Assembly: GCF_041381155.1 (NCBI RefSeq)
Contig: NC_091143.1
Span: 22,843,695-22,907,694 of the forward strand
Reading direction: 5' to 3'
DNA length: 64,000 nucleotides
Origin: Argopecten irradians
Taxonomy: Eukaryota > Mollusca > Bivalvia > Pectinida > Pectinidae
A program made the position numbers and the translations under genes. The notes below the pieces were generated by a model. That model ran no database searches, had not been told where the DNA came from, and saw nothing but the letters and a program-made list of their open reading frames with translations. This document shows, piece after piece, positions 1 through 64,000 of this stretch; the stretch's first letter is position 1; every line of letters begins with the position of its first letter.

Positions 1-1857
1 ATTGGCCTTACTCTTTTTTTAGGCATTATTTCATTGAAATAACATCAGCAGTTTTGGAGAAGAAGTAAAAAATATAAATAGTTTATCGTCGCACGACGGA
101 CGACGACGGACAAGAAGCGATTAGAAAAGGTCACCATGAGACTTCGTTCTAAATGACATGAATTCGTATATCTTAAAAGAAAATGCCATGGTTAATGTAT
201 GTATGTATATCCAACTGGTGAGTCAGCAGACTCAAAGTAAATAAAACTTACTTTAACTTAATACAATCCTACATAGATTGCTGGACGATACTTTGCGGTC
301 TGAAATCTGCGTTGTTTTTGTCTTTCGAGAAGTCTGGACTAGGTAGTGCTTTGATCACTTTACTTCGAAACAATCTGAAGTTTTACCAATGACTTTTGTA
401 TTTAGTTACCGTAAACAATTTTTTTTAAGGTGCGATTTACTTTCACGAATTTCCTGATCAAAGTACATTCGCGAATGCCCGTACTTTTCCAAAACGTCTT
501 TTAATTATTACAATAGGAATGTAAAACGAGATCGATAATTTTGTAGAGTCGCAAAGTAATTAACTTACCGTTAATACTACACTCAATGTCATCTTCTTGA
601 AACTTTATTTTTTGTTTGTTTAAATGTTTATTTTCATAACGCAAGTCGTCTCATGTTTCCTGCCGTCGTCCGAAATACCGCGCGTTAGTTGAATAATATT
701 GCACCAGACGTCAAAACAGCGAAATGAATCTCCACAGTTATCTTGCATATTTTTGGTTTTGTTACCTCATCTTAGGCCATCGATATGTATTTTCATATGT
801 TATTAATATTTTAAAAACATTCAAATTTTGCTTCGGAAAGGTAGTGGGCTTTTCACTTGGCGAATTAACATTTACAAGATATTTATCAAGTTGAACTCCC
901 ATTTAATGTTAAAGTCCGTGAATTATTATCTTCACAAACTTTTTTTTTAATTTTAAACGGAAATCGCAGAATTTAATAACCGCGAAAGAAAGTTTGTTTT
1001 ATATAATACGTGTTTGTTTCTACAGCTGGAATCTATTCCAGTCCGCTTCCGCTGTTTGCGTCACCTCTTATCACAACCATTGTTGAAGAGTGTAAATAAT
1101 AATTTTGAAATCTTGAAGTCACATGTCACCATAGGCCTATTCTGTATTTCTATTGTTTTTCTGACCTTGAAGGTGATCATGAGGAAATTCTGTGTATCAA
1201 TAATTAATATCTGGTTTTGAGCAGAAATTACAATGTTTTCCCTGATAATGACGTTTTGCTCTAAGTGACAGGCGGTAACACTAAAAAAATACTATTAAGA
1301 ACACACAGATAAATCCGTCATAATACAGTCAAAATACTATATAAATGGTCAGTCATTTGGTGTCCAGTATCTAGCAGTGCTGTTTCTATGACCGTTGGCA
1401 CCATATACGGCATTCTATCGTGGCGTCATTGTATCATATGGATGTCTGATGACAAAAGCGAGATAACTCTAACTGATGTTGGGTATAAAGCCATTATGCA
1501 TCTCACTCGGATATGTCAAAAGTTCACTTTATTTAAACAGTAGGTGTAGGGTCAGATTGGTGTTTAAATTACATTTCCTTCGGTCATTTCTCAGGTGATG
1601 GTTAAATTATCATTTCACGACTCCGTGGATGTTTTGTAACAATTATACCATGCTAAACACAACAATAAATACAAATAAAGGTTTTTAAAAGTTTTATATA
1701 GTTCATGTTAAAATATGACAATAAATATAAAGATCTTCATAGAAGAAATAAAACAACGGGTCATAATAAATAGCACAAGATGGTATAACAATGCCATTCA
1801 TTACTTTTAAAATGTTCGTGAGTAAAAACAACGCCGATGATAAATGGTTTATGGAGA
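1..1857. other. AT-rich stretch, no gene seen
   Basis: No exon, RNA gene or clear repeat could be supported here. The only open frame of note (1014-1220, plus) is 68 codons and lacks coding character. The region lies downstream of the minus-strand histone gene. An AATAAA on the minus strand (1528-1533) is about 700 bp past the H1 stop, too far to assign to it with confidence. Confidence 0.5.
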
Positions 1858-1968
1858 TGAGAAAATGTCAAAATGAAATTATGAACGAATGAAGTGATGA
1901 ATGAATGAACGATTGAAATGGTGAATGAATAGATGAAAATATGAATGAATTAAATGATGAATGACTGA
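1858..1968. repeat. Degenerate (GAAT)n-like microsatellite
   Basis: A run of imperfect GAATGAAT and GATGAAT words fills this stretch. It is a decayed tetranucleotide repeat between the H1 gene and the window edge. Confidence 0.6.
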
Positions 1969-2242
1969 CATAAGTGTTAATAAAATACACCGAACCACGA
2001 GTCCTTTACTGTCCAGCACTGATGACGTCCGGCGTCCATCCTTTGGACTCTTTATGCACTCGCGTCAACTGTGGCATCGATGCACAAAACACAAATAATG
2101 TTAATGATGATCCATGAATTATGAAACGGCCACCGGAGCATTGTTTTTTCCGATCAGTATTTCACACGTGCCACATAAAATGCTGCCTTACGAAGAAATC
2201 CAACGAATACGTATCACTCAGAAAAGTTTGTCTACTCACAGT

Positions 2243-2779
2243 TTACTTCTTTGCTGCTTTCTTTGCTGGCTTTTTCGCTGCCTTCTTTGGGGATTTCTTT
2301 GCTGGTTTCTTTGCGGCGGGCTTTTTAGCTGCCTTAGGCTTTGCTGCCTTCTTTGCTGGTGACTTTGCGGTTTTCTTCTTTGGTGTTTTAGGCTTCTTTG
2401 GTTTCTTTGCTGCTGACTTAGCCTTCTTCTCTCCTGTCTTCTTTGGCTTGGCGGCTTTCTTTGCTTTGGGTTTAATTGCCTTTGGCTTTTTAGCCTTGGG
2501 CTTTTCTGCCTTTGCTCCTAATTTGAAGCATCCTTTTGAGGCGACAATGCTTTTGTCGGCAAGCCCTTTCTTGATGGCATTTCGGACACCCCTGCTGACT
2601 TTCTCGTCGCTCAAGTCTTTGTATTTGGACAGAATGTATTTCTTGATAGCTTGCCTAGATGAGCCTTTCTTGTCCTTCAGTTCGGTGATTGCAGCCTTCA
2701 ACATCGCCTTGTATGAAGGATGGGTTGGTTTCTTAGCCTTGGTGGCCTTTTTCGCTTTAGGTGTTGCAGCTGCAGACAT
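2243..2779 (-). CDS. Linker histone H1 (H1.0/H5-like), single exon
   Basis: This encodes a 178-residue linker histone that binds DNA at the nucleosome entry/exit site and compacts chromatin in the nucleus. Residues 1-18 are a short basic head. Residues 19-89 form the winged-helix H15 domain, with HPSYKAMLKAAI, the diagnostic GSSRQAIKKYI and a final CFKLG strand. Residues 90-178 are a tail of Lys, Ala and Pro repeats (KKPKAK, AAKKPAKK), normal for H1. The frame stays open upstream to 2812, but the ATG at 2779 begins MSAAATPKAKK, the usual style of H1 N-termini, so I chose it. A single Cys (84) lies in the globular domain. There are no introns and no core histone genes nearby. I saw no histone 3' stem-loop just downstream, which suggests a polyadenylated replacement-type H1. 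Family is certain; subtype is inferred. Confidence 0.95.
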   Translation of the reverse strand: MSAAATPKAKKATKAKKPTHPSYKAMLKAAITELKDKKGSSRQAIKKYILSKYKDLSDEKVSRGVRNAIKKGLADKSIVASKGCFKLGAKAEKPKAKKPKAIKPKAKKAAKPKKTGEKKAKSAAKKPKKPKTPKKKTAKSPAKKAAKPKAAKKPAAKKPAKKSPKKAAKKPAKKAAKK

Positions 2780-2857
2780 TGTGTATTGTTGATTTGAGCT
2801 TGGTACGTTCAATCAGTACAGTCACAAAATCAGTAATGAGTTATCGGTCCTGAACGC

Positions 2858-2868
2858 CATATACAAAT
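2858..2868 (-). promoter_or_regulatory. Possible TATA element of the H1 gene
   Basis: On the minus strand this reads about TTTGTATATGG, roughly 80 bp upstream of the H1 start codon. That would give a 5' UTR near 50 nt. It is a weak TATA match, supported mainly by position. Confidence 0.4.
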
Positions 2869-2948
2869 AAACTTTGCTCGAACCTGGCCGAAGACACCCC
2901 CTACAACTTCGGTCCTGAAATCTATGTTTTCATGATAGAACGAATATT

Positions 2949-2972
2949 TGTGTTTCTTGACCTCAAAACACA
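2949..2972 (-). promoter_or_regulatory. H1-box motifs (AAACACA), one on each strand
   Basis: AAACACA lies on the minus strand at 2949-2955 and on the plus strand at 2966-2972, about 170-190 bp upstream of the H1 ATG and about 90 bp upstream of the possible TATA element. AAACACA is the known H1 box of animal H1 promoters, found near -100. Motif and position agree, so a promoter role is likely. Confidence 0.55.
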
Positions 2973-2979
2973 CTGTTTT

Positions 2980-5138
2980 AACAGATAACCGTTATTCTTA
3001 TTCAATGAAACCCAGTTGTATTTGAATCTGCACACAGAAATCTTCATTTTGATGCAAAGATATTGACACTTACCATTCAGATATTAAATAAAATACGAGG
3101 AAAAAGACGAAGTTTATGTTTTCGTACTCAAAATCTCTAACTTTAAACATGTATAATTTTGATACTGTGCGTTCTCGCTATGAATTCGATTATCTTATCG
3201 CTAGAAAATGATATCAAAATTTACGAAACAAAAAGAAAACATCGTTCCGTCGAATAATATTTAAATAGCGCCTATTTTTCCAAAGCGAAGGAAACACAAC
3301 TTTGCAGTTTTCCGCCATTTTACGTAGTAGATATAATGTAAAACCTATGGAATTTTTTTCAGAAACTCATGTTTCTAAGCTTTTTGGTGTTTGGAATTTA
3401 TGCTCAAGGGAAAGAAATGGTGTCATTTTGTAAAGTTAAGCACTGTTTCACTTTGATTATAGTTTATCGAGAGAGAAAACCACAAGAAACCCACATGTAA
3501 ATACCGCCCCGGCCGGGACACGTCTCGGAATTATCAACACGTAAACAACACATAACCAAGCACAAGAAATCCAAGTTTACTCGCTTCATTGTCAACATTT
3601 TATAAAAGTAACACCTAAAATGATAATCATCTATGTTTTTGTCAGAAAACAGTTTGTTTTATTTAAACGGAATTTGTATTTATTTAGCAATTTGACATTT
3701 TTGTCTGGTACAAACTACGATCGAGATAATGGGTATGATCAATGCTATATTTAGAAACGACATGAATAGGATAGATCTATTTTGTTATTAGCACATTTCT
3801 GACAAATCCATATCAATTTATTAAGGAAGTTGTATCACTTATGTCTCAGAAATATGATTCTAACCGAAAATTATATTTCTTTATTAATTAAATTGAATAA
3901 AAACAAGGTTAAACCACATTTAGTAGTTCTGACATTTTTTTCTTACAACACTGACTTTATCCTCTTTAAGAAAACATATCAAATTCAAAGTATAAAGGTG
4001 TTCAAAAATTATCATTTTCATTGACAAGACTTTTTTTCAGATATTATTGATGTATTTTCAATAGTTTATATTTTGAAAATACTAGATAAAGCTATTTTTT
4101 TCCTAAATGTTGTTACCCAGCATGCACCTTGAATATATCTTAAATTTACTATATCCAGCATTCCCTTACGTTCGAATTTTTACAATTTATATGTAAGTTA
4201 TGTCCTTACAGAGTAGATAAAACAAGATCTATTTATATTGCCATGTAAATAAAAGTTCTCTCTTACACACCGATGAAAAACGCTGAATTTGCGCTTTTGA
4301 AAATATATTTTCAAACTTATAATGTACATAATACTTCATTTTGAATACTGATTTACTGAACGAATAAATAACTTACTATATAATTGAAATAATAGTCCAT
4401 TCGATGAGGCAAACTCGATTTCATCTTATTAAGTTTTTGTTTGGTTTTGTAGACTGGCGATTATTTGTAAGTCGTGCGGAGTGCTCAGGAGGAGGTCAAC
4501 ACAACGACACGTGATTAGAAATAATGACCGCTACTCATTAGGATTTACAGGTGTCATATACAGTTTTACTCAATACTGACTATTCGACGTAGCATGTCAG
4601 AAATATATTGACATTAATGTAAAACTCTACGTAATTTTTCAAAAATTATTTCATTCTAATTATCATTTATTATCATAATGGTTATACTAATTAGCGATGC
4701 GTGATGACAATACACTTATGTGAGTCATGTCTACATAAAAGCCTAGGTGTAGTCGATTCTAAAACGATCTTAACTTAGTTTTATCTTTCAGGTTTTATAA
4801 ATTCTTCCTAATACAATAGGTGATTTATAAACAAAACAATTACACGAAAAGATAATTTAAGTGTTTTATGTTAACTGCAGAAGATGACGGAATACCACTT
4901 CACACAGTAATATGAAGCGATAAATAAATAATGTGTTAACAGATTAAATCATAATACATACATGTCAGTTTCGAAACAAACCAAAACAAAAAAAGAAAAA
5001 TGACCTAAGCTGAAAAATAACATTTTTGTTTTTGCGAAACATATTGTCCCCAAATGTCATGACACGATTCAATGTGCAGCACAAACATGTTAAGGTACTT
5101 ATTTCAATGTAAGGTGTCAAAATTTCATTTATTTCGTA
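2980..5138. other. Intergenic AT-rich stretch, no gene seen
   Basis: No exon or RNA gene could be supported. The 64-codon frame at 3830-4024 shows no recognisable protein. Confidence 0.5.
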
Positions 5139-5918
5139 ATAATTAATTTTCTCTTTGTTTCTGGCTTTCTGATTGGCATATTCATTTTTTTTTCATTCCA
5201 CAAAGAAGAAAAAAATCTGAGAATGGCGCGGAAACCCGACGTTATCGTGACGTCACAATAGAAACATTGACGTTGCGTATTGATTTGGAAAAAATAATCC
5301 CTTGGAAAAAATCAATGGAATCGTACGTGTAAACGCATTTCGTTTTGTAAAGTAGTTTTGAATATTATTTATAAGCATTGAAGTCACTATTTTTTAATTT
5401 CATTGAGGTATGAAATAAATATTGTTTGCAAACTTTTGTGGGAATTTGCTACGCGGATTCACACAGTTTGCAAACAAAATTTCTTTTATTTAAGCATTGA
5501 AGTCACTATTTTTTAATTTCATCGGGGTATGAAATAAATTTTGTTTGCAAACTGTGTGAATCCGCGTAGCAAATTCTCACAAAAGTTTGCAAACAATATT
5601 TATTTCATACCTCAATGAAATTAAAAAATAGTGACTTCAATACTTATAATTAATTTCCCAGGCTACTTTATAAAATGAAATACATTTACACGTACGATTC
5701 CATTGATTTTTTTTCCCAGGGATTATTTTTTCCAAATCAATACGCAACGTCAATGTTTCTATTGTGACGTCATGATAACGTCGGGAATTCCGCGCCATTC
5801 TCGGATTTTTTTTTCATCGTGGAATGAAAAAGATGAATAGACCAATCAGAAAGCCTGTAACAAAGAGAAAATTAATTATACCTCGATGAAATTAAAAATT
5901 AGTGACTTCAATGCTTAT
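5139..5918. mobile_element. Large palindromic (foldback-type) non-autonomous element
   Basis: Two arms of about 230 bp (roughly 5139-5370 and 5645-5879) are inverted copies of each other. They flank inner modules that are themselves palindromic, built on a word starting GCATTGAAGTCACTA and on GTTTGCAAAC with a TACGCGGATTC turn. The whole 741 bp could fold into one long hairpin. The right end carries an extra half module to about 5918. Each arm holds TGACGTCA (5248-5255 and 5765-5772), a GGCGCGGAA word and CTGATTGG. There is no coding capacity. A relative at 11.3-11.77 kb shows it is a dispersed family, best described as a foldback element or MITE. Confidence 0.8.
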
Positions 5919-6829
5919 GTGAACAAAAACAACTTTTCTTTATTGAGAAGCTATTGTATCTTGTACTACAGCGACTTTGATATATACACTCCACTGTTTA
6001 TTTAATTTGTTTTGTAGATTTTAATTTTGTATTTATGTCTCCATACGAGGGAGATAAAGTTTGATGATGATGGCGAAAGTCCATCTGTCACTTAGTTGCA
6101 TTTGTCCTTTTATAAAACAATAATTTTGGGGTTATTTTTTTTCTTTTTCATTTGAATTCCATTTATAACTGTAAGTTACACTTGGTCAAATAAGTTTATT
6201 TTTCGAACATTAATTATTACCAAACTACAATTTGCAATTAATTATACGATGCTACAACTCGTTCATTATCAAGAATTCAATTATGAGTTACTTTTTTACA
6301 ATGAAAAAGAATTGCATTAAATTGCTAATTTCAGAAATTAAAAAAAATTGCTAATTCATATATGTTTTTTGTTAGGAAAAAACTGTGCAATGTTTAAAAA
6401 AAAATGTATATCTAAATTTACAACAATCTATAAATAAAGAATTCAATATTGTTGTTTTCATAAATGTTACTGAATGTGATTTACAAAATCTTTCTAAAAC
6501 TTGCTTATTGTTAATAACACCAGCAACATATATGTTTCCGATAACACGAGTATGCACGTGCACATTATCATGTTGACAGATGCGCACATATGTACATCAA
6601 ATTACCGTTCTGACACACGCATTCATGCCCAACAAGACTTGACATATTATGTGTATGGGCCACATCTGTTCTAGCACATGCGTTCCAAAGTACATATCAG
6701 AAGAAACATATATACATAATATATATTTCTGGTATATGTATACATCATGTGCGCTCTAAAATGTTGATCCCATGTGTTCTAATATACATTTACATAGATA
6801 TCTAATATACCATTGATTGTTGATTTATA
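5919..6829. other. Intergenic stretch, no gene seen
   Basis: AT-rich sequence. Short frames at 6372-6587 on both strands overlap each other and lack coding character. From about 6560 the sequence turns to CA/TG-rich words that lead into the tandem array. Confidence 0.45.
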
Positions 6830-7430
6830 GCACGTGTTCTATCACACTTACGCGTCGCAATGTCTCCTAGCACACGTGTGCACTACACGTGTTCTCTCTT
6901 ACGTACACATCACACTTGTTCTATCACACCTACATGCATGTTGCACGTGTTCTATCACACTTACATATCACACGTGCGCACCACTCGTAATCTATTACAT
7001 GTGCGCATCACATTTGTTCTACCACACATACGCATCACAATTGTTTCGAGTTCGAATCCCATAAGGGACAGTTGCCAGGTGCTGACTGCTGGTAGGTGGC
7101 TTTTCTCCGGGTAACTCGGCTTTCCTTCCCCAACAAATCTGGCACGTCCTTACATGACCCTGGCTGTTAATAGGACTATAGCAACCCAAGTATCACACTT
7201 GTTCTATCACACGTACTATCACTCTTGTTCTAACTCACGTGCGCATAACACATGTTCCATCACACGTATGCATCACACGTGCTATATTACACGTACATAT
7301 CACACGTGTTCTATCACACGTAAGTATCACATGTGCTCTATCACACGTACAAGTTGCACGTGATCTATCACATTAACGCACCACACGTGTTCCATCACAC
7401 ATACACATAACACGTAATCTATGATGCGTA
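6830..7430. repeat. Degenerate tandem array rich in ATCACACGTG words
   Basis: Imperfect units of about 27 bp (ATCACACGTGTTCT followed by ATCACACGTACAT) repeat through the region, broken by a SINE fragment at 7043-7190. Many units contain the palindrome CACGTG. The short open frames on the plus strand here come from the repeat. Confidence 0.75.
7043..7190 (+). mobile_element. 5'-truncated tRNA-derived SINE fragment
   Basis: GAGTTCGAATCCC at about 7048-7060 matches the Pol III B box of a tRNA-derived promoter. Downstream come TTTTCTCCGGGTAACTCGG, CTGGCACGTCCTTACATGAC and GGCTGTTAATAGGAC, which I associate with a widespread bivalve SINE 3' region; the family name is uncertain. No A box is seen upstream, where array units begin at once, so the 5' end is missing. 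Confidence 0.7.
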
Positions 7431-7909
7431 CTGATCATGATACGTATACATGTATCCTCTGTGATCATACACACGTAGTCCCTCTCTCTGTGATCGGACA
7501 TACGTGCATGTGCGCTCACGTGAGCACACTATGTGTACAGACCTTCACACACGGATGTAAATAGCTGGCACGCACAGCTGCATTACAGCGTTAGTGGGTA
7601 GCACAGATATTATCATATCATTTTAACATTGTGCTCTTAGTACACGGACGATGGAACACATTAATCATATTTATTTGTCTATTATCATCTATAGAGGTTG
7701 AAGTAGTTTTATGATAATAACATTAGAACTCATAGAGCTTAGGTCTTTTTTACTTAAAGCATTTGGTTCATCATTGGTGCAAATATAAACAGTACAGCGC
7801 AAACAATAATATACAAGTACACACAAACAAAACACTCACACCAGATATAGTATTGTAACACATCTCACATACATTCACATCATCCTTCATCAATTCAAAT
7901 TTTAATATA

Positions 7910-8272
7910 TTAAAGATGCTCCACCGCTGACAAATGGTATTTTTTCACTATCAAAAACACGAGCAGACGATTTAGTATTTTTCTTCAGTTACAAAAGTTA
8001 CTTACTTTACACCATTACCACCATTGGAAAGTTTGAGCTTCTAATTTTACTTCAAGTTAAAGTTACAAAAAATAATTAATTGCATCCCGAAAAAATTCCG
8101 TGGCACTATATCCTATATGGAATTAAGTACTGATTGCGCATGTACTAAGGCAAAATAAATTATTTTATATTATTTTTTGTGTTAATTAAACATATATTTA
8201 CACGATTAAACACCAATTATTGTTCAAGTGATTAATATCATTTATGCTCTGTCGGCGGTGGAGCATCTTTAA
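7910..8272 (+). mobile_element. MITE copy 1 with TTAAAGATGCTCCACCGC ends
   Basis: A 363-bp non-coding element opens with TTAAAGATGCTCCACCGC and closes with the inverted GCGGTGGAGCATCTTTAA. Two further copies lie at 11966-12298 and 54914-55277, both in the opposite orientation. TTAA at each boundary fits a TTAA target duplication (piggyBac-like) or a TA duplication (Tc1/mariner-like); the sequence cannot separate these. Confidence 0.85.
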
Positions 8273-10947
8273 AATTAAACAAAAAACATTATACTTATAA
8301 AACTTATTGAAGATATGTTTTCATTGTGAAGGAACGACATGGCCAATGTATAGCAGTGATCAGAACGACTGTATATAACATGACCGGTAAATACTATATC
8401 TATTCTGACAGTTGATGAGACGCATGACTATGTTGGCGCTTGTCAGTTTTGTTTGTTCCTTTTTCCCCATTGACAGTGATTGGTCTTGTAGTATTCAAAA
8501 TTGCTTTTTCTTTAATAATAATATTATGTTAAATGCGAATTGAAAACAAAAGGACGCTTTGTCTTGATCAGCTCTCGGACCTAAGGTTAGACGGAAAACT
8601 ATGCTAACCATTCCTGAAATCATCGACAATATTCGTCATTACCACCTATTTTATATCTCTTCTATTCTTTCAGAATTAGTTCTTTGATCAACACTGATTT
8701 TGGCGGTCATACTTATGATTTTTAACGCGTCCTAGTTATGATTTTTAACGCCCTATATAAGATTATTTCTGTCCTATGCTAACTTTGTGGCGAGGATGTA
8801 TTACTGATGTTCAAAGCCGAAATTACCAAATAATGAAATTATTGTTTTTGATATGATGTGTCCAATGGAGGCAGCACATGAATCTGTGGATGCCGACCAA
8901 TGTAATGATAAATTGGAGGTAGGTAGCCATTGTACAAATAAACAATAACACGTCAGCTGTTTATACAAGGTCGATAAACATTATTCCTTAATTAGTATAT
9001 AATTAAATGCCTGAATAAATACAGCCATTAATCAATTTATAATTTTCATGGCACGTATTTGTTGCCAATGATAGCTTTTCGTTTCAATTGATTAAAACAT
9101 ATTTTATCGTACAAGATAAATGGATTTTGCATAAAATATTGAAATTTATAAAAAAAAAACCAGTCCAGCTCTAACCAACAAGTACAATGTTTTAATTCAG
9201 CAGTGAACATGTTGTTGACAAATGTAATATAAGTTACGTGCTCAACAATCCAGAGAATATCTTATAAGCGGAAAAAGGTCTTTCTAAGATCAAAATGCAA
9301 GAATATGAAGCAGAGTTTTAATTGAAATATTAATTAATGATTGTTTTATTTTAACTTTGTATGCGTGTGATATAGCGCGCCGCGCGTGCGATGTTCGTCT
9401 ATAAGTATTGTTAGCTTGTCGTATATACGTTTGTCTGTATAGTCAAGTCTGTCACGTGTTCGTTATGTATATTTATATGTCACGTGATATACATGTAAGT
9501 AAGTATGGGACCAAAGCCGACTTTGTTACAAATACACCGGACACCATGGGATACACCTTCTGTGCATTCCACCTCTCGGATAGAGGGCATCAGAGAAAAT
9601 GCTCCATAGCAAACACTGCTCCAAACCCTGTATCAGGTACACTATAGGACCATTGTATTGGTTTTGATGTTTTTATCGAAAACCTGTTAAGTCTGATGTG
9701 TGTTTTAAGACATGTACACAAATGTACTATACCTATTGAAACAAGGCATAGCGATGGGTTTATAACCGACTGAGAAGTCTTTAAACCTGTTTGAAAAGCT
9801 TACAACGTTCTACAATGATCTGGTTACCAATTGATTAAATCAATTCGTCCAACATTGTAGATAAATATACGCTGCTGTTGTAAGCAAGAAAGAATCTGTG
9901 AGATATTGACAAAAATGTCAATGACGGAAACATATATGTAATGCAAAAGATTTCAAACAATTTCTGTCTCTTTTGACCTTTGTCTTGACACCATGGCTAG
10001 CTGTTCGTTAATTGTAGTGTCTGCGTGTAAATTTCTTGGTCCAATATAGATTTGAAGAATATTTCTAAACATAATGATGAACAATACAATTTTCCATCTT
10101 CCTCCTTTTCCTTCTGTGTTTGATGGGTTAGGGAGACGCACTAATATAATGTGCTAAAAAATGTACTATACGGTATTTGTTTGGAGATGGCTAACATACG
10201 GTATGCCTGATCACAAATCCATTTACTTTTTGCAATAAAATTTGGCCTAATTGAAATTGAAAAATATTTTTTTTTGTTAAAAAACCCCAAAAAACCTTAT
10301 AGTTTCTGAAAACCAATACGGAATATTTATAGGTATGGACATACTAATAGCGAAATAAAAATAAAACTTTCTTTTATATCTTTATAGGCAAAGAACACGT
10401 TCGTCCCAAACAAAGAGAGGACCATTGTTTTCATTCCATATATTGAGATGTAAGGTATGTTTGCAAAATAACCTAATATCTTAGATAGATAATATCTGTA
10501 TTTATTTAGTTCGTTTAAGGAATAACTTCGATAGTTTTTGTTTTATGTAAATAACCTATAACCCAAACTGTACTCATAAATAAGTGGTGAACAGGTGTAT
10601 GATGGGAATACTACACTCTGATGTTTTAGTTAAAATTCAATTCCATATCTTAGAAAATATTCAGGTTCATTATTATTATTATTAAATTTACTAGTTACAT
10701 AAACAATACCTCAACAATGTATCCATAACGCTCCTGTATCAGTCAAACTGAAGCCAAGCTACAAACGCCTACACTATTTTACAATTATGCGATGGTATTT
10801 TTAAGTTTATAAAATGTTAGTTGTAAGAAATAAAAAAAATCCCTGGATATTTTTATAGCACGCATCCCACGTTAATTGATGATGTGTGATTGGAGTGAAT
10901 AAGAGTTACTCTATTGAGTATATTGTCTTTAGGTTAGTATTTAAGTG
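8273..10947. other. Intergenic stretch with one doubtful exon candidate
   Basis: Mostly AT-rich and featureless, with a short TTA run near 10672. The only coding-like patch is 9504-9636 on the plus strand, open between an AG and a CAG-GTACAC donor-like site. Its translation (TKADFVTNTPDTMGYTFCAF and on) resembles nothing I recognise, so it is not called a gene. Confidence 0.4.
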
Positions 10948-11251
10948 ATTCATTTTTGTTTGTTACGAGATTGGCTTAAAAATTTACTTTATCAGCCCAT
11001 ATGGCGTCGCCGTTTGTAACGTCGCTTCTGATTGGCTGAGAACGGCGTAATAATTTCATAGTCATTTTAAATGTTGCTTTAGTAAATTGAATTATAAGGA
11101 TTAATTTGAATAGATTTTTTATGTTATGGAGATATAACACAAAAATCTGAGTGTACTCTCATCATACCGCTTCGCGGTTTATTTAGAGTACATCAGATTT
11201 TTGTGTTATATCTCCATAACATAAAAAATATTCAAGTTATCCTTAAATATT
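10948..11251 (+). mobile_element. Hairpin-ended element, copy A
   Basis: The left half has a unique part (TTGGCTTAAAAATTTAC, GGCGTCGCCGTTTGTAACG, CTTCTGATTGGCTGAG). The right half (about 11090-11251) is a palindrome in which ATGTTATGGAGATATAACAC and its complement flank an ACCGCTTCGCGGT turn. Related copies lie near 11.9, 54.4, 57.6, 58.9 and 59.2 kb. It is non-coding and behaves like a MITE. Confidence 0.8.
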
Positions 11252-11303
11252 CTGAACTATAATATCTATGAAAGTAAACCCTTGCCATTGCCAATGATTT
11301 TGA

Positions 11304-11766
11304 AGAAAGATTCTCACAAAAGTTTGCAAACAAAATTTATTTTATACCCCGATGAAATTAAAAAATAGTGACTTCAATGCTTAAATAATTAATTTTCTCT
11401 TTGTTTCTGGCTTTCTGATTGGCCTTTTCATTTTTTTCATTCCACAATGAAAAAAAAATCCGAGAATGGCGCGGAAACCCGACGTTATCGTGACGTCACA
11501 ATAGTAACATTGACGTTGCGTATCGATTTGGAAAAAATAATCCCTTGGAAAAAATCAATGGAATCGTACGTGTAAACGTATTTCATTTGATAAAGTAGCC
11601 TGGAAAATTAATAATAAGCATTGACACTTTTTTTAATTTCATAAAAAAATAAATTTTGTTTGCAAACTTTTGTGAGAATCCGCTACGCGGATTCACACAG
11701 TTTGGAAAAAAAATTCTTTCATACCCCGATGAAATAAAAAAAAAATAGTGACTTCAATGCTTTTAA
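11304..11766 (+). mobile_element. Foldback element copy 2 (single core)
   Basis: This is a relative of the palindrome at 5139-5918: half of the GTTTGCAAAC/GACTTCAATGCTT module, one core (about 11385-11615) with GGCGCGGAA and TGACGTCA (11491-11498), then a full palindromic module turning at CCGCTACGCGG (about 11617-11764). Here the core is present once rather than as two inverted copies. Confidence 0.8.
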
Positions 11767-11904
11767 AAAATAATGAAATACGACTTGCATTAGAATGAAA
11801 AATTACATCATTTCATAACGTACAAATTCATATCATCAAGGCAATATTAGGTTACGTCGTTACAGATCAAAGGCGTGAATTATTAGTATTTCATAACAAT
11901 ATGA

Positions 11905-12345
11905 GTTTAACAATATTAGTTTGGGTAATTAAGATTAATTTGATTATTTTTTATGTTATGGAATATTAAAGATGCTCCATCGCAGACAGATCATAAATTA
12001 TATACATCATTTGAACAATAGTTGGTGTTTTAATCATATATATGTAACACAAAAAATATAATTTTTTGCTTTTGGTGCGTACACAATCAGTACTTCATTC
12101 CTTATAGGAAAAGTGCCACAGAATTGTTTCAGGATGCAATTTATTATTTTTAATATTTTTGAAGTAAAATGAGAAAATCAAATTTTTCAATGGAGGTAAT
12201 AGTGTAAAGTGAATAAATTTCGTAACTGAAAAAAAATACTCCTTCTTCTGTTTTTAATAGTGAAAAAATACCATTTGTCAGCGATGGAGTATCTTTAACA
12301 CAAAAATGAATTTTATTTTCTTCATTGCGGCGGTCCGCGATTTAA
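11905..12345 (+). mobile_element. Hairpin-ended element copy B, split by a MITE
   Basis: AAGATTAATTTGATTATTTT and ATGTTATGGAATA before 11966 match the family's arm, and TAACACAAAAATGA continues it after 12298. The intervening 333 bp is MITE copy 2. The right hairpin arm is much decayed. Confidence 0.65.
11966..12298 (-). mobile_element. MITE copy 2, nested in a hairpin element
   Basis: Begins TTAAAGATGCTCCATCGC and ends GCGATGGAGTATCTTTAA. Its interior matches copy 1 in the opposite orientation. It sits inside the TATAACACAAAAA word of hairpin copy B, so it inserted later. Confidence 0.85.
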
Positions 12346-14994
12346 AATGTTTCAAGTAAATCCTCAATTAGAGAATTACATTTGGATATATTGTAGTTAA
12401 ATTTTCATAAATTTAAGCACAAAAAGTGTGGGTTTTTTTTTGTAAGATCATGCCGGTAGATAAATGTGTGTTTATCAGATTATTCGGATAGCCGTGGGTT
12501 GCAGTCTACACATCCTTTACATAACCATCACACGACTCGTACTATCACCTATATTTTATCTGATCTCTAGGCCAGTAGGCCGTTCTACATGATTGCCTTT
12601 GTGTTAACCATCCATCGTAATTCAGTGTTACATTACCTCTGGCTATAGCGGTCTTTTTACTTCTTACTGAACTTTGCTTCCTTCAGCCAAATCTTTATCT
12701 ATATGAAAAATAACCTCGTACATATTTTAGAACATATTTATATATTTCTGTTGCTAAAAATCCAGCTATTTCCAAGATTTTTTTCAATACTGTACTATAT
12801 CCACGTATCTGGTGTGAAAACATAACATAAACATAGAGTCCCGATCAAAATTGAAAATCTATTTTTATTTTGAGATTCCTGAAAACGTCTTAAGCTCAAC
12901 TCGAGTAAACCACCACACAAATGTGGGCCAAACATGTCAATTCTCCTCAAAATCTAGGTAATTTTCAATCGTTACATGGAACTATGTCACATCTTGTAAA
13001 TTAACATACACATCAAGGTCAATGGACCAGATATTTTGATTCACAAATGTCTCGATTTTTAAACTAAGTGTTAGAAGTTGACGCATTTGAAATATTTAGT
13101 ATATTCCTGATTCAATTGTTATGGAGAGAGTGTTTAGTTAGCGTTATAACCATCCAAAAAATGCATAAATCAGGTGATTTTTTTTTAGTTTTTTAGTTTA
13201 TTTTTGATAGTTGTCAGCTAAGAAATGAATAACGGAGCACAATCATTAACAAACTTTACAAACTCTTTTTACTGATGTTTTTCAGATACATCTATAGAAA
13301 AAAAGAGAGTTTTTAAAGATGCGCTCTATGCTTTCTAGAATTATGTAAAACTTGAAAAAAAACCAATCAATCTTCATGTTCATAGTCAATGTTTAGGATG
13401 ATTATCATAGCGACGCAGCTGTGAAGATACAATCATCATACCTATATATTTTATCGATGATGAAATCGATATTTCAAATTTAACCTAATAACAGGTTTAA
13501 AACAAACTGTGCAATAATGTCATATTCCTTTTTCAATTACCATACAACTCCAGGTCAAATTTGGCCAAAACATGATAGCAATTATAATTATTTTTATCCA
13601 AACTCTTCCTCAATCGAAAAAAAGTTTTATCTGAAAATTTTAACAATTGAAGATAACCTTGACCTGAAAACTTATTAAAACCACAAATGATAAATACAAT
13701 CAAAATCTATTTTTAACAATTTTATTGCAATTCATGCATGATCAGTAAGTATTATTTTGTGATTTCGAAACTACTTCTTTTAATCGTGAATAATTTCTAA
13801 TACAAGTGTTAGTTTATAGATTTTAGAGACATTACTTTAAATCATTTGGTTGAGGTATAATCCAGCGTGATTGTTGTTATAAAGTCAGAATCAGTCAGAC
13901 ATGCCGGGTGTATATAGTAAATAAGCACGTCTGGTTATCGATTGGAACAGGTCATTCACCTCGCCCCTTTAACACCAGGTATGTAGGGACCCTAAGGAGG
14001 TCAATGTCCTAGGTCAACGTCCATATAGGCTGTTATTTTCATAGCAAATTTGATTTATTGCCATGGAAATGAATGTACACTTTATATAGGATAACATAAT
14101 ATATCTAATATAGGTGTTATGCCATTTATTCGATGAAATAGGAAAACCTCATACAGAATGCTCTATTTACAATTGTTCACGAATCTCAATTGATAACATT
14201 GAACATTGTGGTAAAAATTATTGATAACGCTAGATACCTATATTTTTGTTAGTGTAACATCAAAAACATATGTACCTAGCAAAGATATCTCTAACGTAGC
14301 AGTTATATAATTGATGCATGTCCGTAATACGCTTGGTATCACTAGTGCCCGATATGTTTATATTTGTTTGTGTAATATTAGAGACTGCATGCAGACATAA
14401 AGCCTACATTTGTGTTGCATGTCAGCAACACCGCTTGGTAACGTCAGTGCTCGAGACTTATGTGTGTGTAACATCAGAGATTGTATGCGGACATAAAACA
14501 AATCTCATTCTCTTTGTGTATCTCTGATCTAACCGTCAGATCGCGTTATAGACCAATAGTAACATGCATGCCTACACCATGACTACGTCAATGACCTCTT
14601 CTCTCAATATGTACAGTGGGGATACTATAACCACTTCATTAAATGTAAGAGTAAACTCGACTCCATTCCCCTCAATATCAAACATCATCTCTTAATTTTG
14701 GCAAGGGGAAATTATATTGTATTTGAATTCTGAAGATAAAACTAAGAAGATAGAAACTAATGCAGTCTAAAGCGATGACTTAAAAGCAAAAATTAATTTA
14801 ACTGCCATAAAACGATTCTATACGTCAGAAATCCACACAATGCGATATCATGACATCACTATGACTGTCTTTAATACCCAATGTCCAGATTATATCATAC
14901 ATAAGTACAGACCAATACTTATATAACTATGACTTAGAAACAAGACTAGTATCCTATGTGTTACCCTATTTATTATGATCCGAATACCCCTATC
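12346..14994. other. Intergenic stretch, no gene seen
   Basis: AT-rich sequence without supported exons. The 69-codon frame at 14318-14527 shows no recognisable protein. Confidence 0.45.
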
Positions 14995-15007
14995 CCCCAT
15001 GTGTAAT

Positions 15008-18000
15008 TTAGTATTCCTTTGAAAGTGTAAGGGCCCGATCCCCCGTGTCTGTATCCTTTGACAGACACCCCTGTATGCCATTGACAGAGACCCATCCCCT
15101 GTGTCTGTATGCCTTTGACAGAGACTCCATCCCCCGTGTCTGTATGCCTGTGACAGAGACTCCATCCCCCGTGTCTGTATGCCTGTGACAGAGACTCCAT
15201 CCCCCGTGTCTGTATGCCTGTGACAGAGACTCCATCCCCCGTGTCTGTATGCCTGTGACAGAGACTCCATCCCCCGTGTCTGTATGCCTGTGACAGAGAC
15301 TCCATCCCCCGTGTCTGTATGCCTGTGACAGAGACTCCATCCCCTGTGTCTGTATGCCTGTGACAGAGACTCCATCCCCCGTGTCTGTATGCCTGTGACA
15401 GAGACTCCATCCCCTGTGTCTGTATGCCTGTGACAGAGACTCTCCATCCCCTGTGTCTGTATGCCTGTGACAGAGACTCCATCCCCTGTGTCTGTATGCC
15501 TGTGACAGAGACTCCATCCCCCGTGTCTGTATGCCTGTGACAGAGACTCCATCCCCTGTGTCTGTATGCCTGTGACAGAGACTCCATCCCCCGTGTCTGT
15601 ATGCCTGTGACAGAGACTCCATCCCCCGTGTCTGTATGCCTGTGACAGAGACTCCATCCCCTGTGTCTGTATGCCTGTGACAGAGACTCCATCCCCTGTG
15701 TCTGTATGCCTGTGACAGAGACTCCATCCCCCGTGTCTGTATGCCTGTGACAGAGATTCCATCCCTCGTGTCTGTATGCCTTAGACAGAGACTCCATCCC
15801 CTGTGTCTGTATGCCTGTGACAGAGATTCCATCCCCCGTGTCTGTATGCCTGTGACAGAGACTCCATCCCCCGTGTCTGTATGCCTGTGACAGAGACTCC
15901 ATCCCCCGTGTCTGTATGCCTGTGACAGAGACTCATCACCCCCGTGTCTGTATGCCTGTGACAGAGACTCCATCCCCCGTGTCTGTATGCCTGTGACAGA
16001 GACTCCATCCCCTGTGTCTGTATGCCTGTGACAGAGACTCCATCCCCCGTGTCTGTATGCCTGTGACAGAGACTCCATCCCCTGTGTCTGTATGCCTGTG
16101 ACAGAGACTCCATCCCCCTGTGTCTGTATGCCTGTGACAGAGACTCCATCCCCTGTGTCTGTATGCCTGTGACAGAGACTCCATCCCCTGTGTCTGTATG
16201 CCTGTGACAGAGACTCCATCCCCCGTGTCTGTATGCCTGTGACAGAGACTCCATCCCCGTGTCTGTATGCCTGTGACAGAGACTCCATCCCCCGTGTCTG
16301 TATGCCTGTGACAGAGACTCCATCCCCCTGTGTCTGTATGCCTGTGACAGAGACTCCATCCCCTGTGTCTGTATGCCTTTGACAGAGACTCCATCCCCTG
16401 TGTCTGTATGCCTGTGACAGAGACTCCATCCCCTGTGTCTGTATGCCTGTGACAGAGACTCCATCCCCCGTGTCTGTATGCCTGTGACAGAGACTCCATC
16501 CCCCGTGTCTGTATGCCTGTGACAGAGACTCCATCCCCTCGTGTCTGTATGCCTGTGACAGAGACTCCATCCCCCGTGTCTGTATGCCTGTGACAGAGAC
16601 TCCATCCCCCTGTGTCTGTATGCCTGTGACAGAGACTCCATCCCCCGTGTCTGTATGCCTGTGACAGAGACTCCATCCCCTGTGTCTGTATGCCTGTGAC
16701 AGAGACTCCATCCCCTGTGTCTGTATGCCTGTGACAGAGACTCCATCCCCTGTGTCTGTATGCCTGTGACAGAGACTCCATCCCCTGTGTCTGTATGCCT
16801 GTGACAGAGACTCCATCCCCTGTGTCTGTATGCCTGTGACAGAGACTCCATCCCTCGTGTCTGTATGCCTTAGACAGAGACTCCATCCCCTGTGTCTGTA
16901 TGCCTTTGACAGAGACTCCATTCCCCTGTGTCTGTATGCCTGTGACAGAGACTCCATCCCCTGTGTATGTATGCCTTGACAGAGACTCCATCCCCCCTGT
17001 GCCTGTATGCCTGTGACAGAGACTCCATCCCCTGTGTCTGTATGCCTGTGACTGAGACTCCATCCCCCTTGTGTCTGTATGCCTGTGACAGAGACTCCAT
17101 CCCCCGTGTCTGTATGCCTGTGACAGAGACTCCATCCCCTGTGTATGTATGCCTGTTGACAGAGACTCCATCCCCTGTGTCTGTATGCCTGTGACAGAGA
17201 CTCCATCCCCTGTGTCTGTATGCCTGTGACAGAGACCCCATCCCCTGTGTCTGTATGCCTTTGACAGAGACTCCATCCCTGTGTCTGTATGCCTGTGACA
17301 GAGACTCCATCCCCTGTGTATGTATGCCTGTGACAGAGACTCCATCCCCTGTGTCTGTATGCCTTTGACAGAGACCCCATCCCCTGTGTCTGTATGCCTT
17401 TTACAGAGACCCCATCCCCCTGTGTCTGTATGCCTTTGACAGAGACCCCATCCCCTGTGTGTACATGTATGTATGCCTGTGACAAGAGACCTCCATCCCC
17501 TGTGTATGTATGCCTTTGACAGAGACCCCATCCCCTGTGTCTGTATGCCTTTGACAGAGACCCCATCCCCCGTGTCTGTATGCCTTTGACAGAGACTCCA
17601 TCCCCTGTGTATGTATGCCTTTGACAGAGACCTCCATCCCCTGTGTCTGTATGCCTTTGACAGAGACTCCATCCCCTGTGTCTGTATGCCTGTGACAGAG
17701 ACTCATCCCCTGTGTCTGTATGCCTGTGACAGAGACTCCATCCCCTGTGTCTGTATGCCTTTGACAGAGACCCCATCTCCTGTGTCTGTATGCCTTTGAC
17801 AGAGACCCCATCCCCTGTGTCTGTATGCCTGTGACAGAGACCCATCCCTGTGTCTGTATGCCTTTGACAGAGACTCCATCTCCTGTGTATGTATGCCTTG
17901 ACAGAGACCCCATGTATGCCTTTGACATGCCTGTGTATGTATGCCTTTGAAAGACCCCATCCCCATGTCTGTATGCCTTTGACATGACACCCCATCTCCT

Positions 18001-18600
18001 GTGTATGTATGCCTTTGACAGAGACCCCACCCCCTATTCTTGTTTGTCTTTGACAGAGACGTCATCCCCTGTGTATGTATGCCTATGACAGTAACCCAAT
18101 CTTCTGTGTCTGTATGCCTATTACAAAGACCCCATCTCCCGTGTCTGTATGTCTTTGACAGAGACCACTCCTGTTTCCTTTGACAGAACCCCATCTCCTG
18201 TGTATGTATGCCTTTGACAGAGACCCATCTCAAGTGTATGCATGCCTTTGACAGTGAGACCCATCTCCTGTGTCTGTATGCCTTTGACAGAGACCCCATC
18301 TCCTGTTTGTATGACAGAGACCCCATCCCCAATGTCTGTATGCCTTTTGACTTGACCATCTTTGTGTATGTATGCCTTTGACAGAGACCCCATCCTGTTT
18401 GTATGCCTGCTGATCCATCTTTTGTATGTATGACAGAACCCACTCTGCTGTTTCTATACATATGACAGAGACCCCATCCCCCATGTCTGTATGCCTTTGA
18501 CATTGACCATCCCCTGTGTATGTATGCCTTTGACAGTGACCATCCCCTGTATATATATGCCTTTGACAGAGACCCCATCTTCTGTGTACTCCTTGCGTGA
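15008..18600. repeat. 35-bp minisatellite array, about 100 copies
   Basis: The unit is CCATCCCC(C/T)GTGTCTG followed by TATGCCTGTGACAGAGACT. Units are very uniform from about 15.1 to 16.9 kb and increasingly varied to the right, where CCTTTGACAG and TGTATGTATG variants and indels appear. Because 35 is not a multiple of 3, the minus strand reads as a 35-residue repeat over three units. The unit lacks stops in all three minus frames, which creates open frames up to 995 codons. These have no sensible start, domain or splice context and are not called genes. Confidence 0.95.
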
Positions 18601-18639
18601 GAGTTATCGAGTCTATCCCATCTGGTGTTGTATGTGTCC

Positions 18640-20584
18640 ATTGATTACTGTTTACATCAGGTAACCCTCGTAATGTATATATACCGTGCTGGGACATAAT
18701 AAAAACTGGACCTGGAGTGTGGTGTTTCATACACGTCGATAATCAACAATTGTTTGTGGTATCATATGATAATGATTACACGTATAAATCCAAGGTGTGT
18801 TTTCATATTTACTTACAATTTGTATAATAATTGTTACCTGATATATTAATAGCAAAACTGAACCAATCTATACATTATCATTTAATACTATGTGTATATT
18901 GATATATAATTAATCCAATAATTAAAAATCATTGCAGAAAAAAAAAATCACGAAATCAGGACTTTGAATAATGAATACAAATTGGAGAGTCATTTAATTG
19001 CGGTTAATGAACTTAATGATGAATTTTGATTTTCAGACAATGTTTTGTATTAACTACGCCGGCTATTTATAGTTTTAAAATATATTTTCAAAATTTGTAC
19101 AAAAAAAAAAAAAAAAAAAGTAGAAGAAGAAAAAACTTCTTAAAACAATTGAAACCAATACGTATTTAATATGTATAAAAGTTTTGTTCAAAATACCTCA
19201 CATAATACAGTATATGACACCTCTAGCATCAAGGCTTACCGAAATCTTTCAATCACAGAATCGTGATAATACATGTAAAGAAACATGTCAGTATTGTGGA
19301 ATAGGTTTAAATGCTCATTCCCCATATCATACGTGACAAATAGCGAAATTCATGATTAATACTTGTGTTTGTTTGTCAATAATTTTGGAATTTAATTCAT
19401 TGCAATGCTTTAGAAGTTATCATTTTTATAACAGTGTAGACTGTTTATTTGTAAATTGTATTGATATTGGCAATTCATGTGCAACTATCTATTTATCTTA
19501 AATGACTTTGGGAAATTATAAAGTGAAAAATGACTTCAGCAATAAATGTGTTTAAAATCAAATTAAAGTTAGTTATCAGAGTAAATGTTTATTGTTGAAT
19601 GTTATTTCCTTTATGTAATCTTCACATTTAGAGGAAACAAAGAGAATAATAATGATTACTTTTCAAAATTATTCTTTGTACAACATTTGACAACTTGTCT
19701 TCATAGTACTCAATTGGTGTTTTAATAATGAAATAGAGAAATTAATTTAGTGATGAATATGTAAAATAAAAAGCAAACCTTTTTGTAGTAACAAACATGT
19801 ACACTTCTCCTGTTATTTGTCGTTATGCAAGTACCTACATGTGGTACTAAGAATTGAAAGTTCGTATTAGGTCCGTTAGTATTTCCTCTTTTAACCAAAA
19901 TAGATAGTAGACTTTCGCAAGAGAATTTATACACATACAGTAATTTCTTTTACTGTTAATAAAACGACATCAATTACAACAAAATCAAGTATATAAGCAA
20001 TTTATTTCGGTTGTTACAAAATAGAACGCACAGCGGTTTACATGATGACATTTCGAGATTTTCTACACAAAGGGAAACCAAAGATGTAAATTACAAAATG
20101 TACTCACATAGTCATTCCATTCTGATTTCACTAAGAGTCGTTAGAGAGTATAACAAGTACCACTCTTAGTATGTAGACGGGTATAGTTTAATTACTTCAG
20201 CGCGTACTAACATTTTTAGTTTGCTATTTGTTTTCTAAACATTCCATCAGATTATTTCTCTCATTTCATGTTTCACGGTTTTTGGTTTTGTGATATCATC
20301 CACATTTAGCAGTATGTAAGACTTGTTTCAAAGTATCCTGATATAGAACGGAATATGTTGTGTACTTGTTAGTCTTTCGTCTGTTAACTGTTTAGGATGC
20401 TAATTAGCACCAGTCCCCTTACACTACTTATTGAGTCGTTTGTGATAAGGTTACTGCAGAAGTCTGTCTTTGATACTGACGACTTATACGTTAACGTTTT
20501 CTTTCAGCCATATGCTGCAAAACAACGAAGGCGTCACATGACATAACAAAGGTCTAGATTCTTGAGTCTGAGGTTATTCTCTTT
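18640..20584. other. AT-rich stretch with possible 3' UTR of the ankyrin gene
   Basis: No exon is seen left of 20585. A 19-20-base poly(A) run lies near 19100. AATAAA on the minus strand at 20001-20006 could be the poly(A) signal of the ankyrin gene, giving a 3' UTR of about 580 nt. Confidence 0.4.
20001..20006 (-). promoter_or_regulatory. Possible poly(A) signal of the ankyrin gene
   Basis: AATAAA on the minus strand about 580 nt past the proposed stop at 20585-20587. No closer signal was noticed. Position is the only support. Confidence 0.35.
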
Positions 20585-20650
20585 TCACACCTTTCCAAAC
20601 TTTTCAAAGTTACTGACATCAGGAGTGGCCCTGGGCGACAGCAAGTCGTT
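20585..20650 (-). CDS. Ankyrin gene exon 11 (last)
   Basis: An AG acceptor (CCCTAG at 20651-20656) opens in phase 0 into 21 codons, NDLLSPRATPDV then SNFEKFGKV, and a TGA stop. The phase agrees with the donor of exon 10. The exon is short, so confidence rests on splice fit and coding-like composition. Confidence 0.6.
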   Translation of the reverse strand, partial: NDLLSPRATPDVSNFEKFGKV

Positions 20651-23600
20651 CTAGGGATTACAATAATAATCAAATTAGTCTCATTAATGAAAAATTCCTA
20701 TAAATATATCAAATTTATGGAATATGAACTTTTATATACATATTCAAATATCTAGTACAGTTCATTACTTTTAAATTTACATACTCTATACTTTTAAATT
20801 TACATACTCTATATATTAATTATATAGTGAAACTTTGAATTAACAAATGACGCGAGTGTTAATTTTATCTAAAATAAAGCTACATATAGGTATACTAAGA
20901 AGCCTTTCTTTAATATATGTAACCAAAGATGGATGTCTAACTGTAAATACATATAATATCTTATATCATAAGAAAAACGAGGGGTTTGAGCAAATAAAAC
21001 TATTATCATTACTTTGAAATGATGTAGATATGGTTCTATCCGTCTGTGAACCCAATACTTATCCTATTATCGTCAGCCTGTAACTGGTCTAGATAACTCA
21101 ATACTTACCCTATTATCGTCAGCCTGTAACTGGTCTAGATAACTCAATACTTACCCTATTATCGTCAGCCTGTAACTGGTCTATATAACTCAATACTTAC
21201 CCTATTATCGTCAGCCTTAACTTGTCTAGATAACTCATACTTACCCTATTATCGTCAGCCTGTAACTGGTCTAGATAACTCAATACTTACCCTATTATCG
21301 TCAGCCTGTAACTGGTCTAGATAACTCAATAACTACTTACCCTATTATCGTCAGCCTGTAACTGGTCTAGATAACTCAATACTTACCCTATTATCGTCAG
21401 CCTGTAACTGGTCTAGATAACTCAATACTTACCCTATTATCGTCAGCCTGTAACTGGTCTAGATAACTCAATACTTTACCCTATTATCGTATGTATCGTC
21501 ACGTCAGCCTGTAACTGGTCTAGATAACTCAATACTTACCCTATTATCGTCAGCCTGTAACTGGTCTAGATAACTCAATACTTACCCTATTATCGTCAGC
21601 CTGTAACTGGTCTAGATAACTCAATACTTACCCTATTATCGTCAGCCTGTAACTGGTCTAGATAACTCAATACTTACCCTATTATCGTCAGCCTGTAACT
21701 GGTCTAGATAATCTAATACCCGTGTTCTCTTCAACTGTCCCGCTTTCTCTCTGAATGACGTCACAGTGTGGTGACATTGACCCGTGACACATGCAGTGCT
21801 GTTGGGGTCACACTTCTGATACTGTGGATGATAAAACGGTAACATTAACGACTATTGTACACATGTTTGACATATTAACGACCACTTTACACGTGTCTGA
21901 CATATTAACGACCATTGTACACGTGTTGGACATATTAACGATCATTGTACATGTGTTCGACATAATAACGACCATTGTGCACGTGTTTGACCATTGTTCA
22001 TGTACACGTGTTTGACATATTAATGACCATTTTACACGTGTTTGACATATTAACGGCCATTGTACACGTGTTCGACATATTAACGACCATTATACACGTG
22101 TTTGATATATTAACGACCAATGTACACGTGTTTGACATATTATCGACCACATTACACGTGTTTGACATACTAACGACCATTGTGCACGTGTTTGACCATT
22201 GTTCATGTACACGTGTTTGATATATTGACGACCATTGTACACGTGTTTGACATATTAACGACCATTGTACACGTGTTTGACATATTAACGACCATTATAC
22301 ACGTGTTTGACATATTAACGACCATTGTACACGTGTTTGACATATTATCGACCATTGTACACGTGTTTGACATATTAACGACCATTGTACACTTGTTTGA
22401 CATATTCACGACCAATGTACACACGTTTGACATATTCACGACCATTGTACACGTGTTTGACATATTAACGACCATTGTACACGTGTTTGACATATAACAC
22501 CATTTACACGTGTTTGACATATTACGACCATTGTACACGTGTTTGACATATTAACGACCATTGTACACGTGTTTGACATATTAACGACCATTGTACACGT
22601 GTTTGACATATTAACGACCATTGTACACGTGTTTGACATATTAACGACCATTTACACGTGTTTGACATATTAACGACCATTGTACACGTGTTTGACATAT
22701 TAACGACCATTATACACGTGTTTGACATATTAACGACCATTGTACACGTGTTTGACATATTAACGACCATTGTACACGTGTTTGACATATTAACGACCAT
22801 TGTACACGTGTTTGACATATTAACGACCATTGTACACGTGTTTGACATATTAACAACCATTATACACGTGTTTGACATATTCAACGACCATTGTACACGT
22901 GTTTGACATATTAACGACCATTGTACACGTGTTTGACATATTAACAACCATTATACACGTGTTTGACATATCAACGACCATTATACACGTGTTTGACATA
23001 TTAACGACCATTGTACACGTGTTTGACATATTAACGACCATTATACACGTGTTTGACATATCAACGACCATTGTACACGTGTTTGACATATTAACGACCA
23101 TTGTACACGCGTTTGACATATTAACAACCATTATACACGTGTTTGACATATCAACGACCATTGTACACGTGTTTGACATATTAACGACCATTGTACACGT
23201 GTTTGACATATTAACGACCATTGTACACGCGTTTGACATATTAACAACCATTATACACGTGTTTGACATATTCAACGACCATTGTACACGTGTTTGACAT
23301 ATTAACGACCATTGTACACGCGTTTGACATATTAACAACCATTTACACGTGTTTGACATATCAACGACCATTATACACGTGTTTGACATATCAACGACCA
23401 TTGTACACGTGTTTGACATATTAACGACCATTGTACACGCGTTTGACATATTAACAACCATTATACACGTGTTTTGACATACGTGTTTGAATATCAACGA
23501 CCATTGTACACGTGTTTGACATATTAACGACCATTGTACACGCGTTTGACATATTAACAACCATTATACACGTGTTTGACATATCAACGACCATTGTACA

Positions 23601-26600
23601 CGTGTTTGACATATTAACGACCATTGTACACGTGTTTGACATATTAACGACCATTGTACACGTGTTTGACATATTAACGACCATTGTACACGTGTTTGAC
23701 ATATTAACGACCATTGTACACGTGTTTGACATATTAACGACATGTACACGCGTTTGACATATTAACGACCTTTTCACGTTTGACATATTAACGACCATTG
23801 TACACGTGTTTGACATATTAACGACCATTGTACACGTGTTTGACATATTAACAACCATTATACACGTGTTTGACATACGACCATTGTACACGTGTTTGAC
23901 ATATTAACGACCATTGTACACGTGTTTGACATATTAACGACCATTGTACACGCGTTTGACATATTAACGACCATTTTTCACGTGATTGACATATTAACGA
24001 CCATTGTACACGTGTTTGACATATTAACGACCATTATACACGTGTTTGACATATTAACAACCATTATACACGTGTTTGACATATCAACGACCATTGTACA
24101 CGTGTTTGACATATTAACGACCATTGTACACGCGTTTGACATATTAACGCCCATTTTTCACGTGATTGACATATTAACGACCATTGTACACGTGTTTGAC
24201 ATATTAACGACCATTATACAGTGTGTTTGACATATTAACAACCATTATACACGTGTTTGACATATCAACGACCATTGTACACGTGTTTGACATATTAACG
24301 ACCATTGTACACGCGTTTGACATATTAACGACCATTTTTCACGTGATTGACATATTAACGACCACTGTGCACGTGTTTGACCATTGTTCATGTACACGCG
24401 TTTGACATATTAACGACCATTGTACACGTGTTTGACATATTAACGACCATTGTACACGCGTTTGACATATTAACGACCATTTTTTCACGTGTTTGACATA
24501 TTAACGACCATTGTACACGCGTTTGACATATTAACGACCATTGTGCACGTGTTTGACCATTGTTCATGTACACGCGTTTGACATATTAACGACCATTGTA
24601 CACGTGTTTGACATATAAACGACCATTGTACACGCGTTTGACATATTAACGACCATTTTTCACGTGATTGACATATTAACGACCATTGTACACGCGTTTG
24701 ACATATTAACGACCATTGTACACGTGTTTGACATATTAACGACCATTGTACACGCGTTTGACATATTAACGACCATTTTTCACGTGATTGACATATTAAC
24801 GACCATTGTACACGTGTTTGACATATTAACGACCATTATACACGTGTTTGACATATTAACAACCATTATACACGTGTTTGACATATCAACGACCATTGTA
24901 CACGTGTTTGACATATTAACGACCATTGTACACGTGTTTGACATATTAACGACCATTGTTCACGTGTTTGACATATTAACGACCATTGTACACGTGTTTG
25001 ACATATTAATGACCATTGTACACGTGTTTTATACTTATTATGATATTATGCATTATATCACAATTCTAATCGTTATCTCTTATGCACATAAAAACATATT
25101 TAGATTTGTCACATATGGTGAAGTACATGTAACTACATTTTGTGTATTTGGTTTTTATTTGCATAGATATGATAAAATATAACGAACGTGTTTTTTCATA
25201 AAATATGGTATTAAAATGCTAAAGAAATAGCATTACACAATCACATTGATATTTGCGCAGGAAACTGTTCTTAAACGTTGTCACATAAAGACAATAAAAC
25301 TCACAATAAATGTTCCGATTTGTGAATGTGTGTTTACCTGTTTGAATATGTCTGGACTAAGTCCGTCTTGTATCAGCTGTATAGCAGCCCTTTCCTTGTC
25401 CAACTCGATACAGGAAAACAGTAGTGAACTGTGGCGAGTTATGTCCCCATGGACCCGTAGACCCCGGATGAGGCACTGTATCCTCATCAGATCCTCATTC
25501 TGTAATAAACACGAAACAGTAAACAACATAATAGCAACAAAATAGCTAAGGATAAAAGTATCTAAACAATGTAGATGGCGTTGGTAGCTTGATAATGCTT
25601 AACGTCCTTTTCACAGATCACATTGAAGGACAGTCTATCCTGTATGCAATGTGGTACGTGTGGTGATGGCGCATATGTTTTGGGAGGCTACGGTATGTTC
25701 TTGAAGTGTCTTCTCAAAAGTAGGCGGAGACTCCCAAAAACGAAGACTGGTAGAGGAGTCTACTGGTACACTAAAAAGAAGTGATAACTGCTTCATAGAT
25801 ATTACCTTAGCATGACATACGTCAAATTGGGGTCTTGTGTCAAATTCTTATAATAATTTTATGGAAACAACTCAAAAAGGCAATTTAAAATTATCTGCTG
25901 GAAAATTTGGTCTCAAAAATAAAAGATAATAATATATTCTTTTAAACACTGAGTACTGAGTGAGCTTAAATAGTCATTTTTATGTGTTGTAGAATTAGCA
26001 TTAAGACCAGAATTCTTATTATACTATTGCAGCTTTTTGTTGGCAATTACTTTTGGCATTTTGTCAGATCAACAATTATGGAAGCAACATTTAGCAGTCA
26101 TGTAACTCTATTATCCAGTGTAGCTCTCGACATTTGCTTTAAAGGTCAATGACTTGTATAGACAAACTTTGGATCCTTTCAATAATGAGACCAATTAACA
26201 GATACTTTATTTAGAAGTCAAAGTGATTTGAAGAGAGGGATGACGATAATTCCTTTATCGGTTAATTTTCATCAACTGATCTCATGGTTATCATGGAACG
26301 GCTAATATAAAACGCAGTTACCTGATGAGAATGAGAGTTATCTCTCTTAGATAGACTTTCTGTATTTATTGGATAGCGTCTTTTACCTGTATCGCTGTCG
26401 TCATGGCCTCACTGAACTCTGTCTGACTGAGGAACACCTCCATCGCCATCTCCTGAACTTCCTTTTTCTGGATGGTAAAGGTTCGCTTCCCACACACCTC
26501 CACATTATAATCGTGTGGCGTCAATCCTTGCTGTAAGTTGATCATGGTTACGAAGTTGTTTAATATTTTGATAATTCGTCCACTTTTGTTTTCATTTCAA

Positions 26601-29600
26601 TTTAATATCGAACAGCAGAATCTCGGAAAAGTAAATGACAGTCAAATAAGAAACATTTGAAATACTCTTATTTAAGATATATATAATTTTCCGAAAGCAT
26701 CGTTAAAATGTAGCTGCTGTAAAATAACTTTACCTCGACTCTCTATGATATGCTATTTATAGCGATAGTGGCTTAAAGAATTCGTTAAGAAATAGAAATA
26801 TTGCATCGTGGATCTCATTTTATTTTTCAGGAAGCTTAATGACAAAATATTACATTTTGTAGGTTTAGGACATGAAGTAAAAACCTCCTTTTTCACGGAG
26901 GACTTACCACATCCCTGATGCGCATGTCCCCTAGCTTAGTAATAACGGACAGGAGTGGGTCTCCTTCCATAAACAATTGTGCGTAGTGGAGAGGGGTCCT
27001 CCCAGACTGTTAAACACAGGTAATACTTAAATGTCATCATAAGTGACGACGTAATTCACTTAGCAAATAATATCCGATATTGTTTTCCAATCTGATGTCA
27101 AAAGTCTCAGTTGGCCCTAATATGATCTTTAACCTATAACGTTAAAGTCAACATTAAAGTATGATTTTAATACAAATATGAACATAAAATTTAAAAATTC
27201 TCTTAGTGGCAAAAATTATTCTTAAATTTCTTATATATCATCTTTGTCAAAGCACAAGTTTGTTCTGTTCCTAAAAGTACACAGATGATCTTGAAATTGA
27301 ATTACGAACATGTCTTACTAACAAGCAATTCATTTTTTGGTATTTTGATGTCAAAAGTCTCAGTTAGCCAGAATATGATATTGTTTAATTTATAACGTTA
27401 AAGTCAACATCAAAGTATGATTTTAATACAAATATTAACATAAAATTTAAAAATTCTCTTAATGGCAACAATTATTCTTAAATTTCTTATAAATCATCTT
27501 TGTCAAAACACAAATTTGTTCTGTTCCTAATAGTACACAGATGATCTTAAAATTGAATTACGAACATGTCTTACTTATAAGCAATTCATTTTTTTGGTAT
27601 TTTTATACCTATTCTTAACAATTGGCATGGCATGTTAAAGAGATGTATTCACAAAAACATAGAAATTATTTGATGTTAGAAAATGTTATCAAAGGTTGCA
27701 CGTAAAAACATCGAGTTATTTTCAACAATAAAGTCGTAACAATACCTTATTAAAGTGAACAGTCGGGCAAGGGTGGCTAAAGTCGGTTAAAATGGTGTGA
27801 ATGTATAATTTCTTATGAAATGGCAAAATAAAATCTCTCGTCAAAATCTGTCTGCGTACGAAGAAATTAATTTAAAGTATGGGAATTCTAAAACGTCCTC
27901 CCGTCTCACTATGTCCGTGGTTACATTTCCACACAGCCTCGCTTTCAATGTTTTCAACTTTTCTTTACTTTAATGGTCAGAACTGGGAAACTAAGCAGAA
28001 CTTGACCGTTGTATTAATATATGAGAACTTTTGGAAGGCCAATGAACGCATTTAGACTGGTTTTCTTTGCCCGACTATTCACTTTAATAATGTCTTAACG
28101 AGATAATGACATAATTCTGATTGTTTAGTAGTATGCCAATGATTTCTAGCTTCACAGAAAACCACAGTTTTTTTTACATTGTTATGTCTTTCGTTGCTAT
28201 GCGATTACTTTTACAGATGAGTTTATAAAACTTTCTTGGCATCATTAGGACTTGTTTCACCACATTCACCTTTAACATATTTGTTTTTTGATACTAGATA
28301 CGTACATTGTCCTGTGTATTGAGGAGCTGTGGGTAGTTATTAGCCAGGTAGCTGATGATGTTCCCCTTCTTGTTAAATATGGCGATATGTAGTACTGTCC
28401 TCCCACAGCGGTCTACTGCGGAGAAGTATTTTCTTCCTAAAAGATGCCGTAACTCCCCCAAATTTCCAGCCTCCGTTATTCTAAACATCTTTCTAATATG
28501 TTCCTGTAATTATTTTATCAGTAAACAAAAATGACAAGGATATACTTCTAACTTTTTCTGTTCCTTTAAAATAGAAAAGTTCCAACATATTGATATGATA
28601 TAAATATACATTTTGTTTAGTTTTTCAACATACTTATTGCCGAAGAACTGTGATTTTTGTGTCGATATCTGTGATTTGACCTGCTATTAATGACCTTCAG
28701 TCTGTTATTTATACACAAGATTGTCAATATACACTGTAAATATGCATTCTTATGTGTCCGGGAATTTATATTCTGACCTTGACCGCTTCAGTCTTCCTCA
28801 GGAGCCTGCCCATCGCAGATGACCGTGCCCAAGCAATGTCCACAATAGAGTTGGATGTGTCCTTGTCTCTAACATCCAGGAGGTGGTCGTATCCGTGACG
28901 TAAGAGCTCTTCCACCCCCTCCATATTACATTCCTTTACCATTTCCACGACGCAAGTGTCTATAAGTCTACAATAATGGGGTTTATCAATGGATTCTGCG
29001 TAGTCACGTGCTGTGCGACCATGTTTGTCACGTGATGCAATATTAGCGCCATATTTGAAAAGACTTATAATGAAGTTTTCCGAGAAATCACGTGCTATAG
29101 CCTCATACACAATTGTCTGTCCTTCTGAATTACGTGCTGATAAATCCGAGGCTTCCAACACCCTGTGTATTATAGGATCGGTAGGCTTCATAATGTCACC
29201 CAACACCTAAAACAGACAATAAGGATGTAAACAATACACAAATAAAGAAAATCGTCATTACGAAGGAGATACGTTTGCAAACAATGAAAACACAGGAATG
29301 GAAGATGTAATAAAAGATGAAATTTTGTAATTCACTGAAAAATACTAAGGGAATAACACCAGACATTTCGGCAAAGAGAGCGTCTTTTACAGAGACACTC
29401 GATATGTATATCAAGGTAAAACATTAATTAATAATAATTAATTTCAATAACTGAAAATGGAAATCATAATCGTACAAAGATATTTTTGAAAATCTGTCTT
29501 TAATTTGCAAATCTGTGTTGTGATAATTTAGACCGACTTTAATATATATATATAATCTGTGAAAATGAGTTACCTCTTTATCTAATTGTGTGTATGAGAA

Positions 29601-32600
29601 CGATAGGGCTTTGATATCTTTGTCGAGTGATGAAGTAAGACAACTATGAAATATAAGGCCAGGCCCCGATTTCTCGAAACAAACCTTAGTCAAAAACTGA
29701 CTTAAGTCATAAATTTTCATATAAGCTACATAAGGAGAAAAAAAACTTAAGTTTTGACTTAAGTCTACTATTTGTTTCGAGAAATCGGGGCTAGGTGTTA
29801 CAATACCTGGAAGAATAAAGGTTTACATGGTTCGACATCTGGGTTGTATGAAAACACTACTGATGTGTCAACTCCCATCTCAAGTAGAGATCTAATGTTT
29901 TCGTCCATATCACCCTCCAACATGGCCGCCAGAATCGGAAGTGGAAATTCTGGGTAATCCGGATACCGGTACTGGTAACTGTGGTCAGTAACGTTAACAT
30001 CGATACTGCCCATGGCATTTGGAACTGAAACAAAATTGGATCACTATTAACGATCAAATAATAATTTCTTTGTTTTAAAACCCCAGTAATTAATATAAGA
30101 TTTAAAACATCCCAGTTTTTCTATAGTTACATAAGTATTTTTTCAAATTATTGTAATGACAATGCAAGTTATGATATTTTTCACAATCACAATTTGTTAA
30201 GGATTTCCCCTTTAAATTAATACATTCGGCGTTATAATATTTTTGTTAAATAAATGATTACGTGAAAAACGACTGCTGAAATGAAGCATTTGCTCAAGTG
30301 AAGGGCGAGGAGCATCACGATTAAAACATTTAAAGGCCTCATCAGCTTTTAACAGCATGAACTATTCCAATATTTGACCGTTACCACATGGAGATATTGT
30401 AATACCTTCTTTAAGAAAGGATTGGAGGGCAAGTTCCTTGCCCGTTAACAAGGCCAAAGCAAACTCATTAGTATTTTCATATTTTTCAAACAATTCCACA
30501 AGGTAGTGATCCTGAATCTGTTTGGCGATTGTTTTTAGACAAATGAGTTTTCCATTTTTCACAACACTTGCTCGACAGAGATATGTTAGAAGCTTCTTCA
30601 CAATGTTCCTGTCAGGTCTCGCCTCCGTCATGGCCCGGTATAAACCTGTAATATCAAGATGGCAATAACAAGTGAATGACGTAAGAATACGCTAAATAAG
30701 ATCGGCGAGTTGTTTACTGTCAGCGGGTCATTATTTCGTGGTTTCCTTTATAGGGCATATTCGCTATTATTCTTACTAAGTTACATTAATTTATTTCTGA
30801 AACTGGTGGTTATACTTCGCGGGTTTCAGTAAAACTATAGCTAAAATAAGCCTCCTAGCCAAATTTGGCCGCTTTACGGTACATTGTATTATCATTTTCG
30901 TTAAACTAACAATTTGATCATGAGGAGGGAATATTAGCGCAGAATATACTGGAGTGGTAATGTGCTCCAACAGGTAAGTTTGTTGATATGACGAATCAAT
31001 GAAGTAAGCAGTGATTATTTCACCCTGGTATTGAGTTTTGTGTCATTGATTGTATATTTGAAATAAATATTAATATCCTCTTTAGTGTTGTATTCACATC
31101 TTTTTTAATGGTAGATATAAAGTGTACCTGGAGAGAATTTATCGAACCAATGAAGCGTTTCCCGCCATCCGTCAGGTTTGGTCTGTAGAAGAACCTCCCG
31201 GGGTGTCATACCTTCTCTGTTCTTAATCAATGGATCGGCGCCGCATCTGTCACATGACAAAAACTAGTAACTTATGATTATGAACCAAATATCTTTAGTT
31301 TCGTTTAAGGAGAATATAAACAGAGCACGTAACAAATTTACAGGTGATGGAGAACTATGTGTTATATGTGTACCAAAGAACTTAGTATAATACGTTTACT
31401 ATAATTGGATTATTGAGAGTTATAACAAATGAATTAGTATAATCGGATCTACTTGTACATTGAAAGGTCAAGAAGGTAACACCGAAAATAAACTAACCAG
31501 AGGATAATCTTTCAACCTGATCAGAAAAGGGCCACTTATAGTGCTCTTTACAAATATTATACAACACACAAAATTTACAGTTCTATAAACAGTAATGTGT
31601 TCAGAGCCTGCAAGGTTCTCCTGGCGGAGGAATACAGCAGTACCCACTACCAAGAAAACAAGTAACGATCTAAGGTCAGCATGAAAGAAAACGTAGGTAT
31701 CGAGCATCCCCCATAGTTTTACTATGAGATAGTCCAGAGGTGTAGAGATCGTAAGTGATCGGAACCCCTGGAGTATCGAGGATGAGCATCCCCATACTTT
31801 CTTCTTTTCGACACAAACGAATCGCATCATACCGTACCATACCGCGCAATATCTTCTATTTCGTCAAATGGATATTGTGTCACTGAACTGGTCGAGGAAA
31901 TATGCCATCATTACCTCCTATCCTGTAAATGTAGGGTTATTTATTGTTTCTACCCTAAATATATAGGGTTATTTATTGTGTCTAAATTGTTATTTATTGT
32001 GTCTATCCTAAATATAAAGGGTTATTTATTGTATTTAACCTAAATATAGAGGGTTATTTATTGTTTCTACCCTAAATATAGAGGATTATTTATTGTTTCT
32101 ACCCTAAATATATAGGGTTATCTATTTTTTCTATCCGAAATATATAGGGTTATTTATTGTTTATTCCCTAAAAATATAGAGGGTTATTATTGTTCCTACC
32201 CTAAATATAGAGGGTTATTATTGTTCCTACCCTAAATATATGGGGTTATATACATGTTTTGTTTATACCTTAAATATATGGGGTTATGTATTGTTTCTGC
32301 CCTTAATATATAGGGTTATTTATTGTTTCATTTATATTACGAACCTAATCACTGCCACCACAGCCCGATATGAATGAGGTTTGCACATGATCCTGTGGAG
32401 GAATGCGTTCCCTTCATTGTCCAGAATGTCCAGTTCTATACCCTTGCTGGCCATGATGTAGATGACGGAGACGCCATGAGGGGACCGAAAGTGTTCTATA
32501 TAGTCGGCCAAGAGGTGTAGATATGTCTCCCCCGTGTCTTCATCACGTAAGTTGACATTCTTACCACTTTGTACGTGTCTGATGCATTCTGACGTGATCT

Positions 32601-32667
32601 GTGACAGACATTCATCCGCCAGAATCTTGTATATCCTGGTATCACGGAGTCGCACCATACCGAATGC
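20585..32667 (-). CDS. Ankyrin-repeat protein, 11-exon gene model
   Basis: Eleven minus-strand exons join with matching phases (2,1,1,0,0,0,0,0,0,0) into about 717 residues from the ATG at 32658. Exons run 32345-32667, 31128-31246, 30385-30645, 29807-30024, 28778-29206, 28306-28503, 26908-27006, 26387-26530, 25338-25499, 21678-21821 and 20585-20650. Ankyrin signatures recur: GETYLHLLADY (about 45-55), CGADPLIKNREGMTPREVLL (106-125), SEGQTIVYEAI and KHGRTARDYAE (exon 5), CGRTVLHIAIF (exon 6), SGRTPLHYAQLF (514-525). Residues 649-717 are a non-ankyrin tail with a Cys/His cluster. No signal peptide or membrane segment is seen, so I infer an intracellular protein that binds other proteins; its partner is unknown. 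The first exon may be internal, since its frame stays open to an AG at 32668, so further 5' exons are possible. Ankyrin family is certain; the exact role is not. Confidence 0.85.
20767..20812. repeat. 23-bp tandem duplication
   Basis: A 23-bp word, ACTTTTAAATTTACATACTC and TAT, occurs twice head to tail in the last intron of the ankyrin gene. Confidence 0.8.
21036..21714. repeat. 46-bp minisatellite derived from an exon/intron junction
   Basis: About 14 copies of a 46-bp unit. On the minus strand each contains ATCTAGACCAGTTACAGG, CTGACGATAATAGG and GTAAGTATTGAG. The copy nearest 21714 is the genuine end of exon 10 plus its splice donor; the others lie in the following intron. Most copies keep GTAAGT intact, while the leftmost reads ATAAGT. 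Copies are nearly identical, with small insertions near 21330 and 21490, so the expansion is recent. Confidence 0.9.
21678..21821 (-). CDS. Ankyrin gene exon 10, non-ankyrin C-terminal region
   Basis: A 48-codon exon, phase 0 at both ends, between ATCATCCACAG and GG-GTAAGT. It carries CDPNSTACVTGQCHH, a C-x6-C-x4-C-H-H cluster (652-666), then a charged likely helical stretch (SFREKAGQLKRTRVLDYLDQ). I do not recognise the domain. The exon lies between two tandem arrays, and its 3' end is the source of the 46-bp array. Confidence 0.75.
21840..25030. repeat. 30-bp minisatellite array, about 105 copies, with higher-order periods
   Basis: The unit is GACCATTGTACACGTG followed by TTTGACATATTAAC. 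Thirty is a multiple of 3, so both strands stay open and translate as decapeptide repeats (VFDILTTIVH, or SNTCTMVVNM on the other strand); these are not genes. Variants recur in order: CACGCG and TATACACGTG units return every 90-120 bp near 23.1-23.55 kb, and a TTTTCACGTGATTG unit returns every 180 bp near 23.97-24.33 kb. The array fills most of the intron between ankyrin exons 9 and 10. Confidence 0.95.
25338..25499 (-). CDS. Ankyrin gene exon 9
   Basis: 54 codons, phase 0 at both ends, between TTATTACAG and CAG-GTAAAC. It begins NEDLMRIQCLIRGL and ends GLSPDIFKQ, a degenerate ankyrin-type helix pair (DKERAAIQLIQDGLSPD). Confidence 0.85.
26387..26530 (-). CDS. Ankyrin gene exon 8
   Basis: 48 codons between ACTTACAG and CAG-GTAAAA, phase 0 at both ends. 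It starts QGLTPHDYNVEVCGKRTF, the end of an ankyrin repeat, then turns into a charged helical linker (EVQEMAMEVFLSQTEFSEAM). Confidence 0.85.
26908..27006 (-). CDS. Ankyrin gene exon 7
   Basis: 33 codons between TTTAACAG and GTG-GTAAGT, phase 0 at both ends. It contains the canonical ankyrin word SGRTPLHYAQLF. It was found from its splice sites, being too short to stand out as an open frame. Confidence 0.85.
27093..27603. repeat. 254-bp tandem duplication in an ankyrin intron
   Basis: The segment starting GATGTCAAAAGTCTCAGTT at 27093 is repeated from 27347, with scattered substitutions and small indels. No coding content is seen. It lies in the intron between exons 6 and 7. Confidence 0.85.
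28306..28503 (-). CDS. Ankyrin gene exon 6
   Basis: 66 codons between AATTACAG and AAT-GTACGT, phase 0 at both ends. It encodes EHIRKMFRITEAGNLGELRH and later DRCGRTVLHIAIFNKKGN, a clear ankyrin repeat that continues into exon 7. Confidence 0.9.
28778..29206 (-). CDS. Ankyrin gene exon 5 (largest)
   Basis: 143 codons between TGTTTTAG and AAG-GTCAGA, phase 0 at both ends. It holds at least two ankyrin repeats (NSEGQTIVYEAIARDF; YGANIASRDKHGRTARDYAE) and a degenerate third (EGVEELLRHGYDHLLDVRDK). Confidence 0.9.
29662..29792 (+). mobile_element. Small MITE, copy 1, with CCCCGATTTCTCG ends
   Basis: GCCCCGATTTCTCGAAAC at the left is inverted at the right as GTTTCGAGAAATCGGGGC. Inner words CTTAGTCAAAA and TTTTGACTTAAG also pair, so the 131 bp can fold on itself. 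A diverged copy lies at 39447-39574. It sits in the ankyrin intron beside exon 4. Confidence 0.75.
29807..30024 (-). CDS. Ankyrin gene exon 4
   Basis: 218 nt between TTGTTTCAG and CCAG-GTATTG, entering in phase 1 and leaving in phase 0. It encodes PNAMGSIDVNVTDHSYQYRY, then PLPILAAMLEGDMDENIRSL and LEMGVDTSV, an ankyrin-like helix pair and loop. Confidence 0.85.
30385..30645 (-). CDS. Ankyrin gene exon 3
   Basis: 261 nt, phase 1 at both ends, from ATATTACAG to TGTG-GTAACG. It encodes LYRAMTEARPDRNIVKKLLT onward to LQSFLKEGITISPC. Another donor in the same phase (AAAGAAG-GTATTA) lies 27 nt earlier; I prefer the later one because it keeps the ankyrin-like FLKEGITISPC end. Confidence 0.8.
31128..31246 (-). 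CDS. Ankyrin gene exon 2
   Basis: 119 nt between CATGTGACAG and CCAG-GTACAC, entering in phase 2 and leaving in phase 1. It encodes CGADPLIKNREGMTPREVLL and then QTKPDGWRETLHWFDKFSP. Joined to exon 1 it gives IRCGADP, a canonical ankyrin junction. Confidence 0.9.
31918..32329. repeat. 32-34-bp minisatellite with inner palindrome
   Basis: About 12 imperfect copies of CTACCCTAAATATATAGGG followed by TTATTTATTGTTT. Most units contain the near palindrome CCCTAAATATATAGGG. The array ends about 14 nt inside intron 1 of the ankyrin gene, beside the exon 1 donor. Confidence 0.85.
32345..32667 (-). CDS. Ankyrin gene exon 1 (first found)
   Basis: From the ATG at 32658 (MVRLRDTRIYKILADE) to ATTAG-GTTCGT, leaving in phase 2. 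GTTCGT is a weak donor, but only this site matches exon 2 in phase. The frame stays open upstream through AFG to an AG at 32668, so the exon may be internal. It contains DTGETYLHLLADY and DNEGNAFLHRIM, two ankyrin-like words. Confidence 0.8.
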
Positions 32668-35600
32668 CTATGGTATAATTTCGTTCACGATTACCTCAAA
32701 TGTAATCCATTCATTAATTACACAACAGATGGAAAATCAAGTAAAATTGGCTCTTAGTTTAACAGTGACCTCAGTCATTTTATCTGCAGAGCTTACAATA
32801 AAGGTACCAAGGGGACACGATTTATCAGTCCGATCTAAGTCCGGGATCACTTTCACTGATATCGCACCACATTTACACGGACCGATAACATGTATCCACA
32901 TAGGATCAAGACGATATCAGAAAGGCCCACCTCACAAATCTCGCTTAATTAGTCCTTCAATATCAACGGACACACGCGTTCCAGGTAAAATGCACGTACA
33001 ACAGAACTTTGAATGTCAATCGGTAACACACTACAATGCTACTCCGTCCGGTGCTCCGATTCTCCGTTTAAGATCAGAATACAAAAAAAGCATTAATATT
33101 ATACTCCTTATTCGTTGTTGTGTTACCCCGTTTCCTCACCATTACGCCTGCTGACATGTGCACTTTCTCCATACAGAAGTCTTATAATTTCTCTTGTTAC
33201 CAATGACAAATGACATCACAACAAAAGTGTCTCTTCGGTAGTAGAGGTAACGCGTCAGTCGAGGTGAAAATGAGCCAAGACACACATTTTAAGTGGAATG
33301 TACGACCAGGTAATTTTCTCTTGTAAATACCCGTAATAAGGACGTTTAAACCATACCTGGTATCGAGCTAATGATATAATGAGAGGGTTGTATGATCCTC
33401 ACTCATTGTAACGAGACCAGATTAGTAATACACACAAGTTAAATAGGTCCTATTTTACCTACTCGTAGTTTTAATCCTCCGCCATGGTGTATACACTTAA
33501 ATCTACGTAATTGAAAGGAAAGTTAATTAAACATATTCCTCATTGTAGTAGTTTAAAATCTCACTCGTTATTTTTATTACATTTTTTCCCTCCGTGTATT
33601 ATACTATAAAGGATTAAGACGAAATGATTTAACATTCTCTTTCGTTTGTCAGTATACATGTTGATAAAATGTAATCAGAATTAGTATGCACTTGAAATCT
33701 GATACAGGTACATAAGGTAATACATGTCCAAAATACATATAAAAAGTGCTAGGAATGTGCAGACCTAATTGTATAAGAAAGACAGGGTATTATTGTTAGT
33801 AACATATTTGATACGTGACATAGGAACATAGGAATGTAAGATTGTCTAAGGTGAAGGGCTAAATTCATAAATGGAAAAGTTCCACTCACATCGTGTTGAA
33901 ATCCTTGACTTGTGAACTTATAAGTACATGATGATTGTATCATATTGTATAATTACGCTCAATTATCTGCCAATTGCACCAAACCACACGATGATATTGC
34001 TAATCTAATTGACAGACATTTCAATTTATCTGATCATGATTTAATGTTAATTGTTCAACAAAAACGCGATAGATTCAAATTCCCTGTATCATTCATGAAG
34101 GTTTTGTTACTTTATTCGTTTTTCTTCTTTGTGATATTTTGACACACATGACAATGACGTTCATTGTAACACCTGATTTAATGATAGGTGAACTCGACGA
34201 CAAATGCATGTAAATTGGTTATATTGACAATATTCAAACGTCCTGGTAATACAAGACGTCGATTAAGTAAGAAAGTATTATTTTCCAATAAACCTACGTT
34301 CATCAGTTATAACAGGCTTAGTAACAAGGATAGTTAGGACCATATGAGGAGGGCAGTAAGGAAAACTGTCCGATTGTAGACACAATGTCTAGATAGTGAT
34401 CAGTTATACAATCAATCACAAGCCTTGTGCAATGAGGACAAAGCATCCTTATTTTCCTGGCATAAACACAAACGAAAATCGTTCATGGAGCCTTTTAGAT
34501 ACCTTTTTGTTATAAAGTGAAGGTAGCAAGGAACAACTATTATGAAATAGATATATTTTCCTTTTCTGTGTCCGTATGTGGTAGGCCAATGAACATTATC
34601 GGCATGGGAATTTCCCCCATTATCTTCACGAATGTGTTTACGCGCGAAGATATCAACAAATGCAGATGTGAATAATTCTATTATACGTCGATACACAGCG
34701 AGAAAATTACTACACCGCGAAAAGTTTGGAGGCTTACTAGGCGAAAATACCCACCCAAGAAAATATCGACAATTACAGTAATTTATCGGATACTTCGTTT
34801 TGGTTATAGTCAATCACAGTACCGAGAGAGGGGTGGTAAAATGTTGACGAGGAAGAATATCAAAATTGGACATATACAGATTCAGATTGCTGAAATTTAA
34901 ACACGGGTGTAAACTAATGGCGTTAAAACACAAGGCTGCAACATTTACAGGTGCACAACGTAAAATAGAATAAAGAGAATAAATAACAAGAAAGCTTTTG
35001 CAAGGGACGTGGTCATCAGAAAACATTACATCTTATGCATAGTAAGAAGCTCTTTTTATCCACGCACACTTCTGTGCAACGCAACTTTAACATGATGCAG
35101 TCTCTAGATTATCGATCTGCGAGTTTTTCAACTTCCTGGGTTGATTACCTCCTCGGTCGGTCTATTTTCTCTGTACCTAGGAGGTATTACATGGGTATAA
35201 AAAGCCAATCAACCATGTACTTTCGATCCCACACGATATCATGAGAATACAGAAGATAAGGGGTTGCTGACCCGTGATGTCGTATTAAACCCGGACAAAA
35301 ACAAACAAACAACAATAAAGTTACTATACGGTAGTTCTGTAATTCGGTCTTTGCCCTGCGATTATTCGTATTGATGATGAAGGAGGTGTCAAGTTTATAC
35401 TAAATTCTTTGGTTTAAGTATTTATGTCATTAGCGTTATTCTTATACGGCAAATATTATTATAATGGTGTAGTCCATCACCATATCAAATAGTATGCGGG
35501 GTTTGGACGTTTTCATCACTACTGTATGACAATATTACTTCCTTTTATTTTAGGTTCGTTTCCAATGTTACTTTTACATTCGTTCATCATTAATTCATCC

Positions 35601-38570
35601 CAATCAATGGTCGCTTTTTCAGTTTCCTCTGTATCAATAACTGAAGCATGCCATCTTCGATGAGGTCCATTTCCCATAGACGTTCAAGTTTTGTGACGAT
35701 AAGTATGCCATTTCCTGTAAATGCATCACAATGTGTGTCACTTAGAAACATTATAGATTGGTTTCCGCGTATTTGCACTTCATTTTTAATCTCAACAAAC
35801 TTAATTCATTGATATTTTTGTATTGTTTCGTTGTTTAAGTGAATTAATCAGATATAATGAATAAGTTATTCTCATTTTCAGAATGTTTTCATCAAAAACA
35901 TAATAATATAATGATAAAGTCTTATTAGACTCGTCTAACTTTTAGTCAAGTATACATAAAAATGCTCAGTATATACAATTAAATATAATGAATACAGAAT
36001 AATGATATCAATAATGAATGATTAATACTTCCATCAACCAACCGATCTAGGACAATACAGAAATATGGTGAAAGGAACGAAAATTGAGCGCAAATACACG
36101 AGAAGCCATCATAAACATGCTTCAAAGCTGACCAGTAAGTCATAAATACCTCCATACGTGTATTGTCTTGACTTGTGAAATAACCTGTGCATTATCGGAT
36201 ATTTTTCTACATAACCTGACATAATCAGGACAAGGAAGACAAGCCTGACTCATACCTAGCACTGTTTATATGTGTGTTCATGTTCACACCAATTACGACC
36301 ATCATGTAACAATAATACACTACAACACTGTGATGTCATCATTTATTGTGTGTTACATCATAGTGTACAGGTAAATGTGTGATATGGTAGCTTACGACAC
36401 TCATCTACCGAAACGAGCGTAAACATATTCATATTATAGGGGCAATATCACGGAGCTGTCTGTTTATGTTGATATGATTTCCCATTCTTTTTGCACGTAT
36501 GATATGCGAGATATGAAACATACATAGTTTGAAATTAATTTGCCAAGAGAAAATATAAATGAAAAAAAATGTAGATGTGTACGAAAAAGTAAAATGTCTC
36601 ATCTTCCAAATCTACCTTCAGACTGTTTTTATGATATTTTTTATCATTTCAATGTGAAATTAAACATCATATCACCAAACTGCTATATAAAAAATAACAT
36701 CATATCACCAAAACTCTATATATAGGTGTTGGATCTGACAGCGGGAAGTCCGTTGACCCTGATAACACACTGTACGTACACACCTATCCTGCCGAGGTAA
36801 TTAACTTACCTGGCCTATTTTATGATACACCTGTCCAAAATTAGATTGGTCAGAGAAAAAGACCGGGCCAAGTGACACTTTTTATGTTTTCTGCCAATCA
36901 AAGTCCAGTCTCATTACGGCCGATCACGACCATTATATTAGTCAGCACTTAGGCTTTGTTTTATACAACGCTGCTTTGTCTTCTTCATAAACACAAAGTC
37001 CGTGTCGTTTGTCTGTTTGCTCTATATTCAAAGTAACCATTAGGCATAGCTGATTGTTTTTCACAAACACCAAGAACATTAGATAGTCCGTAGAAAAAAT
37101 GTCGGGTCTAACATAGCTAAGCATACCTAATTGTATAAGTAAATATAACCAACGATAGTGAATGTCCATTATTGCTAACTTTCGAACATAACACCATTAC
37201 AAGTTCGGTTGAATAACCAATAATGTGTCCCGCTTTAGCAATTGGCCTTCAAGTGTGTGTATGTGTCTATTTTTTTAAATTTATACACATGCGATGGTCA
37301 CATCAAAACAACATTTAGCAATTTATGATCGCTTACATCTACGTTTGTGGCATTTTAAAAAAGAATTGCGAACGACTCTGATAGTAAGGTCAACCAGATA
37401 TGCATTTATTTCTGACGTTGTTTTACAAAAACAATATTATTATACTTATGATAATGAAAACATACAGAAAGTATAAATTCGTCTTCATTGTTGTAATCGG
37501 AGTTGGCATTGGTAGCCATTTGTTACATAACATATAAAGGCTATCAGGAACGTGAGCTAATGACGGAGAGCGGCCATTAAAACATCAAAGTGTGTGACGT
37601 CAACAACTAGGAACAAGTATACACGCTCGGAGTGATGACGTAGTTCACAGCTTCAAGGTCACGATTACTTCTAATCCACACAGCATATAAAACTTCCCAA
37701 TGACCCTAAGTTATAATCAAATGTAAAATGTTTTAAATACGTTTTATCTTATAATGTTTTACAGGATGTACATGTATTTTGATAAGATTAGTTCATTAGC
37801 CTTCATATTACATTTGTAAAAGAATAATACAACGTTTCAAATCATTCATAAGTGTTTGTTACTTACGGTAAATATTGCAGGGATATGAAGTTGATATTTT
37901 CTTTAAGATCAGACTCTCGGGAGAAATAGATCGTCACTATCCAAGTTGTTTTGTCACGGTATGTCGTGGCATAAATGTCTTCTAGAGGTGTCAATGAAAT
38001 TAAAAACAAAAAGATTACACAACATGCAAGGTTAAGGAAACCTTAAACGTCATATCTTTTGGTTTGATCTCCGTTTGATTTGTTCAACACGACTACAACG
38101 TCTAAAATTAATATTATCAATGCAAAAACTTTTGACAATTAACCCCATGTACAGTGCACTTCGCCCTCAAACATTATCTAATAACGTGAATGTCACCTGG
38201 CATATTCCATTAGTGTCATTCATTGATAAATGCAAATAAGAAAAACAAATAACTAGGTGAAGTATACTGCTGGTTGTTTTCAACACTTTTTTAAACGATA
38301 TGAAAAATTAGGCACCAGATGAAAGCATAAAGGAACTGTCTCCGTGTACATTTCATTAAAGGCAGTATTTATCATGCACGGTGTTATAAACAATGCATAT
38401 AAATACAAATACATTAACCTAATGTGGTTCATGATTTATTAAATCGCTACATATAGCTATTAAATAATTAAGGTTAACTAGTAATTAAAATCATTATACC
38501 TCTGACCTTGTAACTCTGTATGTAAGAGACCCTAGTTGACCTCCTGCGACTTTTTACGACATCGCGGAAC
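32668..38570. other. Intergenic stretch, no supported gene
   Basis: Short coding-like patches (33273-33309 plus, 35590-35778 minus, 36727-36798 plus) have splice-like borders but no recognisable protein and were not called. A TATA-like word (GGGTATAAAAAGCC) lies near 35193 on the plus strand with no convincing gene after it. Further 5' exons of the ankyrin gene could lie here unseen. Confidence 0.4.
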
Positions 38571-38576
38571 ATCACT

Positions 38577-38585
38577 TATATATAA
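38577..38585 (+). promoter_or_regulatory. TATA box of the LPMO gene
   Basis: TATATATAA lies about 170 bp upstream of the start codon at 38756. It would place transcription start near 38610, after which the ATG at 38756 is the first ATG. Motif, spacing and first-ATG rule agree. Confidence 0.6.
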
Positions 38586-38755
38586 CGGCGCTGTGCTCTG
38601 TGACAGTTGTACGCCTGGAAGCTTGCGGGAACACATCCACTCAACGCACTGACTAAGATAACGACAACTCGTCAAATCGGGACTTTCTGGAATTTCTTAA
38701 AACAAAATTATTTTGGAATTTTACATTTGATTTTAAGTAGTCCGCTATTCCCGAC

Positions 38756-38923
38756 ATGGAGAGATTATGGTGTTTTATGGTGTTGGTTCTGTACTGTTGG
38801 TTACCCACTGGTCACGGCCATGGTAGACTCATAGAACCACCGATGAGATCGTCAGCTTGGAGATATGGCTTCCCAACTCCAAAAAATTACAATGACAACG
38901 AACTCAACTGTGGAGGATTCCCG
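38756..38923 (+). CDS. LPMO exon 1: signal peptide and His1 segment
   Basis: 56 codons from the first ATG after the TATA box to TTCCCG-GTAAGT, phase 0. It encodes the hydrophobic signal (MERLWCFMVLVLYCWLPTGHG), the copper-binding N-terminal His22 and the NCGGFP motif that exon 2 continues. Confidence 0.92.
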
Positions 38924-41900
38924 GTAAGTGTGGGGTCGGAGGATCAAATGGTTTAGAGGGAGGCTATACCAACAGGTTGGTCAGATTGGAAAATACTATA
39001 GCCATTTCATTTTTGAATCTAAGGTCTTTCAAAATTAATAATTTCTATTGTATGGGTTGGTAATGGTGAAAGACTCTATAGTTATTTCATTATTGTATTT
39101 AAAGTTTTTTTTCGAAATAAGTGTTTTCTGTTGTATAGAAAGACATAGTATGTGTTTCTTAACTTTCAGGTGAGATGTCCTTTTTGTTACGTTTTACCAC
39201 AAATGGGTGCATTCGAATAGGACGTAAACCATAAAGAAACATTCCTTCATTTGAACAACATGGACGGCTTTCAAATTTTAACATAAAAGGGTTACTAGAA
39301 AGTTTTATTAATCGTGTTGTAAAACCCTATAGTGATACAATTGATAAAAAAGTGATAGGAATAGATGTGGCTTGTGCAGTAAATAGTATGTTCGATTTCA
39401 ATGAAAAGATTTTACTAGAAGAACTTTGTGTTAATCTGACTCCGGTGTCCCGAAACAAAAGTGTAGTAGACCTAAGTCAAAACTTCCTCTTCTTTATAAC
39501 GTATACGAAAACTTTAGACTTCAGTTTTTTTTTATTTACTTTGTTATTTAATTTGTTTCGAAAAACCGGGGCCTGAACGCATAATAAGGTACCAAACATT
39601 TGCGCGGATGATAAAAAAAATAAATTTCCCATTTAGTATCATTTCGACATCTTTAAGCCGTTATAAGTACCTTCTCTAGTTCTAGAGTTGTAACATTAGT
39701 ATAATGTATCACACTAATGATACGATTGATATTTTCTTTTAAAATTAAGCTGTACAAACAAGTGTAAAAGACAATGTTATTATCCACCATCTTTAACGTG
39801 TTAACACTTTAAAAGTTGACAGGTTCTGTGTTTCTGTGATGCCTTAATTAGGCTTATTTATAATCCGTAAAACAATAAGACAAGGAACATTTGTCACCGG
39901 CACATTCGCTCATCACTTTCTGCTTTTATCTGGTATAAAAATACCGTAGAACACGTCGAGCATTGTATTTTTTCCTAATTCAAATATTTTTTTTCATTGT
40001 TGTTGTAAGTTGTAATTTCTACAGTTATAAATGCGACTGATTCGTTAAAATGACAGTGCTCTTTGACATTGGTATTTGTTTACTGCAAACCATTATATTT
40101 TCGCGCTATTTCACGAGGTAGTTTCTAACGCGACGTGAAATGTTCCGCGAATACTTGTATAAATACTTGTATGAATACGTGTATAGATACTGTATAAATA
40201 CTTGTATGAATACTTGTATAAATACTTGCATGAATACGTGTATAAATGTTTGTATAAATACTTGTATACGTGTAAATACTTGTACAAATACATGTACTTG
40301 TATTAATACTTGTATGAATACTTGTATAAATACTCGTACAAATACTTGTACAAATGCTTGTACATATACTTGTACAAATATTTTTACATGTTTTGTTTGT
40401 ACGTGTATGGTAGTCAGTGAGAGGCCTTAATCGATAATATGTATCTTCGCGAATCTGTTAGAAATAATGAAGACGAGACATATTGAACATGTATTCCGTT
40501 TTTGCGTATTTTAGAGTTATCTCCCTTGTGGATAGTTATCCACTGTAATGCATGATGTTGTGAGCGAAAATCACGTTGGTTTCTCTGAAATGTGTGACGT
40601 TACCCTAGCAAACACATGACGTCACAATCAATACCTACCCAAAAGGACAGATAACTCTGTAATATGTAAATATGGATTACTTATTACACGGAAATAATGT
40701 GTAATACACATAATACGGTGTCCAATGTAAGGATACATTTGTATTGATGTTGGGCTCTAGTCCTGTTGGTATAACAGTACATGGCACTAATGGCTGTTTG
40801 TTAGTGACTGATTAAGGTCAAAATGATAAAGATTAATGAAAAGGAAATATTGTCTAAGGACAAAAATATTTCCCCAACGTCTGTTGAAAGACTTTGTTGC
40901 CTAAGAAACAGCTATAACATTTTAAATGTCGCATTGTGATTGTTAAATAAACGAAGACATTACTTATTTGATAGGGAAGTTGGTACAAATTTTGTTGTAA
41001 AATAAATCAGTCGTTAACGTGGCTTTGATTTCATTTATGTTGTTTACACCAACAGTAACATTCAATATCACTGTCTTTATAAACTGTAAAATCCTAACTT
41101 CGGTTCTACAAAAAGTACGGTGTCATCCTTAAACTCTTACTACTATGTTTCTATAATTAACCTAGATCAGATAACGCTCATTCTTCTGGAGTACATGTAA
41201 ATGGTTCTGCGTTTTATTTTCTTCTTGTACTTTTCTGGTATCGGAAAACTGTATCTAATTAATGTGCTGTACAGAATTGCATTATTGTTTCGTTAACATA
41301 TAATTAACTTTTCTCGTTTCCCCTTTTTATCATTATCTTATCATTTGCTATATTCAAGTGCAAAAGAATGAATGCTAAGCATGTCATTAATACTAAGTAA
41401 TGATGTGCCTGCTTGAAGATACTAAATTTCTCTGCGGTCTACATTTATTTTGACAATCCTAAAAGTTCATTTTCAATTTGCATACTTGTTTCATAAGATT
41501 ATCATTATAATCTCATTTTTCTCGTAATCTCGCTCATATTATTGTCTTATTCTGGATGCAATAGAATGAATGCTAACTATGACATTATTACAGGGCGATA
41601 ACATGATGATACTTCATATACAGGATGAGGATACTTAACTTCACCGCATTTTACATCTATCCTGACAGTTTGGTCATTTTAGACGTTCTTTTGGCCCAGT
41701 TTGGCGTCTATTGGTTGCAAACGTGCAGAATAAATGTTCCAAATAGGCGAGAAACCTATACAATGTAATAGTACAGGGTGAAATGACGTCGTTTTTATGT
41801 CGTTGGCCGTCACTCTAGTGCTATATATCGTGGTACAGCGCGGCTAGTCTGACACTTCATTAAAAGTTTAATTACTGTACATTAACATACATTATTACTT

Positions 41901-44900
41901 TTCCAGTTTTAGACACGTGGTTTTAACCTTAATGGCAATTAAACAATAAACAATTTTATATTTACGTGTTTTCTCTGTTTCTGGTAAACGTTACATAAAA
42001 TTGCAAGTAAAATGAGGATTTGTCAAGCAATAATTGATCGTCACTGAAAATCAGTCTTGAAAGAAAGTCTTACTAATAGTGAGAAATAATAATTAAGATA
42101 AAAAGGAAATAGGTGATAGTGGGGGAAATGCAAAATGGTACAAATCGAAAGAGGCAAGTAAAAATAATGTTGATGTCACAACACTTTAAAATGGCAAAAT
42201 GTTCTCTTAATGAATGCAAAAACGAGGAAAGAAAAAAAACCTAGTTCTTTTTATTGAAATAGACATTTTATGCAAAAAAAATTCTATCCACTTAAAACAC
42301 TAATTATTGTCAGACGATAAAAGAGATAGTGTTGGTCGTAGCTACAGATATCACCTTCTGACTGATTTGAAAAGTCAGTCAGAAGGGGATATCTTTTCCG
42401 TTGCAACAGTAGCTACAGTTGGTCGTAACTAAAAGTCAGTGTTAAGGGATGCTTTGTTGTTCCTCTTGAAATTAGAAAAAATAATATTTTAGCATAATTC
42501 TATTTTTTTTAAATCTGATGTATGACGATGTAACAATAATGAAACACAACGAGTTAATGCAGATTTTGCGGCAATTTGATAAAAATAATCTGTTCATAGC
42601 TTCGCTTACAAACACCTACATGTACGCCTCAGGCAATGAAGGTATCAGACAAGTAATGATCAGATGTTTTAATCAGAATGTTATCGATGTACGTAGCTGA
42701 AATCCATGTTGCTAGAAAACCGCTGAGAATTACATTGTGCAACGTAATTTAATATTTCCTGGAAAATTATACAGGAAACGATTTACATATGTTTTCAAAA
42801 ACACAAAAGAATAGTTTATATGGCGTTTAAGTAATGTTAAAAAAGAAATACATGTAATTGAAGGAAATTACATAATGTTTTTATCGTTTATCGTTTATCT
42901 CCCCTAGTCGATGTCGGCGAAGTCGCTACACACGACTGAGAGTGTTTACGTTCGCTCTGTTTCCTGTCTTCGCTCTACAAACGGTGGTTAGCTATAACTA
43001 ATGTCCCGAGGAACGACTATTAGTGCTTGTTGCGTGAAGTGACGTCCCATGTTTGGTATGTTATCTGTTAGGAATGGAACATTAACCTATCTCATTCCCA
43101 TATACTGTATTACGTTACAGGCGTTTATTCAATAAAAATAAATCAGCGGGATAAAATCCTTTGTTGATAAATTTACAAAGTACAGAATTGAATGAAACAG
43201 AATATGTTTTCTCATTAATTTTTTGCTACAATAGCAGATTTTAAAAAAAGTTGAACATCAACATTTTCATACTGGCTGTGTTGTGCCTATTACACCTGGG
43301 CACTCCTGATCTTAATATTATGTTAGATAATTGTGGTTAGGCTTTAGTCGTCTCGAAATAATTTTATGATAGTTACAAGGACAAAACAGACAGTATAGTA
43401 AAATAGCAAGGTGTTTGATACCTTGTGTTTATTGTATAGCTTTTAACATAAGCTTCTAAACTGGAAATGGATCCTGTTTCAGCATAATGACCAGCTTTTC
43501 TTTTCTAATTGCTGAATTATCCTTATGCGAAAAGAAGTTCCTCATGGATATCATCGAGTGTTGATTTATTCGATGTCCGAAATAATAAAAAAGAAGTATA
43601 AAGCATTTCTTCCTCTGCACTTTGGGGCCTTTAAATAAGTCATCATCTACATTTTTTACAGCACATGCTCTTTTATTTCTACGTTTTTCTTCGCTTTGTC
43701 TTCGCCTTATTATTTTTCTGTGATACCTCCAAACTTTTACCTTTTATTTGGGTGTATCCATGGCAACGCTTCATTAAGCTGCCTCTGATTTATCTTTGAC
43801 CGAAGACAAACAACGAACCGTTTTTCATATGCCGAGTGTCAAATCGGTATCAAGTAGAGTGTCGAAGAAATGCCCATATAATAAAAGGAGGGAAATATCT
43901 TTACTGCAGAAATAGTTACAAAAACACCAATTCCCATCATGTTCCTATTTATACGTAGAAGACACAAAACCACGGACACTTTCAGGACAATGCCACACAT
44001 TTCGACTGACATGACCTCGTAATTGCTGGTTTTTCCCTCGCTCCCCGATCTGGTCCAGTACAGACATACTACCATTACGTCAATAAATGGTCAGGTTTTT
44101 ATACTGTACCCATGGAACTGATGTTTGGACGACGGCATGACGCAGTGTGCACTGTAAACCACAAGTCATTCTTACGAGCGTGGGTCATACCACGTCGTGT
44201 CGCATAAGGAAATAGACAGATTCCAAAGAAATGTCGGCCATTATTCGGTCCAGTACTTTTTATGAACTTTTGGTAATTTTTTACAGTCATCAGTTAGTAG
44301 CTTTTGTGTAATCATGATAATAAGAACATTCCTGTATATTTAAAGGTGAGAGAGTAGGGATGTTACAAAAAAGAATAAATACTTAGATGATGCATTATAA
44401 CTAGGTAAAGATATAATGGGGCTGGTACATCAGGTTTTCTATAATATTTATAAAGTTTTCATAAATTGATGCAAAATCATTCATTTGATATGGAAGAATG
44501 TTGTAAGACTTTTGTATCTACCGGTATATATCAGATATATTCATATATCGCTTTATTAATGATATATCATGACGTAAAGAAAACACATATCCATTGTCAT
44601 GGAAAAGAAAACGTATGAAATACTGAACGCCTTGTATTGTTCAGTAAATATTGACTTGAGGAAACTAAATCAAATATATAATTTATCATAAAATAATTGA
44701 TATATCAACGCATTAATGAGATAAAACCTTATTACTAACTGTAACAAAGCTATCACGAAATTGTCTCGTTTGATGCACAGTTATTAAATAGATTCAGTGA
44801 TAATTTATAATTAATTAATGTGTCGTTTAATCAAATACATCAATGCATAATTGGAAGTGATTTTATGTAATAATTAATCGCATTCCGATAGACAGAACAA

Positions 44901-47900
44901 TAGAGTCTCACAAAGCATTGTTTTTTTTAAGAACAATCGTGTGACGACACATTGAGCTGGCATTAGTCATTTCGGGATTATTTTGTGTGATGATAAAAAC
45001 TTAATAACTGTTGGCATCGTTACGATGTTTCACGTCACAGATCAGACGATTGATTGAGTAGCTATAGGGTACTCATCGCTCCGTCACGGGTCTGGTCACG
45101 GTGACATGGCCACGTCATTAGGAATTAGTCTGTCTTTGTCTCGGATTGATTATAGAGTAATCAGGTCAATAATTTATACCAGTCGGTTAATAAAAAAGTC
45201 AATATCCAGAATCACTTATTGATGTTATTATTATAAATTACCTCCCCGGATTTCTTTTCTATTTTCCCTCATAATTTACCGGTAATACAATGATAAACTA
45301 TTATTAAGATCATATTCAAATAAATTCATTAGCTTGTGGAGTCATGCAAATTTATCGGGGCAATATTTGACAAAAAAAATATACATAATCATGCTCTAGT
45401 CATTTGTTTTCAATAAGGGACCACTTCCTCATAGGACATTTTGTGCCCCGAGACATCGCCAAAATAAAAGCGTTGTAGATAAAATACATTATGCTGAATT
45501 TTTAATGTATTTACATAAATGATAATATGATACGCTGTATATTTTTGTCAAAAAGTTATTTTCCATACTTTAATTGTTTTAGACTTTTACTATGGCAGGT
45601 TAAAATTACCTTTTTATGACAACTAAAATAGTATCCCCCGCTTCAAAAAAAGAAGTTATTTTGGAATACGTTGCGTTTACCAGTTCACATAGATTTTATT
45701 CATATATATCGATTTTTTACTTTGGAAATAAATCTTTATTTGCTTAACACTTTTTTTAATGTTAATTCATTAATAAATAAAAGTAATTAAAAACAAATAT
45801 TTTAGAATATTCTGGCCAACCAGAAAGTTTCCTGTCTTTTTTAAACGCAACTTCAACTGGTTATTCATTGTGAATTTACAAAATAGTAAGGTATGACAAT
45901 CTAATGATTAATAACTAGGAAATCCATCTTTGCTTTGAAAGGCGTGTCTCCATGAAAAAATGTTTTGCTTTCAAAATATCAAACTAATATATCCATAAAA
46001 TAATATATCGTGTTAACGGAACACCCGACACTCACGTAATGTCAGTGACCAGTCGAGACTGATCAATCTGTAAAAAACATTGTGAGCACCTTTCTATTGG
46101 TCATTGTAACGTAGGAGGCACTACATTACATAACTGACATGTTTTTAATAATAATACGCCCATATTATCATGACACATTAAATTTAAGCTGTATTAATAT
46201 GTCATACGAACTTAAATAATTCTCCAGTGATATATCGAAAAAGGTCATACCTTTCAAAATCAATTAATGTTATTGGTCACAAATGGTCAGTGGGTAATAA
46301 ATTAATATCAATCTGGGAGGACATGCTTTTGTTTAATTAAATTTTGCCTCGCTCTAAAATATTGTGTACAGACACCATGACAGATTGTTTAAGGGGAAAA
46401 TTTACCTTTTATGAAATGTACAATGGCAATATTTCAAAACTTTTCCTTTGAATTTTGGAAACGAGCGTCACTTATATGAGCCTGGAAATTTGCATTGAGT
46501 ATTAACAATAGTTTAAAACATACAAACGCAACATTATTTCATAAGGTGTGAGTTTATTAATGAAAACAGGATATGAGAAGCAATAAATACAAAATGTAAA
46601 ATTATATAATCTTTCGTTATAGTACTTTTATGGCTGTTCCTGCCGCAAAATAGTTTAGCTGTCAAGCAGACGGCAGTCTAGGACGGATCTTCCGTTTGTT
46701 CTATGGTATTTCCCGTGATTAGCAAACTCTGCTTCAAAGAACACAGAATTTCAGAATGACATTTTGCTTTTCATTTCAAACCATATTAAATGTAAATATG
46801 ATATTCAGTATATCGCTTAAAACATGCACGAGGATATTTTAAGCTATAAGCAAACATATGTTGGGGTTAAATAATCGATCAAAAATGTTTTGTTTGCATG
46901 TGTATCATATCTATATGTCACTATAGAAAATGACATCAGACACACATGTAAACCATCATAAAGAGACAAGCTATCAGCTATTCTCATGCTCGAATATTCA
47001 CTTTAAGATTTGACAAAACAAAAATAGTTGCAGAAAGGTAAACAAATGTTTTCTATCACCTTACAGGGGTTTAATTAGGAGTACAGGTATATGTATATGT
47101 ATGTACAGGTGACAGGGTCCTCAGCTGTAGTAGAATGAATTCACTGCATAGTCGACATCAACTACAGTTATAAATCAATCACATGTATAACCCAATAGAC
47201 GGGTTACCAATCACAATTAATATGTTAAACATTCTTTTGTGTATTGCCTCATTAATGTCATCACTTTAATTAACACACATACACCTTGTCAGCTACCTAT
47301 ATAAATATCAACAAAGGGCGACCTATACACAATAATTATCACCCGCACATATCAAACACCATACATGGAGAATGACAACCTTAATACAAAATTATTAAAA
47401 CAATTCTAAATCGTTTACGTTATGAATCTGCACTAATTTTGTTAGCACTTTTTAAATACACTTTTTAATATTTTTTCTAACCCCAAATAATCGTTGCATT
47501 ACTCTGTGTTTTCTTCTATTTCAAATCGGTGAAAACAACCTTCCGAGCCTTTCTGCTAATGTACAATGTACCTAAGACCTTGATGCCTGATGTAGCAGGC
47601 CCAAGTGTCACGGATATTCATAATAACTCTAGATTATCCACATACGATCATTCCAGAAGTTGATAATTAAACTCACGAAACTTTCTTTACATAATTTAAG
47701 GCTTCTTATGGATGATTTTAAAGTTAGGGAATTTCTCTAAGATAAGCAAACTGCGTCATCTTTTTGATACTGTTTGATTATTGCAATTAATGTTTCAGCT
47801 GTTTGTTTACTTTTTCTTAATTTATTTTTTATTCTCTTTAGTCGTCACATAAACTCAATACAATACAAAAGTATTACAAAAAGGCATATCAATTGTACAA

Positions 47901-50900
47901 AATCTGTATGCATTTAAAATGACAATTACATATGACATTCTATGAGAAAAATAGATAAATAAATAGAATCATGCAAAAGTACATATTTAAACAGAGAAAA
48001 GAAGGAGAGTAAAAAACCATTTCCTTTCACATTCCCACAGTTGCTGCATTTAATCCGAAAGTGCTACACATGTTGCAAGTTTTCTGTATTATGTTCTGAA
48101 AGTCTTCCAATATATTTAGATACATATATGTACATTCAGAAATAAATCATTTTTATTGATATGTTGTTCTAACATAAAATGATATTTAAAATCAATCAAT
48201 CAATTATATCATATGATAGTGCATAATTGTTATACTAAAATTGTATTGTATTTATATAGATGTATGTTTAGTAGATTAGGTCATTAATGACATATTGTTT
48301 GATTTTACTAATGTTTACTTCCCAGATATGTACTTTTGAAGATTAATTTTATGATTTATGTCTATTATATTAAGAGACGTTGCTTTTAGCGAATAAGACC
48401 CACTTAGTGAAAACTTATGATTATACAATTAACATAAACGTTTTTAAGTCAGACATATGACATAAAGACACATCATTTATTTACACTCTTTACAGCCAAG
48501 GGAAGAGTAGTTCTAACTGGTGGAGACAACGGCATTAATTAAAATCTTGATTTTGAAAATGCTGATGGCATATTTTCGCATTACACGTAAAATAAGTACT
48601 TTTGTGCAACATCCTGAATCTTACTGAAGCTATTTTTAAACTTTAAGCATATTGCCGATGTCGTGATATTGATGGCGGGCTATTTTGATGGTGGGGTATT
48701 TTGATGTCGTGATTTTGATGGCGGGCTATTTTGATGGCGGGCTATTTTGTACTAGATGACATATTTTTGGTGTTTGATGTACAGTAAAAGTGGCTATCAT
48801 GGAGAAATGACGTACACGGTTGTGTAAATGTCTATATAATTACCTGGTCACTTTATGTAATATCTAGTGCATGTTTACTGATAATTCGTGTCATTTGGCT
48901 CACTCGAATGCTGTTATACACTGGTCTTGTTCTTCACCCGCGCGAATAACACATATTTGATTTGTTTATTGTTTGATTTATTACGGAACCGTATACATGG
49001 TATAATGTCCACGTGACATGTCCATAGTGATCTGGTCTTGCCCACACGAATTATTGAGTAAAGGTGTAATGCTTTGTTCTCTTCTGCATTTGCATACATC
49101 AAAATGGTAAGTTCTATGTCATATAACAATGATAAATGGCGATTGTCAGGTTTGAAGCCTTGTCTTCATTTGCACTTGCATACAGCGAAATGGTTTGTTC
49201 GATTTGCTGTCCCTTATCATGATGATGAATGACGATTATCAAATACAGTTTAGACAATAATATTATATGGTTTTCAATTATAAATTTGTCACGGTAGAAC
49301 AAACCATAACAAATATATGTTCTACAGTTTAACTGGTTATCGAGTTGACAGTTTCCGAAAAGTCCTCGCGATTTCTGGGAACACAATCCACCATGACAGA
49401 ATATGACCTGTGTGACCGTGTCCCCTACTGTTTTGCACTGGCAATATGAACTGCTTTGCTAACGGACAAATACATCTGTTTCAGTCTCTACCCTTCTCAG
49501 TTTTCTTCTCACTTTCTCTCCATTGGCACTCTTGTTGTTTCGTTAAACTTTTTTCAATGCTCAACAGTTCGGGAACAAACGATTGTTTTTGCTTTTGTGA
49601 AGAGGATTTGACCAATAAAGTTAACTGCCGGGTATATTTTGATGTGTGATTGGGGGTAACACTAAAATGTCGGTATTTCTTCATCGCTTTCACAGAAAAA
49701 AACATGGGAACAACTAAAACAAATGTTTAATATGCTGTCTCGACACAGAAGAGATAGTACTTATAGCGTTCCGACAACACAATCAAATTTTCTGTGTCAT
49801 TTCTACACTTAAAAATAGTTCGCGTGACTTTAGTTCGCGTGACTTTAATCTGAAAATCTTTGTCATTTATTGCCCAACACCACTACCTGTGAGATGTTAT
49901 GGAGTTATATAGGGTCCTGTTGGTTACGTTACAATAGTCCGAATGGCGTTACATGTGCTCCAAGTCTATTACGTCCACCGGTTCCCCTGACACCTCTGTA
50001 GTTATATAGGTGTATATAGGTAAAACTTTAGACACCTTCCCGCGTCAGTCTACCTGTGTTTTACACCTGTGATTGATGAGTCCTACTAACAAGGTAATGA
50101 CTCCTGTATGTTCTTACCTGGACAGAATGATGACCAACGAAAAGGAAATAGCCGACATGCTTCCATATTGTGTATAATTATATTTTACCGGTATATATAC
50201 ACCAAGTAACGTGATTATATATAGCTTATACACAGAGTTATGATAAATACTGGCACGAGAACGACGTCATATTCCTCTGGTATTATAACACGGGGTGACA
50301 AATAGGATATGGGTAAAAACACTTACTGTGGTGGCATAATGGACAGTCGGTGTGTGAGTAATGTTGGACTTTTGATCCAGAGATCACAGAGCCAGTAGTT
50401 CTCTATCTTACTACATCATACAGGTGACCAACAATGGTTTATGTTGTCGTATAGGGCAGTGACCACCTAAAATCCAATTAATAAGGAATGCCCTAATTGT
50501 TCTGTCTCCTGTAAATTAGGGTAAAATGAGTTATTGCATTAAGATTTATTGTGTCAGAGAGACCCCACACACGCGTCAAAAACAAATTAGAACAAAACCC
50601 GAAAATGATAAACCAAATAAAAGCGAGATCATAAATCAGTTAACCTTTTTGCCTAATTTGTAATGAATATGTAATCAAAAATTTAGCTTTCAAATTTCAT
50701 TTATTAATAAAACGGTTTTAGCTTTAAACAAATATGAAGGACGGCAATTTGACCCTATTTTCAATAAATAAACACAATTGTCCTTGAGAAATGAGAAAAT
50801 GTTAAATATTTTTTTGACGTCTGGAGGTGCTTTCAACTTAGATTATTACACTATATATGGTTTACATATGTATCTGTCTTGCTGATATTGCAAATAGTTA

Positions 50901-53111
50901 TTTACATCGCTTAGTTTCATAAAAGTGATACGAGAGTGGAAACTATTGGACGTAGGTTTGTGGCATTTGATGATGGTTATTAGAGCTGATGTAACTTGTG
51001 GTTTTTGGCTGTACTGGGAGCTTTGTTACTTTCCCCAAGGCATATGTGTTGTTGCATTATGTACTAAGTAATCTACGACGTTGAAAAGAGGTTTGCAGTG
51101 TTGATAAGAAGTTTGAAGGGCTTCTAAGAGTTGGTGATGTACATGTGTGATGCTGCAAGAACAATTGAAACGTTGATGGAAATTAGAGTTTGCCTAGATA
51201 TTTCTGATGTTGCTCACGTCTTATTACTAATACATTATTATAAGATGTGTTGTATTGCTTAGATGTCGGTGACTTTGCATAGAGCTTTATAATTCTGTCA
51301 TTTGTATGCCATTGTTAGGAGGGTTGTAACGTTGGTAACAGGTCTGCGGCGTTACTTTGTAAACACTGCTAACATATATGGTCGATAAAGGTTTAAAGCG
51401 TTACTTAGAATGGGGTCGTTTCTAGAAAGCGATGCAATGTAAACACATTGGTATGACGATCTGCATGTTCGACCACATGTAAGAAGAGTCTTTGGCTCAA
51501 TGTGCAATCGAATAAAAATAAAGTCAATTATTATTATAATTTTAAATTTATATATATTCAATTACATTTTCCCCAGAACATGATGCGCCAAGGAGGACGA
51601 TGTGGGCCGTGCGGCGATCCATGGCAGGGGCCTCGCGATAACGAGGCTGGCGGGAAGTACTCTACTGGTGTGATCACGAGACAGTACGCTTCCGGTCAGA
51701 CCATCAACATCACAGTCCAACTGACCAGTAACCATAAAGGCTATTTCGAGTTTCGATTATGTCCAAACAACAATGGTCAGATGCGGGTGACACAAGCATG
51801 CTTCGACCAGTACCTTCTGAGGATTGTTGGGCTGGGCACCAAGTACCATATAGATGCTCCCGACTCTAATGTCTTCATCGATCTGCTGCTGGAACTACCC
51901 CCGGGCGTCAGTTGTTCTAACTGTGTCCTCCAGTGGAAATGGCGTGCAGGTAAATAGTTACTAGATTAACATGCTTCCATTGATCGACTCCCTCAGATAA
52001 TGGCAATTCAAGCTAAGACATATGGTATACGCTCATATTGGTTCGGTCAAAAAGATACCGAAAATGATTGACTCTGTAAAAGATATGTTATGATGACTAA
52101 GGAGAGTTTATTTAGGAGCTTATTTGGATTAAGCATCGGTTGGCGTCAGTTTAACAAAATTAATTGAATAACCCTTGATAAAACTTACTGATAATGTCTA
52201 TTTCATTATCTTTTGTAGCTCAAAATCGTGGTCCTGATGGAAAGGGAGGAGAATGTTTTGGATGTGGACCTCAGGAACATTTCATCAACTGTGCAGATGT
52301 ATCTATAAGTCCTTACAGTTCATCCCCTCTTCCGCTTACCCGGTCCCCTGGTGGCGGGGCTGTGGTCAGGTTCAAGGCCATTAAACCAGAAGCGTCCAGC
52401 GCTGTGTCATACGAGATCAAGTCATCCAGCAAGAACTCGGCCGCTCTTTACAGTGCCCCCTCGCGACCGGCAGAACCAGTTCAAGCCCCAGCACCAGTGC
52501 CAACCCAGAACATGTTCACACAAATATCTCACGAAATCTTCCCTGCAGGATTCGGAATGTATGGTAACAGTATGCAAAATAGTATGCAAAACATGTTCAG
52601 AAATATGTTTGATGGCGACATGGGCTACATGAATATGGCAATGAAATCCATCCGCTCCCAGCCTGCACCACCAACTACCCCTAAACCCCGACCCCAGATA
52701 CGCTACTCTCAGCCTCAGTCCAACTCTGTGAAGCTACCTACAGACCCCCGGGCACTCACCGCAACCATACTATCTTATGCCAACAGCATTCCGGACGGAA
52801 ACGACAATGCCAACTTTGAGACCTGCCAAGATGGCTACACCAAACCCACGTGTTCGGCACTCCCATCCTGGGACAAACTTCCGCAAATAGGAAAATGGTG
52901 TCAGTCCATGTGTCCGTCAGGTCTCTGTCCAGCAGCCGTGTGTGGCTGCACGTGCCCCGTCAATATTCTTCACCAAATGAGCCGTAACTTCCGAGGGATG
53001 ACCAGTCAATGTAGGGGAATCCCTGGCTGGACTGACGCCGCCATGGACGCGTGGTGTGCGTCAAACTGTAACTCGGAGTTCTGTGCGTCTGAAATGTGCA
53101 CGTGTGAGTAA
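38756..53111 (+). CDS. Secreted AA15-type lytic polysaccharide monooxygenase (three exons)
   Basis: Three exons (38756-38923, 51577-51949, 52219-53111) join in phases 0 and 1 into 477 residues. Residues 1-21 are a signal peptide; cleavage before His22 (HGRLIEPPMRSSAWRYGF) exposes the N-terminal histidine that, with His109 (SNHKGYFEFRLCP), should form the copper histidine brace. NCGGFP, CGPCGDPW and CGPQEHFINCADV are AA15 landmarks, and the domain ends near 211. AA15 enzymes oxidatively cleave chitin and/or cellulose; the substrate cannot be read here. A low-complexity linker rich in Pro, Gln, Met and Ser (about 212-377) leads to two cysteine modules (392-426 and 445-476) with the pattern W-C-x3-C-x4-C-x4-C-x-C. 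These may target the enzyme to a surface (inference). Intron 1 is 12,653 bp; intron 2 is 269 bp. The family call is firm. Confidence 0.93.
39447..39574 (+). mobile_element. Small MITE, copy 2 (diverged)
   Basis: CCGGTGTCCCGAAACAAA at the left and TTTGTTTCGAAAAACCGGGG at the right are imperfect inverted repeats matching the element at 29662-29792. Inner CCTAAGTCAAAACTT also corresponds. The copy is older, judged by mismatches between its ends. Confidence 0.65.
40145..40400. repeat. 12-bp minisatellite (ATACTTGTATAA type)
   Basis: Tandem ATACTTGTATAA/ATACTTGTATGA words with TACAAATACTTG variants. The open frames on both strands (Tyr/Lys- or Cys/Asn/Thr-rich) follow from the 12-bp period. It lies in LPMO intron 1. 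Confidence 0.85.
42340..42395. other. Short hairpin in LPMO intron 1
   Basis: GATATCACCTTCTGACTGA and TCAGTCAGAAGGGGATATC pair around a loop of about 9 nt, giving a stem of roughly 19 bp with one mismatch. It could be a small RNA hairpin or a tiny inverted-repeat remnant. Nothing decides between these. Confidence 0.5.
48665..48749. repeat. 17-bp tandem repeat (TTTTGATGGCGGGCTAT)
   Basis: About five copies of TTTTGATGGCGGGCTAT with GGTGGGGTAT and GTCGTGAT variants, in LPMO intron 1. Confidence 0.8.
51577..51949 (+). CDS. LPMO exon 2: catalytic core
   Basis: 373 nt from TTTTCCCCAG to GTGCAG-GTAAAT, phase 0 in and phase 1 out. It encodes QGGRCGPCGDPW, the second copper ligand His109 in SNHKGYFEFRLCP, and SCSNCVLQWKWRA, with the paired cysteines expected in the AA15 fold. 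Confidence 0.92.
52219..53111 (+). CDS. LPMO exon 3: core end, linker and two Cys modules
   Basis: Opens after CTTTTGTAG in phase 1 and ends at TAA. It begins AQNRGPDGKGGECFGCG and CGPQEHFINCADV (end of the AA15 domain). Phe202 sits where an aromatic residue packs near copper in the family. A long linker follows, with a Met/Asn-rich stretch (MYGNSMQNSMQNMFRNMF), then the two cysteine modules. The protein ends in CTCE. Confidence 0.92.
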
Positions 53112-54346
53112 AACATGCACATGCGAATGAGATCGAAATGACATTCATATGAATCAAAACATAACCCAGTGTCTGTTTACCACAAGGAGTGAGACGTTCT
53201 ACCACTTGTAAATGACTGTTGGATGGCGACATCCGGTCATAGGAAGGGGATGGGTGTCGTCACTTTGGAAGTCGTGTCTTTGCGTGAAATATTCCATCTG
53301 TGATAATGACATTATGCGTTAGCTAAAAAAATTCATATTAGGTATGATAATTCAGGCGTGACGACTGCGTAATACTGTGGTATTGAATGACGGAAACTTA
53401 CGGTCTTATAGGGACGTTTACAGAAATCCTACCGAAAGTAGATATTTATGTTCGTAGTATTTATCGATACTTTTGTGAAAATAACCTAATGACGAGAAAA
53501 TCTCCAGACATGCGATTGCTGTTTAGTACATCAAACAACAGGAGAAATACGTGTAGGATTATAAATTTCTTTAGCGTACACGGAGGCACACACGGATGGG
53601 TGCAGGGCGATAAATTGGCGTGACAGTATGAGAGTTGTGAGATATTTACTGTGTAGAACGAGTGCATTTTTGGTTTAATTGATAACAATGTAGTGTAAAG
53701 AAAAAAGTGATGTTGATGACGATAAGTTTTTGTTTGGTATTTATTAGAGCTTCTACGGTCTGGAACCGGAAGTCGATCTGCCTCAGTGACCAAAATCGAG
53801 ATGTATTTTAACAAATTCTTTCATTAAAGACTTATGCACTATAAAACATGGAATTATTTTAAGTTTAATGACAGTACATCTTTAAGCTTAATTCATATTA
53901 CAAATATAAACTCCACATAACATAGTGAAATTTAGGATCCATTTGGGTTTTTTTTATGCAGATATATATCAAAGACAGGTGCCTTTTCGTACACATTTTT
54001 GTATGTTTATATATTTTCACTATATTTATCTATTTTTAAAATTTCGTTATGACCAAGTTTGCTTACTATATGTGTTAACTAAATATAAGAGATTCCGACT
54101 GATATTCTTACTTGTACCAAGTTCCTTTTCATTTAGTACGTTGTAAAGCCATATTGGTTTATTATTTATTTTGGTGATGAAGATGGCAGACAGTTTTATT
54201 CGTTATACTACCCTTATTTATAAACATTCCAATGAAGATATTGATACAGTACTGTATGTATATCACAAATGATATACACAAACAACATTACAATACGAAG
54301 AATTAACAAATTGTCACATTATTCTTGAACAGTTTGTGCAATAAAA
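53112..54346. other. LPMO 3' flank, no gene seen
   Basis: Probably the LPMO 3' UTR followed by intergenic sequence. ATTAAA near 53823 and AATAAA near 54340 are possible poly(A) signals, both far from the stop. No exon is supported. Confidence 0.4.
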
Positions 54347-54347
54347 T

Positions 54348-54737
54348 ATTCGGAAATGAAAGCGATGTCTTGTACTTGTACGCTATATGTTGCGATTAAT
54401 ACCGATTTTGAGAGAACAATCAGATTGTGTTATATCTCCACAACATTAAAACTATATTCAAATTAATCGTATAATTCAATTAACTAAAGATAATCTCATC
54501 AATATTCGAAATTCATTTTGGGGCTCTTTTTCTATGAAATCGCTACACCGGCATCTCAGCCAATCAGAAGCGACGTTAAAAACAGTGACGCCATTTTTTC
54601 ATTTATGGGTTGATAAAAAAACATTTTTATCAAATGAAAATGCTTGTAAAACAACAAGCAAAATTGAATTATTCGGAATTGAAAACGATGTCTTGTACTT
54701 GACGTTATGTTGCGATAGATACTGATTTTGAGATATT
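54348..54737 (-). mobile_element. Hairpin-ended element copy C, between direct repeats
   Basis: About 54420-54668 is an inverted, truncated copy of the hairpin family (CAGATTGTGTTATATCTCC, CAGCCAATCAGAAGCGACG, GACGCCATTTTTTC). It is flanked by imperfect direct repeats of about 65 bp at 54348-54415 and 54669-54735, each with GATGTCTTGTACTTG and CGATTTTGAGA or CTGATTTTGAGA. Confidence 0.65.
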
Positions 54738-54913
54738 TACGTTGTTGATGGTATATACAATGTAAATAACAATCGTGTGAGATTTTATAATTCTGGTAAA
54801 ATACTGTTTATTATAAGTCAAGCGAAATTGATGATTTTCCATCGTCTAATGAAATCGACATTTTCAAAACTTATAACATGATATTAAGGGCATTTGATTT
54901 GGGTACGAAATGT

Positions 54914-55277
54914 TTAAAGATGCTCCACCGCCGACAGAGCATGAATGATATTTATTATTTGAACAATAATTGGTGTTTAATCGTGTATAAATGTGCCTAA
55001 TTAACACAAAAAATAACATAAAATAATTTATTCCGCCTTTGGTGCATGCGCAATCATTACTTCATTCCATATAGGATATAGTGCTACGGAATTTTTTCGG
55101 GATGCAATTAATTATTTTTCATATTTATAACTTGAAGTAAAATTAGAAGCTCAAACTTTTCAATGGTAGTAATGGTGTAAAGTAAGTAACTTTTGTAACT
55201 GAAGAAAAATACTAAATCGTCTGCTACCGTTTTTGATAGTAAAAAAATGTCATTTGTCAGCGGTGGAGCATCTTTAA
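54914..55277 (-). mobile_element. MITE copy 3 with TTAAAGATGCTCCACCGC ends
   Basis: A 364-bp copy of the family at 7910-8272, inverted, with near-perfect ends (TTAAAGATGCTCCACCGC and GCGGTGGAGCATCTTTAA) and TTAA at both boundaries. Confidence 0.85.
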
Positions 55278-56190
55278 GAATTACAAATAATAACCGAAGT
55301 CTTGTATTTCTACTAGGTTGGTAAAACATCACATTGATCTCAACAAAGGTTACCATTGACCCATATCTTATGTGGAGTCAGAATAAACCTTGCCTGGCTG
55401 GAACAACGCATACAAACATACGTGTACATACGGGTTAAGTATGATATTGGCGCTTTAAATCAATTCTCTATAATGAGGTACTGTATCTGCTGTATTGTGT
55501 AATACAAGGAACTGATTGTTTCGTTGTTTTACACCGTCTTGACATTCGATACAAAGGCATTTCATTACTATTTTCGGTAAAATCTTATATTATTATAGAA
55601 ATATGAGTGTCAGAAAGCCAAATACAAAACATTGGCCTAAACTGACAACCACAGACAACTTAATATTGTCAATAGTAGATCACAAATGTTTTACATTCAT
55701 GTTAATTTCTCTTGCAATGAACAGGTCTCTATTTGTATAAATAAACACATTTTAAACCAGTCTCAACAGAGCCGTTTAGCATTCTGTTTTAAGAATGTCA
55801 CAGACGCACGGATGTTTTTGTTCTGTCATTTACTGTCTTTGCCATGAAAACCAGAGTAGATCTAGTTACACGTACAGTAAGTTTATATCCGGTCCACACA
55901 CACTTATAAAACTCGCATTAACGTCACGTCACAACGTCGTTAGGGCTTCACGATCCAAGTGCAGTACATGTGTATTACAGTACTGTACATACCTGTGTCT
56001 TTCTGAAACTGTGTAGCTGAAATCCACACCACTAATATTTCCCGTTTCCTTTATGATCGCGTTACGCCGTGTTATCATGTAATTAGAGACGACGTTCAAA
56101 ACGGTGACGTTATTAAAATGAAAACACATTTAATCAAGTCGATCACACGAACAAATTAAATGAAGAGGCTAAAAGGGATCGTTCACCTGA
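55278..56190. other. Intergenic stretch, no gene seen
   Basis: No supported exon or repeat between the MITE and the Amt 3' end. Confidence 0.4.
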
Positions 56191-56196
56191 TTTATT
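56191..56196 (-). promoter_or_regulatory. Possible poly(A) signal of the Amt gene
   Basis: AATAAA on the minus strand about 580 nt past the Amt stop. If used, the diverged repeat at 56220-56605 would lie in the 3' UTR. Confidence 0.35.
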
Positions 56197-56219
56197 TTTA
56201 TCACAATACTCTTACAGAT

Positions 56220-56605
56220 GTAATCTGTTCCACCACGTAGCACTGAGATGCTACCAGTCAAATAGGAGTGATATCCATGCTCATTTTCAGAGACAAATTC
56301 GCTATCATGATAAACTGACCACTTTTGGCACCGCCCCTCAGGCCTCCAGGGGGTGTGAACCAACAAATTGTACAATTTGATAATTTCTACCAATGAGTGC
56401 TTACTAATGCTTAGTTTCAGAGAAGAAGACATTATCATAGAAATTGTCATAGTGACCTCTTTAAGCCCGATCCCTAAGGCCCATGGGAGTGGGGTAGGGT
56501 TAGTCCAACTAATTGTACACCTTTAAATTCCCACACCATAAGGGTGCTACCAATGCAATTGATTAAAGTACTATCCAACTTTTGTTTTCAGAGAGAAAGT
56601 CGTTT
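56220..56605. repeat. Three diverged repeat units of about 130 bp
   Basis: Words recur in the same order: GGGGGTGTGAACC or GGAGTGGGGTAGGG, then CCAAC(A/T)AATTGTAC, ATGCTACCA or GTGCTACCA, and TTTCAGAGAAGAAG or TTTCAGAGAGAAAG. Two units are clear (about 56325-56440 and 56475-56605) and a third is partial (56225-56305). This resembles a common dispersed mollusc repeat; the family name is unknown to me. Confidence 0.5.
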
Positions 56606-56778
56606 ATATGACGCTTTAGACCAGCGTAAGATGCTGAACCCCAAACACCGGACGCTACGGTATGGCATAGAGACCAAGTTGACTAAAATATCAGTAATAC
56701 GCGAACTTGTTCGTAACAAAATGAGTTGGAACAGTAAAGACTACCGCACCACATCGATGTCAAATACATTCACTTATC

Positions 56779-57447
56779 TTATAGATACGTCATAATTTTA
56801 TTTGGCAGACTTCGGTTTAAATCATTTCGATGTGGCGATGTGTAATCAGAGTTATATCCCATTTCATTCTCTATTTCCGGTTCCGGTAAAAACATTACGT
56901 TTGTAAATGTCCTATCCAGATTATTATCAAAAGATTGTGCCTCCAGATCGGTACTCGTCCTGCAGCAGACATCCCCGTTCACAGTGTAAATGTCTTGTCC
57001 TCTCGGAATATCCTCATTCTGGTTGATATCTCGTTTTAGACGTTGAAATAATTTCGGGAAATTGACCATCTTTTTGTTCCTTTTTCGTTGCCGGAGTTTG
57101 TTCGTAGTTTCGTATCTGTCGCGCCATTGGCCAACCCGAAAGCCAAGGCTGTGACGTCGGCTCCTTTGTCTATCGGAGCTTAGTTCCATTTCGATGTCCC
57201 TTTCCCCGGGGGATGGGGATGGCTCGGTATCTGGAGAGTGCAGGACTGTCTTGGTAGCCTTGCTATAGACGTATCCGCCCACAGCGTGTTCCACAATGTC
57301 AGCCCCAAGGATCTCCTCCTCCAGTGGAACGCGGATCCCGATGGTCAAGTCGATCAACTTTAACCAGAAGAAAGAGTTAACGAGGGTCCATGAGACGATG
57401 GTCAGAGCAGCGAGGGCCTGGATCCCGAGCTGGTAAAAATCGCCTCC
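56779..57447 (-). CDS. Amt last exon: final membrane segment and cytosolic tail
   Basis: Starts in phase 0 after GGTTCACAG (GGDFYQLGIQALAALTIV) and ends at TAA (56779-56781). It codes the last transmembrane helix, the regulatory C-terminal helix and a long basic tail (SSDRQRSRRHSLGFRVGQWR) with a possible RRHS phosphorylation site. Confidence 0.92.
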   Translation of the reverse strand, partial: GGDFYQLGIQALAALTIVSWTLVNSFFWLKLIDLTIGIRVPLEEEILGADIVEHAVGGYVYSKATKTVLHSPDTEPSPSPGERDIEMELSSDRQRSRRHSLGFRVGQWRDRYETTNKLRQRKRNKKMVNFPKLFQRLKRDINQNEDIPRGQDIYTVNGDVCCRTSTDLEAQSFDNNLDRTFTNVMFLPEPEIENEMGYNSDYTSPHRNDLNRSLPNKIMTYL

Positions 57448-60400
57448 CTGTGAACCACGAGGACATATATAAAAGGTATATCTAGACTGGTGCTATTTAT
57501 CATTAGTCTAAAAGTCACGACCCTTTTTAACCATCCTCGATACTCCCAGGTTTTCTTTCACTGTTTTTATTCTTGGACTATGTAATTATAATTCAATTTT
57601 GCTTGTTACAATTATTTTCATTGGCCTAAACATTTACTTTATCAGCCCATAAAGGGGAAAAATGGTGTCGCCGTTTGTGACGTTGCTTCTGATTGGCTGA
57701 GATGACGGCGTAATGATTTCGTAGACAAAAGAGTCCCAATATGAATTTTGAGTATTGAAGATATTATCTTTAGTAAATTGAATTATAAGGATTAATTTGA
57801 ATTTTTTTTATGTTATGGAGATATAACACAAAAGTCTGAGTGTACTCTCATCATAAACCGCTTCGCGGTTTATTTAGAGTACACTCAGATTTTTGTGTTA
57901 TATCTCCATAACATAAAAAATCTATTTAAGTTAATTCTTAATTAGAACTGAAGGCAGCACAGGAGAACAAAACTGATTTTCGATTCTTTTGATGTACATC
58001 AAATGACCAAATTACATGTAACTGTTCGTCCGTTGTCGCAGACAGAAACTTCATTTTTGCTATGACATAGTTCATAAGTAGATATTACGACAATAATAGT
58101 AACATTTGGAATGTAGAGGATGTTTTAACTTAAATGGAACCGGTTTACAAAAAATAGATAGAAAAGTCAGGATTATGTAAGGGTAAATACTTAATGTAAA
58201 AACGGACTAATTATCCTAATAAGACAGCGTTCGATTTAAACATTGTATAAAATGTAATAAGACATATTTAGGACCACGTGTAAGGAATCTATGACGTGAA
58301 AGTCTAAGTATGGACACATACGTGGAACAATCCATGTCGGGAGTTGTCTAGCTGCATGGCGTATGTCAGACTGTCAGTCTTCGTAACGAGCCCGGCCGAC
58401 AACAAACTCCACACACCTGAGCACGCATGCGTACCGACACATCCTGAAAACAGAAAAATACATACTATATATACATACTATAAAATACATGTACAACAAT
58501 CATTCGATATAATTGTATAGTAAGTGTTAATGTCACAAATCATGTATGAGTTATCTCCCCTCATTCGATCTTGGATCATTACATAAATAGACTTACATGA
58601 GTGGCTAGGCGATATGAAATTTATCAAACGAATTCAATAATTTGATATGCCACGAACCTTTACATAGTCACCAGTGTTAGATATTCTATTTATCACATAA
58701 TTTTTATTAATATAAATATAAGCAAAACTTTAGATTCTTTTTATAAAACTGAAACAGTAGAAATCCGGCTCGGATGTGACGTTTCCGTCTACTGAGATAA
58801 TCATGCGACGTCATCTAAATATTATGACGTAAACACTACCTGTAACCTCATAATAGTGTTGTTACACACGTGTCTTACGATATTTATTATATGGCCGCAT
58901 GACATGGCCAGACGGGTTAGTTATGTGATAAATAATTCATTTTTGCTTGTTACGAGCATTTTCATTGGCTTAAAAATTTACTTTATCAGCCCATAAAGGA
59001 AAAAATGGCGTCGCCGTTTGTGACGTTGCTTCTGATTGGCTGAGATGACGGCGTAATGATTTCATCGACAAAAAAGTCCAAAAATGAAATTTGCGTTTTG
59101 AAGGGATTATCTTTAGTAAATTGAATTATATGGATTAATTTGAATAGATTTTTTTGTGTTTTGGAGAAAAACACAAAAATCTGATATGTACTCTCATCAT
59201 AATTCAATTTTGCTTGTTACAATTATTTTCATTGGCTTAAAAATTTACTTTATCAGCCCATAAAGGAAAAAATGGCGTCGCCGTTTATAACGTTGCTTCT
59301 GATTGGCTGAGATGACGGCGTAATGATTTCATAGACAAAAGAGTCCCAAAATGAATTTTGAATATTGAAGAGATTATCTTTAGGAAATTGAATTATAAGG
59401 ATTAATTTGAATATATATTTTTATGTTATGGATATATAACACAAAAATCTGAGTGTACTCTCATCATAAACCGCAAAAATAATACACTCAGATTTTTGTA
59501 TTATATCTCCATAACAACAAAAAGAGTACACTCATTTTTTGTGTTATATCTCCATAACATAAAAAAATCTATTCAAGTTAATCCTTAAATATTTTCCCCG
59601 TTAGCTCCACATATGATATCGATATATTTCGTAACATAACCAATTTTTATGAAATCAAAACATTAGCTGAACTGAAAAAAGATAAAAGGTGAAAACTATA
59701 TCCTATGGAAGTTTCAGGGTAAATCAATATCTGCTATTTTTCAATTTATGGATCGATTTCCGTCCTGACCAAGTGGTTGTGTAATTAGAATTATAATGGA
59801 CGTGACATACCGACAGGATCGTCTATCCGGAGTTTAGTGAAGAGTTCCACGGTCAGGTTGGTAATTAATGCCCCAACAAATCCGATCAGAAGTCCTTCCC
59901 AGGGCTCCGCCACAGCGCAATTAGCTTGAACATAAACGTATCGGTTACTATGATTACGTAATATATTATATATAGTATATAATATATACAGGTTATCTTA
60001 CGGCCAGAATCCATCCATTTTACAGGATCAATCGACAGGAGACAATGTCGCCTGTCCGCATGATCATATTTTGATTACTTAGTTATCAGAAATCCACGCA
60101 ATCATTCAAAAGTTCGATTCAATGTTAGTAACATGCGATTTGTTTTACTCAGATTCAATACCCAGAAGTTATCACCAATACATGAATGCATGATATAATA
60201 ATACCATAATCAGATACATCCCAGACTATTGCAAGGACCGATAACTTTTGTAAACTGAGTGTAAGGTCCGATAACTGATAAACTGAGAGTAAAGACCGAT
60301 AACCGATAAACTGAGTGTAAGGGCCGATAACTGATAAACTGAGTGTATGGGCCGATAACTGATAAACTGAGTGTAAGGACCGATAACTGATAAATTGAGT

Positions 60401-62556
60401 GTAAGGACAGAAAACTGACAAACTGAGTGTAAGGACCGATAAGTGATAAACTGAGTGTAAGGAGCGATAACTGATAAACTGAGAGTAAAGACCGATAACT
60501 GATAAACTGAGTGTAAGGACCAATAACTGATAAACTGAGTGTATGGGCCGATAACTGATAAACTGAGTGTATGGGCCGATAAATGATAAACTGAGTGTAA
60601 TGACAGAAAACTGATAAATTGAGTGTAAGGACAGAAAAAACTGATGTAAGGACCGATAAATGATAAACTGAGTAAGGACAATAATGATAAATGAGTGTAG
60701 GACAGATAACTGATAAAATAAACGATAAATGATAAACTGTGTAAGGACAGATAACTGATAAACTGGTGTAAGACGATAAATGATAAACTGAGTGTAAGGA
60801 CAGATAAATGATAAACTGTGTGTAAGAACCGATAAGTGATAAACTGAGTGTAAGGACAGATAAATGATAAACTGAGTGTAAGGATAACTGAGTTAAGTGA
60901 TAAACTGTGTGTAAGAACCGATAAGTGATAAACTGAGTGTAAGGACAGATAAATGATAAACTGAGTGTAAAGACTGTTAAGTGATAAACTGAGTGTAAGG
61001 ACCGATAATGATAAACTGAGTGTATGGACCGATAACTGATTAAATGAGGTAAGGACCGATAACTGATGAACTGAGTGTAAGGACCAATAACTGATAAACT
61101 GAGAGTAAAGACCGATAACTGATAAAATGAGTGTAAGGACCAATAACTGATAAACTGAGTGTATGGGCCGATAACTGATAAACTGAGTGTATGGGCCGAT
61201 AAATGATAAACTGAGTGTAATGACAGAAAAGTGATAAACTGAGTGTAGTGACAGAAAACTGATAAACTGAGTGTAAGGACCGATAAGTGATAAACTGAGT
61301 GTAAGGACCGATAAGTGATAAACTGAGTGTAAGGACCGATAACTGATAAACTGAGTGTAAGGACCGATAACTGATAAACTGAGTGTAAGGACCGATAACT
61401 GATAAACTGAGTGTAAGGACAGAAAACTGATAAACTGAGTGTAAGGACCGATAAGTGATAAACTGAGTGTAAGAACCGATAACTGATAAACTGAGTGTAA
61501 GGACAGACAACTGATAAACTGAGTGTAAGGACCGATAAGTGATAAACTGAGTGTAAGGACCGATAACTGATAAACTGAGAGTAAAGACCGATAACTGATA
61601 AACTGAGTGTAAGGACCGATAACTGATAAACTGAGTGTATGGGCCGATAACTGATAAACTGAGTGTATGGGCCGATAAATGATAAACTGAGTGTAATGAC
61701 AGAAAACTGATAAACTGAGTGTAAGGACCGATAACTGATAAACTGAGTGTAAGGACCGATAAGTGATAAACTGAGTATAAGGACCGATAAGTGATAAACT
61801 GACTGTAAGGACTGATAAACGGTGTAAAAGTAAGGACAGATAAATAAATAAACTGTGTGTAAGGTCAGATAACTGATAAACTGAGTGTAAAGACCCATAA
61901 GTGATAAACTGAGTGAAAGGACAGATAAGTGATAAACTGAGTGTAAGGAGAATGATAAATGATGTAGACGATAATGATAAACTGAGTGTAAGGACCGATA
62001 ACTGATAAACTGAGTGTAAGGACCGATAACTGATAAACTGAGTGTAAGGACCGATAACTGATAAACTGAGTGTAAGGACCGATAAGTGATAAACTGAGTA
62101 TAAGGACCGATAAGTGATAAAATGACTGTAAGGATAGATAACTGATAAACTGAGTGTAAGAACCGATAAGTGATAAACTGAGTGTAAGGACCGATAACTG
62201 GTAGACGTTACTCTGTACCTGTGATCCCGACCAAAGCGCCCAGAACTCCGTTTATCAGATAGGAGATCTCAAACCGACGCTGCTTCATCAGGTAGCTGGA
62301 ATCCAGAATCACAAATCTATCAAATATCAGATTATAACGGGAAAACTCTTATTTTTTGTTTGTTTGTTTGTTTTGTAAATTAGTATCAAATTTCTTATCA
62401 AAAGATGAGTTATGAGACGTTTTGTGGCAAACAATGTCTAAAAATTTACTAAAAAATCGGTTTATTTTAGCATGTGGATGGTCACAGAATCCTCACCTCA
62501 GTGTCAGCCCTACACTCCCTCCCGCTACCGAGGCTGTGATCGTAGAAACGGCCGAC
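56779..62556 (-). CDS. Amt-family ammonium transporter, 3' part (five exons, partial)
   Basis: Five minus-strand exons (62497-62556, 62219-62295, 59811-59924, 58322-58443, 56779-57447) join with matching phases into the last 346 residues of an Amt/Mep/Rh-superfamily channel that moves ammonium across a membrane. Amt landmarks appear in order: ITASVAGGSVGLTLSYLM, INGVLGALVGITANCAV, EPWEGLLIGFVGALITNL, RIDDPVGCVGTHACSGVWSL and a last membrane segment IQALAALTIVSWTLVNSFF. The cytosolic tail opens with the Amt regulatory helix (EEEILGADIVEHAVGGYVY) and then runs about 150 residues rich in Arg, Ser and Asn. Family members have about 450-550 residues with 11 membrane segments, so roughly the first five are missing upstream. 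Introns hold a 28-bp array and hairpin elements. It looks like the plant-type Amt clade of invertebrates rather than Rh proteins. Confidence 0.9.
57591..57943 (+). mobile_element. Hairpin-ended element copy D (most complete)
   Basis: Starts ATTCAATTTTGCTTGTTAC and includes GGTGTCGCCGTTTGTGACG and CTTCTGATTGGCTGAG. It ends with a palindrome (57781-57943) whose turn is AAACCGCTTCGCGGTTT. It lies in an Amt intron, about 145 bp from the last exon. Confidence 0.8.
58322..58443 (-). CDS. Amt exon: HxxxG-containing membrane segment
   Basis: 122 nt between TTTTCAG and CAC-GTATGT, entering in phase 1 and leaving in phase 0. It encodes CVGTHACSGVWSLLSAGLVT through NSRHGLFH. The His in GTHACSG corresponds to a conserved pore-lining histidine of Amt channels. 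Confidence 0.9.
58926..59200 (+). mobile_element. Hairpin-ended element copy E (truncated)
   Basis: Starts near ATTCATTTTTGCTTGTTACG and runs through the unique half into the first hairpin arm (CACAAAAATCTGATATGTAC), stopping at TACTCTCATCATAA where copy F begins at once. The second arm is missing. Confidence 0.75.
59201..59592 (+). mobile_element. Hairpin-ended element copy F
   Basis: A near-complete copy joined head to tail to copy E. The hairpin turn differs: the second arm is partly duplicated (GAGTACACTCATTTTTTGTG near 59523) and the GCTTCGCGG turn is lost. Confidence 0.75.
59811..59924 (-). CDS. Amt exon: EPW-containing membrane segment
   Basis: 114 nt from TATGTTCAAG to GTCG-GTATGT, phase 1 at both ends. 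It encodes NCAVAEPWEGLLIGFVGALI then TNLTVELFTKLRIDDPV, a core Amt signature. The acceptor has a poor pyrimidine tract, but it is the only AG that preserves the reading frame into the neighbouring exon. Confidence 0.88.
60240..62203. repeat. 28-bp minisatellite array, about 70 copies
   Basis: The unit is GGACCGATAACTGATAAACT followed by GAGTGTAA, with ACAGATAAATG, AGTGATAAACTG and GGGCCGATA variants and a more degraded middle (about 60.63-60.9 kb). The minus strand reads as an open 28-residue repeat (three units), giving false frames up to 562 codons. It lies in an Amt intron and starts about 20 nt from a splice donor. Confidence 0.95.
62219..62295 (-). CDS. Amt exon: ING..GITA membrane segment
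   Basis: 77 nt between GATTCCAG and ACAG-GTACAG, entering in phase 2 and leaving in phase 1. It encodes YLMKQRRFEISYLINGVLGA and LVGIT, a signature part of Amt channels. Confidence 0.9.
62497..62556 (-). CDS. Amt exon: small glycine/alanine-rich membrane segment
   Basis: 60 nt between CCTTTCAG and CTGAG-GTGAGG, phase 2 at both ends. It encodes SAVSTITASVAGGSVGLTL. The join to the next exon gives LTLSYLM. This is the most 5' Amt exon seen in the window. Confidence 0.82.
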
Positions 62557-64000
62557 CTGAAAGGTAAAGGCAAGTTCAGCAATGACATAAAAAAGTTACA
62601 ATATGTGAGTGTGGAAATATTTTAGTTAAATATGTGTTTTCGTCATAATTATGATATTTTATATTTGCACATTGACAAAATTCCGATGACAAGGGGAACA
62701 ACTCTTACTAGTAAACTCGTACTAAAAATAATATAACAATGCCAACTATATACAACAAAGTGATATTTCGGTGGAATAAAACCTAACAATTGTTACCTTG
62801 ATGATTTTTAACGTTTGAATGAAACCCAAACAAAAAGTGCCGTATTTGAAATGATTGAACTAATGCTGATTGACAATTTTGACATTTTAGCTTTTACAGT
62901 AACTTCATTTAAAATAAAAGATAGCATTTATATCGTGTCGTTATGTGAATTGCGATAAGCGGAAGAAAAGATAAAAAACATATTAAAATATCTCAATTTA
63001 ATTTCTTTATGTGTTTGAGATTCAACAAATGTGTCTTGAATACAAAATTGAAGGAAATCCTTGATTTATTACGGTGTCCGTCAGACAAAATAATATGCAA
63101 ATGAAGCTGCGATGGATTGTGTTGTCGAAGTTTGGCGCATGCGCATTGTCACGCACTAAAAGTAAACAAAATGGCTGAACGAAAGTGTGTGCGATGAAAA
63201 AAATATATCTGAATCGGCAACAAAGTGGAGGAAATTATAATGGATTCGGTAGCACCCTAGGATATCTATAGGGAATTAAATTCAGAGATGGCATGTAGCA
63301 ATAGAAGAAACAGAAGCCACATCTCAAGCGGAACTTGCCGGGATCTGTTGGGACTCGTGTAACGGCATTGCACGTGGTGAGTTAAATTTCAACACATATG
63401 CCAGCGCACAAACAGCCGCAGACTAACTACATGTATATTTGGTGTACAAAGTTAGCGAGCGTATGTAAGTAACATGAAGTGTTTTAGATTATATGATATG
63501 TATAAACAGTCCCTCGCACTTCGACTTGTTGTTGTTGTTTTTTAACTAAACATGCCGTGGCAAGACTGTCACTTCTATATGACATTTTGTTGCACGCATC
63601 CGTTTGTTGCTGCGGCCTCGTTTTGGAAAAAATACGTCATGTTCTATGTAAAGCTTGACTTCGCTCTATTTTTAGAGGAGTATTTTCCTGGTCAAGCTAG
63701 GCAACTGACCACCCATATTGTTCGCTGTATGCATTGAAAATGATCTGAAAATTATATCTATGTATAGGATAAATTTCAATTTCGTAGTCTTTATATTTCA
63801 TTGGGCGAAACCTACCTTTAAAATAAAAAATAGCCCTTATATCGTATCGTCTTAAATAATGTTGTTCACGACAAAATATTAGAGTAACCCATTTCAGAAA
63901 TCATACGCAAAATGTATGAGTGTTGACCAATGTCAACATTGAAAGAATGCCTAGATATATTTATATTGTGTAAAGTTTTGCACGCTGTTTCTTTTGTAAA
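62557..64000. other. Amt upstream intron or flank with promoter-like patch
   Basis: No further Amt exon was found. Imperfect direct repeats (ATTTAAAATAAAAGATAGC near 62910 and CTTTAAAATAAAAAATAGCC near 63816) lie about 900 bp apart. Between them is a promoter-like patch (63125-63380). A 61-codon frame at 63552-63737 is unrecognised. Confidence 0.4.
63130..63170 (+). promoter_or_regulatory. NRF1-like / YY1-like promoter motifs
   Basis: GGCGCATGCGCAT matches the palindromic NRF1 core (GCGCATGCGC). About 30 bp later comes AAAATGGCTG, similar to the YY1 start-site motif. A possible untranslated first exon follows, ending at ATTGCACGTG-GTGAGT near 63378. This could be a cryptic or alternative promoter, or part of a repeat. 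Confidence 0.35.

What the first reader, a model, noticed from the sequence alone, without database searches (positions are those of the whole stretch)
21036..62300. Four minisatellite arrays begin within about 14-25 nt of a splice site
The 32-34-bp array ends about 14 nt past the ankyrin exon 1 donor; the 30-bp array ends about 20-25 nt before the exon 10 acceptor; the 46-bp array includes the exon 10 donor; the 28-bp array starts about 20 nt past an Amt donor. Units differ in sequence and length, so this is not one family spreading. Expansion may start next to exon ends, or arrays may be tolerated up to the minimal splice signal.
Basis: partly seen in the sequence, partly recalled or inferred. 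Interest (0 to 1): 0.72.

Follow-up and report, generated by a model that had tools for sequence, protein, structure and literature searches.

The report
Tandem repeats built on splice sites
In this invertebrate genome, short DNA repeats in introns often start right at exon edges and sometimes copy the splice site itself many times over; this was known in a few genes of the lancelet (amphioxus), and here it appears to be widespread in a different branch of animals.

Summary
Gaps re-measured: 15 nt past the ankyrin exon 1 donor (32-bp array), 22 nt before the exon 10 acceptor (30-bp), 18 nt past an Amt donor (28-bp). The 46-bp array lies across the exon 10 donor: 14 copies of the last 34 exon bases plus the first 12 intron bases. 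The ankyrin model is open over 11 exons (710 aa); Pfam supports the Amt frame. In other genes of the same 846-Mb genome, arrays lie within 60 nt of, or across, 8 of 130 junctions (3.0 expected from the next 60-500 nt; p = 0.036, uncorrected for exons there). Genome-wide, tandem triples of the donor motif CAGGTAAGT number 3107 per 19,404 single sites, against 91 per 5,409 for the reversed motif (9.5-fold); for the shorter GGTAAGT the excess is 1.6- to 2.9-fold after normalising, for an acceptor motif 1.9-fold. Tandem duplications of exon/intron borders are known in amphioxus as "mirages". A bantam microRNA points to a protostome here, so the kind is known but lineage and scale look new. Whether borders seed duplications or merely tolerate them is open; no RNA-seq was available.

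The parts
31989..32329 (-). Array A: 32-bp minisatellite, 10.5 copies, in ankyrin intron 1, 15 nt past the exon 1 donor
32345..32658 (-). Ankyrin gene exon 1 (ends AG|GTTCGT)
   Evidence: phase-consistent 11-exon frame
21844..25029 (-). Array B: 30-bp minisatellite (TRF: 53.4 copies of a 60-bp dimer), filling most of intron 9, 22 nt before the exon 10 acceptor
21678..21821 (-). Ankyrin gene exon 10; its 3' end is the first unit of array C
21049..21719 (-). Array C: 46-bp unit, 14 copies, each = last 34 nt of exon 10 + donor + first 12 nt of intron 10; GGTAAGT exact in 12 of 14
20585..20650 (-). Ankyrin gene exon 11 with stop codon
60233..62200 (-). Array D: 28-bp minisatellite, 71.5 copies, in an Amt intron, 18 nt past the donor
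62219..62295 (-). Amt exon before array D (..GALVGIT)
   Evidence: Ammonium_transp
59810..59924 (-). Amt exon after array D (NCAVAEPWEGLLIG..)

Best explanation
The arrays are minisatellites born from tandem duplication at or beside exon/intron borders, the kind called mirages in amphioxus. Proposed steps. (1) A short segment across or just inside a border is duplicated by replication slippage or template switching (inferred; at array C the two breakpoints lie in a short imperfect direct repeat, exon GTATTAGATTATCTAGAC and intron GTATTGGGTTCACAGAC). (2) The duplication is tolerated because the copy next to the exon keeps the genuine splice site and the extra copies become intron (inferred; no RNA data). 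(3) Unequal exchange expands the array (inferred from copy number and near-identity of units). (4) Borders, donors above all, are hit or kept more often than the neighbouring intron; the excess is measured, its cause is not. Arrays A, B and D are the flush class, lying 15-22 nt inside the intron; array C is the class across the border.
For: Array C units are the exon end plus donor, and the first unit is in the exon. In exons fetched by Pfam match the same layout recurs in unrelated genes: L042 58-bp x26 and L053 63-bp x6 (ABC transporters, donor), L058 66-bp x13 (acceptor), L039 124-bp x3.2 (donor) and 38-bp x2.8 (acceptor), read as the two ends of one intron; L087 39-bp x16 (donor), L080, L090, L099 (acceptor); L105 95-bp x2.3 (donor); flush class L037 17 nt, L051 17 nt, L106 6 nt, L084 35 nt. 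Counts: TRF arrays of >=2.5 copies within 60 nt or across at 8 of 130 junctions, 11 at 60-500 nt, 3.0 expected near, p 0.036; with >=2 copies 10 and 13, 3.6 expected, p 0.015; 30-mer recurrence test 7 of 130, 2.8 expected, p 0.023; >=3 copies 4 of 130, 1.3 expected, p 0.045. Genome-wide donor motif CAGGTAAGT: 3107 triples per 19,404 singles, reversed motif 91 per 5,409. GGTAAGT: 25,301 triples against 7,558, 5,573 and 12,394 for three same-composition 7-mers; divided by local lone-site counts this leaves 2.9-, 2.1- and 1.6-fold.
Against: The local test is weak: p 0.015-0.045, the far zone contains some exons where arrays are unlikely to sit (a 25% exon share, my assumption, would raise the expectation to about 4), junctions were chosen by hand after array positions had been seen, families share ancestry, and one 30-mer hit (L098) is weak. 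The 7-mer excess is only 1.6- to 2.9-fold once normalised, on small local counts (37, 32, 17, 29 lone sites). The acceptor motif TTTTACAGG shows only 764 per 14,721 against 573 per 20,539 (1.9-fold), and one array on C1 supplies many of the copies listed. Triple counts weigh arrays by copy number, and the reversed-motif control is spread over the whole genome while donors sit in genes. No peak at 10-30 nt can be claimed from 3 events.
Confidence: 0.58

Rival explanations
1. Plain tolerance in an array-rich genome. Arrays arise everywhere in introns at one rate; those across a border survive because the exon-side copy still splices, and short non-array intron leaves little room, so edges fall near junctions by chance.
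For: About 8.6% of sampled exon-rich DNA and 16% of the window is in arrays; the array-free remainders of the four introns are only 326-757 nt, so each window case alone has P 0.14-0.29; local enrichment is modest, and so are the normalised 7-mer and acceptor excesses.
Against: Does not predict a 9.5-fold excess of the full donor motif over its reversal per single site, nor 2.5-3 times higher density at junctions than further inside the same introns.
Confidence: 0.29
2. Selection favours arrays that multiply 5' splice sites, for example as extra U1 binding sites that protect growing introns from premature cleavage or keep splicing efficient.
For: Donor motif excess is much larger than acceptor motif excess; donors stay exact in 12 of 14 copies of array C.
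Against: The units of arrays A, B and D are not copies of an exon end and donor; near-identity of units is expected in young arrays without selection; use of a downstream donor in array C would meet a TGA after 11 further residues (read from the sequence).
Confidence: 0.08
3. Artefact: wrong exon borders or misassembled repeats.
For: No RNA-seq; assembly quality unknown; long arrays are hard to assemble.
Against: Eleven-exon open frame with consistent phase, Pfam continuity across the Amt junction, and the same layout in several genes with conserved domains. Misassembly would change copy number, not put exon bases into the unit.
Confidence: 0.05

Closest known systems
Amphioxus mirages (minisatellite-like tandem duplications of exon/intron boundaries in Adh3, globins, troponin C, PGBD5); PMC3087553 (section 16 read whole, and passages), PMC3902484 (one passage); the original Adh3 paper, Nucl Acids Res 2002, seen only as a reference
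   Same: Units span a splice site and part of the exon; donors or acceptors; unit lengths vary (given as 10-72 bp in Adh3, about 150-160 bp in globins)
   Different: Reported there in single genes of cephalochordates; this genome is a protostome by its bantam microRNA, the motif count points to many donor arrays (rough extrapolation some hundreds), and many arrays here lie flush with the border without including it. Normal splicing is reported there and untested here
[quoted passage not shown] seen only as a reference title)
   Same: By its title, tandem units carrying donor sites
   Different: One human locus; not compared at sequence level here
Intron gain by tandem duplication of AG/GT proto-splice sites (Rogers 1989 and later work, as cited in PMC3087553; PMC4974935 seen in the listing only)
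   Same: Tandem duplication supplies extra splice sites
   Different: There a new intron arises; L053 and L058 share one intron position and only L053 has an array at it, so that array appears to enlarge an old intron
Intronic minisatellites in other protostomes: earthworm metallothionein intron 1 (PMC12783039, passages), abalone TSSK1-like intron 3, 27-bp unit of variable copy number (PMC6905558, passages)
   Same: Minisatellites inside introns of protostome genes
   Different: The passages seen describe no copying of the exon border

Membership tests
Mirage (border-spanning minisatellite) | Tandem unit contains an exon part and an intron part across one splice site | tested here: met
   Array C; L042, L053, L058, L039, L087, L080, L090, L099, L105. 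Arrays A, B and D do not meet it: they lie 15-22 nt inside the intron
Mirage (border-spanning minisatellite) | Both donor and acceptor borders can be affected | tested here: met
   Seed junctions: donors L042, L087, L105; acceptors L080, L090, L099
Mirage (border-spanning minisatellite) | Normal mRNA splicing despite the copies | not testable with these tools
   No RNA-seq held
Mirage (border-spanning minisatellite) | Copy-number instability between alleles or tissues | not tested
   One assembly only
Mirage (border-spanning minisatellite) | Host is a cephalochordate | tested here: not met
   bantam RF00727 78.9 bits, cut-off 61; that bantam marks protostomes is recalled knowledge
Intron gain by tandem duplication | Intron is new at that position | tested here: inconclusive
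   L053 and L058 share the GSSG|SGK intron position, so that intron looks older than the array; others not compared

The most novel reading that the evidence does not exclude
In this protostome lineage minisatellites are born preferentially at exon/intron borders, donors above all: a junction-linked tandem-duplication process that has multiplied 5' splice sites at hundreds to thousands of introns and drives intron growth.
Probability: 0.35. Interest if true: 0.82.

Novelty: new variant of a known kind. Interest (0 to 1): 0.62.

Why it matters
If junctions really seed tandem arrays, then splicing or transcription is tied to where DNA duplicates, and intron growth and intron gain share a source that can be measured directly in one genome. 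It also gives natural test genes with a dozen identical donors in a row, useful for asking how the spliceosome picks one. It extends mirages from a few amphioxus genes to a protostome genome.

Tried and rejected
Rejected: one repeat family spreading (units unlike each other; unit C matched only its own array). Rejected: the genome is amphioxus (bantam present). COX1 was sought for the mitochondrial gene order; the search found none. One search scored splice sites on loci in contig orientation, so its results for minus-strand matches are wrong; redone. A first junction test (114 junctions, 6 hits, 2.5 expected) was superseded (130 junctions). One hit in both, L098, is weak (23 of 30 bases) and is kept in the counts. 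Local counts of arrays holding donor or control 7-mers were too small to tell. The acceptor motif test was close to negative. PMC4039745 (passages) ties C. elegans minisatellites to alternative splicing, another effect. Searches for border-spanning minisatellites gave capped lists; among the listed titles and abstracts I saw border-spanning cases only for amphioxus, and by title the human one. Two listed protostome papers on intronic minisatellites were opened at passages. Most subscription journals are not held, so absence from print is not shown.

Junction sample: 103 seed loci were held (L007-L061, L062-L101, L103-L110); 130 of a possible 206 junctions were used; the rest were dropped as intronless, terminal, near-duplicate paralogues (L048, L049, L055, L056) or unclear. 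Junctions were picked by hand from ORF and consensus after TRF results had been seen. The border arrays of L053, L058 and L039 lie at junctions that were not seeds and are not in the counts. On rechecking, my odds for the best explanation went from 0.60 to 0.58 because the normalised 7-mer excess is small.
Full report
What is in the window. Reading the minus strand and joining exons gives an ankyrin-repeat gene of 11 exons, 32658 to 20585, 710 aa, all phases consistent, with Pfam Ank_2 at E 4.7e-15, and part of an Amt gene whose joined exons hit Ammonium_transp at E 3.1e-35 across the junction next to array D. The gaps are 15 nt (A, past the exon 1 donor), 22 nt (B, before the exon 10 acceptor) and 18 nt (D, past an Amt donor). 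Array C covers the exon 10 donor.

Array C in detail. It has 14 units of about 46 bp; the common unit is TTATCTAGACCAGTTACAGGCTGACGATAATAGG|GTAAGTATTGAG, that is 34 exon bases and 12 intron bases. The first unit is the true exon end and is identical to the common unit. GGTAAGT is exact in 12 of 14 units. Reading on past the first donor meets a TGA after 11 further residues. The seed breakpoints lie in a short imperfect direct repeat, exon GTATTAGATTATCTAGAC and intron GTATTGGGTTCACAGAC (printout; slippage is my inference).

Chance in the window. With each array placed at random in its own intron, P of lying within 25 nt of, or across, a junction is 0.14, 0.28, 0.28 and 0.29; product 0.003. This is post hoc. 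Of 11 arrays of at least 2.5 copies in the window, 4 lie inside the two genes modelled here, and all 4 are the ones at junctions; the other 7 lie elsewhere and were not tied to exons. The window alone is suggestive only.

The rest of the genome. The window lies in an assembly of 845,758,899 bases. I fetched exons by Pfam match: kinases, ABC transporters, helicases (matches, stretches), more kinases. TRF on them showed arrays on splice sites repeatedly: L042, an ABC exon whose last 40 nt and donor start a 58-bp array of 26 copies; L053, a 63-bp array of the exon end GSSG plus GTAAG; L058, a 66-bp array holding an acceptor and about 35 exon bases; L039, what reads as one intron with a donor-side 124-bp array and an acceptor-side 38-bp array; L087 at a donor; L080, L090, L099 at acceptors; L105, 2.3 copies at a donor. 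Flush cases: L037 17 nt, L051 17 nt, L106 6 nt, L084 35 nt.

Local test. Over 130 junctions (70 donors, 60 acceptors), arrays of at least 2.5 copies lie within 60 nt or across at 8, and at 60-500 nt at 11; 3.0 near are expected from the far density, p 0.036. With at least 2 copies: 10 and 13, 3.6 expected, p 0.015. A test on the 30 bases across the junction, against pseudo-junctions 60-460 nt into the same introns: 7 of 130, 2.8 expected, p 0.023; with at least 3 copies 4 of 130, 1.3 expected, p 0.045. Weak points: junctions were picked by hand after array positions had been seen, some far sequence is exon, and gene families are related. I take this as moderate support for a 2- to 3-fold excess.

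Motif test. Three exact copies of CAGGTAAGT at 25-55 bp spacing: 3107 in the genome; the same pattern read backwards: 91. Single sites: 19,404 and 5,409. Per single site 0.160 against 0.017, 9.5-fold. For the shorter GGTAAGT 25,301 triples, against 7,558 (its reversal), 5,573 and 12,394 (a permutation and its reversal). Lone-site counts of the four 7-mers outside arrays in 288 kb of fetched DNA were 37, 32, 17 and 29; dividing by them leaves 2.9-, 2.1- and 1.6-fold, on small numbers. In the first 100 listed single sites of CAGGTAAGT (C1, 0-5.4 Mb) I count 4 arrays holding 40 sites and 60 lone sites; the first 100 triples are 4 arrays in 6.5 Mb with four different units, which extrapolates very roughly to some 500 such arrays (capped list, and all of its rows are on one strand). 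For the acceptor-like TTTTACAGG the figures are 764 per 14,721 against 573 per 20,539, 1.9-fold, and one array on C1 supplies many of the listed copies. So the clear genome-wide signal is a donor signal. Controls are spread over all DNA while donors sit in genes, so part of the 9.5-fold may be a gene effect.

Known kind. Tandem repeats spanning exon/intron borders were named mirages in amphioxus (PMC3087553, section 16 read; PMC3902484, passage). Those papers report that splicing is not disturbed, and PMC3087553 calls the mechanism unclear and proposes intron gain from such repeats. The present genome carries a bantam microRNA (78.9 bits, cut-off 61), which by recalled knowledge marks protostomes, so it is not amphioxus. 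The species is not identified; a mollusc is my guess from gene content and assembly size. Intronic minisatellites without border copies in the passages seen are reported in an earthworm and an abalone gene.

Verdict. Of 14 junction arrays counted here (10 with at least 2 copies, 4 in the window) 7 contain the splice site and 7 stop short of it. Whether borders seed duplications or merely tolerate them is not settled; a full annotation with RNA-seq would decide.

Noticed in passing
15071-18409: 35-bp array of 95 copies; G+C 54% at 16001-18000 against mostly 30-40% elsewhere; long open stretches on the minus strand (up to 1017 aa); outside the gene models made here.
   Followed up: no
L039 1-399 and 535-639: What reads as one ABC-transporter intron has arrays at both ends: a donor-spanning 124-bp unit and an acceptor-spanning 38-bp unit.
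   Followed up: partly
G000:C1:2757186-2757588 (rows): A 49-bp donor array whose unit reads like the ABCB exon end ..YEPKNGV|gtaag, near L050; apparently the same donor as in L039 with another unit length.
   Followed up: no
58932-59469, about 57650-57940 and 54430-54670: A 267-bp element, twice in tandem and again nearby, seen by eye in both orientations; looks like a dispersed element.
   Followed up: no
L031, L040, L051, L088: A 145-146 bp tandem unit with shared text recurs at several loci, so some array families do spread.
   Followed up: no
L022: A 27-bp array lies in an open frame next to a kinase domain and seems to code a repeated ASTTQLPVT peptide.
   Followed up: no
51457-51957: Open frame with an LPMO_10 domain (E 2.7e-15), a polysaccharide-degrading enzyme.
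   Followed up: no
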